Positions 1 through 64,000 of a stretch of 64,000 nt of DNA are shown here, piece after piece. The stretch comes from Sinohyriopsis cumingii (lineage: Eukaryota; Mollusca; Bivalvia; Unionida; Unionidae), in the NCBI GenBank assembly GCA_028554795.2, contig CM068838.1, positions 87,734,944-87,798,943 on the forward strand. Direction: 5' to 3'. Below the pieces are notes generated by a model. That model was not told where the DNA came from. It searched no databases and worked only from the letters and a program-made list of their open reading frames with translations. Both the position numbers and the translations under genes were made by a program. How positions within the stretch are numbered: position 1 is the stretch's first letter; each line of letters starts with the position of its first letter.

Positions 1-88
1 TTATCCACCATACAAGGAGGGAAGTAAAGTTGTTCATGATGACAACCACAACCAGACTTTACAAATGTTTTTGTTGTGTCTTATGTAG

Positions 89-162
89 GAACTTTGCCAT
101 CCATGCAGCAGATGTTCCAAACCCTCAATGACAGCCCAATGACTATGACTGGGGTCATGTGA
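89..162 (+). CDS. Probable last coding exon of an unidentified plus-strand gene
   Basis: A good acceptor (pyrimidine-rich TTTTTGTTGTGTCTTATGTAG at 68-88) is followed in phase 1 by an open frame encoding TLPSMQQMFQTLNDSPMTMT and GVM, then TGA at 160-162. The Gln/Met-rich, low-complexity C-terminus looks like the tail of a nuclear or RNA-associated protein, but I do not recognise it. The rest of the gene would lie left of the window. It is tail to tail with the minus-strand gene. Confidence 0.45.
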
Positions 163-1890
163 ATCATATATAGAATTACATGTCTGACACGTTAAGACTA
201 ATCATGTACTCATCACAGTTCTATCGCATTTGTCACTGGACTTCACAACAAAAATGTGATGGAGCAGAAGCACTGTGTGTGTGGTTTTGCAGTATCTACA
301 CTGCTCTTTATAAACAAAAAAACTAGATTTTCTTGTGTAAAAAAACATCCCTTTCATGGAATCACTTGTGAACTCCTTCAAGAAGACAGGATGACAAAAG
401 TGAAGGGTTTGGCTAATGAAATCCAGCATAGGCAATGGTGTAATAACGATGACTGATGACTGACAAAGGAGAAAATGTATTCCTCTTTTTCCCCTGCATG
501 CCTGCCTCCAAAACTCGTGGCATATGACCACCTATAACTCGCTTCGTCAGGAGAAAAAAGAAAAAAAACTTGCCATTGCTGAGAAATGACAATGCTAATT
601 CTTTAGCCAGAATTATTACTTCTCTTGTATTTTTAATAACAAGATCATGTAGACTGTGCTGACTGTTTAAGAGCAACTCTTGTGTCTCTTGCTTTCTCAC
701 CTTCTCACTTTTCCTAACAGATCTGAAAGGAATAGATTATATAAGAAAACAGAATTGATCGATAGCAACTTTTTCAGCTGGTTGAAAAATAATTGTCAGA
801 TCCACAAAGTCAAGTAGAGAGGAAGTAAACACTGATCCTGGCTAATTTTTATATTAAAGACTTCTGAACACTCTAGACAAAGTACATGTGGAGAACAGTG
901 GTTACATTGGTAACATGACTTTTTACCAGTGGTATCGATTTGCTCTAAGAGATGCCTAAGAGATTTTGCAATCTTTAACAATTGTGATGAGACATCTACC
1001 AAGCCACTGACCTTATGGGTAGAACTGATTGAAGGATCAATCATCCTTAGTTGGCACTTTGATTCCCTCACTTTCTACAGGACTTTTGAAATCAAATTGG
1101 TAAGGAGAGAGGTTGATTAGCAGAAGAGATTCCTGGGCTAACATTTGACTCTCAAACAACATAAGGGTCACCAGCAAAATGATCCTTATAGGGCATTCCA
1201 GTAGGGAAACAATTAAAAAACAATAGGTTTGGTCAGGATGATCTCACTCACTTTAGCGACCTACTTTCTGTCATATTGCTAGGTGACAACAATATTTTAG
1301 TCAAAGTACTGCAGCATTATATATGGTAAATATTGCAAACTGTTTTATTTTGCATTTATTTTGTTTATTATTTCTTTTTTCAGTTAGGAACTGCTGCAAA
1401 ATCTTCTTTAAAAGCAGGATATAAAACCACTAATGTGTGTCTAATTATTATTGTAGGTTGAGAAGGTGTGTACATGTTGCACACATGTGTGCATGACAGC
1501 ATCTGCCAATTAGTGTCATGACAGTTTGAAGACTGTCTCAGTATATTAGTTGGTATATTCTACAATGTTCATTAATAAAATGACGAATATAAATACAGCA
1601 ATCATAAGATCAGTTAGTCATTCTTGCAGTGTCTTATGGTTACAAAAAGATGCATATGCGCGCTATTTACAAAAACTTAATGTCGTGGAAATTAAAGATA
1701 GTCCTGATGTGTACAACCATCTCACAGATATACCTGATAACTTTGTTTTATTGTTTATTTTTAATATTTCATTGAAGTAACTGTACACCTTTTTGTTTAA
1801 CCTATTTTTCTCTAAATAATTTAACTAGCTCAGATTTTTAAAAATCACATTGTTATTACTTATAATCCTGAAGATATAAACATTTTAAAA
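163..1890 (+). other. Possible 3' UTR, then unassigned sequence
   Basis: If the exon at 89-162 is real, its 3' UTR starts here; a plus-strand AATAAA occurs near 1574. Short open frames on both strands show no recognisable domain. No RNA gene or mobile element was recognised. Confidence 0.3.
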
Positions 1891-1892
<2 letters not shown>

Positions 1893-1939
<47 letters not shown>

Positions 1940-1940
1940 T
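1893..1940. repeat. (TAA)n microsatellite
   Basis: About 15 uninterrupted ATA/TAA triplets. Confidence 0.95.
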
Positions 1941-2609
1941 TGGTGCTATTTTAGTATCAAATATTTGGAATGGAGTTTTTGTAGCTATTGGTTTACTAAA
2001 CCAATTAAGTCTAGTCTTCAAATTATAAACCGACTTTTTTGCTTGTCCTACTAGCAATTTTTATCCATGCCATGAATATTAGGAAGAGAATACACATCCA
2101 AGATATCTATAATCTAGAATATAATAGCAATAACAACAACACTGTAGTAAGTAGTAGTTTGTTTCAAAGTTTTAATCAGATTATTATTAAACATGATAAA
2201 ATTATGTTTAAAGTTCTGTCAATCTTTGGCAATCTTAATTTTTTTAAATAAATTTCCCCCACGTGCTTTGCAAGTCACTTTGAATAATGGAGGTTGCTTT
2301 CACCTCGGTGGTCATAAATATGCTCTAAAAATGCCCGGATGTGAAAAAGTGCCCAGATTTCCGACCCAACCTAAGGGGGTTTTAAATCTTGTGGCCAGAT
2401 GAATAAAGAACTATGATGGAATAAGAATTTGATTTGTTCTTGTTGGCAAGAACCCAAGTCAAAGCAAGAGGGGAATAAAGGAATTCATATTTTGCTAAAA
2501 AGGGATGTTCATGCTAAGATTTTGGAATGTACGATCTCCCTCCCAACATCTGGGTACCCATGCTGAAGTTTTGGTGCCCAAAGGCTGAGAGAGATTGCTG
2601 GGAGTAAGT

Positions 2610-3519
2610 TATTTTCATTCAGATAATGTTTATTTCTAGAAAGTACCATGGGCCATTAGGTGAAGTACTAAACAGGTCATCAGAATTGGCACCAAGGTTT
2701 AGCATTGTTTTCTGAGGGAAGGTTTCATGAAAAAAAAATTGAGTCAAAACCAGATGTTCTTTGTCATGTATTATCACCTGGATCATTTGTCTAACATATG
2801 GTTGCTGAGCTGTACTATTTTGTAAACATGCCATACTTGAGACAGACTCACAGACATTTTTTATGGAAGGGTCCTTGAAGAAGGGGTCAAAGCTATTTTT
2901 AGACTGTTTAAATATACCCACTGAGAACATATATAACATGGATCCAATCACTAGAACACTGAGAACCACTCATAACCACTCATTCCATACTGAAAAAAGG
3001 ATTCAAAATTCCCTGGCCCACAATGTCTTTGCTGATGACTTAGACTTCAGTGTCACAGAAATGCATACATGTCTTTTAAAAAGGTGGGTTCAAGTTTGAT
3101 GGGAGTCACCACTGTGAACAGGAATGTTGATGCCTGGGTATTGATTAAGTAGTCAATCCAAGCAATGCAAAATGAAGTGTAATCATGATTATTCATTCAT
3201 GATTAGGATGAGGCAAGAAACAGGAAAACAGCGAGAATCTATTTCCCTGTGATTTCAAGTATTGCTCAACTGATTAAAAGTCTCAAATCAATCTGGTATT
3301 TGTAAGGTCTAAAGAGTGATTTTGCTTATAAAACAAGAACAGTAGAAGTAACGGATGACTGTTGGGACTTGGTACAAAACCATCTATCCAAGGTAAGTCC
3401 ACTCCAGTCCTACTTCTGCCAAGGCAAACATAAGACCTTTTCATGCCTCTGCTGCAACAGCAAGTCACAAAATAAGGTGAACATCATTAACTGGATTTTG
3501 TTGTGTAGTGAATGTAGTC
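2610..3519 (-). other. Inferred 3' untranslated region of the repeat-protein gene
   Basis: This runs from the proposed TAG to just past the first minus-strand AATAAA (2629-2634). An open frame of 116 codons lies inside it on the same strand (2619-2969), but it has no resemblance to the repeat units or to any family I know. Confidence 0.35.
2629..2634 (-). terminator. Candidate poly(A) signal AATAAA
   Basis: The plus strand reads TTTATT. It is the first canonical signal downstream of the proposed stop codon, about 0.9 kb away. No direct evidence of cleavage. Confidence 0.35.
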
Positions 3520-3545
3520 CTAATGTATTATGATTGTGTAACATA
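3520..3545 (-). CDS. Probable terminal coding exon with stop
   Basis: After the strong acceptor TTGTTGTTCTTCTTCAG the phase-1 frame gives ICYTIIIH and TAG. The Cys at codon two sits where every T1 exon has its first Cys, so this may be a truncated T1 used as a C-terminus. No other acceptor in the region gives a longer in-phase frame. A cDNA could instead show another 3' end. Confidence 0.42.
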
Positions 3546-6500
3546 CTGAAGAAGAACAACAAACACCATATTCCTCAAGTATCATTCACATCAATGGTTC
3601 ATTTTTATCTATTCCCTTAAGAAAATATTATGAAATAAATGATACTCTACACAACTCCAAAAAGGAAGAAACAGTTGCTTTCATAAAATAATTTTTTTTC
3701 TGAAAATATTTTTGTCCATTCATTGTAAGTTATAAATTAGTATGACTTTGTTCTTCATAACTAATTCTAAACATACTGTCATTAGTGTTTACAAAGCAAT
3801 TGAGCAACATTAATACACATACACCTCCTCTCTCTCTCTTTCATGCACTGGACATGGTTCATGCTTCTATTGAATAGAAACGAAATTTTGTTAATATATA
3901 CAGTCCTTCTTAATAGATAACTTACTGCTGTTCCATCTCTTATCATCCGAGGGTTGATATGGACGGCCTGCACTGTTACATTGTGTACTCTGTATGTATT
4001 GGCTAATACCAAGTTTGTTGAAGAGGAGGTCAACTGTGTAATCTGCTAGTTGATCTGTGACTGAATCACCCACTGCTTGTAGTAATTTATTCAGGTTCAG
4101 TCCTGAAATACAGAATTGACATAGGAAATGAAGATTAATGTTCAATTTAAAGCACTCTGATACACACAAACAAGACTTGTCTATCATTGGCACCTTTCTA
4201 AAAAGTTTATATTACATGAAAGAAATCTGTTCTATGCCAAAAGAGAAATGCCATGATCAAAACAACATGAATATTTATAAGAAAACCATGTATTTACCAC
4301 CATATACTTACTTTTACTTTGAATAACTGTGAAATATTTGTTCAACTAAACACACTGAAGGGTGACAGCAAATGACAGCAGCCATATTTGAGCATTTGGA
4401 CAGTCCAAATTGAATGTTTGAACATGCCTACTCTGAAGATAAAAACATTGAAGGTTTGGGGCACTAAATTTACTAATTTTGATACAGTTCAAATCCAATA
4501 TAATAGGAAATGTATTCATGGAACAATGCCTGAAAATTGACCTAGATAAAAAATTTTTAACCAAGATGTGATAGATGGATATATGTATGGATTTATGTAA
4601 GTAACACAGTATGCCCCTACAATATTTTACTGAGAGATAAAATAAACAATGATGCAAAGATTTTCACTATTTCACCCATTTTCTATTCCCTTTCATGCAA
4701 TGTCAATACTTTCCTAACTGCTACCAACTGATGAAAAATTATTAATGCTAAATAAAATCTAAATACCTGGGAATTTATCACTGCAGAGAGGCTTTGGCAA
4801 CTGAAGGTTCTTTAAGACATTTAATTCAAATACACAGGATTGCTTCTCAAAGCAAACTGTCAGGTTCATGTTCAACAAAAAAAGTTTGTCAGCTTTCAAG
4901 TCAGTGATGGAATAACTGGAATTAATGGAGAAAAATATTCACATTTCACATTTTATTGCAGGAACAAAGAATTTTATTAAATGCATCATACATTATTGGG
5001 ATTGAAATTGTGTAGACTTCCAAAGATTTTCAGAAGTAATTTGGGTTGAGTGAAAAAAGGTAAATGATGGTTCTAAATCGGACAGTATAACCAGTTCATC
5101 TGAAATTAGATGTGCATTGGGTTAAAATTTCACTGATTAATTCCCTAAAATCCCTTAGCCTAAGAAGTAGTGTAACCACTGTAAATGAACAATATGTTAA
5201 ATTTGTTCAAATGAAATTGCACACAAAACCTAAGTGGAGATTTTTTCAACAATGGGAAAAAAGAGAAGAAATAGAAATGTGTTGCTAAAGAATCACTTCC
5301 TGACTAATGCTTGATTAAAACAAAATCAAGCAAACAAGATTTATCTGAATATTCATGAAATATTACATTAAAATTTTTGCAACTTGTTTTCAAAAATTAG
5401 CTTGCACTATTTACAAAATTATTTCATTAATAAATAAACATAGATTAATGAAGAATATTACCACTAATAATGTCTCTAAATGAGTGCACAAGTATGCCTA
5501 CTTACTCAATATTCGCTATCCCATTTAAACTATAATGATGCTTTGTTCCAAATTCATAGTTGAGCAGCTGGTAGTTGTGAAGCAAGTTCTCGATGCTAAT
5601 GTTCAGGAAATAATTGCATGCATCAAGTGCGATATTAAACGAGAATGATCGCAAATGCTGGCCCTTGAAATTGATGTCAACACAGCACTGGACTGACATG
5701 CAGGTATTCCCTAGTGTGCATGTGACATTATTTGGTAAGGTAGGCAGGGTCATTGGTAGTGTTCTGTTACACACTGAAATGTAAAACATTCAAGTATTCA
5801 ATAGACTGTCAAATATCACACTGAAAAATGCATGGCTTACAGAAGTAACAATAAGTTGATGAAACAATTCAGGAACGAAGAGAGCAATTGTCAAGGTTTA
5901 TAAGGGTACTTACTGACCATTGTGTCTGTTTCATCATTTAAATGTAAAACATTTCCAGTTATAAAGTCAATTTTGTATGTGTAATGCATAGAAATAAATG
6001 TGATCTTATAAACAAATGTAATCCAGTAATAAAAAAGTCACTGATCTCATTCTAAATGCAGTGCTGTTTATGTCCTTTACAAGATTTTTCTTCTATTATT
6101 TGATGTTAGTTAAATATCATTTGTACAGATTTGAGAGGTTATCATGCCTGGATTATTGGTTGAACTCTGTTAAGCAGTTTTTGAGTAGACATTAAAGTTT
6201 TTTCTATTTTTAGTAACTAAGGTCACACTTACTGGTCGATTCGCATCAACTGTAATAATCTAAAATGTCTACATTCCAAGATACTGTCAAGTCTGGTCAG
6301 ATCCCATTAAACAGTTTTGAAAAACAAGTTGTTTCAAGATTTTTCTATTTTTAGTAACAGTAATCATATATGACTGAAATCAGCAGCAGTTGTACAAACT
6401 TGAAAGCACTTGATGCCTAGACGCTTCTGTGAAATTCAGTCAAATTTTGTTGACAAAATTTTGAGAAGAAGGTATTTAAAGGTTTTTCTATGTTTAGTAA

Positions 6501-9500
6501 CGACCACTCTGGTGGCCTAGTGGTTAGAGCATCAACTGCAAATGTGGGAGGAGTGGGTTCGAACCCTGGTCCAGTCACAACGAAGACTTTCAAAAAATGT
6601 TACTAACAGCTACTTCGCTGGGCACTCAGCATTAGGAGGTTAGTGTTAGGACTGGTTAACCTGATGCCAGAATAATGTGATTGGGTGGAACCTCATGCTA
6701 TATGTCTGCATCATGATGCCCCAGTGCTAGACAACACTATAAAATGCCACACTGCAGATATCATAGCAACATGACTGATTTTTTTTAAAGCTAGATTAAA
6801 AATCCAAAGCATACATACAAACAGACACACACAAACACACGCACACACATCTCTCGTAATAGTAACCATATCTGATTACAGAAAGGTCCTCATGTTAAGA
6901 TGCTTTCAATCAAAATCTGTCATCTTCTAACAGTATACAGCTTTTTTATTTTTAGTAATTGTGGATGTGTGAGTGTGGATTAGCATCATTAGAATAGACC
7001 TGAAAGACCTTCCAGGATGTTTTCTGTCAATTTGATATAATTCTGTTCTCTGGCTTTTAAGTTCTTTAAAGATTTATGCTATTTTTAAGGGTTTATACTA
7101 TTTTAAGGATTTTACTATTTTAAGGATTTATACTATTTTAAGGATTTATGCTATTTTTAAGGATTTATGTTATTTTTAAGGATTTATGCTATTTTGAAGG
7201 ATTTATACTATTTTAAGTAACTGTGTCCAAATTTGTAAAATGTTTAAAGACATTCATGCCTGGATGATCTGTGTCACATTTGGTCAAAATTATTCTGGTG
7301 GTTTTTTAGAAATGTAAAAACAACTGTTGACAGTTGCACAATGTATGAAGGAGGCCATATCATCAGCATTAAAACCAGGTGAACTAGAATGATATATTAA
7401 TTTCTATGACTTATATTCTGGAATGCTGAAATATAATATAGTAACATTTAGTTCAATGCACAAAATATGTTTTACAGATAATACCCTTGTTGTACTACTG
7501 GTTAATGTACCTGAGGAAATTAAAATAACAAATGACACTTACAATTAACCCACTGTCCTGGCTGAGATACTTTACACTCCTCCAGGAGAAGGTATTTGGA
7601 AATTCCCAGTTTTTCCCATGTGGACTCAACAAGGTAATTAGTGAGCTGTCCTTTGGCATCAGTAATCAGTTGGTTTAAGATGGTACTTGTATCTGACAAG
7701 TAAAACAGAACAATGAAATACCAAAAAATTTTAATATGAAATTTTGAAAATCTCCATCCAGCAAATTTCACTTTGTTTACTTACAATATGACCTAAATAA
7801 AATGGTTTCCCTGAAGATCCTCATGATAAGAGTTAGTGTTACTTCCAAAATGGACAAAATCAATCAACTGGGTCATTATAAAGTTCGGATACAACATAAC
7901 CAATCAATCTTCACAAGTGAAATAAGAAAGGATGACTTCTGGTCTATTAAGAATTCAAAACTTTATTTCTTTATACATTCCTTTCTAAGCATCAATGATA
8001 AAATTTTGATCAAGTACATATGCGTATCTAAAGTTTGCCATAAAGTAGAAAGTCACTGCTACACATGAGGTCTGCATAATATTACATCAGACTAGTTCCC
8101 ACCCTTATACCAATATTTATTTTCTACATTTTTCCTGAGCTGGTACTTTTTATTGTGATGTTCAGTCATTTCTTATATGAGAAATGTGCCTGAAACTTTT
8201 CAATATAAATTATACAATTCCCAAAGATAAGCTTTATGAATTATTACACATCCTACTGCGCAACAAATGGGATATTTGTGGCATACATGTCCAACCTCTA
8301 CTTGATTCTAATTTCTAATAATCTGTAATATTTACAGTACCTGGTAACTTGAGCACATTTGCCCATTCACAGGGAGACTTTGGCAGTTTGGTGTTTCTCA
8401 TGACAGGAACAGAGATCTCACAGAAATCTGTCTCGAAACACAGACTGAGATTCAGACTAAAGAGCAAAAATCGGTCAAGGTCCTCTATCTTGTAACTGAA
8501 AAAAAGACAGAATCAATCAACAGTTTGATTGCTGGGGTCTGCAAGAGAACAATGAAGTTATTGTGAAAGCTATTTTCTTCCCAAACAATATATACTGTAC
8601 AGATTTATTTTATCATTTAATTTGAAAGTACATGTAATTCAAACTCGTTAAAAAAATATCAACATTCGCATGTATTTAGGCTTTAATAAAAATGTATATG
8701 ATGTGAAACATCAGAGCCTTACCAACTGTGCTCATGTTTAATATATAGCAAAATACCTGCAGAAACATTTTTCTGACAAAATTTTGACCCCCAAAAATGG
8801 GTAAATAAAATATTTTATCTTCAGTACATTACTCCCCCGTTATAATCCTGTGCACATGGGCCATTGTGTATACTACCACCTTATGACTGAACAGTCTTGT
8901 ACAGTGACAACCCTGCTATAACACAATGGTTGTGGTCCACCAAGTACCATCATGCGATGTAACATATTGTGAAAATCAAGACAAGTCAGTGAAGTTATTC
9001 CTTTTTGTCTATAAAAGGCATGTGGGAGGAAGGATGGTTGCAATGTAGGCAGCAGTGATGCAGCTAAAAAAATCTAATAATGCATATTGAACAAGAAATA
9101 GTGAAAACATTGATTACATATTTCATACTTAACTTTTTGCAGAGAACTATACATTGATGCATACATGTGTAAGAGAAATGGCAAATTAATACTGTAAGTA
9201 ATAATCGTGTTCTCATGAAATGATCTTACTGTATCCATAAAGGCAATTCTACCAAAATGTGTTCAAAGAATTATTTATAGAATGTTCTCTCCTAGGTTCC
9301 ATTCAAAATCTGAATACTAAACATTTCTTGTCAATAAACCTGCATTAACTAATGGAACACTAAAAAGTACTAATGGAACACTAAAAAGTACTAATGGAAC
9401 ACTAAAAAGTGTAATTATTTTAATATTCATGATGTGTAAGATGGGACTGATTACTGACCAACAATAAACTGCCTAAAATGCACATTGAGTTTATAATAAG

Positions 9501-11811
9501 AAACTTGTGTTTAGTTGAAGAAAACAAAATCAAATAAAGCACACATATGACCTTGTACACCTCTCCCTCGATAACTCACAAACAGTGGGGTCCAAAAACA
9601 TGGACTACACCATAAGCAAAGGTGTGAGTTACATGGAACTGCCAAAAATAACAAAAGCGAAACTATCCATGACAAAACCACAGTGAGGTGGGGAAACTAA
9701 GCTGTTTAATAGCTTTGAGAATAATTGTCAATAAAGTGATTTTTCTAAAGAAATTTTGATTATTCTGTATAATTAAATTTATTTTCAAGATGCCCAACAT
9801 CTGAAAGATCATTAAATTTTTCCAACTGGTTTCAACAACCTTCAAATGTATGTGAAAACATTTGTGTGTAACTTCACTGAATTTAGTTGTTGATTAGTCT
9901 GGTTCCCTGCATATTATATGATAGTGGAGTTCAAAGTAGGGAGATTGTGTGTGTGTGTGTGTGTGTGTTGAGTTGGATGTTTTATGTAGTTTTAAAAATT
10001 ATTAAGTCATATGGCTACGATGTCTACAGCGTGACAGTTTATAGTGATATCTAGCACTGAGGTATAATGCACCAGACATGTAGCATGATTGCTGACCCAG
10101 TCACATTCTTCTGACACCAGGCTGACTAGTCCTAATGCTAACCTTTTAATGCTGAGCATCTAACATGGCAGCTGTTAGTACCGTTTTTATAACTCTTTGG
10201 TATGAATCAACCCGAGTTCAAACCTGCAACCTCCCACAAGGCGGACACTCTAACCACTAGGTTACTGGAGCAGTCGCAAAGTAGGGAGATTACAAAGCAG
10301 GGAAGCAGACAAACTGTTACTACACCATGAAACAAAATTCTTATTTTTCAACAAACAGCGAGATTTATTTCATGCAGCAATTGTCTACGTCAACAGTAAA
10401 TTTTTGTACTTTTGAGTTAGTAAAATATTGATGCCATGATTTCATTGCAAGTAATAGTGAAACTTCTCATCCTTAAGATATCAAAATGCCAATTCAGGTT
10501 TGTCTCCAATTCTGAAACCCCAAAATTATCCATATCTGTGAAACAAAGATCATTATTTCACGATGTAATCATTTCACTCGGTTGCCTTGCCTTGCTATCT
10601 TTGATCACATGAATGATTGAGTAGCTTAATTTAAGGTGGTCTAATAATATTAAGTACACAAAAATATTTATTTCGATTGATCCACTGAAATGAGTTCACC
10701 TAACATATGACTGGGGTTGTTAGATTTGCAAGCCTTTTAACTTTTTTTTATTCCACATCTTTTATTTGATACAAAAGATGCAATTAACATCATAATACAA
10801 AGGAAGTCACCTTTTAATTCAATGCAACAATACAACAAATACTTTTGCAAGTCAGATACGAAAACATGGTTGGCACTTAATTACGTTCTCAGACAAATGC
10901 TCATGGACATAGCTGTTACAGTAGACTGACGCATTTTATGTTTGAATATAAGAGGGCACATTACATTTACCATAATTAGATTTAATTATAGAACTGAAAT
11001 ACAAATTTCATCTCCTAAATAACTTATGCACTTGGTTTTATCTATTAAAGTATTGCCTCCAGTGGGCATAAGTGAAATTTTCATTGATTGAAATTTCGTT
11101 GAATATCGTTATTTATGGTATACTAATAATGCCGTTTGGAAAGAAAGTGTACATGGTCAGTGGACATGTTCAGAGTGATGGAACGAACATTCACAAACAG
11201 AAACCGTTAACATCATTAATTATTTAAAGAAAACATTTCACCAGATTAAGGAATCATTCTTATCTGCATTGGCAATAAAACTCTGCAATAAGTAAAAGAA
11301 ACCAGTTTGGGGGAAATTTTTGAAAAGGCTATAAAATTTGAAGTCACACAATGACTGTGTTATAATTTTTAATTCACATCATAGCAGGTTTCCTTTACTA
11401 CTACATAATGATCATATCCACCTTATTACAGGAACAGTGGGGGCCCCGCGTGGCCGAGTGGTCTAAAGCGCTCTCCGTTACAGATCACAGCCATCTCACC
11501 TCTGTCTGCGTAGGTTCGAGCCTCGGATTCGGCCAATGTAGGTATGTGAGAAGGCTTGCCAGTAGCTTCTCGAGGGTTGGTGGTTCTTCCCGGTGTTTTC
11601 ACGGGTTCTTCCTCCATCATTAATACTGGCCGCCATGTATAGCCTATTGTGTGCTGAAAAATGGCATTAAGCCTGCAACAACAACAACAGGAACAGTGTT
11701 AGAGTTAAGGGGCAATGATGAAATGCTGCATAAACTTACTCTAGATAACATTTACTTACTCAGCCCTGAAAATTCCAAACAACCAGAAGCTATTGGAAAC
11801 AGCTGAAAAAG

Positions 11812-11845
<34 letters not shown>

Positions 11846-14800
11846 CAAAACATTCAGAAACTTTTCTATGTTACCTATTAAATTCTGTCAATGATCCTAT
11901 TCCGATCTCTTCCAAGCTAGAAGGTGTTATTGCCAGATTTTCATTCATCTATCAATATTTACCCTTTTGCAATATAACCTTGTAAAAGTGGCACTTTAAT
12001 GACTGATTCTCAGTTTTTATATAAGAATCACAATGCAAATTCATCATTTAGTATTTATGCCATGAAAAAAGCATTCATCCCTTTAACATCTTTATCATAA
12101 AACGATATTTTTCCTCACTTTTTTACTATCAATGATTCATAAACTTGCTATTTTTCTTATCAAACCTAAAAGTAAAAGGAACCTTCTAAACAATCAGTTT
12201 TCTAACAAAAAAATCTTAGTAGTAAAATCTGAGAAACAAAAAATACCTAATGATCCATAATCCAGCAATACAAAAGATTTCTTGAAATTTTCAATAGCAA
12301 TGTCAAAGGTGTTGTTGCAAGGGTTCAAATCAATCTTGGACAAAAATGACTTGGCTAGTTTCTCAACACGGAGGCAGCAATTAATGGCAGTACAGTATTT
12401 GGGGATGTAACAAGACATGCGATGATCCAGCTTTGGAAGATTGGACGTGTTCACAAAGGAACATTCTGAAAATATATAACAGTTATAATCAACATGCACA
12501 ATCAATTTATCCATCTTTTTAACTATTCTGTTCTGAAGAGACTGGAAATGTAAGCGAATTAAAGCAAACAGTACCAACCCCCACAGTCCTTATTAATAAT
12601 AATTTCTTTGCTCAAAACTTCTCAATGACTGTTCAAGAGACTGCAATTATTGTTTTAGGTCACAAAATGTCTGTTTTTCTTGAAATTAATATAAAAAGAC
12701 TTGGTGCTGAATTGCATAACAAAGAACTTTTGTGTAAAATACAAAATATGTATAAAAAAATAGTTTTGACCAATAAATGTCAACATTTACAGCAACTTCA
12801 AATTTACATTTGCATTCTCAGGTTTCAACAAGATTAACCTCAAGTAATCCATGATCAATACGGAAATGTTGCAAACCAAAATCATCCTAACGTTCTCCAT
12901 AGATTTCTGTCATCACTTACCATTTGTCCAGTATGGTTCTACTGCTGAATAAGGAGCCTGGTTTCTATCACATGGTGGGTTTAGCAGGATGTTTTGTGTC
13001 AGTCCAAGCATGTCAAGGAGCTCTTTGGCTGCTGCTGAGGATAAGGCATCACCCCATCCCATCTTATCCATGTACGAGGTCAGGGAGAACTCTGCAACAC
13101 ATGGTAACAGGCAACTGAAGCAAATATTACATTATGGGAAATTTGCAGACAAAATTTGTTCCAGTATCAAGAATATTAAACAGGGTCGAAGAAATTTCAA
13201 AACTAGACGGCCACTAAGTAGGCCAAAGGAAAGATAAAGGAAGCTCATCTTAAATTTTGTACCACAATGACAGAAAAGAGGGCACATAAATATGGACCTG
13301 TTATATTAAAAACTATGACTATAATTTCTTATCTGTCAGTAACAATCCTCTGTATTATTGTGTTGTAAGTATGCTTTAAAAAACCTGAATAATTTATGGT
13401 ATCATATAGAAATCTGTTGGGCTACCCGACCTTGATATATGATAGCCTGAACCCAGCATTCTATAAGCCCCTTGGCACTGGGCACAAAATTTGACACTGT
13501 TCAAAATAGCAACATTTAATGTAGCACAACAGACTTCACTGTGTCAGTTGGTAAATTCTGCATATTACTTGTGGTTCAAATTATGGAAATTAAAACTTAA
13601 TATTTATCTCAAGCATTCATACTGCTATATTAACAAAACTCTGAGTACAAAACATCAGTATTTTAAAAATCTGTTCAGTAACCTCCAATTTCATAAAATA
13701 AAAAAAACACAATCGTTCATTACTTCCTTAGCACTGCAATATAACAGAGAAAGAAAAATACAAGCAACATAACACAGTACCGCCTGGAACAAAGCTGACA
13801 TTGGTGTTGCAGAGCGGCTGTGGTATCAGCGCATCCTTCATGAATGGGAGTGACAGCTGGCAAGGCTGGCCCTTTTCTAAACACACATTAAAGTCCAGAT
13901 TCACTACAAACATCTTGGAATCATCCAACTTCCCAATGCTGTAGCTGTTGAGTAAAAGGAATTTAATTAGCAATCTATCTTAATGCAGCACATAATAAGA
14001 AAATGTTTCATATCTATCCTCGGTCCCAATTTGAATGACTCCTCACTTTTCTATCATAACAATTATTGTCTGTTACTGCGATTAGAAATATTTTCATTCA
14101 TTTATTTTATTCTCCATAAAGCTTCACACAAGATGAGTTAAATATGACTGAATGTTCATGCCAGACTAAACTCTTAAAACACTAGTTATGCGATTTTATT
14201 AAGCATAGTAAAATATCTTTAAACCCAAAGGGTCATCATGACCCCTAATTCCTAGGAGTATCAATTTCCCCAAGGCAACCTAGAACTCAAAGCAGTGGTT
14301 ACTGGATTTTCACTGAATTGCATCAAGTAATTCATACATGTTTGTGCATGCAGAAAAATTAAGTCTTTAGCAAGGCTCGGTTTACTATTTTACTTCTATT
14401 TCTCAACACGAGTTTACTGGATGCAGCTCAATAAAAGACAGAACAAGTTCTCTGCATCTGCTGATTGTTTTATTCAGATATAATGTGCATGATTCATCTA
14501 CACGCTGGTTACATCAGTATTTTATATATTGGCATTCATGATTAGTTGTTTTTGTCTCATTAGCCAATCACTGATGACCTTCCAAAAACAAAATGAATCT
14601 CTTAGTAAGCAAGTGGAATACACTAAGCTCAAAAAACAATAATCTGACAAAGCCCATTCTTGCATGTAACCTAAACTCTTGTCATGAAACAGATACATTC
14701 CAAATTTGAAAACAAAATTATCTCAAATGGGTCAAAAGATATGAACTGTCATGAGGGTGACAGATGGTCACAATATTTTTTTAAAATGTCGATAACTCTT

Positions 14801-17800
14801 AAAATGCTAATCAGAGCTGATTATTCTACAAGACACAGTGTCTATTCACTGTGTAAAAGCAAACCCAGTTTGATTAAGATTTCTTTTACACTGTGACTAG
14901 ACACTTTACCTCAAAATCAAGGATGTTAAATGTAAATACAATTACTAAATGGTAGATAACTCTAAAATCTGACAAAGCTGGATCTTGTATGGAATACAAA
15001 CTTTTGTTTCATAATATGAACACAAACTAAGTTGAAGACATAAAGAGGAGAAATGTGATGACTGAAAATTTAAAACATGGGGAGATAACTCTAAAAGGAC
15101 TAATCTGAAAAAGCACAAACCCTACCAAATTCCCGTCATGATATAAATGCATACCAAGTTTCATGAACATATCTCAAATGACACAATAAATATTAACATA
15201 AGATGAATGGATGGATGGATACAATTTGGATAAGTAGTGATTATCTAATGGATGGAGAGATGCTGAATGACAGACCATTCCATAAGATCTGCTGGTCTAT
15301 AACCAGCAGATTTAATACAAAAGAGGGATATCTCTAAAACAGCTCAACAGACAGAGTCTATTGTTTAAAGGACATAGTATCTAAAAAAATCATACCAAGC
15401 TTCTTTAAGAAAGGATCAAGAGATTTAAAAACTTCTGATTTAAACTTAGACCAGTCTACATACAAGCCAATGAAAATAATCCTGAAAAAAATGCAATACA
15501 CTCATGTATACTCACCTTAGGCTGCATTTGCTACTATTTTTTTCTTGTAAAATCACATGACCCCTAGAATTAGAAAATGACTTTTTCTCCAAGAAATGGG
15601 CCACCTTAACTCATCAAATGAAATCTTTGTGTTGAACACTATAACCCTTTGACTGCTACTTAATTTTTTTTAAAGATGTTACTCCAAAAGTCTCATATTC
15701 TACTACAATAAGCAAGAAAAATTTCCAAATTTTCACACTGTACCTGAAATATATCATATTTCCTGAATCCAGATACAAAGTTTCCTTCTGTCCTGTAAAA
15801 AATATTAAAAACTGTCACATATAAATAATTTCTTTTGTTGCAATTGTTTCAATTTGAAAGGGATAAATGAGTAAAGGACACTAAGAAAACAAAATAATCA
15901 ATAAATTAAACTTATGATATTTTAAAGCTGAAGTGTAATAGTCAAAATTTTAAGAAAATAAAAGAGTACAATGAATAGTACATTATATGACCACCCCATC
16001 TTTGATATACCTCTGTGATGGCACTAGAAAATTATGGTTGATTCTGGAGATAGCTGACAAGGCACTAATAGATCATGGTTGATTCTGGAGATAGCTGACA
16101 AGGCACTAATAAATCATGGTTGATTCTGGAGATAGCTGACAAGGCATTAATAGATCATGGTTGATTCTGGAGATAGCTGACAAGGCACTAATAAATCATG
16201 GTTGATTCTGGAGATAGCTGACAAGGCACTAATAGATCATGGTTGATTCTGGAGATAGCTGACAAGGCACTAATAAATCATGGTTGATTCTGGAGATAGC
16301 TGACAAGGCACTAATAGATCATGGTTGATTCTGGAGATAACTGACCAGCAATGGCAAAGTTCAAGGTGTGCAGGTTTGATTTAAATTACAGAAACCATTG
16401 TTTTTTAACCGATATACTATGACCTTTGATCTTTAGATCCCAAAGTCAAAAGGTTTCTTTCTTATCCTATGTGCAAGTCATCCACCGAGTCAGGTCAAGG
16501 AGCTAACACCATAATAAAATTGCTTTGCAAAAACCCAATTTTTAATTGAAGACCAATGACTCTGACCTTTCACATTTGACATCAAAATCAAAATCCTCTT
16601 TAAAATTTGTATATTAAGTGCAAGTTCTACAAACTTTCATCAAAATACAAAGCCACGAACTAAAGTTATATGGGGAAAAACAATTTTCGTTCTTTCACTC
16701 ACAGTGACCTTGGTCTTTGACCTTTTGACCTAAAAGTTAATATGCTCCTTCCTGAGACAAAGTGAAAGTGATCTTTGACATGCTGACTCAAAATATAAGG
16801 TTCTGCCCTAATTCATGTACATGCAATCCACAAAGTTTAATCTAGGTCTGTGATGGACAACCAAAGCTTCTTTCTATCACAGTTACTTTGACCCTGGGCC
16901 TTTGACACCAAAACTTATCCAGGATTTGTGATGAATAAGTTACTGTGCAGAAACAAAAGAGGTAACAGAAAGATGCATGTATATTCATATGCATGTATAT
17001 ACAGACAGATGGACACACAATAGAATCACATTTTCACTGATAACTACTTTCATTTGTAAGAAAAGAAAAAAAAGGATGGAACAAAATTTTATTTATGTAT
17101 TAACTCCTATGTTAATTTAATGGCACTAAGATGATTCTCCAAATTTTGTTAACATTCCATTATTGACAAGTTATCAATTTGAGATCAGTAATTTTTTGTT
17201 TATCTTTAATATGACATTGACACAAATGATGACCCAAATATTCAAACAACAATTAAATAAACAGCTACCTAGGACTCAATGTTCTATGAGAAAACATAAA
17301 AATTACAACACATTTTCTTACCCCAGTTGTAAGAAAAGATTTTCTGCAATCCTGTTAACTTTTCAATCCCATAAGAGATTTCAAAGTTGCAAAAGTCCAA
17401 GTTCAGGTAAGTATGCATGCTCAACCTCAGAGCATTCACCGTGACACAGCAATCGATAGAGGTGCATGTTTCAGACACTGAACAGACAACACCAGATGGA
17501 AGTGTGGGAAGGGTAAATTTCTTGTAGAAGCATTCTATTAAAATAAAGAAAGAAAGCATAATAATAATTATTTCATAGCAGTGATGTATTCCTACAATAT
17601 CAAGCCTCTATCAAATCTCTCCAGGTATGTTTGTAGGTCCAACTGCAAAGTAAAATATTCTGTGTCAAGACTGTATACCTACCTAGACCTGTACTGTCTC
17701 ACATTTTCCACTGTACTCACTAAAGTTATAATGCACACCTGGGCCCATATTGTCTCAAGCTAAAATAAACACCTGGCTATGTACTGTCTCAGTTTCTGAT

Positions 17801-20800
17801 ATATACCTAACCTGTATTATCACACATCTGGCCCTCCACCAACTCATACTCTAGTATACACCTGGTCCTGTATTGTCTTTAGCTTTAATACACACCTGGT
17901 TCTGTATTGTCTCAAGCTCAACTTAGTACTTACCATCTCAAACTCAAATACACACATGGCCCATACTGTATCAAGCTCTAATACACACCTGACCCTGTAT
18001 TTTCTCAAGATCTCATAAATACCTGGTCTTGCATTGTCTTAAACTCTAATAAACATCTAACCCTGTACTGTTACACACTTTAATACACACCTGGGCCTGT
18101 ACTGTCTCAAACTATGATACACACATGGCCATGTATTGCCTCAAACTCTAATATACACCTGACCATATACTGTCTCAAACTCTAACATACACCTGACCCT
18201 GGTTTGTCTCCAATTCTAAAATATGCCTATCCCTGTATTGTTTAAGTTCTAATTCACACCTAGCTCTGTATTGTCTCAAATCTCAATATACACTTTGACC
18301 TGTAACATCTCAAACTCTAATACACATCTAGCCCTGTACTATCTCAAACACTCACACACATCTGGCCCTATACTGTCTCAAGATCCAATACACATCCAAC
18401 CCAACAATTGTCAAAAGTTTTGCATTGTCTCAAGTTCTAATACAAACATGGCTATGGCTTGTCAAAAGCTTCAATACACTATATCTCAAGCTCTAACACA
18501 CACTGTACAATGGTCAATATCTAATACACACATGTACTATCTTAAACTCTAACATACATCTAGCCCTGTACTAATGTAAACTCTAATACACATATGGTAC
18601 TGTATTGTCTCCTGTTCTATGCTATATGTGGCCCTGTATTGTCTCAAGTTCTAATATATGCCCTGTACTGTTTCAAGCTCCATTACACACCCATTAGCCA
18701 TGTATCATCTGAAATTCTAACACATGCTCTGTACTGTCTCAAGGTTTTATGCACACCTTGCCCTGTACGCTCTCAAACAGTTATACACACTTAGCCCTGT
18801 GCTATCTCAAACTCTAATACACACCTTGCCTTCTAATACACACCCATCCCTATACTGTAACAAAGTTCTATTACATGCCCTATTCTGTTTCAAGCTTCAA
18901 TCCACATCTAGCCATGTACTATCACAAATACTAATACACACCAAGCCCTTTGATGTTACAAGTTCTGTTATACACCTGGCCTGTATTCTCAATCTGGGTC
19001 GTTCTTTGTTGAAGGGAGGGGTGTGCAAAACTCCAAGTTTAAGATCAACATTCCAAATACTTTGATATCTTATGATTTACTTCAAACAAATGTCAGATCA
19101 CAGAACCTAATACATTTTTTAAGCTGGTTACTCTACAAATCATGCTATTTATCTTAAACACCAATGTATTCAAAGCACAATCATGTCCTATATACCTATA
19201 ATGTGACGAAAGTGTATAAAAACACGCATAATTGATCAATAATCAAACTTCATAGCAAACAGATCATAAATATCTTTTAAGATTGTAAATAAAACTCAGC
19301 ACCTATAACAGTCAAGCCACAACTGAAGATAGACATAAATTAGGGATGGATAATTCTTCAGAATATACCATTTTTCCATCCATTGACTGCTCCTTGGTAA
19401 TTCAGGTCCTTTGCAGAACATGGAGGCTTTAGGAGGTATGTATCAATTCCAAGCTGCTCCAACAAAAACTTAACTGCAGCATCCGTCATAGTATCCAATG
19501 CATGGTTCTTCATCCAGGATGTCAGGGAGAAATCTGAAAATCATTTAATAAAAGTTCCTTTACTTTAATGGGCATTTTAGTGTAGTGTTTTCAAATCAAT
19601 GCAAATTCGCTAATCATATTTTAGCATCTCTTTGAAGGTATAATTCCAGTAAACATTTACACCACTCAGAAGAACAAACAGAATCAACAAAAGTTCAAGT
19701 ACAGTTTGCATTGTACAGTGAAACCTGATTATTTAGGGCAAGTCAAAGGAGCAAAAACTATTACTCTTGTATAAATAATGCATAAAATGAAATTTAAAAA
19801 GGGGTTTATATATGACTGTTGTCATTGATAGGTATATATCCCTTGTATGATGGTGTCTATTAAGACAGGTGTCACTTTCGTTTGACTACTAACTCATATG
19901 GATTTGTCTCCCTTGCACCAAGAAAGTTGCCCATTTTGAGGTAAACATGTAATTGAACTTCCAGTTCATGTCTGGTATGTGGTAATGTTATAAGTATTGT
20001 TTTTGTTTTTTTAACATTTCATGTTGCTGATTTAAATGAAAAGCCATTTCATATTAAATAATTAACAAATTCACAAATTAAAGTAACCTTAAAACTTAAA
20101 ATTTTGAACAAAAAGACTGATACAGTCACTTCATTTATTGTACATTAAAGTAGGCCGATTTCATAAACAATCTACTGCTAAACATTGCAACAGAATCAAA
20201 ATAAAAGATCCAGCAAACATAGTTTCTCAACCAGGGTTTCTTCTGGTAATAAAGAGAATACTGAGTGATTTGCAATTTATATTTTTTTTTAATCATGATG
20301 ACTGGTACACAGACAACAGTGAATTAATCAAGTTAATATGAGGTTTCACTATTGTCAGTGAATGAGATACTAATCTAAGAATTCCCAGCTATGTACAGGG
20401 GAATTCCACTATACCTCCATCATGTCATAGCAAGACGAAAGAAAATTCATTATTTATGGTGTATGTCAACCTGCAATTTTGAGCAATGTCTGGGAATAAA
20501 GCACACTGAAGACACACAAAGCACCAACAGACCTGACATTTCTTACCAGGTTTATATAACTTGGCAGCTGACAGTTTCATTGGGCAGGTTGCATGTCTAT
20601 CTGGTTTTTTTTATTTTTTTACAGTACTTTTAACACATTATTAGCTATAGCATGCCAAGGAAATGCAAGATAAGTGCCTTTCTGAAGGACACAATGACAT
20701 GGCAGACCTGGCTAGCCTGGATAGATGTTGAACCCATCACCACAGGATTACAAATCCAATGCTCTGCCAACTAAACTACCACTGCTAACTTCATTAGGCA

Positions 20801-23800
20801 GGCTTATGTAGTATTGCAAGAACACAATCTATGTAAACTATCTCCCAAACTACATATAATGTGGATTTTACCTATTAACTATATCTGGATAAGAAGACAT
20901 TCTAACACTTTCTAAAGATAATGGCATAATTAATAAGCACAGATGCATACTTGAAGTCATTAAAAAAGAGTTTGTTAATATAATTCCATTTACCAAGTTT
21001 TATAGAAACCTGGATGATAAATATTGTCTCCACATCTAAAGAGAGCAGTAACAAGCTGTGCCAACAGGTGTAAGGTATCTCATTAATACCCAAAGATCCC
21101 ACTTAAAATAGAACCCGTCAATGACAATGATAGTAAAAGTTTATTTGCCAAAGTGGAGGAAAATCTAACAGAACTTCAGCCTCTAGAATGGTAACAAATT
21201 ACACTAATCTAACACAAGATTATCTCAATAATATGCAGAAACATGGTTCATAATCACACTTGTCTCACATCTTAAGAATATTTTATTATTTAATAAATTT
21301 GACTGAAATCTTTCTGAAACAGAGCTGCTAGAGAGTATCAAGCTCAGCCAACCAGATACAAGTCACATTGAAGTCCTCTCATAATCATACTCAACCATGA
21401 TCTTGATGACAAGGGCCTATTTACCAAGTTTGATCAAAAATACAATCTCTAGAGTGGAAGAAAAACCCTCAGCCAATCAGTTGCAAGATTACCAAATAAA
21501 AATGTCATTATCTTGATGCTAATAGCAAGAGCATTGTGAACAGCACATTGCACCAAGTTTAGTAGTCCTGTACATTGATAACTGAAACTTTTGTGCAGAA
21601 ACTATTTTGTTCAATCAGCCACAGTGACACTGACTTTTCACCATTGACTCAAAAACAGATAGACTTTTCCTTACCCTAAGTGCAAGCCATTCAGAATGTT
21701 TGGTCTGCTCTGTGGTGTAGAACTAATGTGTGCATAAACCACTTTTCTTCTTGCAGTCAAGTGCAAACAATCCAAAAAGTTTAAACCACAGAAGATGGAC
21801 AATTTAAGTTATTAAACAATGTGTCCTCTTACAGTCACAGTGAACTTGGCTTTTCACCTTTTGACACCAAAACTTATGTTTCTTCCTCATCTCAAGTGCA
21901 AGACATCTAGAAAGTTTCATAAAAGCAGACAGTAGAAAACCATTTTTCTTCTTTGAGGTAGTGACCATAACCTTTTATTTGTTGAGACTGAAATCAAAAA
22001 TGGTCCTTACCCAAAGTGTAAGCCATCCACAAAGTTTGGTAACTCTTGCTGATGGACACCTGGATCTTTTGTGCAGATACAAGACTGATAACACACAGCT
22101 AATCAGACAAAAAACACCAAAACTAAATACACTTCAACTTAATGGTAGGCATGTACAAATCTTCAAACATCATGATGATGTTAATCTATTGCCAACTTTT
22201 ATTAAAACTGGGTTACAAATGGTCTCCCAAGTGACAAGAAGCTCAGCCAGTCATAAGTAAGATGACCCCATTAATATTTGAAAATCTTGCTCATAATGAA
22301 ACATTACTTATCTTGACAATATGTGGCACCAATAATAAATGTGATAAAAAATATTACAAACAGTGTCACTTTAGTGTTGACAAGCTCAGCCAATTTGACA
22401 CAAAATCACCTCATTAATATGCATGGATCTTGCTCACAACTGTACTCATCCAAAACCTTAAATGATTTATGCTCAGTGACCAAGTTTTATCAAAAACTGG
22501 ATAAAAAATAGTAACCACAATGGTAACAAGATCAATACTGGATCAGACATATTGTACAGTGGTGACAAGATCAGCTGAACAGATGTAAGAGCACCTCATT
22601 ACCACGCATAGATTCACTCATTATTGTACTCATTACCATGCATATTCACTCATTATTGTACTCATTACCATGCATAGTCACTCATTATTGTACTCATTAC
22701 CAAGCATAGATTCACTCATTACTGTACTCATTACCATGTATAGATTCACTCATTATTGTACTCATTACCATGCACAGATTCACTCATTATTGTACTCATT
22801 ACCATGCATAGATTCACTCATTAGTGTAATCATTATGATGCATAGAGTCACTCATTATTGTAATCATTACCATGCTTAGAATCACTCATTATTATACTCA
22901 TTATCATGCAAAGAGTCACTCATTACTGTACTCAATACCATGCATAGTCACTCATTATTGTACTCATTACCATGCAGATTCACTCATTATTGTACTCATT
23001 ACCAAGCATATATTCACTCATTATTGTACTCATTACCATGCATAGATTCACTCATTATTGTACTCATTACCATGCATAGATTCACTCATTACTGTACTCA
23101 TTACCATGCATAGATTTGCTCATTAGTGTAATCATTACCATGCTTAGAGTGACTCATTATTGTACTCATTATCATGCAAAGAGTCACTCATTACTGTACT
23201 CATTACCATGCATAGAGTCACTCATTATTGTACTCATTACCATGCACAGAGTCATTCATTATTGTACTCATTACCATGCATAGATTGACTCATTATTGTA
23301 ATCATTACCATGCATAGATTCACTCATTACTGTACTCATTACCATGCATAGATTGACTCATTATTGTACTCATTCAAGATTTTAATGATTTAAGTCCATA
23401 TTCTAAGTTTGACTCAAATCAGATCAGAAATATTGACTCTTGAGTGGAAACAAGCAATCCCTGATGGACTGACAATGTGCAATGGATTATGTATGCTACA
23501 TGACACAGAATGCATTGTGGATGCAAGGTTATACCATTAGCCAGGTAGGCTACATGACACATAATGCATTGTGGGTGCAAGGTTATACCATATGCCAGGT
23601 AGGCTACAAATCAGGAGTCAAGACATGATAGTGTTATAGCTGAATATGTAATATGTGAAGTGACTTAAGACAAATTTCACCTGTATTCTCAGCACATGCT
23701 GGTTTAAAAATTAAATTCTGAATCATGCTGAAGTCCAGATATTTGTACCTTCTGACACTCTCCTCAGAGTAAAACATATAGAAGTCAATGTATTTGTACC

Positions 23801-25844
23801 TTCTAACACTCTCCTCAGAGTAAAATATGTAGAAGTCCATGTATTTGTACCTTCTAACACTCTCCTCAGAGTAAAACAAGGATCATGTAGAAGTCCATGT
23901 ATTTGTACCTTCTAACATGCTCCTCAGAGTAAAACAAGAATCATGTTAAAGTCCATGTATTTGTACCTTCTGACACTCTCCTCAGAGTACAACATGTAGA
24001 AATCCATGTTCCTCCGAGTAAAACAAGAATCATGTTAAAGTCCAGATATTCCAACCTTCTCACATTATCTTCAGAGTACTTTTTATTTAATAATACCTTT
24101 AAATGACATTCAATAGATAGTAATCAAAGTACTATATCAAAATAGGGTTTTGAGTCAAGGTTTTGAGATAAGAATTTTATATAATACAGTACCTGCATAT
24201 AACAGTAAACTGTAAAAGTGTAAATTACTCTTGTTGATAATGAATTTGGGATTCTGAGTCTACAGTCAATAGTTTAACAAAACAGGACCAGAAGAAAAAA
24301 GTAAGCAATACAAGTTTCACTTATTCTTATAGACACGGGGTGGGGTGGGGGTAGTTTACATTCTAAATGTTAACAAAGAAGCAGCGTCTAATGTCAGTTA
24401 CTTTTGTAGATATTGAGTAGATGGTTTTGAGTTTGTGTCAAAAATTTCAAAAACATACATGAACAAAAAAAGCAAATTGTCACTTACTCTTGTAGATACT
24501 AAGGGAGGCTGAAAGGTCACAAATCAGCTGCGGGACTTCAGTTCCTTTCATCACAGTTAACTGGATCATACAATTGCCGTTAGCCTCAAAACACGCCAGT
24601 ATGTCGAGGTCTATCAAAAACCTTTTTTCAGCTTCAAGTTTTCTTATGGAGAATCTGAGAGAGCAAAAAAATCAGTGTAAGACATAAAAATTAATATTAT
24701 CAGTCTTGTATTTGAGGGTTTGAATATAAGCCTGGAGGTTGCTAATGTCACCAATTCATTTTTATAATTCATTTTTATAATAAAACAATACTGATATTTG
24801 CAACAGTAAAATCATTTTTCATCTAAAATCAACTAATAAATGTTATATATCCCCATTGCAAAATATTTTAAAAATGTCACATAGATGTAAAAAAGATGAA
24901 TTGTTCACCTCTCTAAATGACAAAGAACATGCAATTTCAATGGAATCAAAGTTCTCAGCCGACTAACATACATGCAAAACAACTGCCAGCTGAGCAGGTC
25001 GTTAATTTTAACATTAGCATTTGTGTTGGAGAAACTTCATCTGCAATCCTCCATTAAATCAGTAATAAATATTGCCTTAATTAATGCTTTAATTAAACTG
25101 AATTTATACATGTGTGCCATAGTATTGGTACCACATGCCATCAAAATACACTTGAGTCTGTAATATCAATCACAAATCCAACCATATATTTTGGTCACAG
25201 TATGCTTAGCTTCAGAATACTTGATGTATTGCAGCATAAAAACATTAGAAGAGAGACTAAGATTTTCAGCTAAAATGTATCTGGAACAAATGATGGCTGT
25301 TACAGTTTCCATTGTGAAAGAAAATACTGACAAAGCAACTCAAGCAGAACTAAAAAAAACAGTTAAATGAATGTACTGAGCTGGAAAGGTAAAGTCAGCA
25401 ACTGATTTAAAACAAACATTAATCTGAGGTAATTAGTTATGTACATTCAAGCCAAGAGCATGAACACTAAGTCTAATAACCTCCCCATGGAAAAAATAGG
25501 TTTTCCCAAGACAATAAGCAAGAAATAAGACTTAAAAAGTACACTTACTCAAAAGTTAGGAAATCTAAAATGGTAAACCTTTCCTTCTTTCCTGCAGAAA
25601 TAAAAATAACATTATAGATTATTACATAACATTTAAACATCCACACACACCAAATCTGAAGGAAAACATAAATAGTCAATTTCTCCGGAAACCTTTATAT
25701 GTCCATTAAAACAAATTACTATTCATTTAGACTGGAACTGTAGACAAAATAATTCTTGCTGTGCTTTGTTTCTATAAGAACCAGGAAAAGATTAAAAAAT
25801 TATGTATTTCTATTATCTTTTGAATTCCTGGTCAAAAAGATGTG

Positions 25845-25909
<65 letters not shown>

Positions 25910-28900
25910 ATGGCTAACATACTAAAATGATATGGGAGAATGAAAAATGATGGACCAATTAAGTGGCAAGAACTTGCTGACAATACAATAACATAAGCCG
26001 ACTGTGGAGACTATATTGATGCAGTTCATTGTTTATGATATTTCATTTGCAGACTTGTTACATTATTTATACACTGTTTTTGAGAAATTTTTTAAAGACT
26101 TCATTTATTATTTCCTCACCCCAATCATTGTACAGCAGAAGAGGAATTTCAAAGTTGATTTTCTCAATGCTTCCGGACATTTTGTAGCTACACATGTCAA
26201 TATTATAGGCCACATGGAAAGACAGGCCAAGCTTCTCAATGAAGATACAGCAATCCAGAGCTGTACAGGATTCTGGAATGTGGCAGTTGATAGGCAGGTT
26301 TGCCGGAATGGGGGGCAGGTCAATAAAGCCCAGCTGACATTCTGCAATTATAATAATATTAATGAGCAAATTTCCGAAATTTACATCCTCTAATTTTTGT
26401 CTGAATTGGAGAATTGTATTTTTCTAAAGGAAGGCAGTAAGTGGTTATCTATTAATCAATGAAATGAATATTTGTAAGGGAATATGCTAGGTATCTAACA
26501 GCCCTGTAGAGTTAAAATCCCTGTGTTATAAATTGTCTCTGCTATAACATATCTTCCCATTTTTCTTGATTTTGCGTGATATCAGTAGTAATGCTTCATA
26601 TATATTTGAACATACTTGCAATAGGCCTTAGACTTTACAATCCCTCTATAAATCTGCCTAAAAAAGCCAAATATATTTGCAATAGGCCTTAGACTTTACA
26701 ATCCCTCTATAAATCTGCCTAAAAAAGCCAAACATACTTGCAATAGGCCTTAGACTTTACAATCCCTCTATAAATCTGCCTAAAAAAGCCAAATATATTT
26801 GCAATAGGCCTTAGACTTTAAAATCCCTCTATAAATCTGCCTAAAAAAGCCAAACATACAGCCTTAGACTTTACAATCCCTATATAAATCTGCCTAAAAA
26901 AGCCAAACATACTTGCAATAGGCCTTAGACTTTACAATCCCTATATAAATCTGCCTAAAAAAGCCAAATATATTTGCAATAGGCCTTAGACTTTACAATC
27001 CCTCTATAAATCTGCCTAAAAAAACCAAACATACTTGCAATAGGCCTTACACTTTACAATCCCTCTATAAATCTGCCTAAAAAAGCCAAACATACTTGCA
27101 ATAGACCTTTGACTTTACAATCCCTCTATAAATCTGCCTAAAAAAGCCAAATATATTTGCAATAGGCTTTAGACTTTACAATCCCTCTATAAATCTGCCT
27201 AAAAAAGCCAAACATACTTGCAATAGGCCTTAGACTTTACAATCCCTCTATAAATCTGCCTAAAAAAGCCAAACATACTTGCAATAGGCCTTACACTTTA
27301 CAATCCCTCTATAAATCTGCCTAAAAAGCCAAACATACTTGCAATCGGCCTTTGACTTTACAATCCCTCTATAAATCTGCCTAAAAAGCCAAACATACTT
27401 GCAATCGGCCTTTGACTTTACAATCCCTCTATAAATCTGCCTAAAAAAGCCAAATATATTTGCAATAGGCCTTAGACTTTACAATCCCTCTATAAATCTG
27501 CCTAAAAAAGCCAAACATACTTGCAATAGGCCTTAGACTTTACAATCCCTCTATAAATCTGCCTAAAAAAGCCAAACATACTTGCAATAGACCTTTGACT
27601 TTACAATCCCTCTATAAATCTGCCTAAAAAAGCCAAACATACTTGCAATAGACCTTAGACTTTACAATCTCTCTATAAATCTGCCTAAAAAAGCCAAACA
27701 TACTTGCAATAGGCCTTAGACTTTACAATCCCTCTATAAATCTGCCTAAAAAAGCCAAACATACTTGCAATAGGCCTTACACTTTACAATCCCTCTATAA
27801 ATCTGCCTAAAAAGCCAAACATACTTGCAATCGGCCTTTGACTTTACAATCCCTCTATAAATCTGCCTAAAAAAGCCAAATATATTTGCAATAGGCCTTA
27901 GACTTTACAATCCCTCTATAAATCTGCCTAAAAAAGCCAAACATACTTGCAATAGGCCTTAGACTTTACAATCCCTCTATAAATCTGCCTAAAAAAGCCA
28001 AATATATTTGCAATAGGCCTTAGACTTTAAAATCCCTCTATAAATCTGCCTAAAAAAGCCAAACATACAGCCTTAGACTTTACAATCCCTATATAAATCT
28101 GCCTAAAAAAGCCAAACATACTTGCAATAGGCCTTTGACTTTAAAATCCCTCTATAAATCTGCCTAAAAAAGCCAAACATACTTGCAATAGGCCTTAGAC
28201 TTTACAATCCCTCTATAAATCTGCCTAAAAAAGCCAAATATATTTGCAATAGGCCTTAGACTTTAAAATCCCTCTATAAATCTGCCTAAAAAAGCCAAAC
28301 ATACAGCCTTAGACTTTACAATCCCTATATAAATCTGCCTAAAAAAGCCAAACATACTTGCAATAGGCCTTTGACTTTAAAATCCCTCTATAAATCTGCC
28401 TAAAAAAGCCAAACATACTTGCAATAGGCCTTAGACTTTACAATCCCTCTATAAATCTGACTAAAAAAAGCCAAACATACTTGCAATAGGCCTTTGACTT
28501 TACAATTCCTCTATAAATCTGCCTAAAAAAGCCAAACATACAGCCTTAGACTTTACAATCCCTCTATAAATCTGCCTAAAAAAGCCAAACATATTTGCAA
28601 TAGGCCTTAGACTTTACAATCCCTATATAAATCTGCCTAAAAAAGCCAAATATACAGTCTTAGCCTTTACAATCCCTATATAAATCTGCCTTAAAAAGCC
28701 AAACATACTTGCAATAGGTCTTAGACTTTACAATCCCTCTATAAATCTGCCTTAAAAAGCCAAACATACTTGCAATAGGCCTTAGACTTTACAATCCCTC
28801 TATAAATTTGCCTAAAAAAAGCCAAACGTACTTGCAATAGGCCTTAGACTACAATCCCTCTATAAATCCGCCTAAAAAAGCCAAACTGTATTCACTGGAC

Positions 28901-31062
28901 CAATTACAACACAGAGATTTTCTTAACTACAATGAATTAAACACAGTTAATCATAAAAGTTTAATAAATGGCCATACATAGTAGTTTTTTCATTGACTGA
29001 CCAAAGCTTCAAATGGGGCAGGTTGCCATTTGTAATGTTGCTGCAACCAATCAAATTTAATGAAGCCAATTTGTGTGGGAATGCTTGATTAACAGGTCAC
29101 TTTGTCCTCATGGTATCAGTAAAATATTAATATCTTTCACAAATAGAATGATGAGTTATTTACTTGACCATAGTCACTAAACATTTCATGACAGTTTAAA
29201 AAAGACAAGTGATTGCAATGTTGGAAAATACATATGATCTAAGCTGTGTTATTTTAATTAACTGAGGAGATGTGTTTGTACAGCATTAAGTGTAATTAGA
29301 ACAAAAACTCAGTACCTTCTCATCCAAAATAAAATAAATGAATTTATATCACTTCTATCTGATGCAGATTAACTGTTTTAAGATGTTTTTTCCCCCAGTT
29401 AGCTGCCTGTAGTGAAATTGTCATGACTGAAAAATACCAACAGTTCCACACACATGCCACCCATATTTCTGTGTGAAAAAACAGTACCCCTTTATTGCTT
29501 GCAATAAATATGGGTACAGAAGCCACAACCTTCAGTTAGTGCTAAAAAAAAGTTGTTAATTTATGCCTCTGTAGTAATAAAAAATATACTTAGGCAGGCA
29601 GAATGGAAAATTTATGGTTTTTTTTATAGTCAACATTACAAGCAGTCATAACTCCATAAAGGTTGTTGAAGACTGCTGACAATCAAATCAAGTAAGACCT
29701 CATCAATATCAAGTTATATATCAAATTTGGTTGAAGTCTAATGATAATTAAGGAAGTCATTGTACAGAAATAAAAGTGTGTGGGTCCTAAAATCAGAGCA
29801 ATAACTGCCAAACAGTGATGCAATGATGGCAATCAAACTCTACTTAGGTCACTGACAGCTTCTGTTTGGTCTGAAATGTCAATAAGCTGACAGTGCTTGG
29901 GATACCCTGGTCACAATCAGAGTAGAAATTATAAACTGATGAATGAAATGACTAAGTTTTGTTCATTTTTCATATCCATTTTGCTTTGCAGTTTTAAAAT
30001 AAGTAGGGGGGTACAAACATATGAGAGGTTGTGTGAATACTATAGTATAGCACAACTAATAATCATAATATTTAACAGAAAAGTTTCCTCAAAGAAAGGG
30101 CAATTTTAGACTGAATTTATCCAATCAAAATAACCAGTGTATCCTACTAAACTAATCAACAAATTCAACATCTTTTGTGTCCAACCTACCATTGTTCCAG
30201 CCATTAACTGATGGAGAGTAGGGGTACCTGGTGTGGTCACACTGGGGTTTCAGTAGGTACTTTGTTATTCCCAACTGATCAAGGAGGAGCTGTGTAGCCG
30301 CAGAGGTCAGTTGGCTAGTCAGTTGGTCAGTTTTGTTAGCCACCATCTCTGAAACCCAGTTACCCAGGGAGAAATCTGCAAAACAAGTGTGCAAATTACA
30401 TTAAAAAAAAGCATTCTAGAGTACTTGTTACAAACTTGAAACTATCCATTTTCAATGATGACATTTTAAAGAATGAATTAATTTTTCCAAAAGTTATGGA
30501 ATTAAAAAGACAGATGCAGTCTCCAAATCTATGCTTAATTCGAATGAAACTGAAACTATTGTAAAAATGTCACATTCACTGAGTGCTAAATAAGCCATCT
30601 ATAACACAGGCCTATAACTTCAACTCATGATGGTTTTCAACCTTTGGATAATGCATCAAGATTTCAGTAGAATTTGAGGATTTCAGACTGATATATTATT
30701 TCGATTAAAACAATGTACTCAAATAAGATCTAAACAAAGCACAAATTCAGCTGGTACCAGACAAACAGTTTGGAGAAAGCAGGTATAAGGATAATAGGAG
30801 TCGGAATAACTGAGAATCTACTGTTTTTCTTGCATGCCATGCAGATTATTCTAATGAAGGCAACAATAATTACCACTATTGGTGTTGTCATTATGATGTA
30901 CCAATGAAATGGCTTCCTTGATGCATACAAAGGAAACAGAATACAACAATAAAGAAACATTTTCAACTTCATGTAAACTTGCACCTTTATGTCCTTCATT
31001 TATTTGATTCCCAGTATTATCTAAGTTAACTTAGAGTTCCCCAGACTTCAAATAAGCAAGAG

Positions 31063-31126
<64 letters not shown>

Positions 31127-34100
31127 TCTTAAAGAAGAAAGTAAACATTTCCTATTACAGTATAAAAAAACAATAAATGCAAATAATTAAAATCTTGTCT
31201 TGTAATGAAAAACGTTTAACCCAAAATTTATCTGTGCCAATAAAATCCCAAACAAGATTTTTCAAGCAACCTAATCTCGTTAGGCTGATCTGGTTAAAAA
31301 TGCATCATTTAAAAAACATTTGAAATGGGTTGATTTAAATTTTGACAAAAGACCTTCAAAATTATATACTGTTGTATACACAAGGTCTGAATTTTCTGTA
31401 AAATCAACTTGTCTTCTTGTAATTCATTAAACCAGTCCCCAACCCTGTATTGATACAGGGGCTCATGTCGTTTTTTAATAAATAATACAAGGGATGAAAA
31501 TTTCTCACTTCAGCTCTGAGATTAAACAATTTGGAATACAAATCTGGTTTAAAACAAAAAAGCTGTCTGTTTTCTAATCTGGGTTTCCTTAGAATATTCC
31601 CACCCCATTTTTCATATTTGGACATTTAGGTTGGGGTGTGGGGGTCATTGTAATGCATATAAAAATTTGGAATTTGCCGCCACCATGCATTGTGACATAT
31701 GGTAGTCGCTTACCAGTGGGCCTGGCAAATTTAAACTTATGTTATATCGACTCATACCTGCATGAAATCAATAGGAGAATCATTTATTTTCTCAGAAGTG
31801 GCAAGTATTATAAACATTGTGTCTTTAATCTACTGAAAGACTAGACAAAACTATGGCACAGATTAAACTTGACCCTGTACTTGCCATTTGCATTACTAGT
31901 CACATGACTTTACAAATTTCTAACAGCGACATCGGAAGCCCAATAGTCAAAAGATATCAACAACAAACTCCTTTTTAATGTTGTTGTACAGAAATTCAAT
32001 TATATTAACTGATTTATCAACCAGACAGCACATGTCAACGTGGTAGTCATGTGATACAAAAAACTCCAGAAGTTGTTATTGGAATATATAAATATGAAGA
32101 ATTTTGTGTTCTTTTGCTTTTGTATTTTTATTACAACCAGCTTACAACTTTCATTTTATTTTTTTTCTTCTCTAGAACATTTGAAAATGTGGGTCTTTAG
32201 ATCATGCGACTAGCAATGCAAATTGCGAGTACCAGGTAATATTTCATCGACACCATAGTTTTATCCTGTCTTTCAGCAGATTAAAGACATAGTAATTTTA
32301 ATACAATTTCTGAGAAAATGTAATTTTCATATCGATTTCATATATGTATCACTCAATCTAACAATGTTCAAGTTTGCTTGGCCATCTGGTAGATTGGTTT
32401 TCATACCTTCTACATAACAAAAGATACGGAGATTGAGCTGAGTTTGAACATAAAAGTCGACTAGATGAATCTAATCCACTGCACATTTGGATTGACTCAA
32501 ATGATCCTTACTGCACCCTCCAAATATTCTGGTTAGAACTCGATAAATTTAACTCACAATCAGTTTAGTTATAACTCGATTACATAATTGTTTGGGTGTC
32601 AAGTGGTGGTGGAAAATTCCTGGGTTTTTCCCAACTTTTGTCAATATTTGTGAAATTAATGGACTTTTCATGGTCGGAAAAAAATTACTATTTCTCCTGA
32701 CTTTTTCCCGATTTCCTGGTAGCATGGGAACCCTGCACACAGGTACTGCATAATATCCAGAACTGCATTGCAACAACATGCATTATAACAAGGGAGAGCT
32801 GTGATCTGCATTCAAGCTAGTCTATTTTATGAAGGCACTGCACCCTGTTCTCCATGGGTGGTACTCTTCCCTCTCTAGAGAGAGCCCACCCTCCAAGTAG
32901 GCTGCTCTATCCTAAATCCACAGATTTAATATACTCCATATGGAAATATTCTATGTGTGCAACAATCTGACATCAGTTACACTTCTTTTTTCACCTGCAG
33001 AACAAATATCTTAAATGCACCAATATAGTTAATAAAAATGTCCCCTCTTGTACTGAATTTTCCCTTTAGAAAAGATTCTCAACACACTTAAAATGCATGC
33101 AACCAGCACCCTGACCTAACAAATGTTATAAGGACAAAACTGGTCTTTGAATATAAACTATTGGAAATGCTGATGATACGGTCAACAAATATATCGAGTT
33201 AATCATATCTAGAACCTTTAGAAAATATCTAAATAACTGTGCATGAATTTATTGCTAGGATTTATTCTCTTCAATAAAACTTACTTTTAAAACTCTCATA
33301 TGCACGGGCATTACATGCAGGTATTTCCTCGCCTTGCAGTAAGGGTAGCCCATCCTCACTCGGTATGCACATTGGTTTTTTGTCTCCATCAGGGATGCAA
33401 ATCAATAGTTTCAAGTCAACAATAAATCCAAGATTATTTGCCATCTTGTTGACTGTAAATCTATTACAGAAAGAAAATGTCTTCTTAAGCTGTGGTTCTT
33501 AGAAAATTATTTCCAATTTGAGTATGTACGTATTAAGATTTGATGGCACATTAGCACAGTAATGACTATGTGGTGCTTATTAAAGGTAACTTCACAAAAA
33601 CTGTAAATATATATAAGCCCACAAAAACTTATGGAAAATGAACCTTTCCAAAATAATTATAAGCATCATGTACTACAAGATAAAAAGTAAACAATATCAA
33701 AAGATGAAAAATACTTAACATTCACACTTATGAAGCACTACAGATAAAACATAATGCAAGATTCAATGGCATATATATAAAATAGAAGACAAAGTTTCTA
33801 AAAACATAAAATGTTTCAAGTGTTTGGTAAAACTTTGTTATGTAAACTGCATTTCCTCAAAAAGTACAAAATTTTCTCTAGTCATACAAAGTCTTCAATT
33901 TTATCCCCTCTTTCATTCATATTTTTGCAGACCCAAAATGTCACCAAGGAGAACAAATGGTGTTGATCAAGGTTGATCTGAGTGCTAGGAAGGAGATAAA
34001 AGTGTAAGGGTTTTGTGTTTGATGGACACAGAGCCCAAGATCAATCTGACTAATAGGCATTTTGTTGTTATGATGACAGATTCTCCTCCAGCAGCTTTAT

Positions 34101-35664
34101 CATTATTTCTTACAAAATTGTGTAAAGCAATTTGGTAGATTAACTAACATTTTTTTTTATAAAAAAAGGGCTCCTGTAGGCAGACAGTTATTGAAGCATG
34201 TAGTTGAAATAGCAAATACATTTCATCAATATTTGCCTTTAAACCTCATTAATTCGGCTGTATTATGGCCATATTTATGGACAAATTGGAAGTAAGAGAT
34301 TTCTCCACAGTTACCTTGGCATGGTATTGTGGGTGGGGGGTGTCATTCTTACCAAATTCATACTTAATAAAGAGCTAGATAGCATTGTCTGATACTTTCC
34401 AAAGTTTAGCAGATTCTTTCATTTTTTCTTTATTCAGTATGAAGCCTGAATTTCTAAGAGGTTACCTGCTCTTTCAGTGTGCTGGATCTAACCCATTTCT
34501 TGCTTATAGTGAAAGTTTCTTTAATCTGTGTCACATTCTTACTAAAAGTACAATGCCTGTGAGCTATCGTACCAGGTGAAACACAGTGTAATGGTGGGAA
34601 CAGGCTGAATTTTGGTCATTATTCACATTAGAACCTAATTAATGACTTGAAAAGTGGTATCTATTTCAAAATATACATACACTGTACCTTTTCTCAATGT
34701 TTACATTCATTACATGATCTCTGATACCTCTTTTCAAGTAAATATTTTTGAACTCAACAGTCTGGCACTCACTGTATGTTAAATTTAAAACTTAAGTATC
34801 TCATGAACACACATGAAGTAAACTGAACACCACTTACTTGATCTGGATAGCACCATCTGCCAGCGACAGTATGTGTTCCTCGCCTTACAATGAAATTAAA
34901 AAGAAATAAAAGTTTTATAAATCTTAAGAGAAATTAACTGTTTTAGAAAAATTATTTTTATGTAACTAAGGGTCCAGGTAATTTAAAATCACTAAAATAA
35001 TGTTTAAATTTTTGCACTACTCTTAGTTGATCCAGAAGTAAGGGTCATTACATCAATAATATGGAAAAAAGGACATTGTCACAAATTGTGTATCAAAATA
35101 ACTAAATAAATAGTTTAAAAATTCATCAAACTTGTACATGTTCAGGATCAAGACTCCTCTCCTCAAGTAGGCAAAGAAATCAGCATATTGGTTAGTCAAC
35201 TATTTCAAAATGACTGAGTACTATGACAAAATCAAAAGTTACTGGTATTATTGAAGTTGTATTAGCTGAGAAGTACTTGTCTTATTCATTATTGAATAAA
35301 ATACACCTAGGTAAAAAGTGATGCAATAACAATGACTTCTTAATATAATCACACAATATTTTTGAGCTGCACAGTGAACACTGATTTTACAAAAATGTAC
35401 TACCTTGCTTTTTATTACATTTGCAGAAATGCCCCAAAATGAAACACTTGGAAGTATATTAGTATATATACAATAGTCCATCACAATAAAACACATTAAG
35501 TACAGACCAACCTTTCTCATAACATGGGTATGATCATGAATCCCATTAAAATGATTAAATATTTATATGACATCTGTCACTTGGCTAATAACAATTAACT
35601 TTATGGTACAGTTTCATATCATCTGATACACTATTTTTTTAGATAGCATCACTTATAACACAGG

Positions 35665-35726
<62 letters not shown>

Positions 35727-38700
35727 TCAGTAGGATAACCCAATTATAATATAAAATTCTTCCTGATGCCCTCAGGATTAACAAACTCTTGTGAATACCA
35801 AAAATATCTAACAAAGTATGTTCATACACAGATAATAAACAAACAATTTGGTTTGAAAAAATTTAAATTAATCTCTGATCTAAACTTGGGGAATGTCTTT
35901 ATAAAAAAAATGCCATGGTAAACATATGATTTTTTAAAAATATTTTGGGTTTTGGCAATGGTGTTCTGCAATGATCATTTGTGACTGATCCCAGTATGGG
36001 TCTATGGTCTTGTTCTTCTGACCTAGAATGAAACATGTGGTGCAACTATTGCAGATTAAATATTGTGGACTAAATTTATTCTTTACATAGAACTAAAATG
36101 CAACTATTGTGGATTAAATATTGTGGACTAAATTTATTCTTTACATAGAACTAAAATGCAACTATTGTGGATTAAATATTGTGGACTAAATTTATTCTTT
36201 ACATAGAACTAAAATGCAACTATTGTGGATTAAATATTGTGGACTAAATTTATTCTTTACATAGAACTAAAATGCAACTATTGTGGATTAAATATTGTGG
36301 ACTAAATTTATTCTTTACATAGAACATTAATACAGACTTGTGGTAGGCTAACCTGTATTCAAAATTATACCAATGACAATTCATACAGCAGAACTGCAGA
36401 TGGTGTATATGACACTATAAGCCTTGCTGTCCCTTTTTCTTTGAAGTTTGTGAATCCTTCCAACATTACTTTCAGCTTTATTTCATCAAATTCACAGTAA
36501 AGTGAAAAAGTTGGCCAACAAAAGCAGCTGTCACATGCTCTACAGCCCAAAAGACTGACCAATGAGAAAACATACCACACCACAAGTATTCACTGTGTCA
36601 AGTCTGGGATAAAGAAACTGTCATAACATGTTAGTATTTTGACAAAAGATATTTACAAGTCTTGTTTCTGTTGTGGGGTTAGTAGTATGGGCCTCGATTA
36701 ATTAATCAGACAATGATTAGCTAACATGTAATTTGTATGACCACATGCAAATGCCCAACAATGAAATTATATGGAGATAATTTGAGCACCCTGTTTGTAC
36801 CCCATGGGATAAAATCACAATTTGTGGCTGTAAAATATATAAAATTTCATTACAGCTTTTAACATGACTGATCTTTCACATTAAGATAAATGGTAGCCTG
36901 GTATTCATTTTTAGTTGTTCCACACTCCTGGCCAATGGATCTTTCTACCCATGATGTTATTTAGTAAGTACCAATTGATCACATATATCATCTTCACCCA
37001 AGTGTTTCTTCAAAGTGAAAATACAATAAAAACTGCTATGAGCGACCTCTGCTATGAGCGACCACCTGTCATTTCTGACCACAATCGTAATGCACTGCCA
37101 GTTTTTATAATATACATGCTCTGTTATGAGCAACCACCTGCTGAACATGACCGGCAACCGCAATGTCTTAACAACAAATGCATTTTGACACTGCTATGAC
37201 CGACTGCATCACAAAAACAATGATAGACTCCACCAACATTTATTTAATCCCTGTAAGAACATCCGCTCATACTGTTCTAAAAAAAATAATTAAAAGCAAT
37301 AGGCTGGCTACAGATGTCTGAATTTTTTTAGCTATGCTTATAGTGTTTTATAGTTTCTGTCGTAAGCCAGATTAATGTATAGGTAGATTATATCCTAGTC
37401 TGTTTCCCTGTTTCATATGCTCCCTGTGATGTTTTCCACTATTCGTATAGGGGTGAGCAATGCAGAGAGCATACAATGCAGGAAGCAATACTTATTATTC
37501 CTGCACTTGGTCTGGTTCCCGGCCTTAACATAGGACCCTGCAGCCTTATGAATGACCATATTGCAAGAACAGATACAACTGACCTATATGTAATCAATTG
37601 TTATAACGACTGCTTGATTAGTAACAATGGTTCTGACAAAAAACAAACATAAAAGAAATATTTTTAAAAATAAGGATTGTTGCTACCGGTGATAGATGCT
37701 ACAGTCCATAAACCAGGCTAATGCACATGTCATGAATTGCCATTGTAGTGCCATACAATCACTTACCCCAGTCCAGTGTTATAAAGCGTTCATTGAATCT
37801 ATGTGGTCCAAATGCCATGTCAATACGGAAGTCACATGGATCCAGTTTAAACCAGAAAGGGATGTATCGTTTTAGTACCAGGCTACTGAATGGAACAGGA
37901 ATGGAGAAGTTAAGACAACACTGCAGGCCAAAACAATTATCTGGCATCTGACAATATACAACCTTCTGCAAGGAATTTGGTAACTTTGTGAGAAATGAGG
38001 TTAGATTCCATGGGCAGCCTGTGAATGAATGAAAAGGTTTAATCAGTAGATGATAAATATTTCATAATTTGCATTTTTTTTTACAAGCTTAGTGAGTTAA
38101 TTCACAGAGGCTGTATTTTATTAGATTAATCTACTGAATTTGTTAAAAGGACTAAGCTTGCTTCACTCTCTAAATGACAATAAAATTTTGTACAAATAAG
38201 CAACATTTTCATGGATACCTATCTCTATCATAAAATGCTACAACCGCTCCAGTGGCCTAGTGGTTAGAGCATCCACCTCAGATGTGGGAGGTTGTGGGTT
38301 CAACCCCAGGCCGAGTCATACCAAAGACTTATAAAAATGGTACTAGTAGCTGCCAAGCTTGGTGTTCAGGATTAAGAGGTTAGTGTTAGGATTGGTTGGC
38401 CTGGTGTCAAGATAATGTGACTGGGTGGGACATCATGCCACATGTCTGCGGCATAATGCCCCAGTGCTAGACATCACTATAAACTGCCACACTGCAGACA
38501 CTATACTGATATGACTGAAAAATTGTTAAAGCTACATTAAAAAATCCAAATCACACACACACACATAAAATGTTGTAATACTGAGAGTTTAAACTGGTAC
38601 CTGTGACATCATAGGCACTTTCCAATGTCATGATGTAATGTGACAAAGGGGTATTGAAACGCTAAAAAAAACAATTTTAGCCAGCAACATGCCACTGTAG

Positions 38701-41700
38701 ATCACATTTAATACTGACTGCATGCATCGCCCACCACAATATTTTGACAAGTGGTAATCAACACATAATATGAAAGAACCTAGGCCATAAATGGCATCCA
38801 TGTTAATTTATTTGTTTATTACTACTCTGTTTAAAATCAACCAAGAATCACAAACACAACAGAAAGTTATAAATTTCTAACTTGAACAGAAAAATAATAT
38901 ATAAAAAATATTATGAATATTTATTTATTATTAGGTTAAGAAATATTAATAATTTAAGTCTAGGTCTTTTATGCTATTTATCATTCATACACTATGTCAG
39001 TGGAGACTTACAAAGTTTAAATCAAACTATCAAGAATAATTTAATTAAAATTTATGTGAAAAGATTGATTTGGTTAAATAAATAAGTAAATAAATATAAA
39101 AATGAGTTTAACTATTCCCTACTGGAAATACTGACTTCACTACAAAAATCAATCATATAAGCTTTGTCTTCTGATCCACTGTCACAGTAAAAAAAAACAA
39201 CATACCCTTTGGAGGTGCTGGCAACACACATTGACCAGTAGAGAAATAGTTCTGCAAAGAAAAGACATTTGAAATTGTGGATAGCTAGTTGGTTATTATA
39301 CAAATTTATCACATTCACAACAAAGAAAGTCATATAGATTTGTTGTGCACACAGAAATTTGATTAAAGTCAAGTTTTACTGCCTGTATGAATATAAGAGT
39401 CTTAAGAGTCCAAGGTTAATATTCCCTCATCTAACTAGTAATTGTAGTCCAAGGTCAATATTCCCTCATCTAACTAGTAATTGGAGTCCAAGGTTAATAT
39501 TCCCTCATCCAATTAGTAATTGGTGTCCAAGGTTAATATTCCCACATCCAGTTAGTACTTGGAGTCCAAGGTTAATATTCCCTCATCCAATTAATAGTTG
39601 GAGTCCAAGGTTAATATTCCCTCATCCAATTAATAATTGGAGTCCAATGTTAATATTCCCTCATTCAACTAGTAACTGGAGTCCAAAGTTAATATTCCCA
39701 TATCCAATTAGTACTTGGAGTCCAAGTTTAATATTTCCTCATCCAATTGATAATTGGAGTCCAAGGTTAATATTCCCTCATCCAACTAGTAATTGGAGCC
39801 CAAGGTTAATATTCCCTCATCCAACTAGTAACTGGAGTCCAAGGTTAATATTTCCTCATCCAACTAGTAATTGGAGTCCAAGGTTAATATTTCCTCATCC
39901 AACTAGTAATTGGAGCCCAAGGTTAATATTCCCTCATCCAACTAGTAATTGGAGTCCAAGGTTAATATTCCCTCATCCAACTAGTAATTGGAGCCCAAGG
40001 TTAATATTCCCTCATCCAAAATTGGAGCCCAAGGTTAATATTCCCTCATCCAAGTAGTAATTGGAGTCCAAGGTTAATATTCCCTCATCCGATTAGTAAT
40101 TGGAGTCCAAGGTTAATATTTCCTCATCCAATTAGTAATTGTAGGTCAAAAACTAAAAAATAACATGATCCCAATCTGATTCCCCAATTATTTCTGTCCA
40201 TTCAATGTATCATCCTTCTTAAAATTGAACAGAGACAATCAGGACATCAGAGTACGAAGGGATGAGGAAACTGAGCAGTAATACCAGGCAACTATACATA
40301 ACTAAAATTAGGCTTACCTTTCATCATATATCTACGTATTAAAAACAATTATCCTGTACCTACTATTATTGCTTTGCTGAATTTACCAACCCAGTTGGAG
40401 GATGATGGACTAAAGATATGTTGTAAAGGTAAACTTAACCATTTGCTGTAGTAAGGTACTCTACATCAGACTGAAGGATGGTTGACAACTGGACATTATG
40501 TGTAAAAATATCAATAATGGAAGAATGATTAAGAAAGGTCCGAGATACACCAACAGTTCTAACACCTTCTGGCACAAAACAACTTCTGAGTTATACCCCT
40601 CAGCATTAATGAGTGAGGGATCAACATGTCTAACTTGCACTATGTCCCAAGAGAGCCTCTAACAACTGAAGAGAATGCTAGTATCTCAAGATCTGAAGGA
40701 ATTGGCAACAGCTCTGGAAGAAGGTGGTTACCCATTTAAACTACACTGAATACCCTGTCAAAGGTTCAAACTTTCCTTTTCTCCATAACCTAACCAGCTG
40801 GGTGGGACAAAGAAAGAAACCACAAAGAGAAGAGATAGACCTAGGTAACTGGGTATTCTGAAAAGTTATCTAGATTAACCAATATTGAGTTTGTCATCAT
40901 GCTTCACTTTTGGGACAAGACAGGACTAACCCTTATTATCTCTTTTGCTGGAGAAAGGAACTTTATGAGTGAGGGCTCATCATCTCATCTCACTGGTAGG
41001 AATGTCTATGGCCTGCCTGGCCCATCAATTCATGAAGTCATGGCAAATCATTCATAATATCTTGAGAGAAGAAGATACCACTGACTCACCACTGGATGGT
41101 TGGAATCCCCATTGGGTTTGAACAAGAACATCAAGAAAGTAGGGATATCACCCCAATTCTTCTGCTAAATGGTTTTATCAAAACCTGGAGCATGTTTCCC
41201 ATATGACTGAATGGTAACCTGATCCCCTTCCCTAAACCAGTGATTAAGACCCAGTGCTGTCCAAACACTGGTGCTTTGTACAGGATTCAAAAGCCTGATG
41301 CCCGGTGCTCAGTACTCTGTATCTAGTGACATAAACTGGTAGATTGGAACTAATTACCATACCCTAGGTGCCCAGAGATGGTGGTCAATGCCCAGTGATG
41401 TGACAGTCACTAGGTGACTGTCACTTGACACTATCCAATGGCCAGTATGGAAAAGTCTCTATTCAGGAAACTTGAGTCCAACAAAGGAAACCTCAGCAAT
41501 CTAAAAATAGGACAACTTGAGAAAGGAGACTATGTTTCCTTTGCGTCAGGAAGGCAAGACTTGCTCCAGTGAGAAGTGCCAAGGATCCCTCTCTCATGGG
41601 AGCTGACATCTTTTTTTCATATGTCAGTTATCACACCCTTGTGGGACCAGGTGATTTTGGTACCAATGAAAGAGCCATAGACCTCTCCCTCACTGGAGTT

Positions 41701-44700
41701 GTGACTTTCATAAATTATTAAGTTGACCAGACCCTTGCTGGGCATGGAGGGCCAACTTTGGTGAGTGTTTACCAATTATGAAGAGAAAGAAGTCAGTACA
41801 AACTTCCCGTCTCTATAGGTAAAGCAACTTGCCATCAAGTGCCAGACTTAAGGCAACAAAAATACACACTAGTATCCCAAGTAGTTTTTATATGACTACA
41901 TTTACCCATACATAGAAGCATACTGAATGCTGAAAGGAGATGCTAAAAGGACCAGAACAAGACTTGGGTGGGTAATACTTAACCAAGCATCCATTAACAA
42001 GACAGCAATTGAAACAAAGAAGCATGACTTTGCTTGCAAGACACTAAAATCTTCAAATTTAATTAAAAGCACACATAAATGGAATTAATGCAAAAGACTG
42101 GGATGAAAACATGAAAATACAACACAAGAAAGGACATGACTGACAGTATATATGCCAAAACACTACTTACATCATGAAAAGCATTCCAAGAGATACATGA
42201 GAGCTACATAAAGTCCACAGAAATGAAAAACAGTACAGTCACGGGTGTAAAAAAATCATTGACATAACCTGGTCCCAGAAATATCATGGTTTAGTTGACA
42301 AATGTACTGCAGAATAATGATTATGCACCTAAAGCACCAAAAATGTGGAGTTCTGTTTCTAAAAACAAATGGCATTTCTAATGCACATTAAAAATAATAA
42401 TTCAGTCATGCCAGGTTACAGTGAAAAAAATACTGGAGGTCTTTTAAATGAGATTAAGTAACAAGTTGCACATTTTTACAACACACAAGCTGCTGTAAAA
42501 ATGCCAGTGGTTTAAAGTTATTTTTACTTCCCTGTGATAGCCTCATCCCTTTGGTAGCCTCAGCATGGCAATGGTTTTCTCATGTTGACCAACATTTAGG
42601 CCAATTTAACTACATGCACATGTAGGTCTACTTTTTAAAAAAAAGTATTTTCTTAGTGTTGACTTTTAGCTAGTCGCAAAATGTAACTGACCAAAACTGT
42701 GTGAAAAGCGATCGCTTTTGTTGATCATCAGAGGTTCTTTTACAGTATGTCAGGTTTTACCAATAAAATTTGCCTCTGTATCAGAAAAAAAGATCAATAA
42801 TACCAACAAACTGTAAAATGTGTTTAAAGTCTTTAAAGTTAACTGTCTCAACATCAAATTCTCTAAGAAGCTGACTTAACCTATTCATACAATTGATCAG
42901 TGACCATTGGCAAGAACACAGCACCAGAAGGAGATTCAGAGTATCACTTTGATGGATTGAAAGACTTTGATATCCTGTTCTAGATAAACCAATACAAATG
43001 AAAGCAATCCTCTTTCTGTTTCATTGACGTTACTCTTAACAGACACTTTCTGTTTCATTGATGTTACTCTTAACAGACACTTTCTGTTTCGTTGACGTTA
43101 CTCTTAACAGTCACTTTCTGTTTCACTGACATTACTCTTAACAATCACTTTTTGTTTCATAGATGTTACTCTTAACAGTCACTTTCTGTTTCGTTGACGT
43201 TACTTTTAACAGTCACTGTTTCGTTGATGTTACTCTTAACAGTCACTTTCTGTTTCATTGACTTTACTCTTAATAGTCACTTTCTGTTTCGCTGACGTTA
43301 CTCTTAACAGTCACATTCTTTGTTTAATTAATCATGGTACAGCAGTGGACAACTTCATTTAGTTAAAAAATACTGGGGGCTATGAAGTTTTAAAAAAAAT
43401 ACTATTTGTCCTTTTATTCACTCTTTGTTCAACACAAAATAATAACCAGGTCTTTTGGGGAGGGGTACCAGCTTAGATTGGAATTTTGCCAGTTTCTCTT
43501 TACAGATGACAATAAGTCACGTGATCTAGCCACACTGAATTTGAAGTCATACACTTGCTCCAAGCACGGAAACAATTGAACTATTAACTTTATAAGTGAA
43601 CTCTAAACCAAATTTGTTAAATGTGTATGAATCAAGTTGGTGACTGACTGTTATGATATTGGAATGTGATTCCACAACAGTCTGTTCCACAAAGCATCAT
43701 GAATTTTATCCTATCTGTAATTCTGTCAATTTTCAGGTTAGCATCATTAATTAAATTAAAAGTACCTAACTAGGTTAAGTAAATAGAGTAAAACAAATTT
43801 GTTATTTTTAGCTATATTTAATAATCCTGACCTGATAATTTACTTAGTTACAGATAAGATAAAATATGTGATACTGTGTGGAACAAACTATACTGCTGTG
43901 GTGTTGACATGTGTCACTGTCCATTGTAAACACAGCTATCATAAAGGTCAGAAATGCATTCATTCAGTTTCCTTAACCTAAAGTATTGTTACAACATAAT
44001 TGCCCCCATGAAATGCAAGTGATAAACCATGCAATGATGAGATTGGTAAATTCGCATTTGGACTGGTAAATTTTTTTGTCTTTTTCAGACTTTTTCCATC
44101 CTTGCAGTATGAGGTACCAGTAGTAGCAGAAACTCTCCGGGAAGGGCATTAAAAGTTGCATTTTGCTGAATGTTACTCACTAAAATGCTTGACATACACA
44201 AGTTCTCAAGATAAATGAGGTTGAGATAAGTGGGTCTGACTGTATTCCAAAACAAATGAAAATGACTTGGGAAATATATGGGACCAAGTTGTTGTTTTTT
44301 TTGTTCTAGACTTCCAATTTCTAATTGGGTGAGAGAATATTAATCTTGCACTGGGGACCAGTGCCAGAAAATGATATAGCAAAATAACAATATCAGACAT
44401 TGGATTACTGCTTTAGAATTACATGTTTCGATATTATTTAAACGTGTAGTTCAAATAAAAGTTCCTACTGTTTCAACAGAAACATCAGTTTGTTGGGTCT
44501 TTTAATCTATGATTCACACCATGCACAAAACCCAAGAAAACTGGTACTCTATGAAAATGGATAATTCACAGTACTAGATAATAACTAAAAGAACTAGTCA
44601 AATGAGACACAAGCTTACCTTAATCCCAAGTGCTTCTAGAAGCAAATCAAAGGCTTCTTCAGTCAAAGATCCGCCAATAGCATTTTTCAGGCCTTCAAAA

Positions 44701-47700
44701 CTTATTGCTGAAACACAAAACAAGGCAGAATACAATGAGATGGATCTCACTTGTCAAAATTTAAATTGGCAACATTCACAAATTAAATAGAACTAAAAAT
44801 CAACTTCTATAAAGTATTATAACAGGATGAAACCAGCCAAACAACTGACAAATCTGGTTTCTACAGTTTCAAGGAAACTCTAAGTCATTTACTGATAGAC
44901 CCTGTACTCTTAAAATTAATCTTTCACATTTGCTTACCTGGCAGTGTGAAATTTTCATTGCATACTGGGATAGGAACTTCCATTTTATCTACAATGAGGC
45001 CATCCCAGATACAGCTATCTTGGCCCAGACAAAACTTTAGACTAGCAGTGACAACAAACACTTTCTTGTCATCATTCTTGCCAATAGAAAACCTGAAAGG
45101 CAAAAGAAGAATCACATGTTCAAGTGCCTAATGACAGTGATGCATGCCAATGTACAGTTAAATGTAAATTATCCTGACATATCCTAAGATATAGTTTTCT
45201 CTGCATAACTGGAGTTCAACTTGCTTTTCCATATAATGAACAACTCCAGAGAAGGGGTATCTGCATTAATATTTAACTATAATGCACATCTTCTTCAAGT
45301 AAAAATCTAGGTCAAGACACCAATTTTCAAGTACAATACTTACCCCTTCATGATATACTGTAAGAATATCCACTAATTTGCAGAAGTATAGGATCATCCA
45401 GGGATACAGTTGTGAGGACAGCTTGGAAGGGAGTTTTCATATTATAATCAGGTAAGTATCATCCAAATAATCATATTCAAAATATTGGTTTCTTCTTGAA
45501 ATGCATTGCCAGATCAAAATACTACAAGAAAGTAACTGCTAGACAGAGTTACATCCCATTACCCCAGAGCTGGCAAGGATTCAGTCTCCAAACATATGCA
45601 AAGCAAATTCAAGTCTTATGTGAGATATGGGCTAGGACTAGCACAGATTAATAAAAGAAAACTTTTTGTTCCCACAAATCAGCTGGACTAAGTAATCGAA
45701 GCCACCAAATTCCACCATCTGTCAGTCACTACTGGAGCAGAAGTGCATGAATGTAACCACAAGGAGGGCTTGGAAAGAAGTGGCTATGACTAGGTAAATA
45801 CTATCAAAGAAACAAATTTCACTTCAAGTTATCTGCTATACCTGAAATACATTACAATATCAAAATATGCCAAAAGGCTAGATAAGGGTTGGACAGTTGC
45901 TCCAGTCTCCTAACACTGGCCGAACAACTTAAAATCCCACACGAGATACAGGACAGGATTAGCAGCAAACAATGATGATTCAGTCATCCATAAAACTGTC
46001 CACTCCTGCAAATCCAGTTAAACTAAAGTAAGCCATATTGCAACAAAATTTCTAATAAGTGGTCCAAGTTAAGGCAGCCTGTAGTGCTACTGATAAAGGT
46101 CCAAGTTGAGGCAGCCTGTTGTGCTACTGATATAGGTCAAAGTTAAGGCAGCCTGTTGCACTACTGATATAGGTCCAAGTTAAGGCAGCCTGTTGTGCTA
46201 CTGATATAGGTCCAAGTTAAGGCAGCCTGTTGCGCTACAGATATAGGTCCCACTATGTCAAACTGATTAATCCTTTAGGATAAAAGATAACTCAGATAAA
46301 AGTTTCAGAATGTGGCACCTAACCTCCACCCCACAGCTCAAATGATTTCAGACAGGAAACAGTTTCACTCAAATGTAATTGTGACTGCTCTAACTTCATC
46401 AACCAAGTAATTCATGTGGTCTTAGGCTTCTTCCTTCTAGGCCAAATAGATAACCTAATGGATCCAGGCTAAAAGGGCCTGATCAGAAATATACCTTCCT
46501 TCTTTAAGATTTCTCTTTTCTGACTGGCTCATTCAGCTGCAGGCACCATTTCAATGCCCTAACAGGTCCTAAAGAAGCCCTTGAGAAAAAGAGTCCACTC
46601 AAGACAACTGTAACAAAAGACAAAAACTGATTTCCCAAGAGCTGAAATCAGTTCTTAGCAGTGAAAATAGGGAGCATCACAAGAGAAAATAAACTATCAT
46701 GATGGAATTCCTGACAGCTGGGTCCAACTATACGGTACGTATTTAAATGATTCTGACTGGATGCAAACTGCACATGAAACATAAGTCAAGAGGCTTTAGA
46801 TAATCGTTCAAAGAATCTTGTTCAACTATGTCAAAACCCATCAGCCATGACAGGTTTCATTCAGACAATGGGCCAAGTCCTCTAGTCAAGACAAATCAAA
46901 ATTTGCTAAAAATCAAATGGTCTTTGCTTTTACCAAAGACATTAGAACTCATGATACTGTATTTATTAATTGTGATCAAGACTAACTTCTCAAAATGTCA
47001 AAGGAAAAAGTTGGCTATCTATGTTATAGATGCTTTAAAAGGAAACCTATGTCCCTGCTTGCATCACTGGGATTAGGTTCTCCATTTACTCTCATTTATG
47101 GTTCCAAAGTGGTGGCCTTCTTATCCAAACAATTCCATCCCCAAGTTTTTACTCAAACAATGCCATCTACAATTTGTTCCCAGAAATGTTTCCGTCCAAG
47201 AGCTTGTTTCCTATAAGCCAGATATGCAAGAGCAGCATTTCTTGAGTGAGAAGGAAACTTGCACGCAAAGTTGTTTCAGCAGGCTTGCTGAATGCAGGTT
47301 TGGGAATGGGCATAAATAATAAGATCATAACAGATTAGAGAAAGTGCATAAACTTTGTTTGGTCTGAGAGTAAGCAGAGTGTTGCAAGCCCTGATGGAAA
47401 TAGGTCCACTATTCAACTGAAGACTGGGAGAGGAATTGATAATCCTATAATAGTTATTTTCCTTTCCATCCGGATTATGAATCTACAAATACATTAGATA
47501 ACAACATCACCTGGGAAAATCCCTAAAATAAAAAAGTCAGATCTGGGAGGTCACTGGACCATTCTACATTAATTATTTTCCTTACCATCAGGTCAGTGAG
47601 TCTGCTAAGACATTCGACAATAAAATCACAAGTAGAAAATTACAAACAAAAAAAACAAAGAACTGATGACTTGGTTTGCCCTTGCCTCTGACATTTTGTG

Positions 47701-50700
47701 TGAGAATTTTTTTTAACAATTCCTGCTCATGTTTTAAATGTCTTCTGATAAAATTAATAATTTGGGTAATGTCAATACACCGCTCCCTCGATAACTCGCG
47801 CCCAGATAACTCGCGATCCCGCTTATAACGCGGTGTCCGTCTTGGCTCCCAATTTTTTCCAGAGAAAATATATTTAAAATATCTTTAAAATATGCTGAAC
47901 ATGAAAAAAATTACGATAAGAATTGATAAATTAAACCTTGATACATTGCTCGTTTTATCATCGAAAATGGTGATCAATGCCCGTAAAAATATAATCCATA
48001 TTTTGAAATTTGCAAGTTCTAGAGAAGAATTAATTTCAGAGATCTCGAAAACGCTTAATTACGCGTATTTGGACGCCAATTTTTGATCTGGGACGCAGAA
48101 AATCACTGAGGCGGGAGTCCTCCGTACGCATGTAATAGGTGCGCGGGAAAATTCAAAGATTTGCCAGTCATGTTTCAGCCACCTGCTTTGTGGGAAAATG
48201 TGTTGATCAGTTTACTGTGCTGATATTTACAATGACAGAATTCAGTGACTGAAAGACTCTTTGATGTACTGTTGCTATTTCATAAGAGTACATTAAAAAA
48301 AAAAAAAGAACATGATGCAACAGCTAGGCGGCTAGTTCAAAGGCTTTGATTTGGCGGCCGAGTGAGAAAATATACTGATATTTAGTGATTGAATTCAGAG
48401 GCAGAAAGAGCCAGTTTTAAAATCCTAGCGAGACCTCTGTTTAAAAATATCATATATTATGTAAGTTTTTAGGATAAATAGTTGTCATTATACTGTAAAT
48501 AAACAGTCTGGTGAAATAGCGATCAATGAAAACTTCTGGTAAATGTTAACAGGTGGCAACAGAGAATGAAATAAACACCAATTAAACGACTTCCTGTGTG
48601 AAAGTCACGTTCTAATCCTTTAATTCCGTTTCAGTGTAAACATTATAATCACAACATAGTCTGTTCATTGAAAACATGAAAAGAGTCAATCGACCGTCAC
48701 TTGGAAACCCGTGAGTACTTCTGTGAGAACCTAATTACATGTACATGCCGGCTTTGTTTTGATCAACAACTTGGGGAAGTGTTTGTTGCATTAAAAAAAA
48801 AATCGATTACAAGAGACCTCGGGTGCTGGATTAAGGGTCTTGGAGCTGCCTTTGACGTAAAGCAAAACAGTAACAGAGACAACGACGATGATAGTGACTT
48901 CAAATGTTTCAGTGAAACTGATGTCATTAATGCCGAGGCTGTTTGGGAGAAATTGGTACAGACTCATGGTCCTGAGATGGCGTTTCTCTTGATGGAGGAG
49001 TGGATTTGTGCTGACAATGATTGCCCTACAGCCGAATACATGTCAGATGAAACTATAATTATTTCTATAGAGAACAAATTTGCAGCAGAAGACGATTCTA
49101 ACTGGAGTAACACAAGTGTTAAAAGTGATGCAGACACAGATGTTGCACCCCCACCCCTCTGCACAGGAAGCAAATATTTTGATATTGCCATAAGATGGCT
49201 GGAGACCCAAAATGTTGACTACGTAAAGCTCATGCAGTTGAGAAATCTGAGGGATTTTGCTCGGCGGCAGAGAAACCAAGGAGTAACACACACAAAAAAA
49301 ATTAACTGATTTTTTCAAAAAGTGAATTGATATTTGTCAAGCGTGGCACAAACGGCAAGTATTAACTTGTTCTAATTTAAGTTGTTTTAAATTTGTAGAC
49401 CAATTAAATATGTTAGTACTGATTAACTCTTGTTTTTTTTTTGTTTTCCATTTTACTTCTATCACATTCAAATCTATCTATCTATATATCGTTCGATCGA
49501 CACTGTTTCTCGAAAAGAGTCGATCTTTTGTGTATAAAAAAACTTCTAATTTGGCTCAACAATAAAACTAGAATGTATACAATTCAACATAAAAATTAGT
49601 GACGTAGTAAACAATGTGTGAAGTGGTACACATGTTCAGCGAACGGAAACAACGTGGAATAATGTTTTCGATGATCGCCTCAATATACTGTAATTTATGC
49701 TGAAATTTTTAATGTTGTCCTATGAGAAAATAATAAAGTACACCGTTATGAAGAGATATTTATTAACAGTTAATCTCAGAACGATTATAAAGTGAGTATT
49801 CAACAGTATAATCTGCCTACCCCACCCCCCTTATTTTTCCGTTATGTCGTCAATCACTTTATTGATTTTGGGCTTATTTTATAGGTCCCTCGATAACTCG
49901 CACCTCGCTTATAGTGCGGTCGATGTTTCTGGACCCCGATGTGCGCGAGTTATCGAGGGAGTGGTGTATGTGTTATATAATATTACAACTTTAGACCAAT
50001 TTTGAAACAAGGAAAATACATGTCCGTGACTTAGCCACTGTGTTAACTTCAAATTCGCGGTTACTTCGTTTGAAGATCTTGCCATGGGGTGAGAAACTCT
50101 GTTTTCTGCAATTAGCAGTGATGTCACCAGTTGGCTTTGGCTTGGAGGCCAGAACTGGACATTGTAACACTTCAGTGGTACCACCCTCAGACCATTTTCA
50201 AAGAGACCACCAGTATCCAATCAGAACAAAAGTAATCAAATTTTGGGCGGGTTTCTCAAGCAGCCAGACATTATTCCATTGTGAAAGAGTCAGTGCATGT
50301 CTGGACATTGAAGAGAGTATATCACAGAGAAATTGGACAGACTAGACTGCACTTCAAGTGCCAAAGTTTTGCACTCATTAAAAAGGGCAGAAAGTTAGTC
50401 ATTGGAACTTTCAACAAGATTGGAACAATGGCTTCCGAGGTAAAATATCTTCACCCAAATCTGTCTCACTTCCTAACTAGGTCTTGTACAGACTGGAAGC
50501 AACTGCACTGACAAATTGTCCTGAAATTGTGGAATACTGTAATATAGTTTATAAAACTATTATACCTATTACCTTATTAATTTTATATTTTAACACCTAG
50601 ACCGTTGGCTCTGCTGACTGGGGGCTTGGAGCTATTTAACCTTTAAATTGTTCATCCTTTTCCAGGGTTAGTAATAATTCTGCAGAAAGCATGCGACACC

Positions 50701-52528
50701 CTCAGGGGTATCAGACTGCATCTCCTTCAATAACAGAAGGCATTCACTGTGGCCTTTATTTTCAACAGATCGGTGTACATAGACTACTCCTAAAGGGACC
50801 AAACCCTGTTCACTGGGAAAGAGGACAAGAGACTGGCACCCCACACAGTTATGCTGGTATCCATGCAAATCAAGATTTATGTCCCGGTAGATAACAAGAA
50901 ATCCCTACCATAAGTTCTGAGAGGTCAACACATTTGTTGAAAGAAGCTTTATGTACAGTAATTTGATGCTTTTATAATTTGGTCTACCTCACAAAGCTCT
51001 GGCCACCATGGAGGTAAGAGTATTACTATAGTGATAAGACCCTGAGAGTGAAGACCTTCATAATATTTGACTTTCTAAGAAAATAGAAAAGATTGTGAGG
51101 GCAAGTGTCAAGGCACAATCCTGAGAGGTGAAATCAAATGAAAAAGCTTGCAAATTATATACCCTAATGAGTGAAAAGCTGGGACTTTATAAAATTAGAA
51201 CAGGAATCCAAGGCAAGACCAGCAAGGAGCAAGATATTTCATATCTTTACAACAAGTTGCTCATCTTGGAGAGGAGAGGGGCTGTGTCTAGATGATTTGA
51301 TCTTGGGGACTAGGATGTAGCCCTGGAGAAGGAGTCATTGGCACTGGAAGTCTAGAAGTTACAGGAAGACCTATGAATGGGAAAATACAGGCATGCATGC
51401 ATCTGGGAGGTCTAAGATGACCACAGAGGATCCATCTCAGATGGCAGTAAGGGTACAGCACAAGGTCTCTATTATCAGCTTCTTTGCCTGAAAGTATAAT
51501 TTCAGTGCATGTGTTGCAAATGATCTCTACTGCCTTTTTTGTAGGAAAGCATGTATGGCAAAATTTTGAAATCTTCTTACCTGGACATAGTATAATCGCA
51601 GCAAGAACACAGCATCATTTTCTTGGGGAAAAATGAAAGCAAGGAGAGGAAATAGCCAGTTCTTCATTCCCTGAGGTGTGTTGTGCCTTGCTTTTGGCTT
51701 GGTGCTTTATGATACTAGTGGTAAGGTTATTGGAGTAAAGTGCTTTGTCCAAGAAAGCACCACAGTAGCTGACCCAGACAGGTTCAATGGTAGGCCCTTT
51801 TGATTGCAAGTCTGAGTCACCATGGTTCCCTATGGACTGGAGAAAGGTTCCTAAATCAGAAATGCTAAAGTTGGGTTCTTCCTATTTCTCTGGTCCCTCA
51901 TGAGAAATAAAGACAGGACTCTAGGTTGCTGGGCCTATTTCCTATTTCTCTAAGCAGCCATGGGATAGGAGTTTGGAAGACATAGGCACCAAAGACTAGG
52001 TATGTCAATACTGTATTCAGTACCAGTGACACAAATTCCAGGACTTAAGAGAATGAGATATGAGGTCATCTGACACCTGGAATCAAGTATTAGGTAACAG
52101 ATTACAGATGGACTATATTTTACTTCTACCAGATTCCAGAGACTACTGAATCCTAAATGTATACTGGTATTCTTTACATCTGAGGACAGCCTCTTTTAGC
52201 TAAATTTTCTTTTCATAGTATGTCAGGATTTTGTTATTTTTAGTACATCTGTATAACTTTCTCCAGTGTTTATGATAATCTGTAGGAAAAGAAACAACAG
52301 CAAGTTTGCAACACTATGAAGCAAACAAAAAAATGGGACAAAATCTGGTTCACTTATAACTGGAAGATTACAGGAAACATGATACAGTTGCAAAGATTAT
52401 GTTATTGTGGAATTTACAAATCATACCTACTTTATGATTATATTCTTTGTTAGCTCTAAGACTTCCTCTTTACCTGAAAGAAAAATTGAGGTGTGTGTAT
52501 AAGAAATTTTGATAATTTAAAACATGGA

Positions 52529-52590
<62 letters not shown>

Positions 52591-52757
52591 TAGGTGACAT
52601 GTGAATTTTTTTAATAAACAGAATTGAAGTAGAACTGAATGACAGGAATATTTGTATCATCTGAAACCAAAGCAGTATGTTTCTACTTAAGAAATAGCTA
52701 TATGCAAATTACTTGTACCCAGTGTCCCTGTAATAGTTGTAAGACACTTATTTACCA

Positions 52758-52851
<94 letters not shown>

Positions 52852-53372
52852 AACTATATACTAAATAAATGAATGCTCAATTTAGCATCAGATTGGTACA
52901 GCAGCCCCAAACAATATTAATTTTCTCTATACTGTCCAAATTTAGTAAGAAAAATATTGTTTCTAAAACAAATAGCAAGTAAATAACATAACAGGAAACA
53001 GCAAAACAGTGAAAAATATTGAAATATTCACAGGATTCACCAACACTACATTATCTTTTTAAACATTTACTACACATGTTACCTGTTGCATGAAAAAAAT
53101 TCACCATTAAAAACTACTGAAAAATTGTGAAAGCTTAAAACGTTTTTAATAATTCTGGTTTTTTGTTCCTTTTAAAAGTAGAAAATATGGGCTGCGTTCA
53201 ATAAATCTAGCATTCGGTGGCATAATATTAAGCCAAGAATCCTACTGTTTGGGATGTCAGTGAAGTGTGCTAGGTGACAAATGCTGTCATGGGATTAAGC
53301 ATAGTGTGAGCAATGCACGCATATGACTACACTCACATAAGAGCTTGTCAACTGAGACAAGTCAACAAAGAA

Positions 53373-53416
<44 letters not shown>

Positions 53417-56400
53417 CTTTGTTCTAAATGAAAAAATCTAACCTCCCAATTGCAGCCATGTCAAAATCAGTCATTAATTTTGCACCAGACACAAAGTTTG
53501 CACTAATATCTGCCCAAGTAATTACATTTTTTATGATTTTATTGTCTTTATTATTATTGTTATTATTATTATTATTATAGTTCTTCTCAATTATCCAGAC
53601 ACACAATTATTGTAACATCTTTCCTTCAAAACCTCTATATATAACTGTACCAGGATATACTTTCTGGCATCAATCTCTCAGCCCACTTTGTCTTGTCATT
53701 TGTTCTTAACTTAGAATTAGGTCAAAACATACTGCCTGGTTCACAATGTTACAGACACAAGAAACCACTCGTCTATTATTCCTGCACAATTCTGTACTGT
53801 TATATCTCATGTTGTAAACTGCCCTAGTGATTCTAACATACAGGAGTCCAGAATTTTTTTGTAGATTGTGTGTTAAATGTTTGTTTATTATATATACATT
53901 TTTTTTCTTTCTCCCCTGATGAAGAGCTTGCTTAGCACAAAACACTGGGAAACCATTCTGAATTAAGACAAATTCCCAGTGGCTAATATGTATTTAACCA
54001 GTTTATTGAAAATATGGATTAAATATACATTTTCTACATGCATGCAATGTTTGTTTCTTATTATTTCCAAAGCACTACATAAAAACGGGAAAAATTCAAG
54101 TCTATGATGCAATCAATGTAAAGCATGTTACAAATTCCCATGGAAGACAGTCTGTTTCATACAGACAACTTACTTCCCATACCAAGAGTGAAGCACGCAT
54201 ATTACACTTTAACAGATAACATCTTACCCCAATTATAGCTGATGAGAAGTCTGGTGATGTTCCATCGCTCAAAACTGGCGGTGAGATAGAACTGACAGGC
54301 ATCAAGTTTCAAGTACGCACCAAATGCTTTAGTGTAGCCCAACTGGGGAATGGTGAAATCCACACAGACATCAAAACGCATGCAGTTCGATGAGATGAAG
54401 TAATAAAGATTCTTGAGGAGTTTTGGGTCACGGATGGGTGGCATGGTGAAGGTTCTATTTAACAACTTGCAGTCTGTTGCAATAAAATATCAAAGCTATA
54501 TCAGTAATATTAAAGCCATAACTTAGCCAACAATCAAAGCATTGCTTAAAAATGTGTGACTGGTGAGAGTGAAATTGTTGCAGAAATGAAATGTCTTAGC
54601 TCCAGAACAATTAAACCGACATACAAAGAAAATCCATCCAAGGATTGGGAAAGATAAGCTAATAAAAAACTTTAACCAAAACCTTACTGCATATTTTTCC
54701 ATGACTGTGATTTTAACCCGACAGTCATGGAAGCATGCATGTGTGTCAATAAATGAATTGGCATATGGCCTTTTCAATTATAAAAGAAATTCATCATATG
54801 CTATCAATTTCGCATTAGAAATGCCAATAATGTGAATTAGAGTAATGTTTCCAATAGATTTATAACTGTGGTGGCAAGTAGGTGCCAGCTAGCTCAGCCA
54901 AGTCACCATCCCTATTCCCCATGCCTGCTGTGTTTAAAAAATATTGGCTGATGCCAGCAACAGAAAATATCAGAGTAATTTATAATCTTGGACACAAATA
55001 AACGTTGCAAATATGTGTTGTGTGTTTTCTGAATTACAGTTCCTTTGGTTTTGTAAAACTTTCTGAAGCATACAAATTAGATAGTCAAGTCAGGAACAGA
55101 AATGTAATCTACTGGTATCCACCAATCCAGCCAATCAACCCTGAATTAGCCATATGTCAATGATATTAGGAAATAAAAAATAGTTTACAAATCTGAAAAT
55201 TGTAAAGATAAGAAATAATCTTATGATTCTAATGAATGCTATCATATTTTCAGTTAAATTCAGTTTGAAATGGAGTACTTGCTCAATGAGTATGAAGATT
55301 TGGCATATTCATTTACAACTACAGGTGTGTGTTGTGTGTGTGTGTGTGTGTGAAAAATAATAATAATATAATTTAGGTAAACAATGGTGAATCCAGTTGG
55401 GGATGCATTGGTAACAAACACAATGGTTTTATTGTTGATGGTTCAATAATTATTATATTAGTAATTATCAGCTTTAAAAGAATCAAATATCTTTTTCAGA
55501 AACAAGACAGAAGCAGTGATCAGATAATGTTTTTCTTCAAGAATGCAACAGATCTTGCAAGATTATTAAATCAAACTTGTTTATTTTGTCACCAAAGGTA
55601 TGCAGTACTTGAAAAGACTTTGGTTAAATTATCGCAAAATTTTATAAGCCATGTAACAATCTAACCCTACAATATTTCAGTCATATTTAACGGCAAAGCA
55701 ATTATCTGTACTATTACTATATCAAGACTAAACTCAAGGAAACAATCACTTCATTTTAAAGTGCTGAGTACCATGTAACTATACCTAGATCATCTGTGCG
55801 AAGTGCAGCCTCGAGTTCAGCTCTGGTTCCAGTGGTCAACAGACCTCTTTCCTGCAGAGTGGATTTCAGCGCCTGCAATGTCATATTCTCAGGGCGGGGA
55901 CATGGAGGCGTCCCTGCAAGCAGTTCCTGCAAAGATAAAAACTTATCTTGTGAATTTTATACACTAAAATGTTAATTATCCAGATGACAATTATGTGGAT
56001 TTTATTGCCAATGTCCCCTGAAATCAGTACTTATTACAATGTACATACCAATTAAACTAATATGCCGAAGATAACACCAACATAATACAGAGTATCTTAA
56101 AATTCATATAGATCATTTAGTCATTCAGAACCATTTCAGTCATAAGTCTCATTTTACCTTTAAATGGCAACTATTAACTTTATCTGGATCCTCATACATT
56201 TGAATTTGATTGGAAAGGACATTAATTACACTCACCAAGAAATACTTACAGTAAAATCAATGCCAGATCATGTGGATATTTTTAGATAAGGTTAACCTAA
56301 AAGTGTGATTCAGTATAAATCAGATTGAATGTAATGTCCTGTAATGTCACAATGAAAGTAGTGCACTTTAAAAACAAATATTTACTATCCTGTTATTTGT

Positions 56401-59400
56401 TATGATAGATATGACATTCTCATTACTTTACCAAATTTAGGGCCTAGCTGCCATTGTAAAAGTCAAAAAATTTTTCTGGAGTTTTTTTATGACTTTTAAG
56501 GTGTAGAACATTCAGTATTCACGACTGAATAGGATTTGCTTTAAAAAAAACTATTTTTTAACTTTTAGAATAACAATTAAATTTGATTTCAATCTGACTA
56601 AATGTACATACATGATCTGTATGACTTTCACTATAACAGAAATAAAAAATAAACACACATTATAATTTAATTCAGTTATATTTCCTATAGTATTAGAAAT
56701 AAGCACATTATCTTTCTTAAGAAAAATAAATGTAATTAGGAGAAAGAGAGAAATACAAAGAAAATAAGTTTATTACTACAATTAATAATGGCTAAGTGAG
56801 TAATTTCTCATACAGAAATCCTAAGTTATTCAATTAAACAAATACTCATAAATGTCAGAACAAAATCATTCACTCATATGGGGAAACTGACAAATCTTAC
56901 CTTGAGAGGATATATTAAGTTCAGAAATATTAGCACTCAATATTTTAGATGCATTTACAGATTATTCAGTAAATTAATTACTTACAGAAGTAAAATAGCA
57001 TATAAGATGTGAAAGGGTTGATTTTCACAAGGCAGTTCTTGTACAGAAATGTCTAGCTGGAATTGCACCAGCGTATCTTCAGGATTTATTTCCACCTCAT
57101 TCAACACATTACCATCTAAGACCAACATCACATACAAACCTTTATTCAACAAAACAATGATGGCAGAGTAATCAAATTAAAACGGTCTAAGAACACCAGC
57201 ATGCTGTTAACTGATTACCTTATTGTTATAATTTGGAGAGTTTAAGATCTAATGCAGAATATTTTTGAGATGTTATAATAAAGGGATTAGGGAGTAGTCC
57301 ATATTGGCTTCTAAGACGATCATAAAAATCAACTGACCTTTGGCACAGGAGAGATAAAATGAACAGACCAACCATACAACCCCCTGCCCATAATCGAGTA
57401 AACACTTTTATTTGCATTGTTTACATGGTTTGTATTGTTCAAGATGTTTTAACATTAAAATTTACTTAATTACTGATACATACAACTGACAGTTTCAGTA
57501 CTTAATTACTGTTACATGCAACATACGACTTCAGTACTTAATTATTGAAATGTACAACATACAGCTTCAATACTTAATTACTGAATGTACAACATACAGC
57601 TTCAGTACTTAATTACTGAATGTACAACATATGGCTTCAGTACTTAATTACTGAAATGTACAATATATGGCTTCAGTACTTAATTACTGAAATGTACAAT
57701 ATATGGTTTCAGTACTTAATTACTGAAATGTACAATATATGGCTTCAGTACTTATTTACCGATACATAAAATATATGGCTTCAGTACTCAATTACTGATC
57801 CATACAACATACAGTTATCAGACACATCTAATACACATATTTCATTTCTCAGTTCAAATTTTTTAACCAAAATTTGATCATCCAAACTACCTATTATCCA
57901 AATGAAATCTGTCCCCCAACCCACAACCCACCCACCTTATGGGTCCAGATCATGAAAGCTGTAATGTACTAAGTTAAAGTAATTTAGAGATTTTCATTAG
58001 TAACTATGCAATTTAGTTTCTCATATTAGCTGATCTAATGATTACTGATTATTCACTCAATGAAAATTCAACATATTCATATCCATCTAAATGAATTACA
58101 AAAAATGACAAAGGAAATTAAAACTGAACAACTTTTTTGCAGGGGGACCCGAGTGGCCGAGTGGTCTAAAGTGCTCACCATTACAGATCACTGCCATCTC
58201 ACCTCTGTCTGCGTGGGTTCAAGTCTTGGGTTCAACCTATGTGGGTATGTGAGAAAGCTTGCCAGTAGCTTCTTGTGGGTCGGTGGTTCTTTCCCGGGTT
58301 TTCCGGGGTTCTTCCTCCACCATTAATACTGGCTGCCATGTATAGCCTATTTTGTGCTGAAAAATAGCGTTAAACCCCACAACAACAACAACAACAACTT
58401 TTTGCAGTGAAATCTATAATGTAAGCTAAGATCCACTTTGTTGATAATAGAGCTTAGAGATCTCATGTAAGTTTGAAGAAAATCCTCCAATATTTTTTGA
58501 AGACAAAATGACTTCATATTCTACATAGGGTCTATTTTGTTTGTTCTACTGATTACTCCTAACAAACTGCATAGATCCAGATCTTCTGGTGTATTATATG
58601 CCAGATGATCTAGGTATGTACTGTGTGCTGTTTGCAGTTGGATTCAACTTAAAAACAAGTATATACAGCATGTGTCTCTCGAGAAAGAACAGTATTATAA
58701 AGACCACCATATGCTAAATAATGCAAATATCAATGTAGTGGAAAAGTTTAGAATTTCATATACAAAAGCTACGGTTCTAAAACCAACCTCATACTTAACT
58801 TTAACTCAATATTAGGATTTTTGATGGGCTAATGCAAATCACCAATCATTGTGATGTCAGACATTTTAGTTGAATTTGAGTTTGTGCACAAAAATGTTTT
58901 ATAATCTTTGGGACAGGTCTGTTGAATTCTTACAATGGTGCAATTAAAGTACAATACAAACCTCAGGTAGTCCCAGCTCACTCAGTATCGTACTTGCTGC
59001 TACACTAGCAACTTCACCTGCCAATTTTTTACCAGTCTCCTTCAGTTTCTCCATCATATTATCTTTACTCAACATTTCTGTCCAGTTTACTGAAAAAAAG
59101 TTCCACAGACCTCAGTTCATCTCAACAGATAAAGAATAGCTGCATGTTTTATAATATCTAAATCATTCTTCCTCACGTGTCCTCCGCTTTTAACTTTCTT
59201 TCTTCTCAATAAATGAAGGTACATTTTCAAATATTGGAGAATTGTTCAATAATAAATGATAGCACATGGTTTGTTGCAAAGATAATATCAATAATAAATG
59301 ATAGCACATCGCTTGTTGCAAAGATAATATCAATAATAAATGATAGCACATCGCTTGTTGCAAAGATTATATCAATAATAAATGATATCACATGGCTTGC

Positions 59401-61448
59401 TGCAAAGATTATATCAATAATAAATGATAGCACATCACTTGTTGCAAAGATAATATCAATAATAAATGATAGCACATGGCTTGTTGCAAAGATTATATAA
59501 ATAATAAATGATAGCACATCGCTTGTTGCAAAGATTATATCAATAATAAATCATAGCACATGGCTTGTTGCAAAGATTATAGCAATAATAAATCATAGCA
59601 CATGGCTTGTTGCAAAGATTATATCAATAATAAATCATAGCACATCGCTTGTTGCAAAGATAATATCAATAATAAATGATAGCACATCGCTTGTTGCAAA
59701 GATTATATCAATAATAAATCATAGCACATGGCTTGTTGCAAAGATTATATCAATAATAAATCATAGCACATGGCTTGTTGCAAAGATTATATCAATAATA
59801 AATCATAGCACATGGCTTGTTGTAAAGATTATATCAATAATAAATCATAGCACATGGCTTGTTGCAAAGATAATATCAATAATAAATGATAGCACATGGC
59901 TTGTTGCAAAGATTATATCAATAATAAATCATATCACATGGCTTGTTGCAAAGATTATATCAATAATAAATGATAGCACATGGCTTGTTGCAAAGATTAT
60001 ATCAATAATAAATGATATTACATGGCTTGTTGCAAAGATTATATCACTCCAAATAAGTTCATAATAAAACCAAACATACCATATACTACCTAACCAACAA
60101 CCCCTGTGGGGGTGTTACATTTTCTAAAGGAGTTTTTTTTTTAGCACAATAAGTAAAGCTGAAGTGGTTCCTTTGATGTACTCTTATAATGACCAACATG
60201 TATATCTGCCACTGAATTCAGTCATTGTAAATATTAAAATCATCAATCTATTAATATATTTTCCCACTCTGCAGCTGGTTGAAGTAGGACTAGAAAGTCT
60301 TTGAACTTGCCACCCATCTAAAGTCATCGAACTTGCCACCCAGCTAAAGTCATTGAACTTGACACCCAGGAAAAGTCTCTGAACTTGCCACCCAGCTAAA
60401 GTCTCTGAACTTGCCAAGCAGCTAAAGTGATTAAACTTGCCGCCCAGCTAAAGTCTCTGAACTTGCCACCAAGCTAAAGTTGTTGAAATTGAAGCCCAGC
60501 TAAAGTCACTGAGCTTGCCACCCAGCTAAAGTCATTGAACCTGCCACCTACCTAAAGTCTTTGAACTTGCCAAGCAGCTAAAGTCGCTGAACTTGCCATC
60601 CAGCTAAAGTCTCTGAACCTGCCATTCCAACTAATGTCTTTGAACTTGCCACCCAGATAGTTTTTGAGCTTGCCACCCAGCTAAAGTCACTGAACTTGCC
60701 ACCCAGCTTAAGTCATTGAACTTGCCACCCAGATAAAATCATTAACTTGCCACCCAGCTAAAGTCACTGAACTTGCCACCCAGCTAAAGTCACTGAACTT
60801 GCCATCCAGCTAAAGTCTTTGAACTTGCCAATCCAGCTAATGTATTTGATCTTGCCATCAAGTGATTGTGTCATGCTTAACACAACACATGTGCCTGTAA
60901 CTTTAGTAATTTATACATTGGTATATACAATGTAACATTATGATTAACTGAGACTACTGGAGCAGTCTGCCAAAATCATGGTTTGCCTGGAGACAGATAT
61001 TAAAAAGCATAGATCTTACAATGCACCTAGTAAATTTTCTGCTCTTAAAAAACGGGGTAGGTGTAAAATAGAGTGGAGTGTGGGTGTTAATTAGGAATTA
61101 TACAGTATTCCAATTAAACCTTATCTTTTCATTATCTTTCAATATTATTAGAATATTTTCACTTTCTTTAACTTTTTATATACATATTACTAATATACAT
61201 TTCATATACAAATTTGACTATTGTGATTACAATACAGCCTACAAGGGGACATTTCTCAAACTTAAAAATTACCTTTTGGCCAGGCCAGGGTTCCATTTGG
61301 GTAGCAAATAGGAAGAGGCAGAATGGCTTCATCCAGTATCTTGATGTCTACAATGCAGTTACTGGTATCTGCAATCTCACAAACCCCCACCCCAAAAGTA
61401 AGTACTGACTCTCCACCATCCTCAAGTGTCTTCTTTGTGATGGAGTAC
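3520..61448 (-). CDS. Large tandem-repeat cysteine-rich (probably extracellular) protein, 28 exons, 5'-partial
   Basis: I joined 28 minus-strand exons, listed individually below, that keep one open frame of 1,354 codons plus TAG. Every junction used is AG acceptor / GT donor and every phase agrees. The product has seven units (window residues about 1-148 partial, 149-341, 342-561, 562-760, 761-959, 960-1148, 1149-1346) and an eight-residue tail. Each unit carries a C-x5-C-x4-CC block, an LP-x-LP lead-in, a T3 segment with a P-x-P-x-C ending, and an LG-I/L-x-x-YL block before a final Cys. Glycosylation sequons (NVT, NRT, NIT, NWT, NMT, NFT) and paired cysteines suggest a secreted or membrane-exposed protein; no membrane segment is seen within the reconstructed frame. 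I recall similar uncharacterised repeat proteins in bivalve genomes but cannot name a family or function. Signal peptide and upstream exons lie outside the window or were not found. Exon structure is strong; biological role is unknown. Confidence 0.88.
3926..4102 (-). CDS. Exon, unit 7 T4 segment
   Basis: 177 nt, acceptor CTGTATTTCAG, donor AGC A|GTAAGT. It encodes GLNLNKLLQAVGDSVTDQL, then LLFNKLGISQYIQSTQC and RPYQPSDDKRWNS. Phase 1 both sides. No further T1 exon is found to its left, so this is probably the last unit. Confidence 0.88.
4767..4915 (-). CDS. Exon, unit 7 T3 segment
   Basis: 149 nt, acceptor TTAATTCCAG, donor CCA G|GTATTT. It encodes YSITDLKADKLFLLNMNLTV, CFEKQSCVFEL and ends LPKPLCSDKFPG. 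Sequon NLT. Confidence 0.9.
5506..5773 (-). CDS. Exon, unit 7 T1 and T2 fused
   Basis: 268 nt, acceptor TTTACATTTCAG, donor ATT GA|GTAAGT. It encodes LCNRTLPMTLPTLPNNVT, CTLGNTCMSVQCCVDI (full core), LDACNYFLNIS, LLNYEFG and then HHYSLNGIANIE, which corresponds to the T2 microexon. No intron separates T1 from T2 here, unlike units 2-6. Phase 1 in, 2 out. Confidence 0.92.
6500..6848 (+). mobile_element. tRNA-derived SINE, family A copy 1
   Basis: The head has a pol III A box (TGGCCTAGTGGTTAGAGC) and a B box (GGTTCGAACCC). A body of about 250 bp follows, with TGCCCCAGTGCTAGACA and ACACTATAAAATGCCACACT, and the element ends in a (CA)-rich tail. Two further copies (9943-10275 minus, 38240-38570 plus) share the whole length, showing a dispersed family. 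Confidence 0.85.
7070..7218. repeat. 20-22 bp minisatellite
   Basis: About seven copies of AAGGATTTATACTATTTT with T/A and length variation. Confidence 0.9.
7543..7692 (-). CDS. Exon, unit 6 T4 segment
   Basis: 150 nt, acceptor TTTACTTGTCAG, donor AAT T|GTAAGT. It encodes DTSTILNQLITDAKGQLTNY, then EKLGISKYLLLEEC and QPGQWVN. The FSL-x-x-W start seen in other T4 exons is absent. Confidence 0.88.
8341..8495 (-). CDS. Exon, unit 6 T3 segment
   Basis: 155 nt, acceptor TTTTTTTCAG, donor CCA G|GTACTG. It encodes YKIEDLDRFLLFSLNLSL, CFETDFCEISV and ends LPKSPCEWANVLKLP. Sequon NLS. Phase 2 in, 1 out. Confidence 0.9.
9349..9411. repeat. 21-bp tandem repeat, three copies
   Basis: Unit CTAATGGAACACTAAAAAGT plus one base; the copies are almost identical. 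Confidence 0.92.
9558..9640 (+). mobile_element. Fragment of a Tigger-like element end
   Basis: TA followed by CACCTCTCCCTCGATAACTC matches the terminal repeat of the element at 47778 with few differences, and GGGGTCCAAAAACATGG resembles its inner flank. The other end was not found. Confidence 0.55.
9943..10275 (-). mobile_element. tRNA-derived SINE, family A copy 2
   Basis: Reverse-strand copy: head near 10275 (A-box CCTAGTGGTTAGAGTGTCC, degraded B box), the same body, and a (CA)n tail seen as GT repeats at 9944-9968. It is more diverged than the copy at 38.2 kb. Confidence 0.8.
11440..11690 (+). mobile_element. tRNA-derived SINE, family B copy 1, with target-site duplication
   Basis: The head carries GTGGCCGAGTGGTCTAAAGC (A box of Ser/Leu tRNA type) and GGTTCGAGCCT (B box). 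A conserved middle (GCTTGCCAGTAGCTTCTCG ... CCATCATTAATACTGGCCGC) and a (CAA)n tail follow. ACAGGAACAGTG flanks it at 11428-11439 and 11687-11698. The middle resembles the shared central domain of mollusc SINEs (my recollection, not checked). The 71-codon open frame across it is not a gene. Confidence 0.9.
11760..11802 (-). CDS. Microexon, unit 6 T2
   Basis: 43 nt, acceptor TTCTTTTTCAG, donor GCT GA|GTAAGT. It encodes AVSNSFWLFGIFRAD with neighbours. Length and phase match the other T2 microexons although the sequence is diverged. Confidence 0.7.
11816..11841. repeat. (TA)n microsatellite
   Basis: About 13 TA dinucleotides, 14 bp upstream of the unit 6 T2 microexon in the direction of transcription, just beyond its polypyrimidine tract. 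Confidence 0.95.
12247..12465 (-). CDS. Exon, unit 6 T1 cysteine-rich segment
   Basis: 219 nt, acceptor ATATATTTTCAG, donor TTA G|GTATTT. It encodes ECSFVNTSNLPKLDHRMS, CYIPKYCTAINCCLRV (full core), IDLNPCNNTFDI and ends LLDYGSL. Sequons NTS and NNT. The WG normally at the donor is YGSL. Confidence 0.88.
12921..13091 (-). CDS. Exon, unit 5 T4 segment
   Basis: 171 nt, acceptor ATGTGTTGCAG, donor AAT G|GTAAGT. It encodes EFSLTSYMDKMGWGDALSSA, then ELLDMLGLTQNILLNPPC and ends APYSAVEPYWTN. Phase 1 both sides. Confidence 0.9.
13781..13944 (-). CDS. Exon, unit 5 T3 segment
   Basis: 164 nt, acceptor TTTTACTCAACAG, donor GGC G|GTACTG. It encodes YSIGKLDDSKMFVVNLDFNV, then CLEKGQPCQLSL, and ends IPQPLCNTNVSFVPG. 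Sequon NVS. Confidence 0.9.
15744..15792 (-). CDS. Microexon, unit 5 T2
   Basis: 49 nt, acceptor TTTTTTACAG, donor TTC AG|GTACAG. It encodes GQKETLYLDSGNMIYFS with neighbours; the longest T2 microexon here. Phase 1 in, 2 out. Confidence 0.78.
16020..16347. repeat. 41-bp minisatellite, eight copies
   Basis: The unit contains ATCATGGTTGATTCTGGAGA and TAGCTGACAAGGCACTAAT. Copies alternate TAGATC and TAAATC, suggesting growth by an 82-bp dimer. Confidence 0.95.
17322..17534 (-). CDS. Exon, unit 5 T1 cysteine-rich segment
   Basis: 213 nt, acceptor TTTATTTTAATAG, donor TGG G|GTAAGA. It encodes ECFYKKFTLPTLPSGVV, CSVSETCTSIDCCVTV (full core), LDFCNFEIS and ends SYNWG. Phase 1 both sides. Confidence 0.92.
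17620..18985. repeat. Degenerate minisatellite, about 34-38 bp unit
   Basis: About 35 loosely conserved units of CTCAAACTCTAATACACACC plus TGGCCCTGTACTGT fill most of the intron between unit 5 T1 and unit 4 T4. Weak open frames in it (18271-19065) come from the repeat and are not genes. Confidence 0.9.
19369..19533 (-). CDS. Exon, unit 4 T4 segment
   Basis: 165 nt, acceptor ATGATTTTCAG, donor AAT G|GTATAT. It encodes NFSLTSWMKNHALDTMTDAA, then FLLEQLGIDTYLLKPPC and GAVNGWKN. It matches unit 3 T4 closely across the LGI-x-x-YLLKP block. Confidence 0.92.
20655..20790 (-). mobile_element. tRNA-like SINE relic
   Basis: On the minus strand, GTAGTTTAGTTGGCAGAGC is followed by TTGTAATCC and GGGTTCAA, the order of a Thr-type tRNA A box, anticodon arm and B box. 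No clear tail or duplications; called a relic rather than a tRNA gene because the acceptor arms do not pair. Confidence 0.5.
21100..22590. repeat. Degenerate tandem copies of a roughly 130-bp dispersed repeat
   Basis: Phrases AAGCTCAGCCAAT, CACCTCATTAATATGCATGG, CTCATAATCATACTCA and CCAAGTTTGATCAAAAA recur in the same order several times. Divergence is high and unit boundaries are approximate. Confidence 0.6.
22595..23382. repeat. Roughly 32-bp minisatellite
   Basis: About 24 copies of ATAGATTCACTCATTATTGT followed by ACTCATTACCATGC. The array is embedded in a copy of the flanking dispersed repeat. Confidence 0.95.
23491..23607. repeat. 54-bp tandem duplication
   Basis: Two copies of GGCTACATGACACATAATGC ... 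GTGCAAGGTTATACCAT and the start of a third. Confidence 0.9.
23728..24075. repeat. Roughly 50-65 bp minisatellite, about six copies
   Basis: Unit contains GAAGTCCATGTATTTGTACC, TTCTAACACTCTCCTCAGAG and TAAAAC. Some copies carry an extra CAAGAATCATG insertion; one is shortened. An 81-codon frame on the minus strand is an artefact of it. Confidence 0.92.
24488..24654 (-). CDS. Exon, unit 4 T3 segment
   Basis: 167 nt, acceptor CTCTCAG, donor AAG A|GTAAGT. It encodes FSIRKLEAEKRFLIDLDILA, then CFEANGNCMIQL, and ends VPQLICDLSASLSIYK. Two Cys spaced as C-x6-C, plus the final one. Confidence 0.9.
25549..25591 (-). CDS. Microexon, unit 4 T2
   Basis: 43 nt, acceptor TTTCTGCAG, donor TTT GA|GTAAGT. 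It encodes GKKERFTILDFLTFE with neighbours. Phase 1 in, 2 out. Confidence 0.82.
25853..25908. repeat. (TA)n microsatellite
   Basis: About 28 TA dinucleotides in the intron between unit 4 T1 and T2. Confidence 0.97.
26120..26341 (-). CDS. Exon, unit 4 T1 cysteine-rich segment
   Basis: 222 nt, acceptor TATAATTGCAG, donor TGG G|GTGAGG. It encodes ECQLGFIDLPPIPANLPIN, CHIPESCTALDCCIF (full core), NIDMCSYKMSG and ends LLLYNDWG. Phase 1 both sides. Confidence 0.92.
26610..28887. repeat. 61-bp minisatellite, about 38 copies, with higher-order structure
   Basis: The unit reads AGGCCTTAGACTTTACAATC, CCTCTATAAATCTGCC, TAAAAAAGCCAAACATAC, TTGCAAT. Recurrent variants are ATATATTTGCAAT, CCCTATATAAA and a short form lacking about 10 bases (AACATACAGCCTTAG at about 26866, 28070, 28306, 28540). 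It lies in the intron between unit 4 T1 and unit 3 T4. No coding content. Confidence 0.97.
28890..30189. other. Intron stretch without recognised genes
   Basis: Part of the intron between unit 4 T1 and unit 3 T4. I see no exon, RNA gene or clear mobile element. Confidence 0.6.
30190..30375 (-). CDS. Exon, unit 3 T4 segment
   Basis: 186 nt, acceptor GTTTTGCAG, donor AAT G|GTAGGT; phase 1 both sides. It encodes NFSLGNWVSEMVANKT, then a Gln/Thr-rich helix, LLLDQLGITKYLLKPQC and YPYSPSVNGWNN. This is the best match to the T4 consensus. Sequons NFS and NKT. Confidence 0.92.
30376..33284. other. Intron between unit 3 T4 and T3
   Basis: It contains a TA tract (listed) and an 89-codon minus-strand frame with a hydrophobic stretch near 30800-30930 that is not joined to the gene in phase. 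Nothing else recognised. Confidence 0.6.
31062..31123. repeat. (TA)n microsatellite
   Basis: About 30 TA dinucleotides with one GTA interruption. Confidence 0.97.
33285..33460 (-). CDS. Exon, unit 3 T3 segment
   Basis: 176 nt, acceptor TTTCTGTAATAG, donor AAA A|GTAAGT. It encodes FTVNKMANNLGFIVDLKLLI, then CIPDGDKKPMCIPSEDG and ends IPACNARAYESFK. It is longer between its cysteines than units 5-7. Confidence 0.88.
34838..34883 (-). CDS. Microexon, unit 3 T2
   Basis: 46 nt, acceptor TTTCATTGTAAG, donor ATC AA|GTAAGT. It encodes GEEHILSLADGAIQIK when joined to its neighbours. The size, phase pattern (1 in, 2 out) and acidic start match the other T2 exons. Confidence 0.78.
35668..35727. repeat. 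Palindromic (ATA)n/(TAT)n microsatellite
   Basis: About ten ATA/TAA triplets run directly into about ten TTA triplets with a single turn near 35697, so each strand can fold on itself. Confidence 0.95.
36034..36328. repeat. 58-bp minisatellite, five copies
   Basis: Unit ACTATTGTGGATTAAATATT, GTGGACTAAATTTATTC, TTTACATAGAACTAAAATGC. Copies are almost identical, implying recent expansion. Confidence 0.96.
37020..37205. mobile_element. Possible small DNA-transposon-derived repeat
   Basis: The motif CTGCTATGAGCGACC and variants (GCTATGAGCGACCACCTG, GTTATGAGCAACCACCTG, GCTATGACCGACTGC) recur four times within 185 bp. Such repeated GCTAT-GCGACC ends are typical of Tigger-like miniature elements, but boundaries are unclear. 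Confidence 0.35.
37767..38018 (-). CDS. Exon, unit 3 T1 cysteine-rich segment
   Basis: 252 nt, acceptor TTCATTCACAG, donor TGG G|GTAAGT. It encodes GCPWNLTSFLTKLPNSL, then CQMPDNCFGLQCCLNF (the full C-x5-C-x4-CC core), FKLDPCDF, and ends TLDWG. Sequon WNLT. Phase 1 on both sides. Confidence 0.9.
38240..38570 (+). mobile_element. tRNA-derived SINE, family A copy 3
   Basis: Starts CCGCTCCAGTGGCCTAGTGG, B box GGTTCAACCCC, then the family body and a (CA)n tail at about 38555-38566. It sits 222 bp upstream (in plus coordinates) of the unit 3 T1 exon, inside the intron. Confidence 0.85.
39206..39251 (-). CDS. Exon, unit 2 T4 second part
   Basis: 46 nt, acceptor TTTTCTTTGCAG, donor AAG G|GTATGT, phase 0 in and 1 out. 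It encodes NYFSTGQCVLPAPPK, continuing LGIK with NYF where other units have KYLL or TYLL. It is shorter than the equivalent tails and lacks the W-x-N ending. It lies about 5.4 kb from its partner. Confidence 0.78.
39389..40146. repeat. 39-bp minisatellite, about 19 copies, open in frame
   Basis: The unit is GGAGTCCAAGGTTAATATTC plus CCTCATCCAACTAGTAATT. Because 39 is a multiple of three, a 232-codon plus-strand frame (39359-40057) of a 13-residue repeat (SNWSPRLIFPHPT) stays open. It is in an intron, has no start context and occurs only as this array, so I do not call it a gene. Confidence 0.95.
40150..43005. other. Intron sequence, unassigned, probably old mobile-element debris
   Basis: Lies between the two parts of unit 2 T4. 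Base composition is richer in G and C than the surrounding introns, and short phrases (CCAGTGATGTGACAGTCACT, CCCAGTGCTG) repeat weakly. No coding frame. Confidence 0.4.
43010..43322. repeat. Roughly 35-bp minisatellite, about nine copies
   Basis: Unit CACTTTCTGTTTCATTGACG then TTACTCTTAACAGT with point changes and one shortened copy. Confidence 0.95.
44285..44360. repeat. Orphan inverted unit of the 39-bp minisatellite
   Basis: The reverse complement contains AGATTAATATTCTCTCACCC and AATTAGAAATTGG, matching the array at 39.4-40.1 kb in the same intron but on the opposite strand. Confidence 0.6.
44619..44707 (-). CDS. Exon, unit 2 T4 first part
   Basis: 89 nt, phase 1 in and phase 0 out (ATT AAG|GTAAGC). 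It encodes AISFEGLKNAIGGSLTEEA, then FDLLLEALGIK, the helical block before the LGI motif. It is split from the rest of T4 at the same place as unit 1. Confidence 0.85.
44938..45092 (-). CDS. Exon, unit 2 T3 segment
   Basis: 155 nt (phase 2 in, 1 out). Acceptor TTTGCCTTTCAG, donor CCA G|GTAAGC. It encodes FSIGKNDDKKVFVVTASLKF, then CLGQDSCIW, and ends VPIPVCNENFTLPG. It closely resembles unit 5 T3 (YSIGKLDDSKMFVV). Sequon NFT. Confidence 0.9.
45093..47777. other. Intron sequence left of the Tigger element
   Basis: Part of the 7.3-kb intron between unit 2 T3 and T2. Apart from the 38-bp array there are overlapping short plus-strand frames at 46828-47319 without recognisable domains. Confidence 0.45.
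46060..46250. repeat. 38-bp minisatellite, five copies
   Basis: Unit GGTCCAAGTTAAGGCAGCCT then GTTGTGCTACTGATATA. Confidence 0.95.
47778..49966 (+). mobile_element. Pogo/Tigger-like DNA transposon, internally deleted
   Basis: Terminal inverted repeats of about 24 bp (47778-47801 and 49943-49966; core CTCCCTCGATAACTCGCGC) differ at one position near the tip and are bounded by TA on both sides, as in the Tc1/mariner superfamily. Extra copies of the CGATAACTCGC motif lie just inside each end. The interior keeps only the C-terminal part of a transposase, so the element could not move by itself. Confidence 0.85.
48701..49309 (+). pseudogene. C-terminal remnant of a pogo/Tigger-type transposase
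   Basis: An open stretch of about 200 codons has no good ATG, and an in-frame TGA lies just upstream (48677-48679). Its end, DIAIRWLETQN followed by MQLRNLRDFARRQRNQ and TKKIN, is the pattern at the C-terminus of Tigger/jerky-type proteins. The frame continues after a single TGA as FFKK, so the usual PCNA-binding-like ending (K-I-x-x-FF) is cut by that stop. The centromere-protein-B-like DNA-binding domain and DDE catalytic domain are absent. The acidic middle is typical of linkers in this family. Confidence 0.72.
49967..52430. other. Intron sequence right of the Tigger element
   Basis: Short frames on both strands (for example 50040-50345 and 50691-50894) have no recognised domain. Composition resembles 40.2-42.2 kb and 45.2-47.5 kb, suggesting related mobile-element debris. 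Confidence 0.4.
52431..52473 (-). CDS. Microexon, unit 2 T2
   Basis: 43 nt, AG|GT AAA GAG start after CTTTCAG and AA|GTAGGT donor. It encodes GKEEVLELTKNIIIK, similar in length and phase (1 in, 2 out) to the other T2 microexons. A donor four bases further left (AG|GTATGA) would be in the wrong phase and create a stop, so GTAGGT was chosen. The exon is nearly 7.3 kb from the next one. Confidence 0.68.
52532..52585. repeat. (TA)n microsatellite
   Basis: About 27 TA dinucleotides, 58 bp upstream of the unit 2 T2 microexon in the direction of transcription. Confidence 0.97.
52765..52848. repeat. (TA)n microsatellite
   Basis: About 41 uninterrupted TA dinucleotides; the second TA tract within 300 bp. 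Confidence 0.97.
53378..53414. repeat. (TC)n plus short (TA)n microsatellite
   Basis: About 14 TC dinucleotides followed by five TA. Confidence 0.95.
53550..53578. repeat. (TTA)n microsatellite
   Basis: About nine triplets with one G interruption. Confidence 0.9.
54228..54473 (-). CDS. Exon, unit 2 T1 cysteine-rich segment
   Basis: 246 nt, phase 1 in (acceptor TTGCAACAG) and phase 1 out (TGG G|GTAAGA). It encodes DCKLLNRTFTMPPI at the start, NCMRFDVCVDF in the core, LKLDACQFYL and ends WNITRLLISYNWG. The usual C-x5-C-x4-CC core is degraded: the first Cys and one of the CC pair are missing. Sequons LNRT and WNIT are present. Confidence 0.9.
55324..55352. repeat. (TG)n microsatellite
   Basis: About 13 TG dinucleotides with one interruption. 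Confidence 0.9.
55785..55926 (-). CDS. Exon, unit 1 T4 second part carrying a SAP-like motif
   Basis: 142 nt, phase 0 in, phase 1 out (CTA G|GTATAG), acceptor TTATCTTTGCAG. It opens ELLAGTPPCPRPEN, matching the YLL-x-x-P-C part of T4, then has NMTLQALKSTLQERGLLTTG followed by TRAELEAALRTDD. The pattern L-x-x-x-L-x-x-x-GL-x-x-x-G-x-x-x-E-L is that of a SAP helix-extended loop-helix. SAP domains are usually nuclear nucleic-acid binders, so in a protein with N-glycosylation sequons this may be a convergent fold or have another role. No other unit in the window has it. Confidence 0.82.
57440..57815. repeat. Roughly 38-bp minisatellite, about nine copies
   Basis: Unit GCTTCAGTACTTAATTACTG then AAATGTACAATATATG. 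Each unit holds an inverted repeat CAGTA/TACTG with a 6-base spacer. Confidence 0.94.
58143..58396 (+). mobile_element. tRNA-derived SINE, family B copy 2, with target-site duplication
   Basis: Same family as 11440-11690 along the whole length, ending in a (CAA)n tail. The flanks AACAACTTTTTTGCAG (58127-58142) and AACAACTTTTTGCAG (58393-58407) differ by one T, consistent with retrotransposition by a LINE partner. Confidence 0.9.
58962..59089 (-). CDS. Exon, unit 1 T4 segment, first part
   Basis: 128 nt, starting phase 1 after a clean TTTTTTTCAG acceptor and ending phase 0 at GAG|GTTTGT. It encodes VNWTEMLSKDN, then a Lys/Ala-rich helix, and ends SELGLPE, which aligns with the LGI-x-x block of other units. 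The NWT sequon is conserved in type. Unlike units 3-7 the T4 segment is interrupted here by a phase-0 intron, shared with unit 2. Confidence 0.83.
59240..60048. repeat. 42-bp minisatellite, about 19 copies
   Basis: Unit AATAATAAATGATAGCACAT, GGCTTGTTGCAAAGAT, TATATC. The unit is a multiple of three, so frames stay open on both strands (59213-59500 plus, 59227-59517 minus); neither is a gene. Confidence 0.97.
60292..60862. repeat. Roughly 27-bp minisatellite, about 21 copies
   Basis: Unit AAGTCTCTGAACTTGCCACC plus CAGCTA, moderately diverged. Confidence 0.95.
61273..61448 (-). CDS. Exon, unit 1 T3 segment
   Basis: First exon recognised in the window (176 nt; one base completes a codon, 58 codons, one base over). 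It begins YSITKKTLEDGG and ends with the P-x-P-x-C block (LPLPICYPNGT) and WPK. Two Cys precede the final one. The donor is GTAATT; the acceptor follows TTGAAG. No convincing T2 or T1 exon for this unit was found in 61449-64000, so they lie further upstream or are diverged. Confidence 0.82.
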
Positions 61449-62311
61449 CTTCAAGTGGAAATCAAACATTCCTTTATAATGGGAAATTTGTAGTCTCACC
61501 CATGACAAATGTCACCCTCATCATGACTCAACCTCTCGTCTTTTGACCCATTCATGAAATGGGACCTTCTGTATCTTCTGTTCAATTATGCATAGGCTTG
61601 TGACAATGCAATGTTATTTTTACAAGTTCTGAAGCAGTAAGAAATAAATAAAACAATTCATACTTCATATTTTAAAAATTCATTGCAGGCAAATAAATTG
61701 GAAGAAGCTGGAGAAAATAATTATCATGTTTCGTATCTGACACAATTCATGGCATGAAAATAGGTCACTGTTGAACAGCCCCATATACTATGATCCATTT
61801 CTTTATTCAAAAGTATCCACCTGAATGGCACAATTAACAATTAATCTGATTAAAATGCCATTTAAAAAAAGGCAGACTTTCATTTCTTATGCTTTTTATT
61901 ATACCATGTTTTTCTTCCTTGTGACCAGTAACCTATACAATTACAGGTCTTTTGCAACTATCTGAATTCAAATTATGTCATTAAGTAAATTCTTTCAAAA
62001 TAAGAAACATTAAGAACAAATCTTTAAGGATACTATCTAAACCTGAACTAGCCAGTTTTCCCTACACAAATTAAAATGGCAATGAGAAAAACAAGCACTC
62101 CCTCCTGAAATGGTCTGCAGTCAAAATAAACATAGTCCATTTTCATAACTTATGAAAGACATGACAGTAACATGAGAAATTCATTAGTGTGTGTATGTAT
62201 TGATGTATGATATGAAATCTGTATACTGTTACAATACAGAAATTTTAAATTTATTTTGTAGAATAAAATAAAACAAAATAATAGGGAAAGAAAAGAAAAC
62301 AAATTTTGTGG

Positions 62312-62392
62312 CCACAGGTAGGTTCAAACCCACAATGTTTGTGTTAGGAGTGCAATACCTGAACCAACTGAACAATGCAAAATGTTTGACAT
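62312..62392 (-). mobile_element. tRNA-like SINE relic
   Basis: On the minus strand, TGTTCAGTTGGTTCAGG (A-box-like) and GTGGGTTTGAACC (B-box-like) are about 35 bases apart. No body or tail could be delimited. Confidence 0.4.
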
Positions 62393-62536
62393 ATGAGATA
62401 TTAGATTATGGATAAAAGCATATACAGTCTTCTTATGCAAGATTTTAATCATGAACCAAATAAATGAAATATCTTTGCTAATGCTAAAAATGAAATACGC
62501 TTGAAATGAATAAATAAACATCATCTGCTTACATAT

Positions 62537-63006
62537 CTTGATGTGAAGACATGATGGTACAGTGTGAATTGATGTGAAGACATGATGGTACAGTGTGAAA
62601 TGATGTGAAGACATGATGGTACAGTGTGAATAAATGTGAAGACATGATGGTACAGTGTGAATTGATGTGAAGACATCATGGTACAGTGTGAATTGATGTG
62701 AAGACATCATGGTACAGTGTGAATTGATGTGAAGACATGATGGTACAGTGTGAATTGATGTGAAGACATCATGGTACAGTGTGAATTGATGTGAAGACAT
62801 CATGGTACAGTGTGAATTGATGTGAAGACATCATGGTACAGTGTGAATTGATGTGAAGACATCATGGTACTGTGAGAAATGATGTGAAGACATGATGGTA
62901 CAGTGTGAATTGATGTGAAGACATGATGGTACAGTGTGAAATGATGTGAAGACATGATGGTACAGTGTGAAATGATGTTAAGACATGATGGTACAGTGTG
63001 AAATGG
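62537..63006. repeat. 31-bp minisatellite, about 15 copies
   Basis: Unit TGATGTGAAGACATGATGGT plus ACAGTGTGAAT. Two minus-strand frames across it (62324-63084) are artefacts. Confidence 0.97.
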
Positions 63007-64000
63007 GATTTGGCATGGTGATTTGAATACATTCCTAAACATTGATGAAAATGAAGAACAGAATTGTGTTTTGCATAAAAACAATGAAACAGTCTTTGTG
63101 GATGATGATTTCTATCATGTAAGAATGGGTCTTGATTTTTTTATATACTAAAGTGGTGGCCTCATCTGAGAAGCGGGCATGGCTTTAAAAAAACAAGGGT
63201 TTTCTCTGATTAGCTGTAGATATATATAATGAATCTTCACTGTTCTAAATTATTGTGCCTTATGAATGAAATTCAAAATATGATTAAACAAAAGAATGTT
63301 ATTAAGCTATGAGTTTATTTAACTATTTATGCTGTTGAATTTAATTATAAGGATAATGCAAAGTTTTAACAGTTTTGGGGTTCATTACTTTGTTGAATTA
63401 GGGTCAATCCTTAATATATTTTACCTATATAAAGCTTAATTACCGTATTTACTGTACATATTGGGATAGGATAAAATAACAATTTTTTTTTCCTGTCCCA
63501 GAACTTATGGTGAATCTTTTTTTCACCTAGATCATATGTCACAAGACTTAAGAAACAAAATAAGTTTGTATTGCATTTATAAACACCCCCCCACTGCATG
63601 TTGCAATAAAATAGATAAACAAAATGCTTATTTGATAATATAAAGAAAGAAACTAACCTTGTGTTGTTATCATTTATTCTTTTTTCAACATGAGCATTAA
63701 AGAATAAAATATATCCATGAAATCTGTATATGTAGCATAGCCTTCCATACTTTAGCGTGTATCACTTATGTCTGATAACATACGCCATGTTGTTCATTGA
63801 CATGAACATTGAGAAACAAATTGTGTTTGGTTGTGCTCAAAGGTTTGAACATGTTATCAGACTGAAAACTGAAGCCAACAAAATTGCAAACAAGAGGGAA
63901 ATCGTCAACCAATATACTGAAGACAAATGCCATTCACACATGATATGGTGTTAGGTACAAAATAATCAAGATTGAAATATATCTAGGTCTATTGTATGAC

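Follow-up and report, generated by a model that had tools for sequence, protein, structure and literature searches.

An array of a cysteine-rich, four-exon unit in a giant gene of the bivalve Sinohyriopsis cumingii

Fibrillins, giant mucins and fibropellins are built as long arrays of symmetric, disulfide-rich units, which are EGF, TB, VWD or similar domains. The abalone egg-coat protein VERL exceeds 1,000 kDa and contains about 22 tandem repeats of ~150 aa; positive selection is reported for its two N-terminal repeats, and the internal repeats, 88% identical to repeat 2, are called homogenized (PMC3567151). The SepECP proteins of the cuttlefish egg case are cysteine-rich secreted proteins of 71 and 74 kDa without useful database annotation, and they are described as lacking repeated sequences (PMC4500399). 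Here we analyze a stretch of 64,000 nucleotides (the window; C15:87734944-87798943 of the 2.9 Gb assembly) that carries, on its minus strand, a cassette of exons coding for an array of cysteine-rich units.

The exon cassette and its repeat unit

Self-comparison of the six-frame ORFs of the window showed that three classes of exon are repeated along the minus strand: CC (C-x5-C-x4-CC), PXC (…C…C…P-x-P-x-C) and LGI (…LGI-x-x-YL…C…W). The CC donor is in phase 1 and the PXC acceptor in phase 2, and a short exon, T4, is therefore required between them; the order of transcription with phases is LGI (1-1), CC (1-1), T4 (1-2) and PXC (2-1). T4 candidates were picked by phase, splice sites and motif, and the second halves of split LGI exons were sought by splice sites and phase. 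A plus-strand reading was dropped, the strong exons being on the minus strand and the big plus-strand self-match groups being minisatellites. When joined from position 61448 down to 3926, the 27 minus-strand exons give 3,979 nt, or 1,326 codons, with no stop; their borders are AG/GT and their phases agree throughout. The joined exons contain seven LGI, seven PXC, six CC and six T4 (one of them fused to CC6), so that the window holds a leading PXC, six whole units and a trailing LGI.

The repetition was assessed in two ways. In a leave-one-out test, each of the 20 long exons was sought among 2,863 ORFs with a profile of the others, and 18 of them were the best non-training ORF, with E values from 1.8e-18 to 0.0054 (CC 6/6, LGI 6/7, PXC 6/7). 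LGI1a (E 0.71) and PXC3 (E 2.6) were not recovered, and reversed-sequence controls gave best E values of 0.056 to 1.4. Profiles were also built from exons of a paralogue on C13 only (28 CC, 26 LGI and 27 PXC, themselves first located with window-seeded profiles) and run against 3,598 ORFs. At E <= 0.0025, they recovered 17 of the 20 exons of the window; every other ORF had an E value of 0.15 or more, and the best reversed-sequence match was 0.11. The three misses, LGI2a (E 0.39) and LGI1a and PXC3 (neither among the 32 matches listed), are all exons of the two N-terminal units, which have diverged. The repeated cassette is thus confirmed as more than chance.

In the following, the two E values given for an exon are those of the leave-one-out and the paralogue-profile test, in that order, and all exons are on the minus strand. 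The first exon of the gene in the window, PXC1 (61273..61448, phase 2→1; 2.7e-4 and 0.0025), is the 3' part of a unit whose remaining exons are upstream; the CC exon of this preceding unit is found within the ORF L037:4733-4960, 5' of the window. Units 1 and 2 both have an LGI exon interrupted by a phase-0 intron. In unit 1, LGI1a (58962..59089, phase 1→0), weak in the leave-one-out test, is placed by phase, splice sites and order, and the short, tentative LGI1b (55845..55926, phase 0→1) by splice sites, phase and one Cys. They are followed by CC1 (54228..54473, phase 1→1; 2.3e-10 and 3.5e-10), by T4_1 (52431..52473, phase 1→2; short and tentative, first of 65 candidates with a low motif score) and by PXC2 (44938..45092, phase 2→1; 6e-9 and 5.2e-7). 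CC1 is without two of the usual Cys, lost together; joint loss of two Cys was seen in this unit only, and an attempt to derive disulfide pairing from such losses was given up, a single case being too few.

Unit 2 consists of LGI2a (44619..44707, phase 1→0; 0.0054 and the 0.39 mentioned above), LGI2b (39206..39251, phase 0→1; short and tentative, from splice sites, phase and one Cys), CC2 (37767..38018, phase 1→1; 4e-9 and 2.2e-8), the tentative T4_2 (34838..34883, phase 1→2; motif rank 5/24) and PXC3 (33285..33460, phase 2→1), which the profiles missed. A rival T4_2 at 37234-37276, which has the higher motif score (12.2 vs -6.6) but a poor donor, was passed over; 34838-34883 was kept because of its strong donor and a by-eye match once a gap is allowed. 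In the C13 paralogue, an exon resembling PXC3 by eye (L030:5165-5467) precedes the first typical unit on its 5' side.

Units 3 to 5 have uninterrupted LGI exons and separate T4 exons, with phases 1→1, 1→1, 1→2 and 2→1 for LGI, CC, T4 and PXC, respectively. Unit 3 comprises LGI3 (30190..30375; 3.4e-18 and 1.5e-16), CC3 (26120..26341; 6.2e-14 and 1.5e-20), the short T4_3 (25549..25591; motif rank 1/10) and PXC4 (24488..24654; 3e-13 and 2.6e-16). Unit 4 comprises LGI4 (19369..19533; 4.3e-13 and 5.5e-15), CC4 (17322..17534; 1.9e-17 and 4e-22), the tentative T4_4 (15744..15792; motif rank 2/35) and PXC5 (13781..13944; 3.1e-15 and 4.2e-15), and unit 5 LGI5 (12921..13091; 3.5e-9 in both tests), CC5 (12247..12465; 2.8e-11 and 1.3e-19), the short T4_5 (11760..11802; motif rank 1/22, far ahead of the others) and PXC6 (8341..8495; 1.1e-6 and 1.4e-15). 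Unit 6 lacks the CC/T4 intron: LGI6 (7543..7692, phase 1→1; 1.1e-4 and 0.0011) is followed by a single exon made of CC6 and T4_6 (5506..5773, phase 1→2; 1.8e-18 and 9.1e-20) and by PXC7 (4767..4915, phase 2→1; 5e-15 and 2.2e-16). LGI7 (3926..4102, phase 1→1; 2.2e-10 and 1.4e-10) is the last exon of the gene in the window. The seven short exons (T4_1 to T4_5, LGI1b and LGI2b), which rest on splice sites and phase, are less certain than the others, and the T4 motif score is crude, having been built from 15 sequences of which three probably run into introns. At positions 1-3925 no exon of the gene was found: the best score with the six-exon CC profile was E 5.3, and candidates of fitting phase were without the CC motif. 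The closest further CC exon to be found is ~1.6 kb to the left of the window (C15:87733120-87733308).

The unit LGI-CC-T4-PXC is ~190 aa long and has ten Cys, one from LGI, six from CC and three from PXC, T4 being 13-15 aa. The same counts are found in the C13 paralogue, with six Cys in 26/26 CC exons, one in 25/25 LGI exons and three in 24/26 PXC exons; one of the two deviating PXC exons is a stray partial copy. In an alignment of 14 units from two genes, seven Cys are invariant and three more are at least 90% conserved. Along 170 kb of the C13 paralogue, CC, PXC and LGI follow one another in this order through 25 consecutive rounds, the one disturbance being the stray partial PXC (C13:30303951-30304034), which is located behind a full copy and is perhaps a relic of exon duplication. 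Acceptors of this paralogue are at the expected phase in 23/25 LGI, 25/26 CC and 21/26 PXC exons, as are LGI donors in 25/25. Its T4 is fused to CC in ~12 of 26 units, as in window unit 6, and separate elsewhere, so that some copies have, and others lack, one homologous intron; where present, it falls inside a Gly codon. The units of the window are mutually 21-38% identical, which indicates that the array is old, and on average the greatest divergence is seen in units 1 and 2 (21-29% identity to the others).

A sequence-only reading of the window had described, between 3520 and 61448, seven units of four exons each, T1-T2-T3-T4, with 28 exons, 1,354 codons and no stop. Its upper coordinate is the base at which our model starts its first exon; the lower one does not hold, there being no exon at 3520-3925 and LGI7 ending at 3926. 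The frame is indeed free of stops, with the counts corrected to 27 exons and 1,326 codons, and in place of seven complete units we find seven LGI and seven PXC but six CC and six T4. The junction phases 1-2-1-1, said to recur unit after unit, do so in units 3-5 and not in units 1 and 2 (LGI split) or 6 (no CC/T4 intron), while the bounding of the cassette by phase-1 introns was recognized correctly and extends to the C13 paralogue. As for the proposed motifs, C-x5-C-x4-CC is well borne out (5/6 window and 26/26 C13 paralogue CC exons), P-x-P-x-C is weaker (4/7 and 6/26 PXC exons, respectively) and strict LGI-x-x-YL occurs in 3/7 window units; in the C13 paralogue, LG is followed by I, L or V in 13/25 LGI exons.

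A family of about ten genes

Three CC queries run against the whole genome matched at least 150, at least 150 and at least 118 places, and the best 150 candidates were scored per query. Taken together with exons read from the DNA, these matches bring the number of CC exons to at least 209, grouped into ten same-strand clusters that lie on C2, C13 and C15. All CC exons found fall inside the ten intervals, two of which (g9 and g10) were partly drawn from the matches themselves.

The ends of the clusters are marked by exons of their own. In nine intervals, the 5' end carries a single strong match (42-100%) to CC0, an N-terminal CC exon that lies upstream of the window, and these matches stand clear of the next (E 1.1e-11 vs 1.1e-7). 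Directly 5' of CC0 is a SAP-like exon (L037:5403-5633, that is C15:87804346-87804576, minus strand) with exactly nine matches, beside the same nine CC0 sites (weakest E 0.0036). Its score against the Pfam SAP model (PF02037) is E 2.2e-4 and 21.2 bits, below the cut-off of 23.9; such an exon is unusual for an extracellular protein. At the other end, the last exon found in the C13 gene array has exactly nine genome matches, at the 3' ends of nine intervals (weakest E 5.1e-4). A basic cluster is present in 9/9 of these C-terminal exons, as furin-like R-x-K/R-R in eight and as RKR in the ninth. One exon 3' of the basic site was followed; it is present in the three C13 genes, and no match to it was found in the genes on C2 and C15.

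Both the N-terminal exon pair and the C-terminal exon are present in eight of the ten clusters. The other two are g9 (C2:83378000-83703633), with N-terminal markers and no C-terminal match, and g10 (C2:64878844-64975000), with a C-terminal and no N-terminal match; in these, one end is lacking perhaps because the gene is broken, because that end has diverged or because the assembly is faulty. From the terminal exons shared across nine clusters, we conclude that there are about ten giant genes and that the window carries the 5' part of one of them. The window's gene (g1) measures ~307 kb between its N-terminal and C-terminal marker exons and has at least 24 CC exons; g4, the most fully read, has at least 32, and g6 at least three. 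A short member at C13:52010808-52130628 carries both end markers and at least three CC exons, vs at least 32 in a sister gene, and the gap in unit number is thus wide. The differing number of CC exons between genes fits gain or loss of whole units at some time. Unequal crossing-over, which the sequence-only reading had offered as the means of adding or removing units, shows no sign of recent action here, the units of the window being only 21-38% identical. The further claim of a giant, cysteine-rich and extracellular-looking repeat protein is supported, and the gene extends far beyond the window.

The exons of the tandem genes on C15 have diverged to different extents. CC4 is 99% and 97% identical in two further tandem genes, while the corresponding values are 65% and 67% for PXC2, 82% for LGI3, 90% for CC0 and 75-79% for the SAP-like exon; hence, conservation along the gene is uneven. 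The flanks of the window copy of CC4 align with those of the other two only near the exon (350-390 bases at 84-89%), whereas the other two copies align with each other over most of 3 kb at ~89-92%. Exon-sized gene conversion at CC4 (L001-L003, exon 1501-1713) is possible. Codon differences in CC4 among the three copies, counted as synonymous/nonsynonymous, are 3/1, 8/2 and 5/1; few as they are, and from the one exon tested, they point in the direction of purifying selection on CC4. LGI3 has 52 genome matches, the best of them outside C15 being situated towards the 5' ends of other clusters. A positional correspondence between g1 and g4 is clear for unit 3 only (score 491 vs 352 for the next); unit-by-unit matching was not clear for units 4 to 6 and was set aside.

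Minisatellites, with units of 61, 42, 39, 34, 31 and 26 bp, fill the introns and flanks of the gene; in the window they occupy 26478-28843, 59120-60175, 39289-40134, 22561-23434, 62445-63098 and 60266-60889. Elsewhere on C15 (L009:1002-1838 and L011:294-1464), a minisatellite derives from the terminal part of a CC exon together with the splice donor, with the coding sequence NLFDYTWGKFLRMITV repeated, and it keeps the frame open for up to 278 codons across the expected intron. Two dispersed repeat pairs in the window, 11439-11673 / 58142-58376 (87% identical) and 6593-6778 / 38333-38518 (80% identical), look like short interspersed elements. Scans of the window for Rfam families and tRNAs gave no match. 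In the genome, an approximate reflectin query had three weak matches, two of them interrupted by stops, which proved on reading to be tandem repeats, and an approximate cephalopod opsin reached 47% at best; both results speak against a cephalopod and suggest a mollusc of another group.

Domain searches and possible roles of the protein

The joined window protein was compared with Pfam without a credible match, the best being COG6_C at E 0.054 and 12.7 bits against a cut-off of 26.4. For the 14 units, the best Pfam E value was 0.11, and the five families listed each matched 1/14 units; the best NCBIfam match (E 0.0013, in 1/14 units) was to a DNA polymerase III subunit, which is implausible and was not regarded as credible. 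The best match of a profile search of PDB sequences, an NADase chain at E 0.012, was taken as chance, and phmmer with unit 4 gave a best E of 0.15. Searches with one CC query yielded three pattern matches in viral contigs and 57 in bacterial and archaeal contigs, none of which was confirmed, and no paper on such a protein was recognized among the open-access literature matches listed. We presume that similar sequences may exist as uncharacterised mollusc proteins. The view that no named domain fits the unit, for which a strong match to an established family had been named as the counter-evidence, has thus stood up to profile searches of Pfam and NCBIfam and to the PDB-sequence comparison. Within these three libraries, the results support the LGI-CC-T4-PXC unit as a putative undescribed domain.

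Fold models added little detail. The CC+T4 exon model is middling (pLDDT 70.8, pTM 0.53), with CC modelled as strands, and had no significant match in Foldseek; the LGI exon model is poor (pLDDT 54.9), with a helix predicted at low confidence, and Foldseek returned no chain for it. The window part of the protein has 19 N-glycosylation sequons and no strongly hydrophobic stretch, the highest 19-residue Kyte-Doolittle mean being 1.37. Together with the near-invariant, even set of Cys, these features fit an extracellular protein.

Our guess, from composition and build, is that the gene encodes the precursor of a secreted extracellular-matrix polymer, a proposal that stands about an equal chance of being right or wrong. 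The protein would be secreted, and the ten Cys of each unit would pair as five disulfides to make the unit a rigid bead. Helices of the LGI segments could join the beads into a long filament with a mass of roughly 500-700 kDa, from which a furin-type protease would remove the C-terminal tail after synthesis, permitting assembly in an extracellular matrix. Candidate matrices are mucus, egg coat, byssus, periostracum or similar. A role in adhesion, immunity or lipid binding may fit equally well.

It is improbable that the gene encodes an egg-coat protein like VERL, that is, an array of beads in egg-envelope fibres that is opened by a sperm protein and whose N-terminal units diverge. A basic convertase site near the C terminus is a feature of ZP-module egg-coat proteins, and the C-terminal basic site here is conserved by sequence (R-x-K/R-R in 8/9 exons); yet no ZP domain was found by Pfam at E <= 1 in the window protein, the 14 units or the g4 C-terminal exon. 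Tens of tandem units, at least 32 CC exons in g4 and at least 24 in the window's gene, speak for the VERL type. So do units 1 and 2, which are odd in diverging furthest, on average, from the rest (21-29% identity), and the tandem-copy identities of PXC2 (65-67%) and LGI3 (82%) vs CC4 (97-99%), but CC0 at 90% and the SAP-like exon at 75-79% indicate that not all of the N terminus diverges fast. In addition, units that are 21-38% identical differ from the internal VERL repeats, which are called homogenized (PMC3567151).

A family of immune or adhesive surface receptors, whose diverged units would bind different partners and which would be shed at the basic site, is likewise an unlikely reading. 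About ten paralogues, three of them tandem genes on C15, the divergence of the units (21-38%) and the conserved basic site near the C terminus would suit it; the window part has, however, no strongly hydrophobic stretch, and no known recognition or signalling domain was found in the parts searched, which hardly cover the tail. We consider quite doubtful a large secreted carrier in which each unit would be a small beta-barrel-like pocket for lipid or another ligand. It is scarcely credible that the exons are remnants of a gene now dead or that their selection created the pattern: for seven short ones the choice was made on phase and splice sites, but the joined frame is without a stop, exons were recovered in the held-out (18/20) and paralogue-profile (17/20) tests, order and Cys set are intact over 25 units in the C13 paralogue, and changes in CC4, the one exon tested, are mostly synonymous.

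Returning to the secreted polymer, we propose, as a possibility just short of an even call, that an undescribed extracellular domain, found in this genome only as arrays in about ten mostly giant genes, closed off by a fixed cap at the N terminus and by another fixed cap, which is cleaved, at the C terminus, defines a new class of secreted bead-on-a-string polymer, perhaps an invertebrate counterpart of giant egg-coat or matrix proteins. If this is true, about ten genes of 0.1-0.5 Mb each would be devoted to secreted proteins with up to ~30 units. There would be a new domain to name, absent from the curated libraries searched, and a natural polymer of a new kind whose processing site is conserved. 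The at least 209 homologous exons would, moreover, let intron gain and loss, unit number and conversion between paralogues be traced.

Comparison with known systems

Like the putative polymer, fibrillins, giant mucins and fibropellins form long disulfide-rich arrays, but the EGF, TB and VWD domains of those proteins have no Pfam match here at E <= 1. The SAP-like N-terminal exon of nine genes resembles the SAP domain (PF02037) at a score under the cut-off, whereas the 14 typical units have no SAP match at E <= 1. SepECP resembles the present protein in being cysteine-rich, secreted (or, here, secreted-looking) and without useful database annotation (PMC4500399); its motif CX2GX2CCXGCCX8-9C has no match in the window protein or in the C13 CC, LGI and PXC exons.

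VERL is set apart by its ZP-N units of ~150 aa from the units of ~190 aa and ten Cys found here, which do not match the Pfam ZP model at E <= 1. By analogy, VERL would be the nearest functional parallel: in both cases the protein is, or here appears to be, very large and secreted, with tens of tandem units and odd units at its N terminus (PMC3567151).
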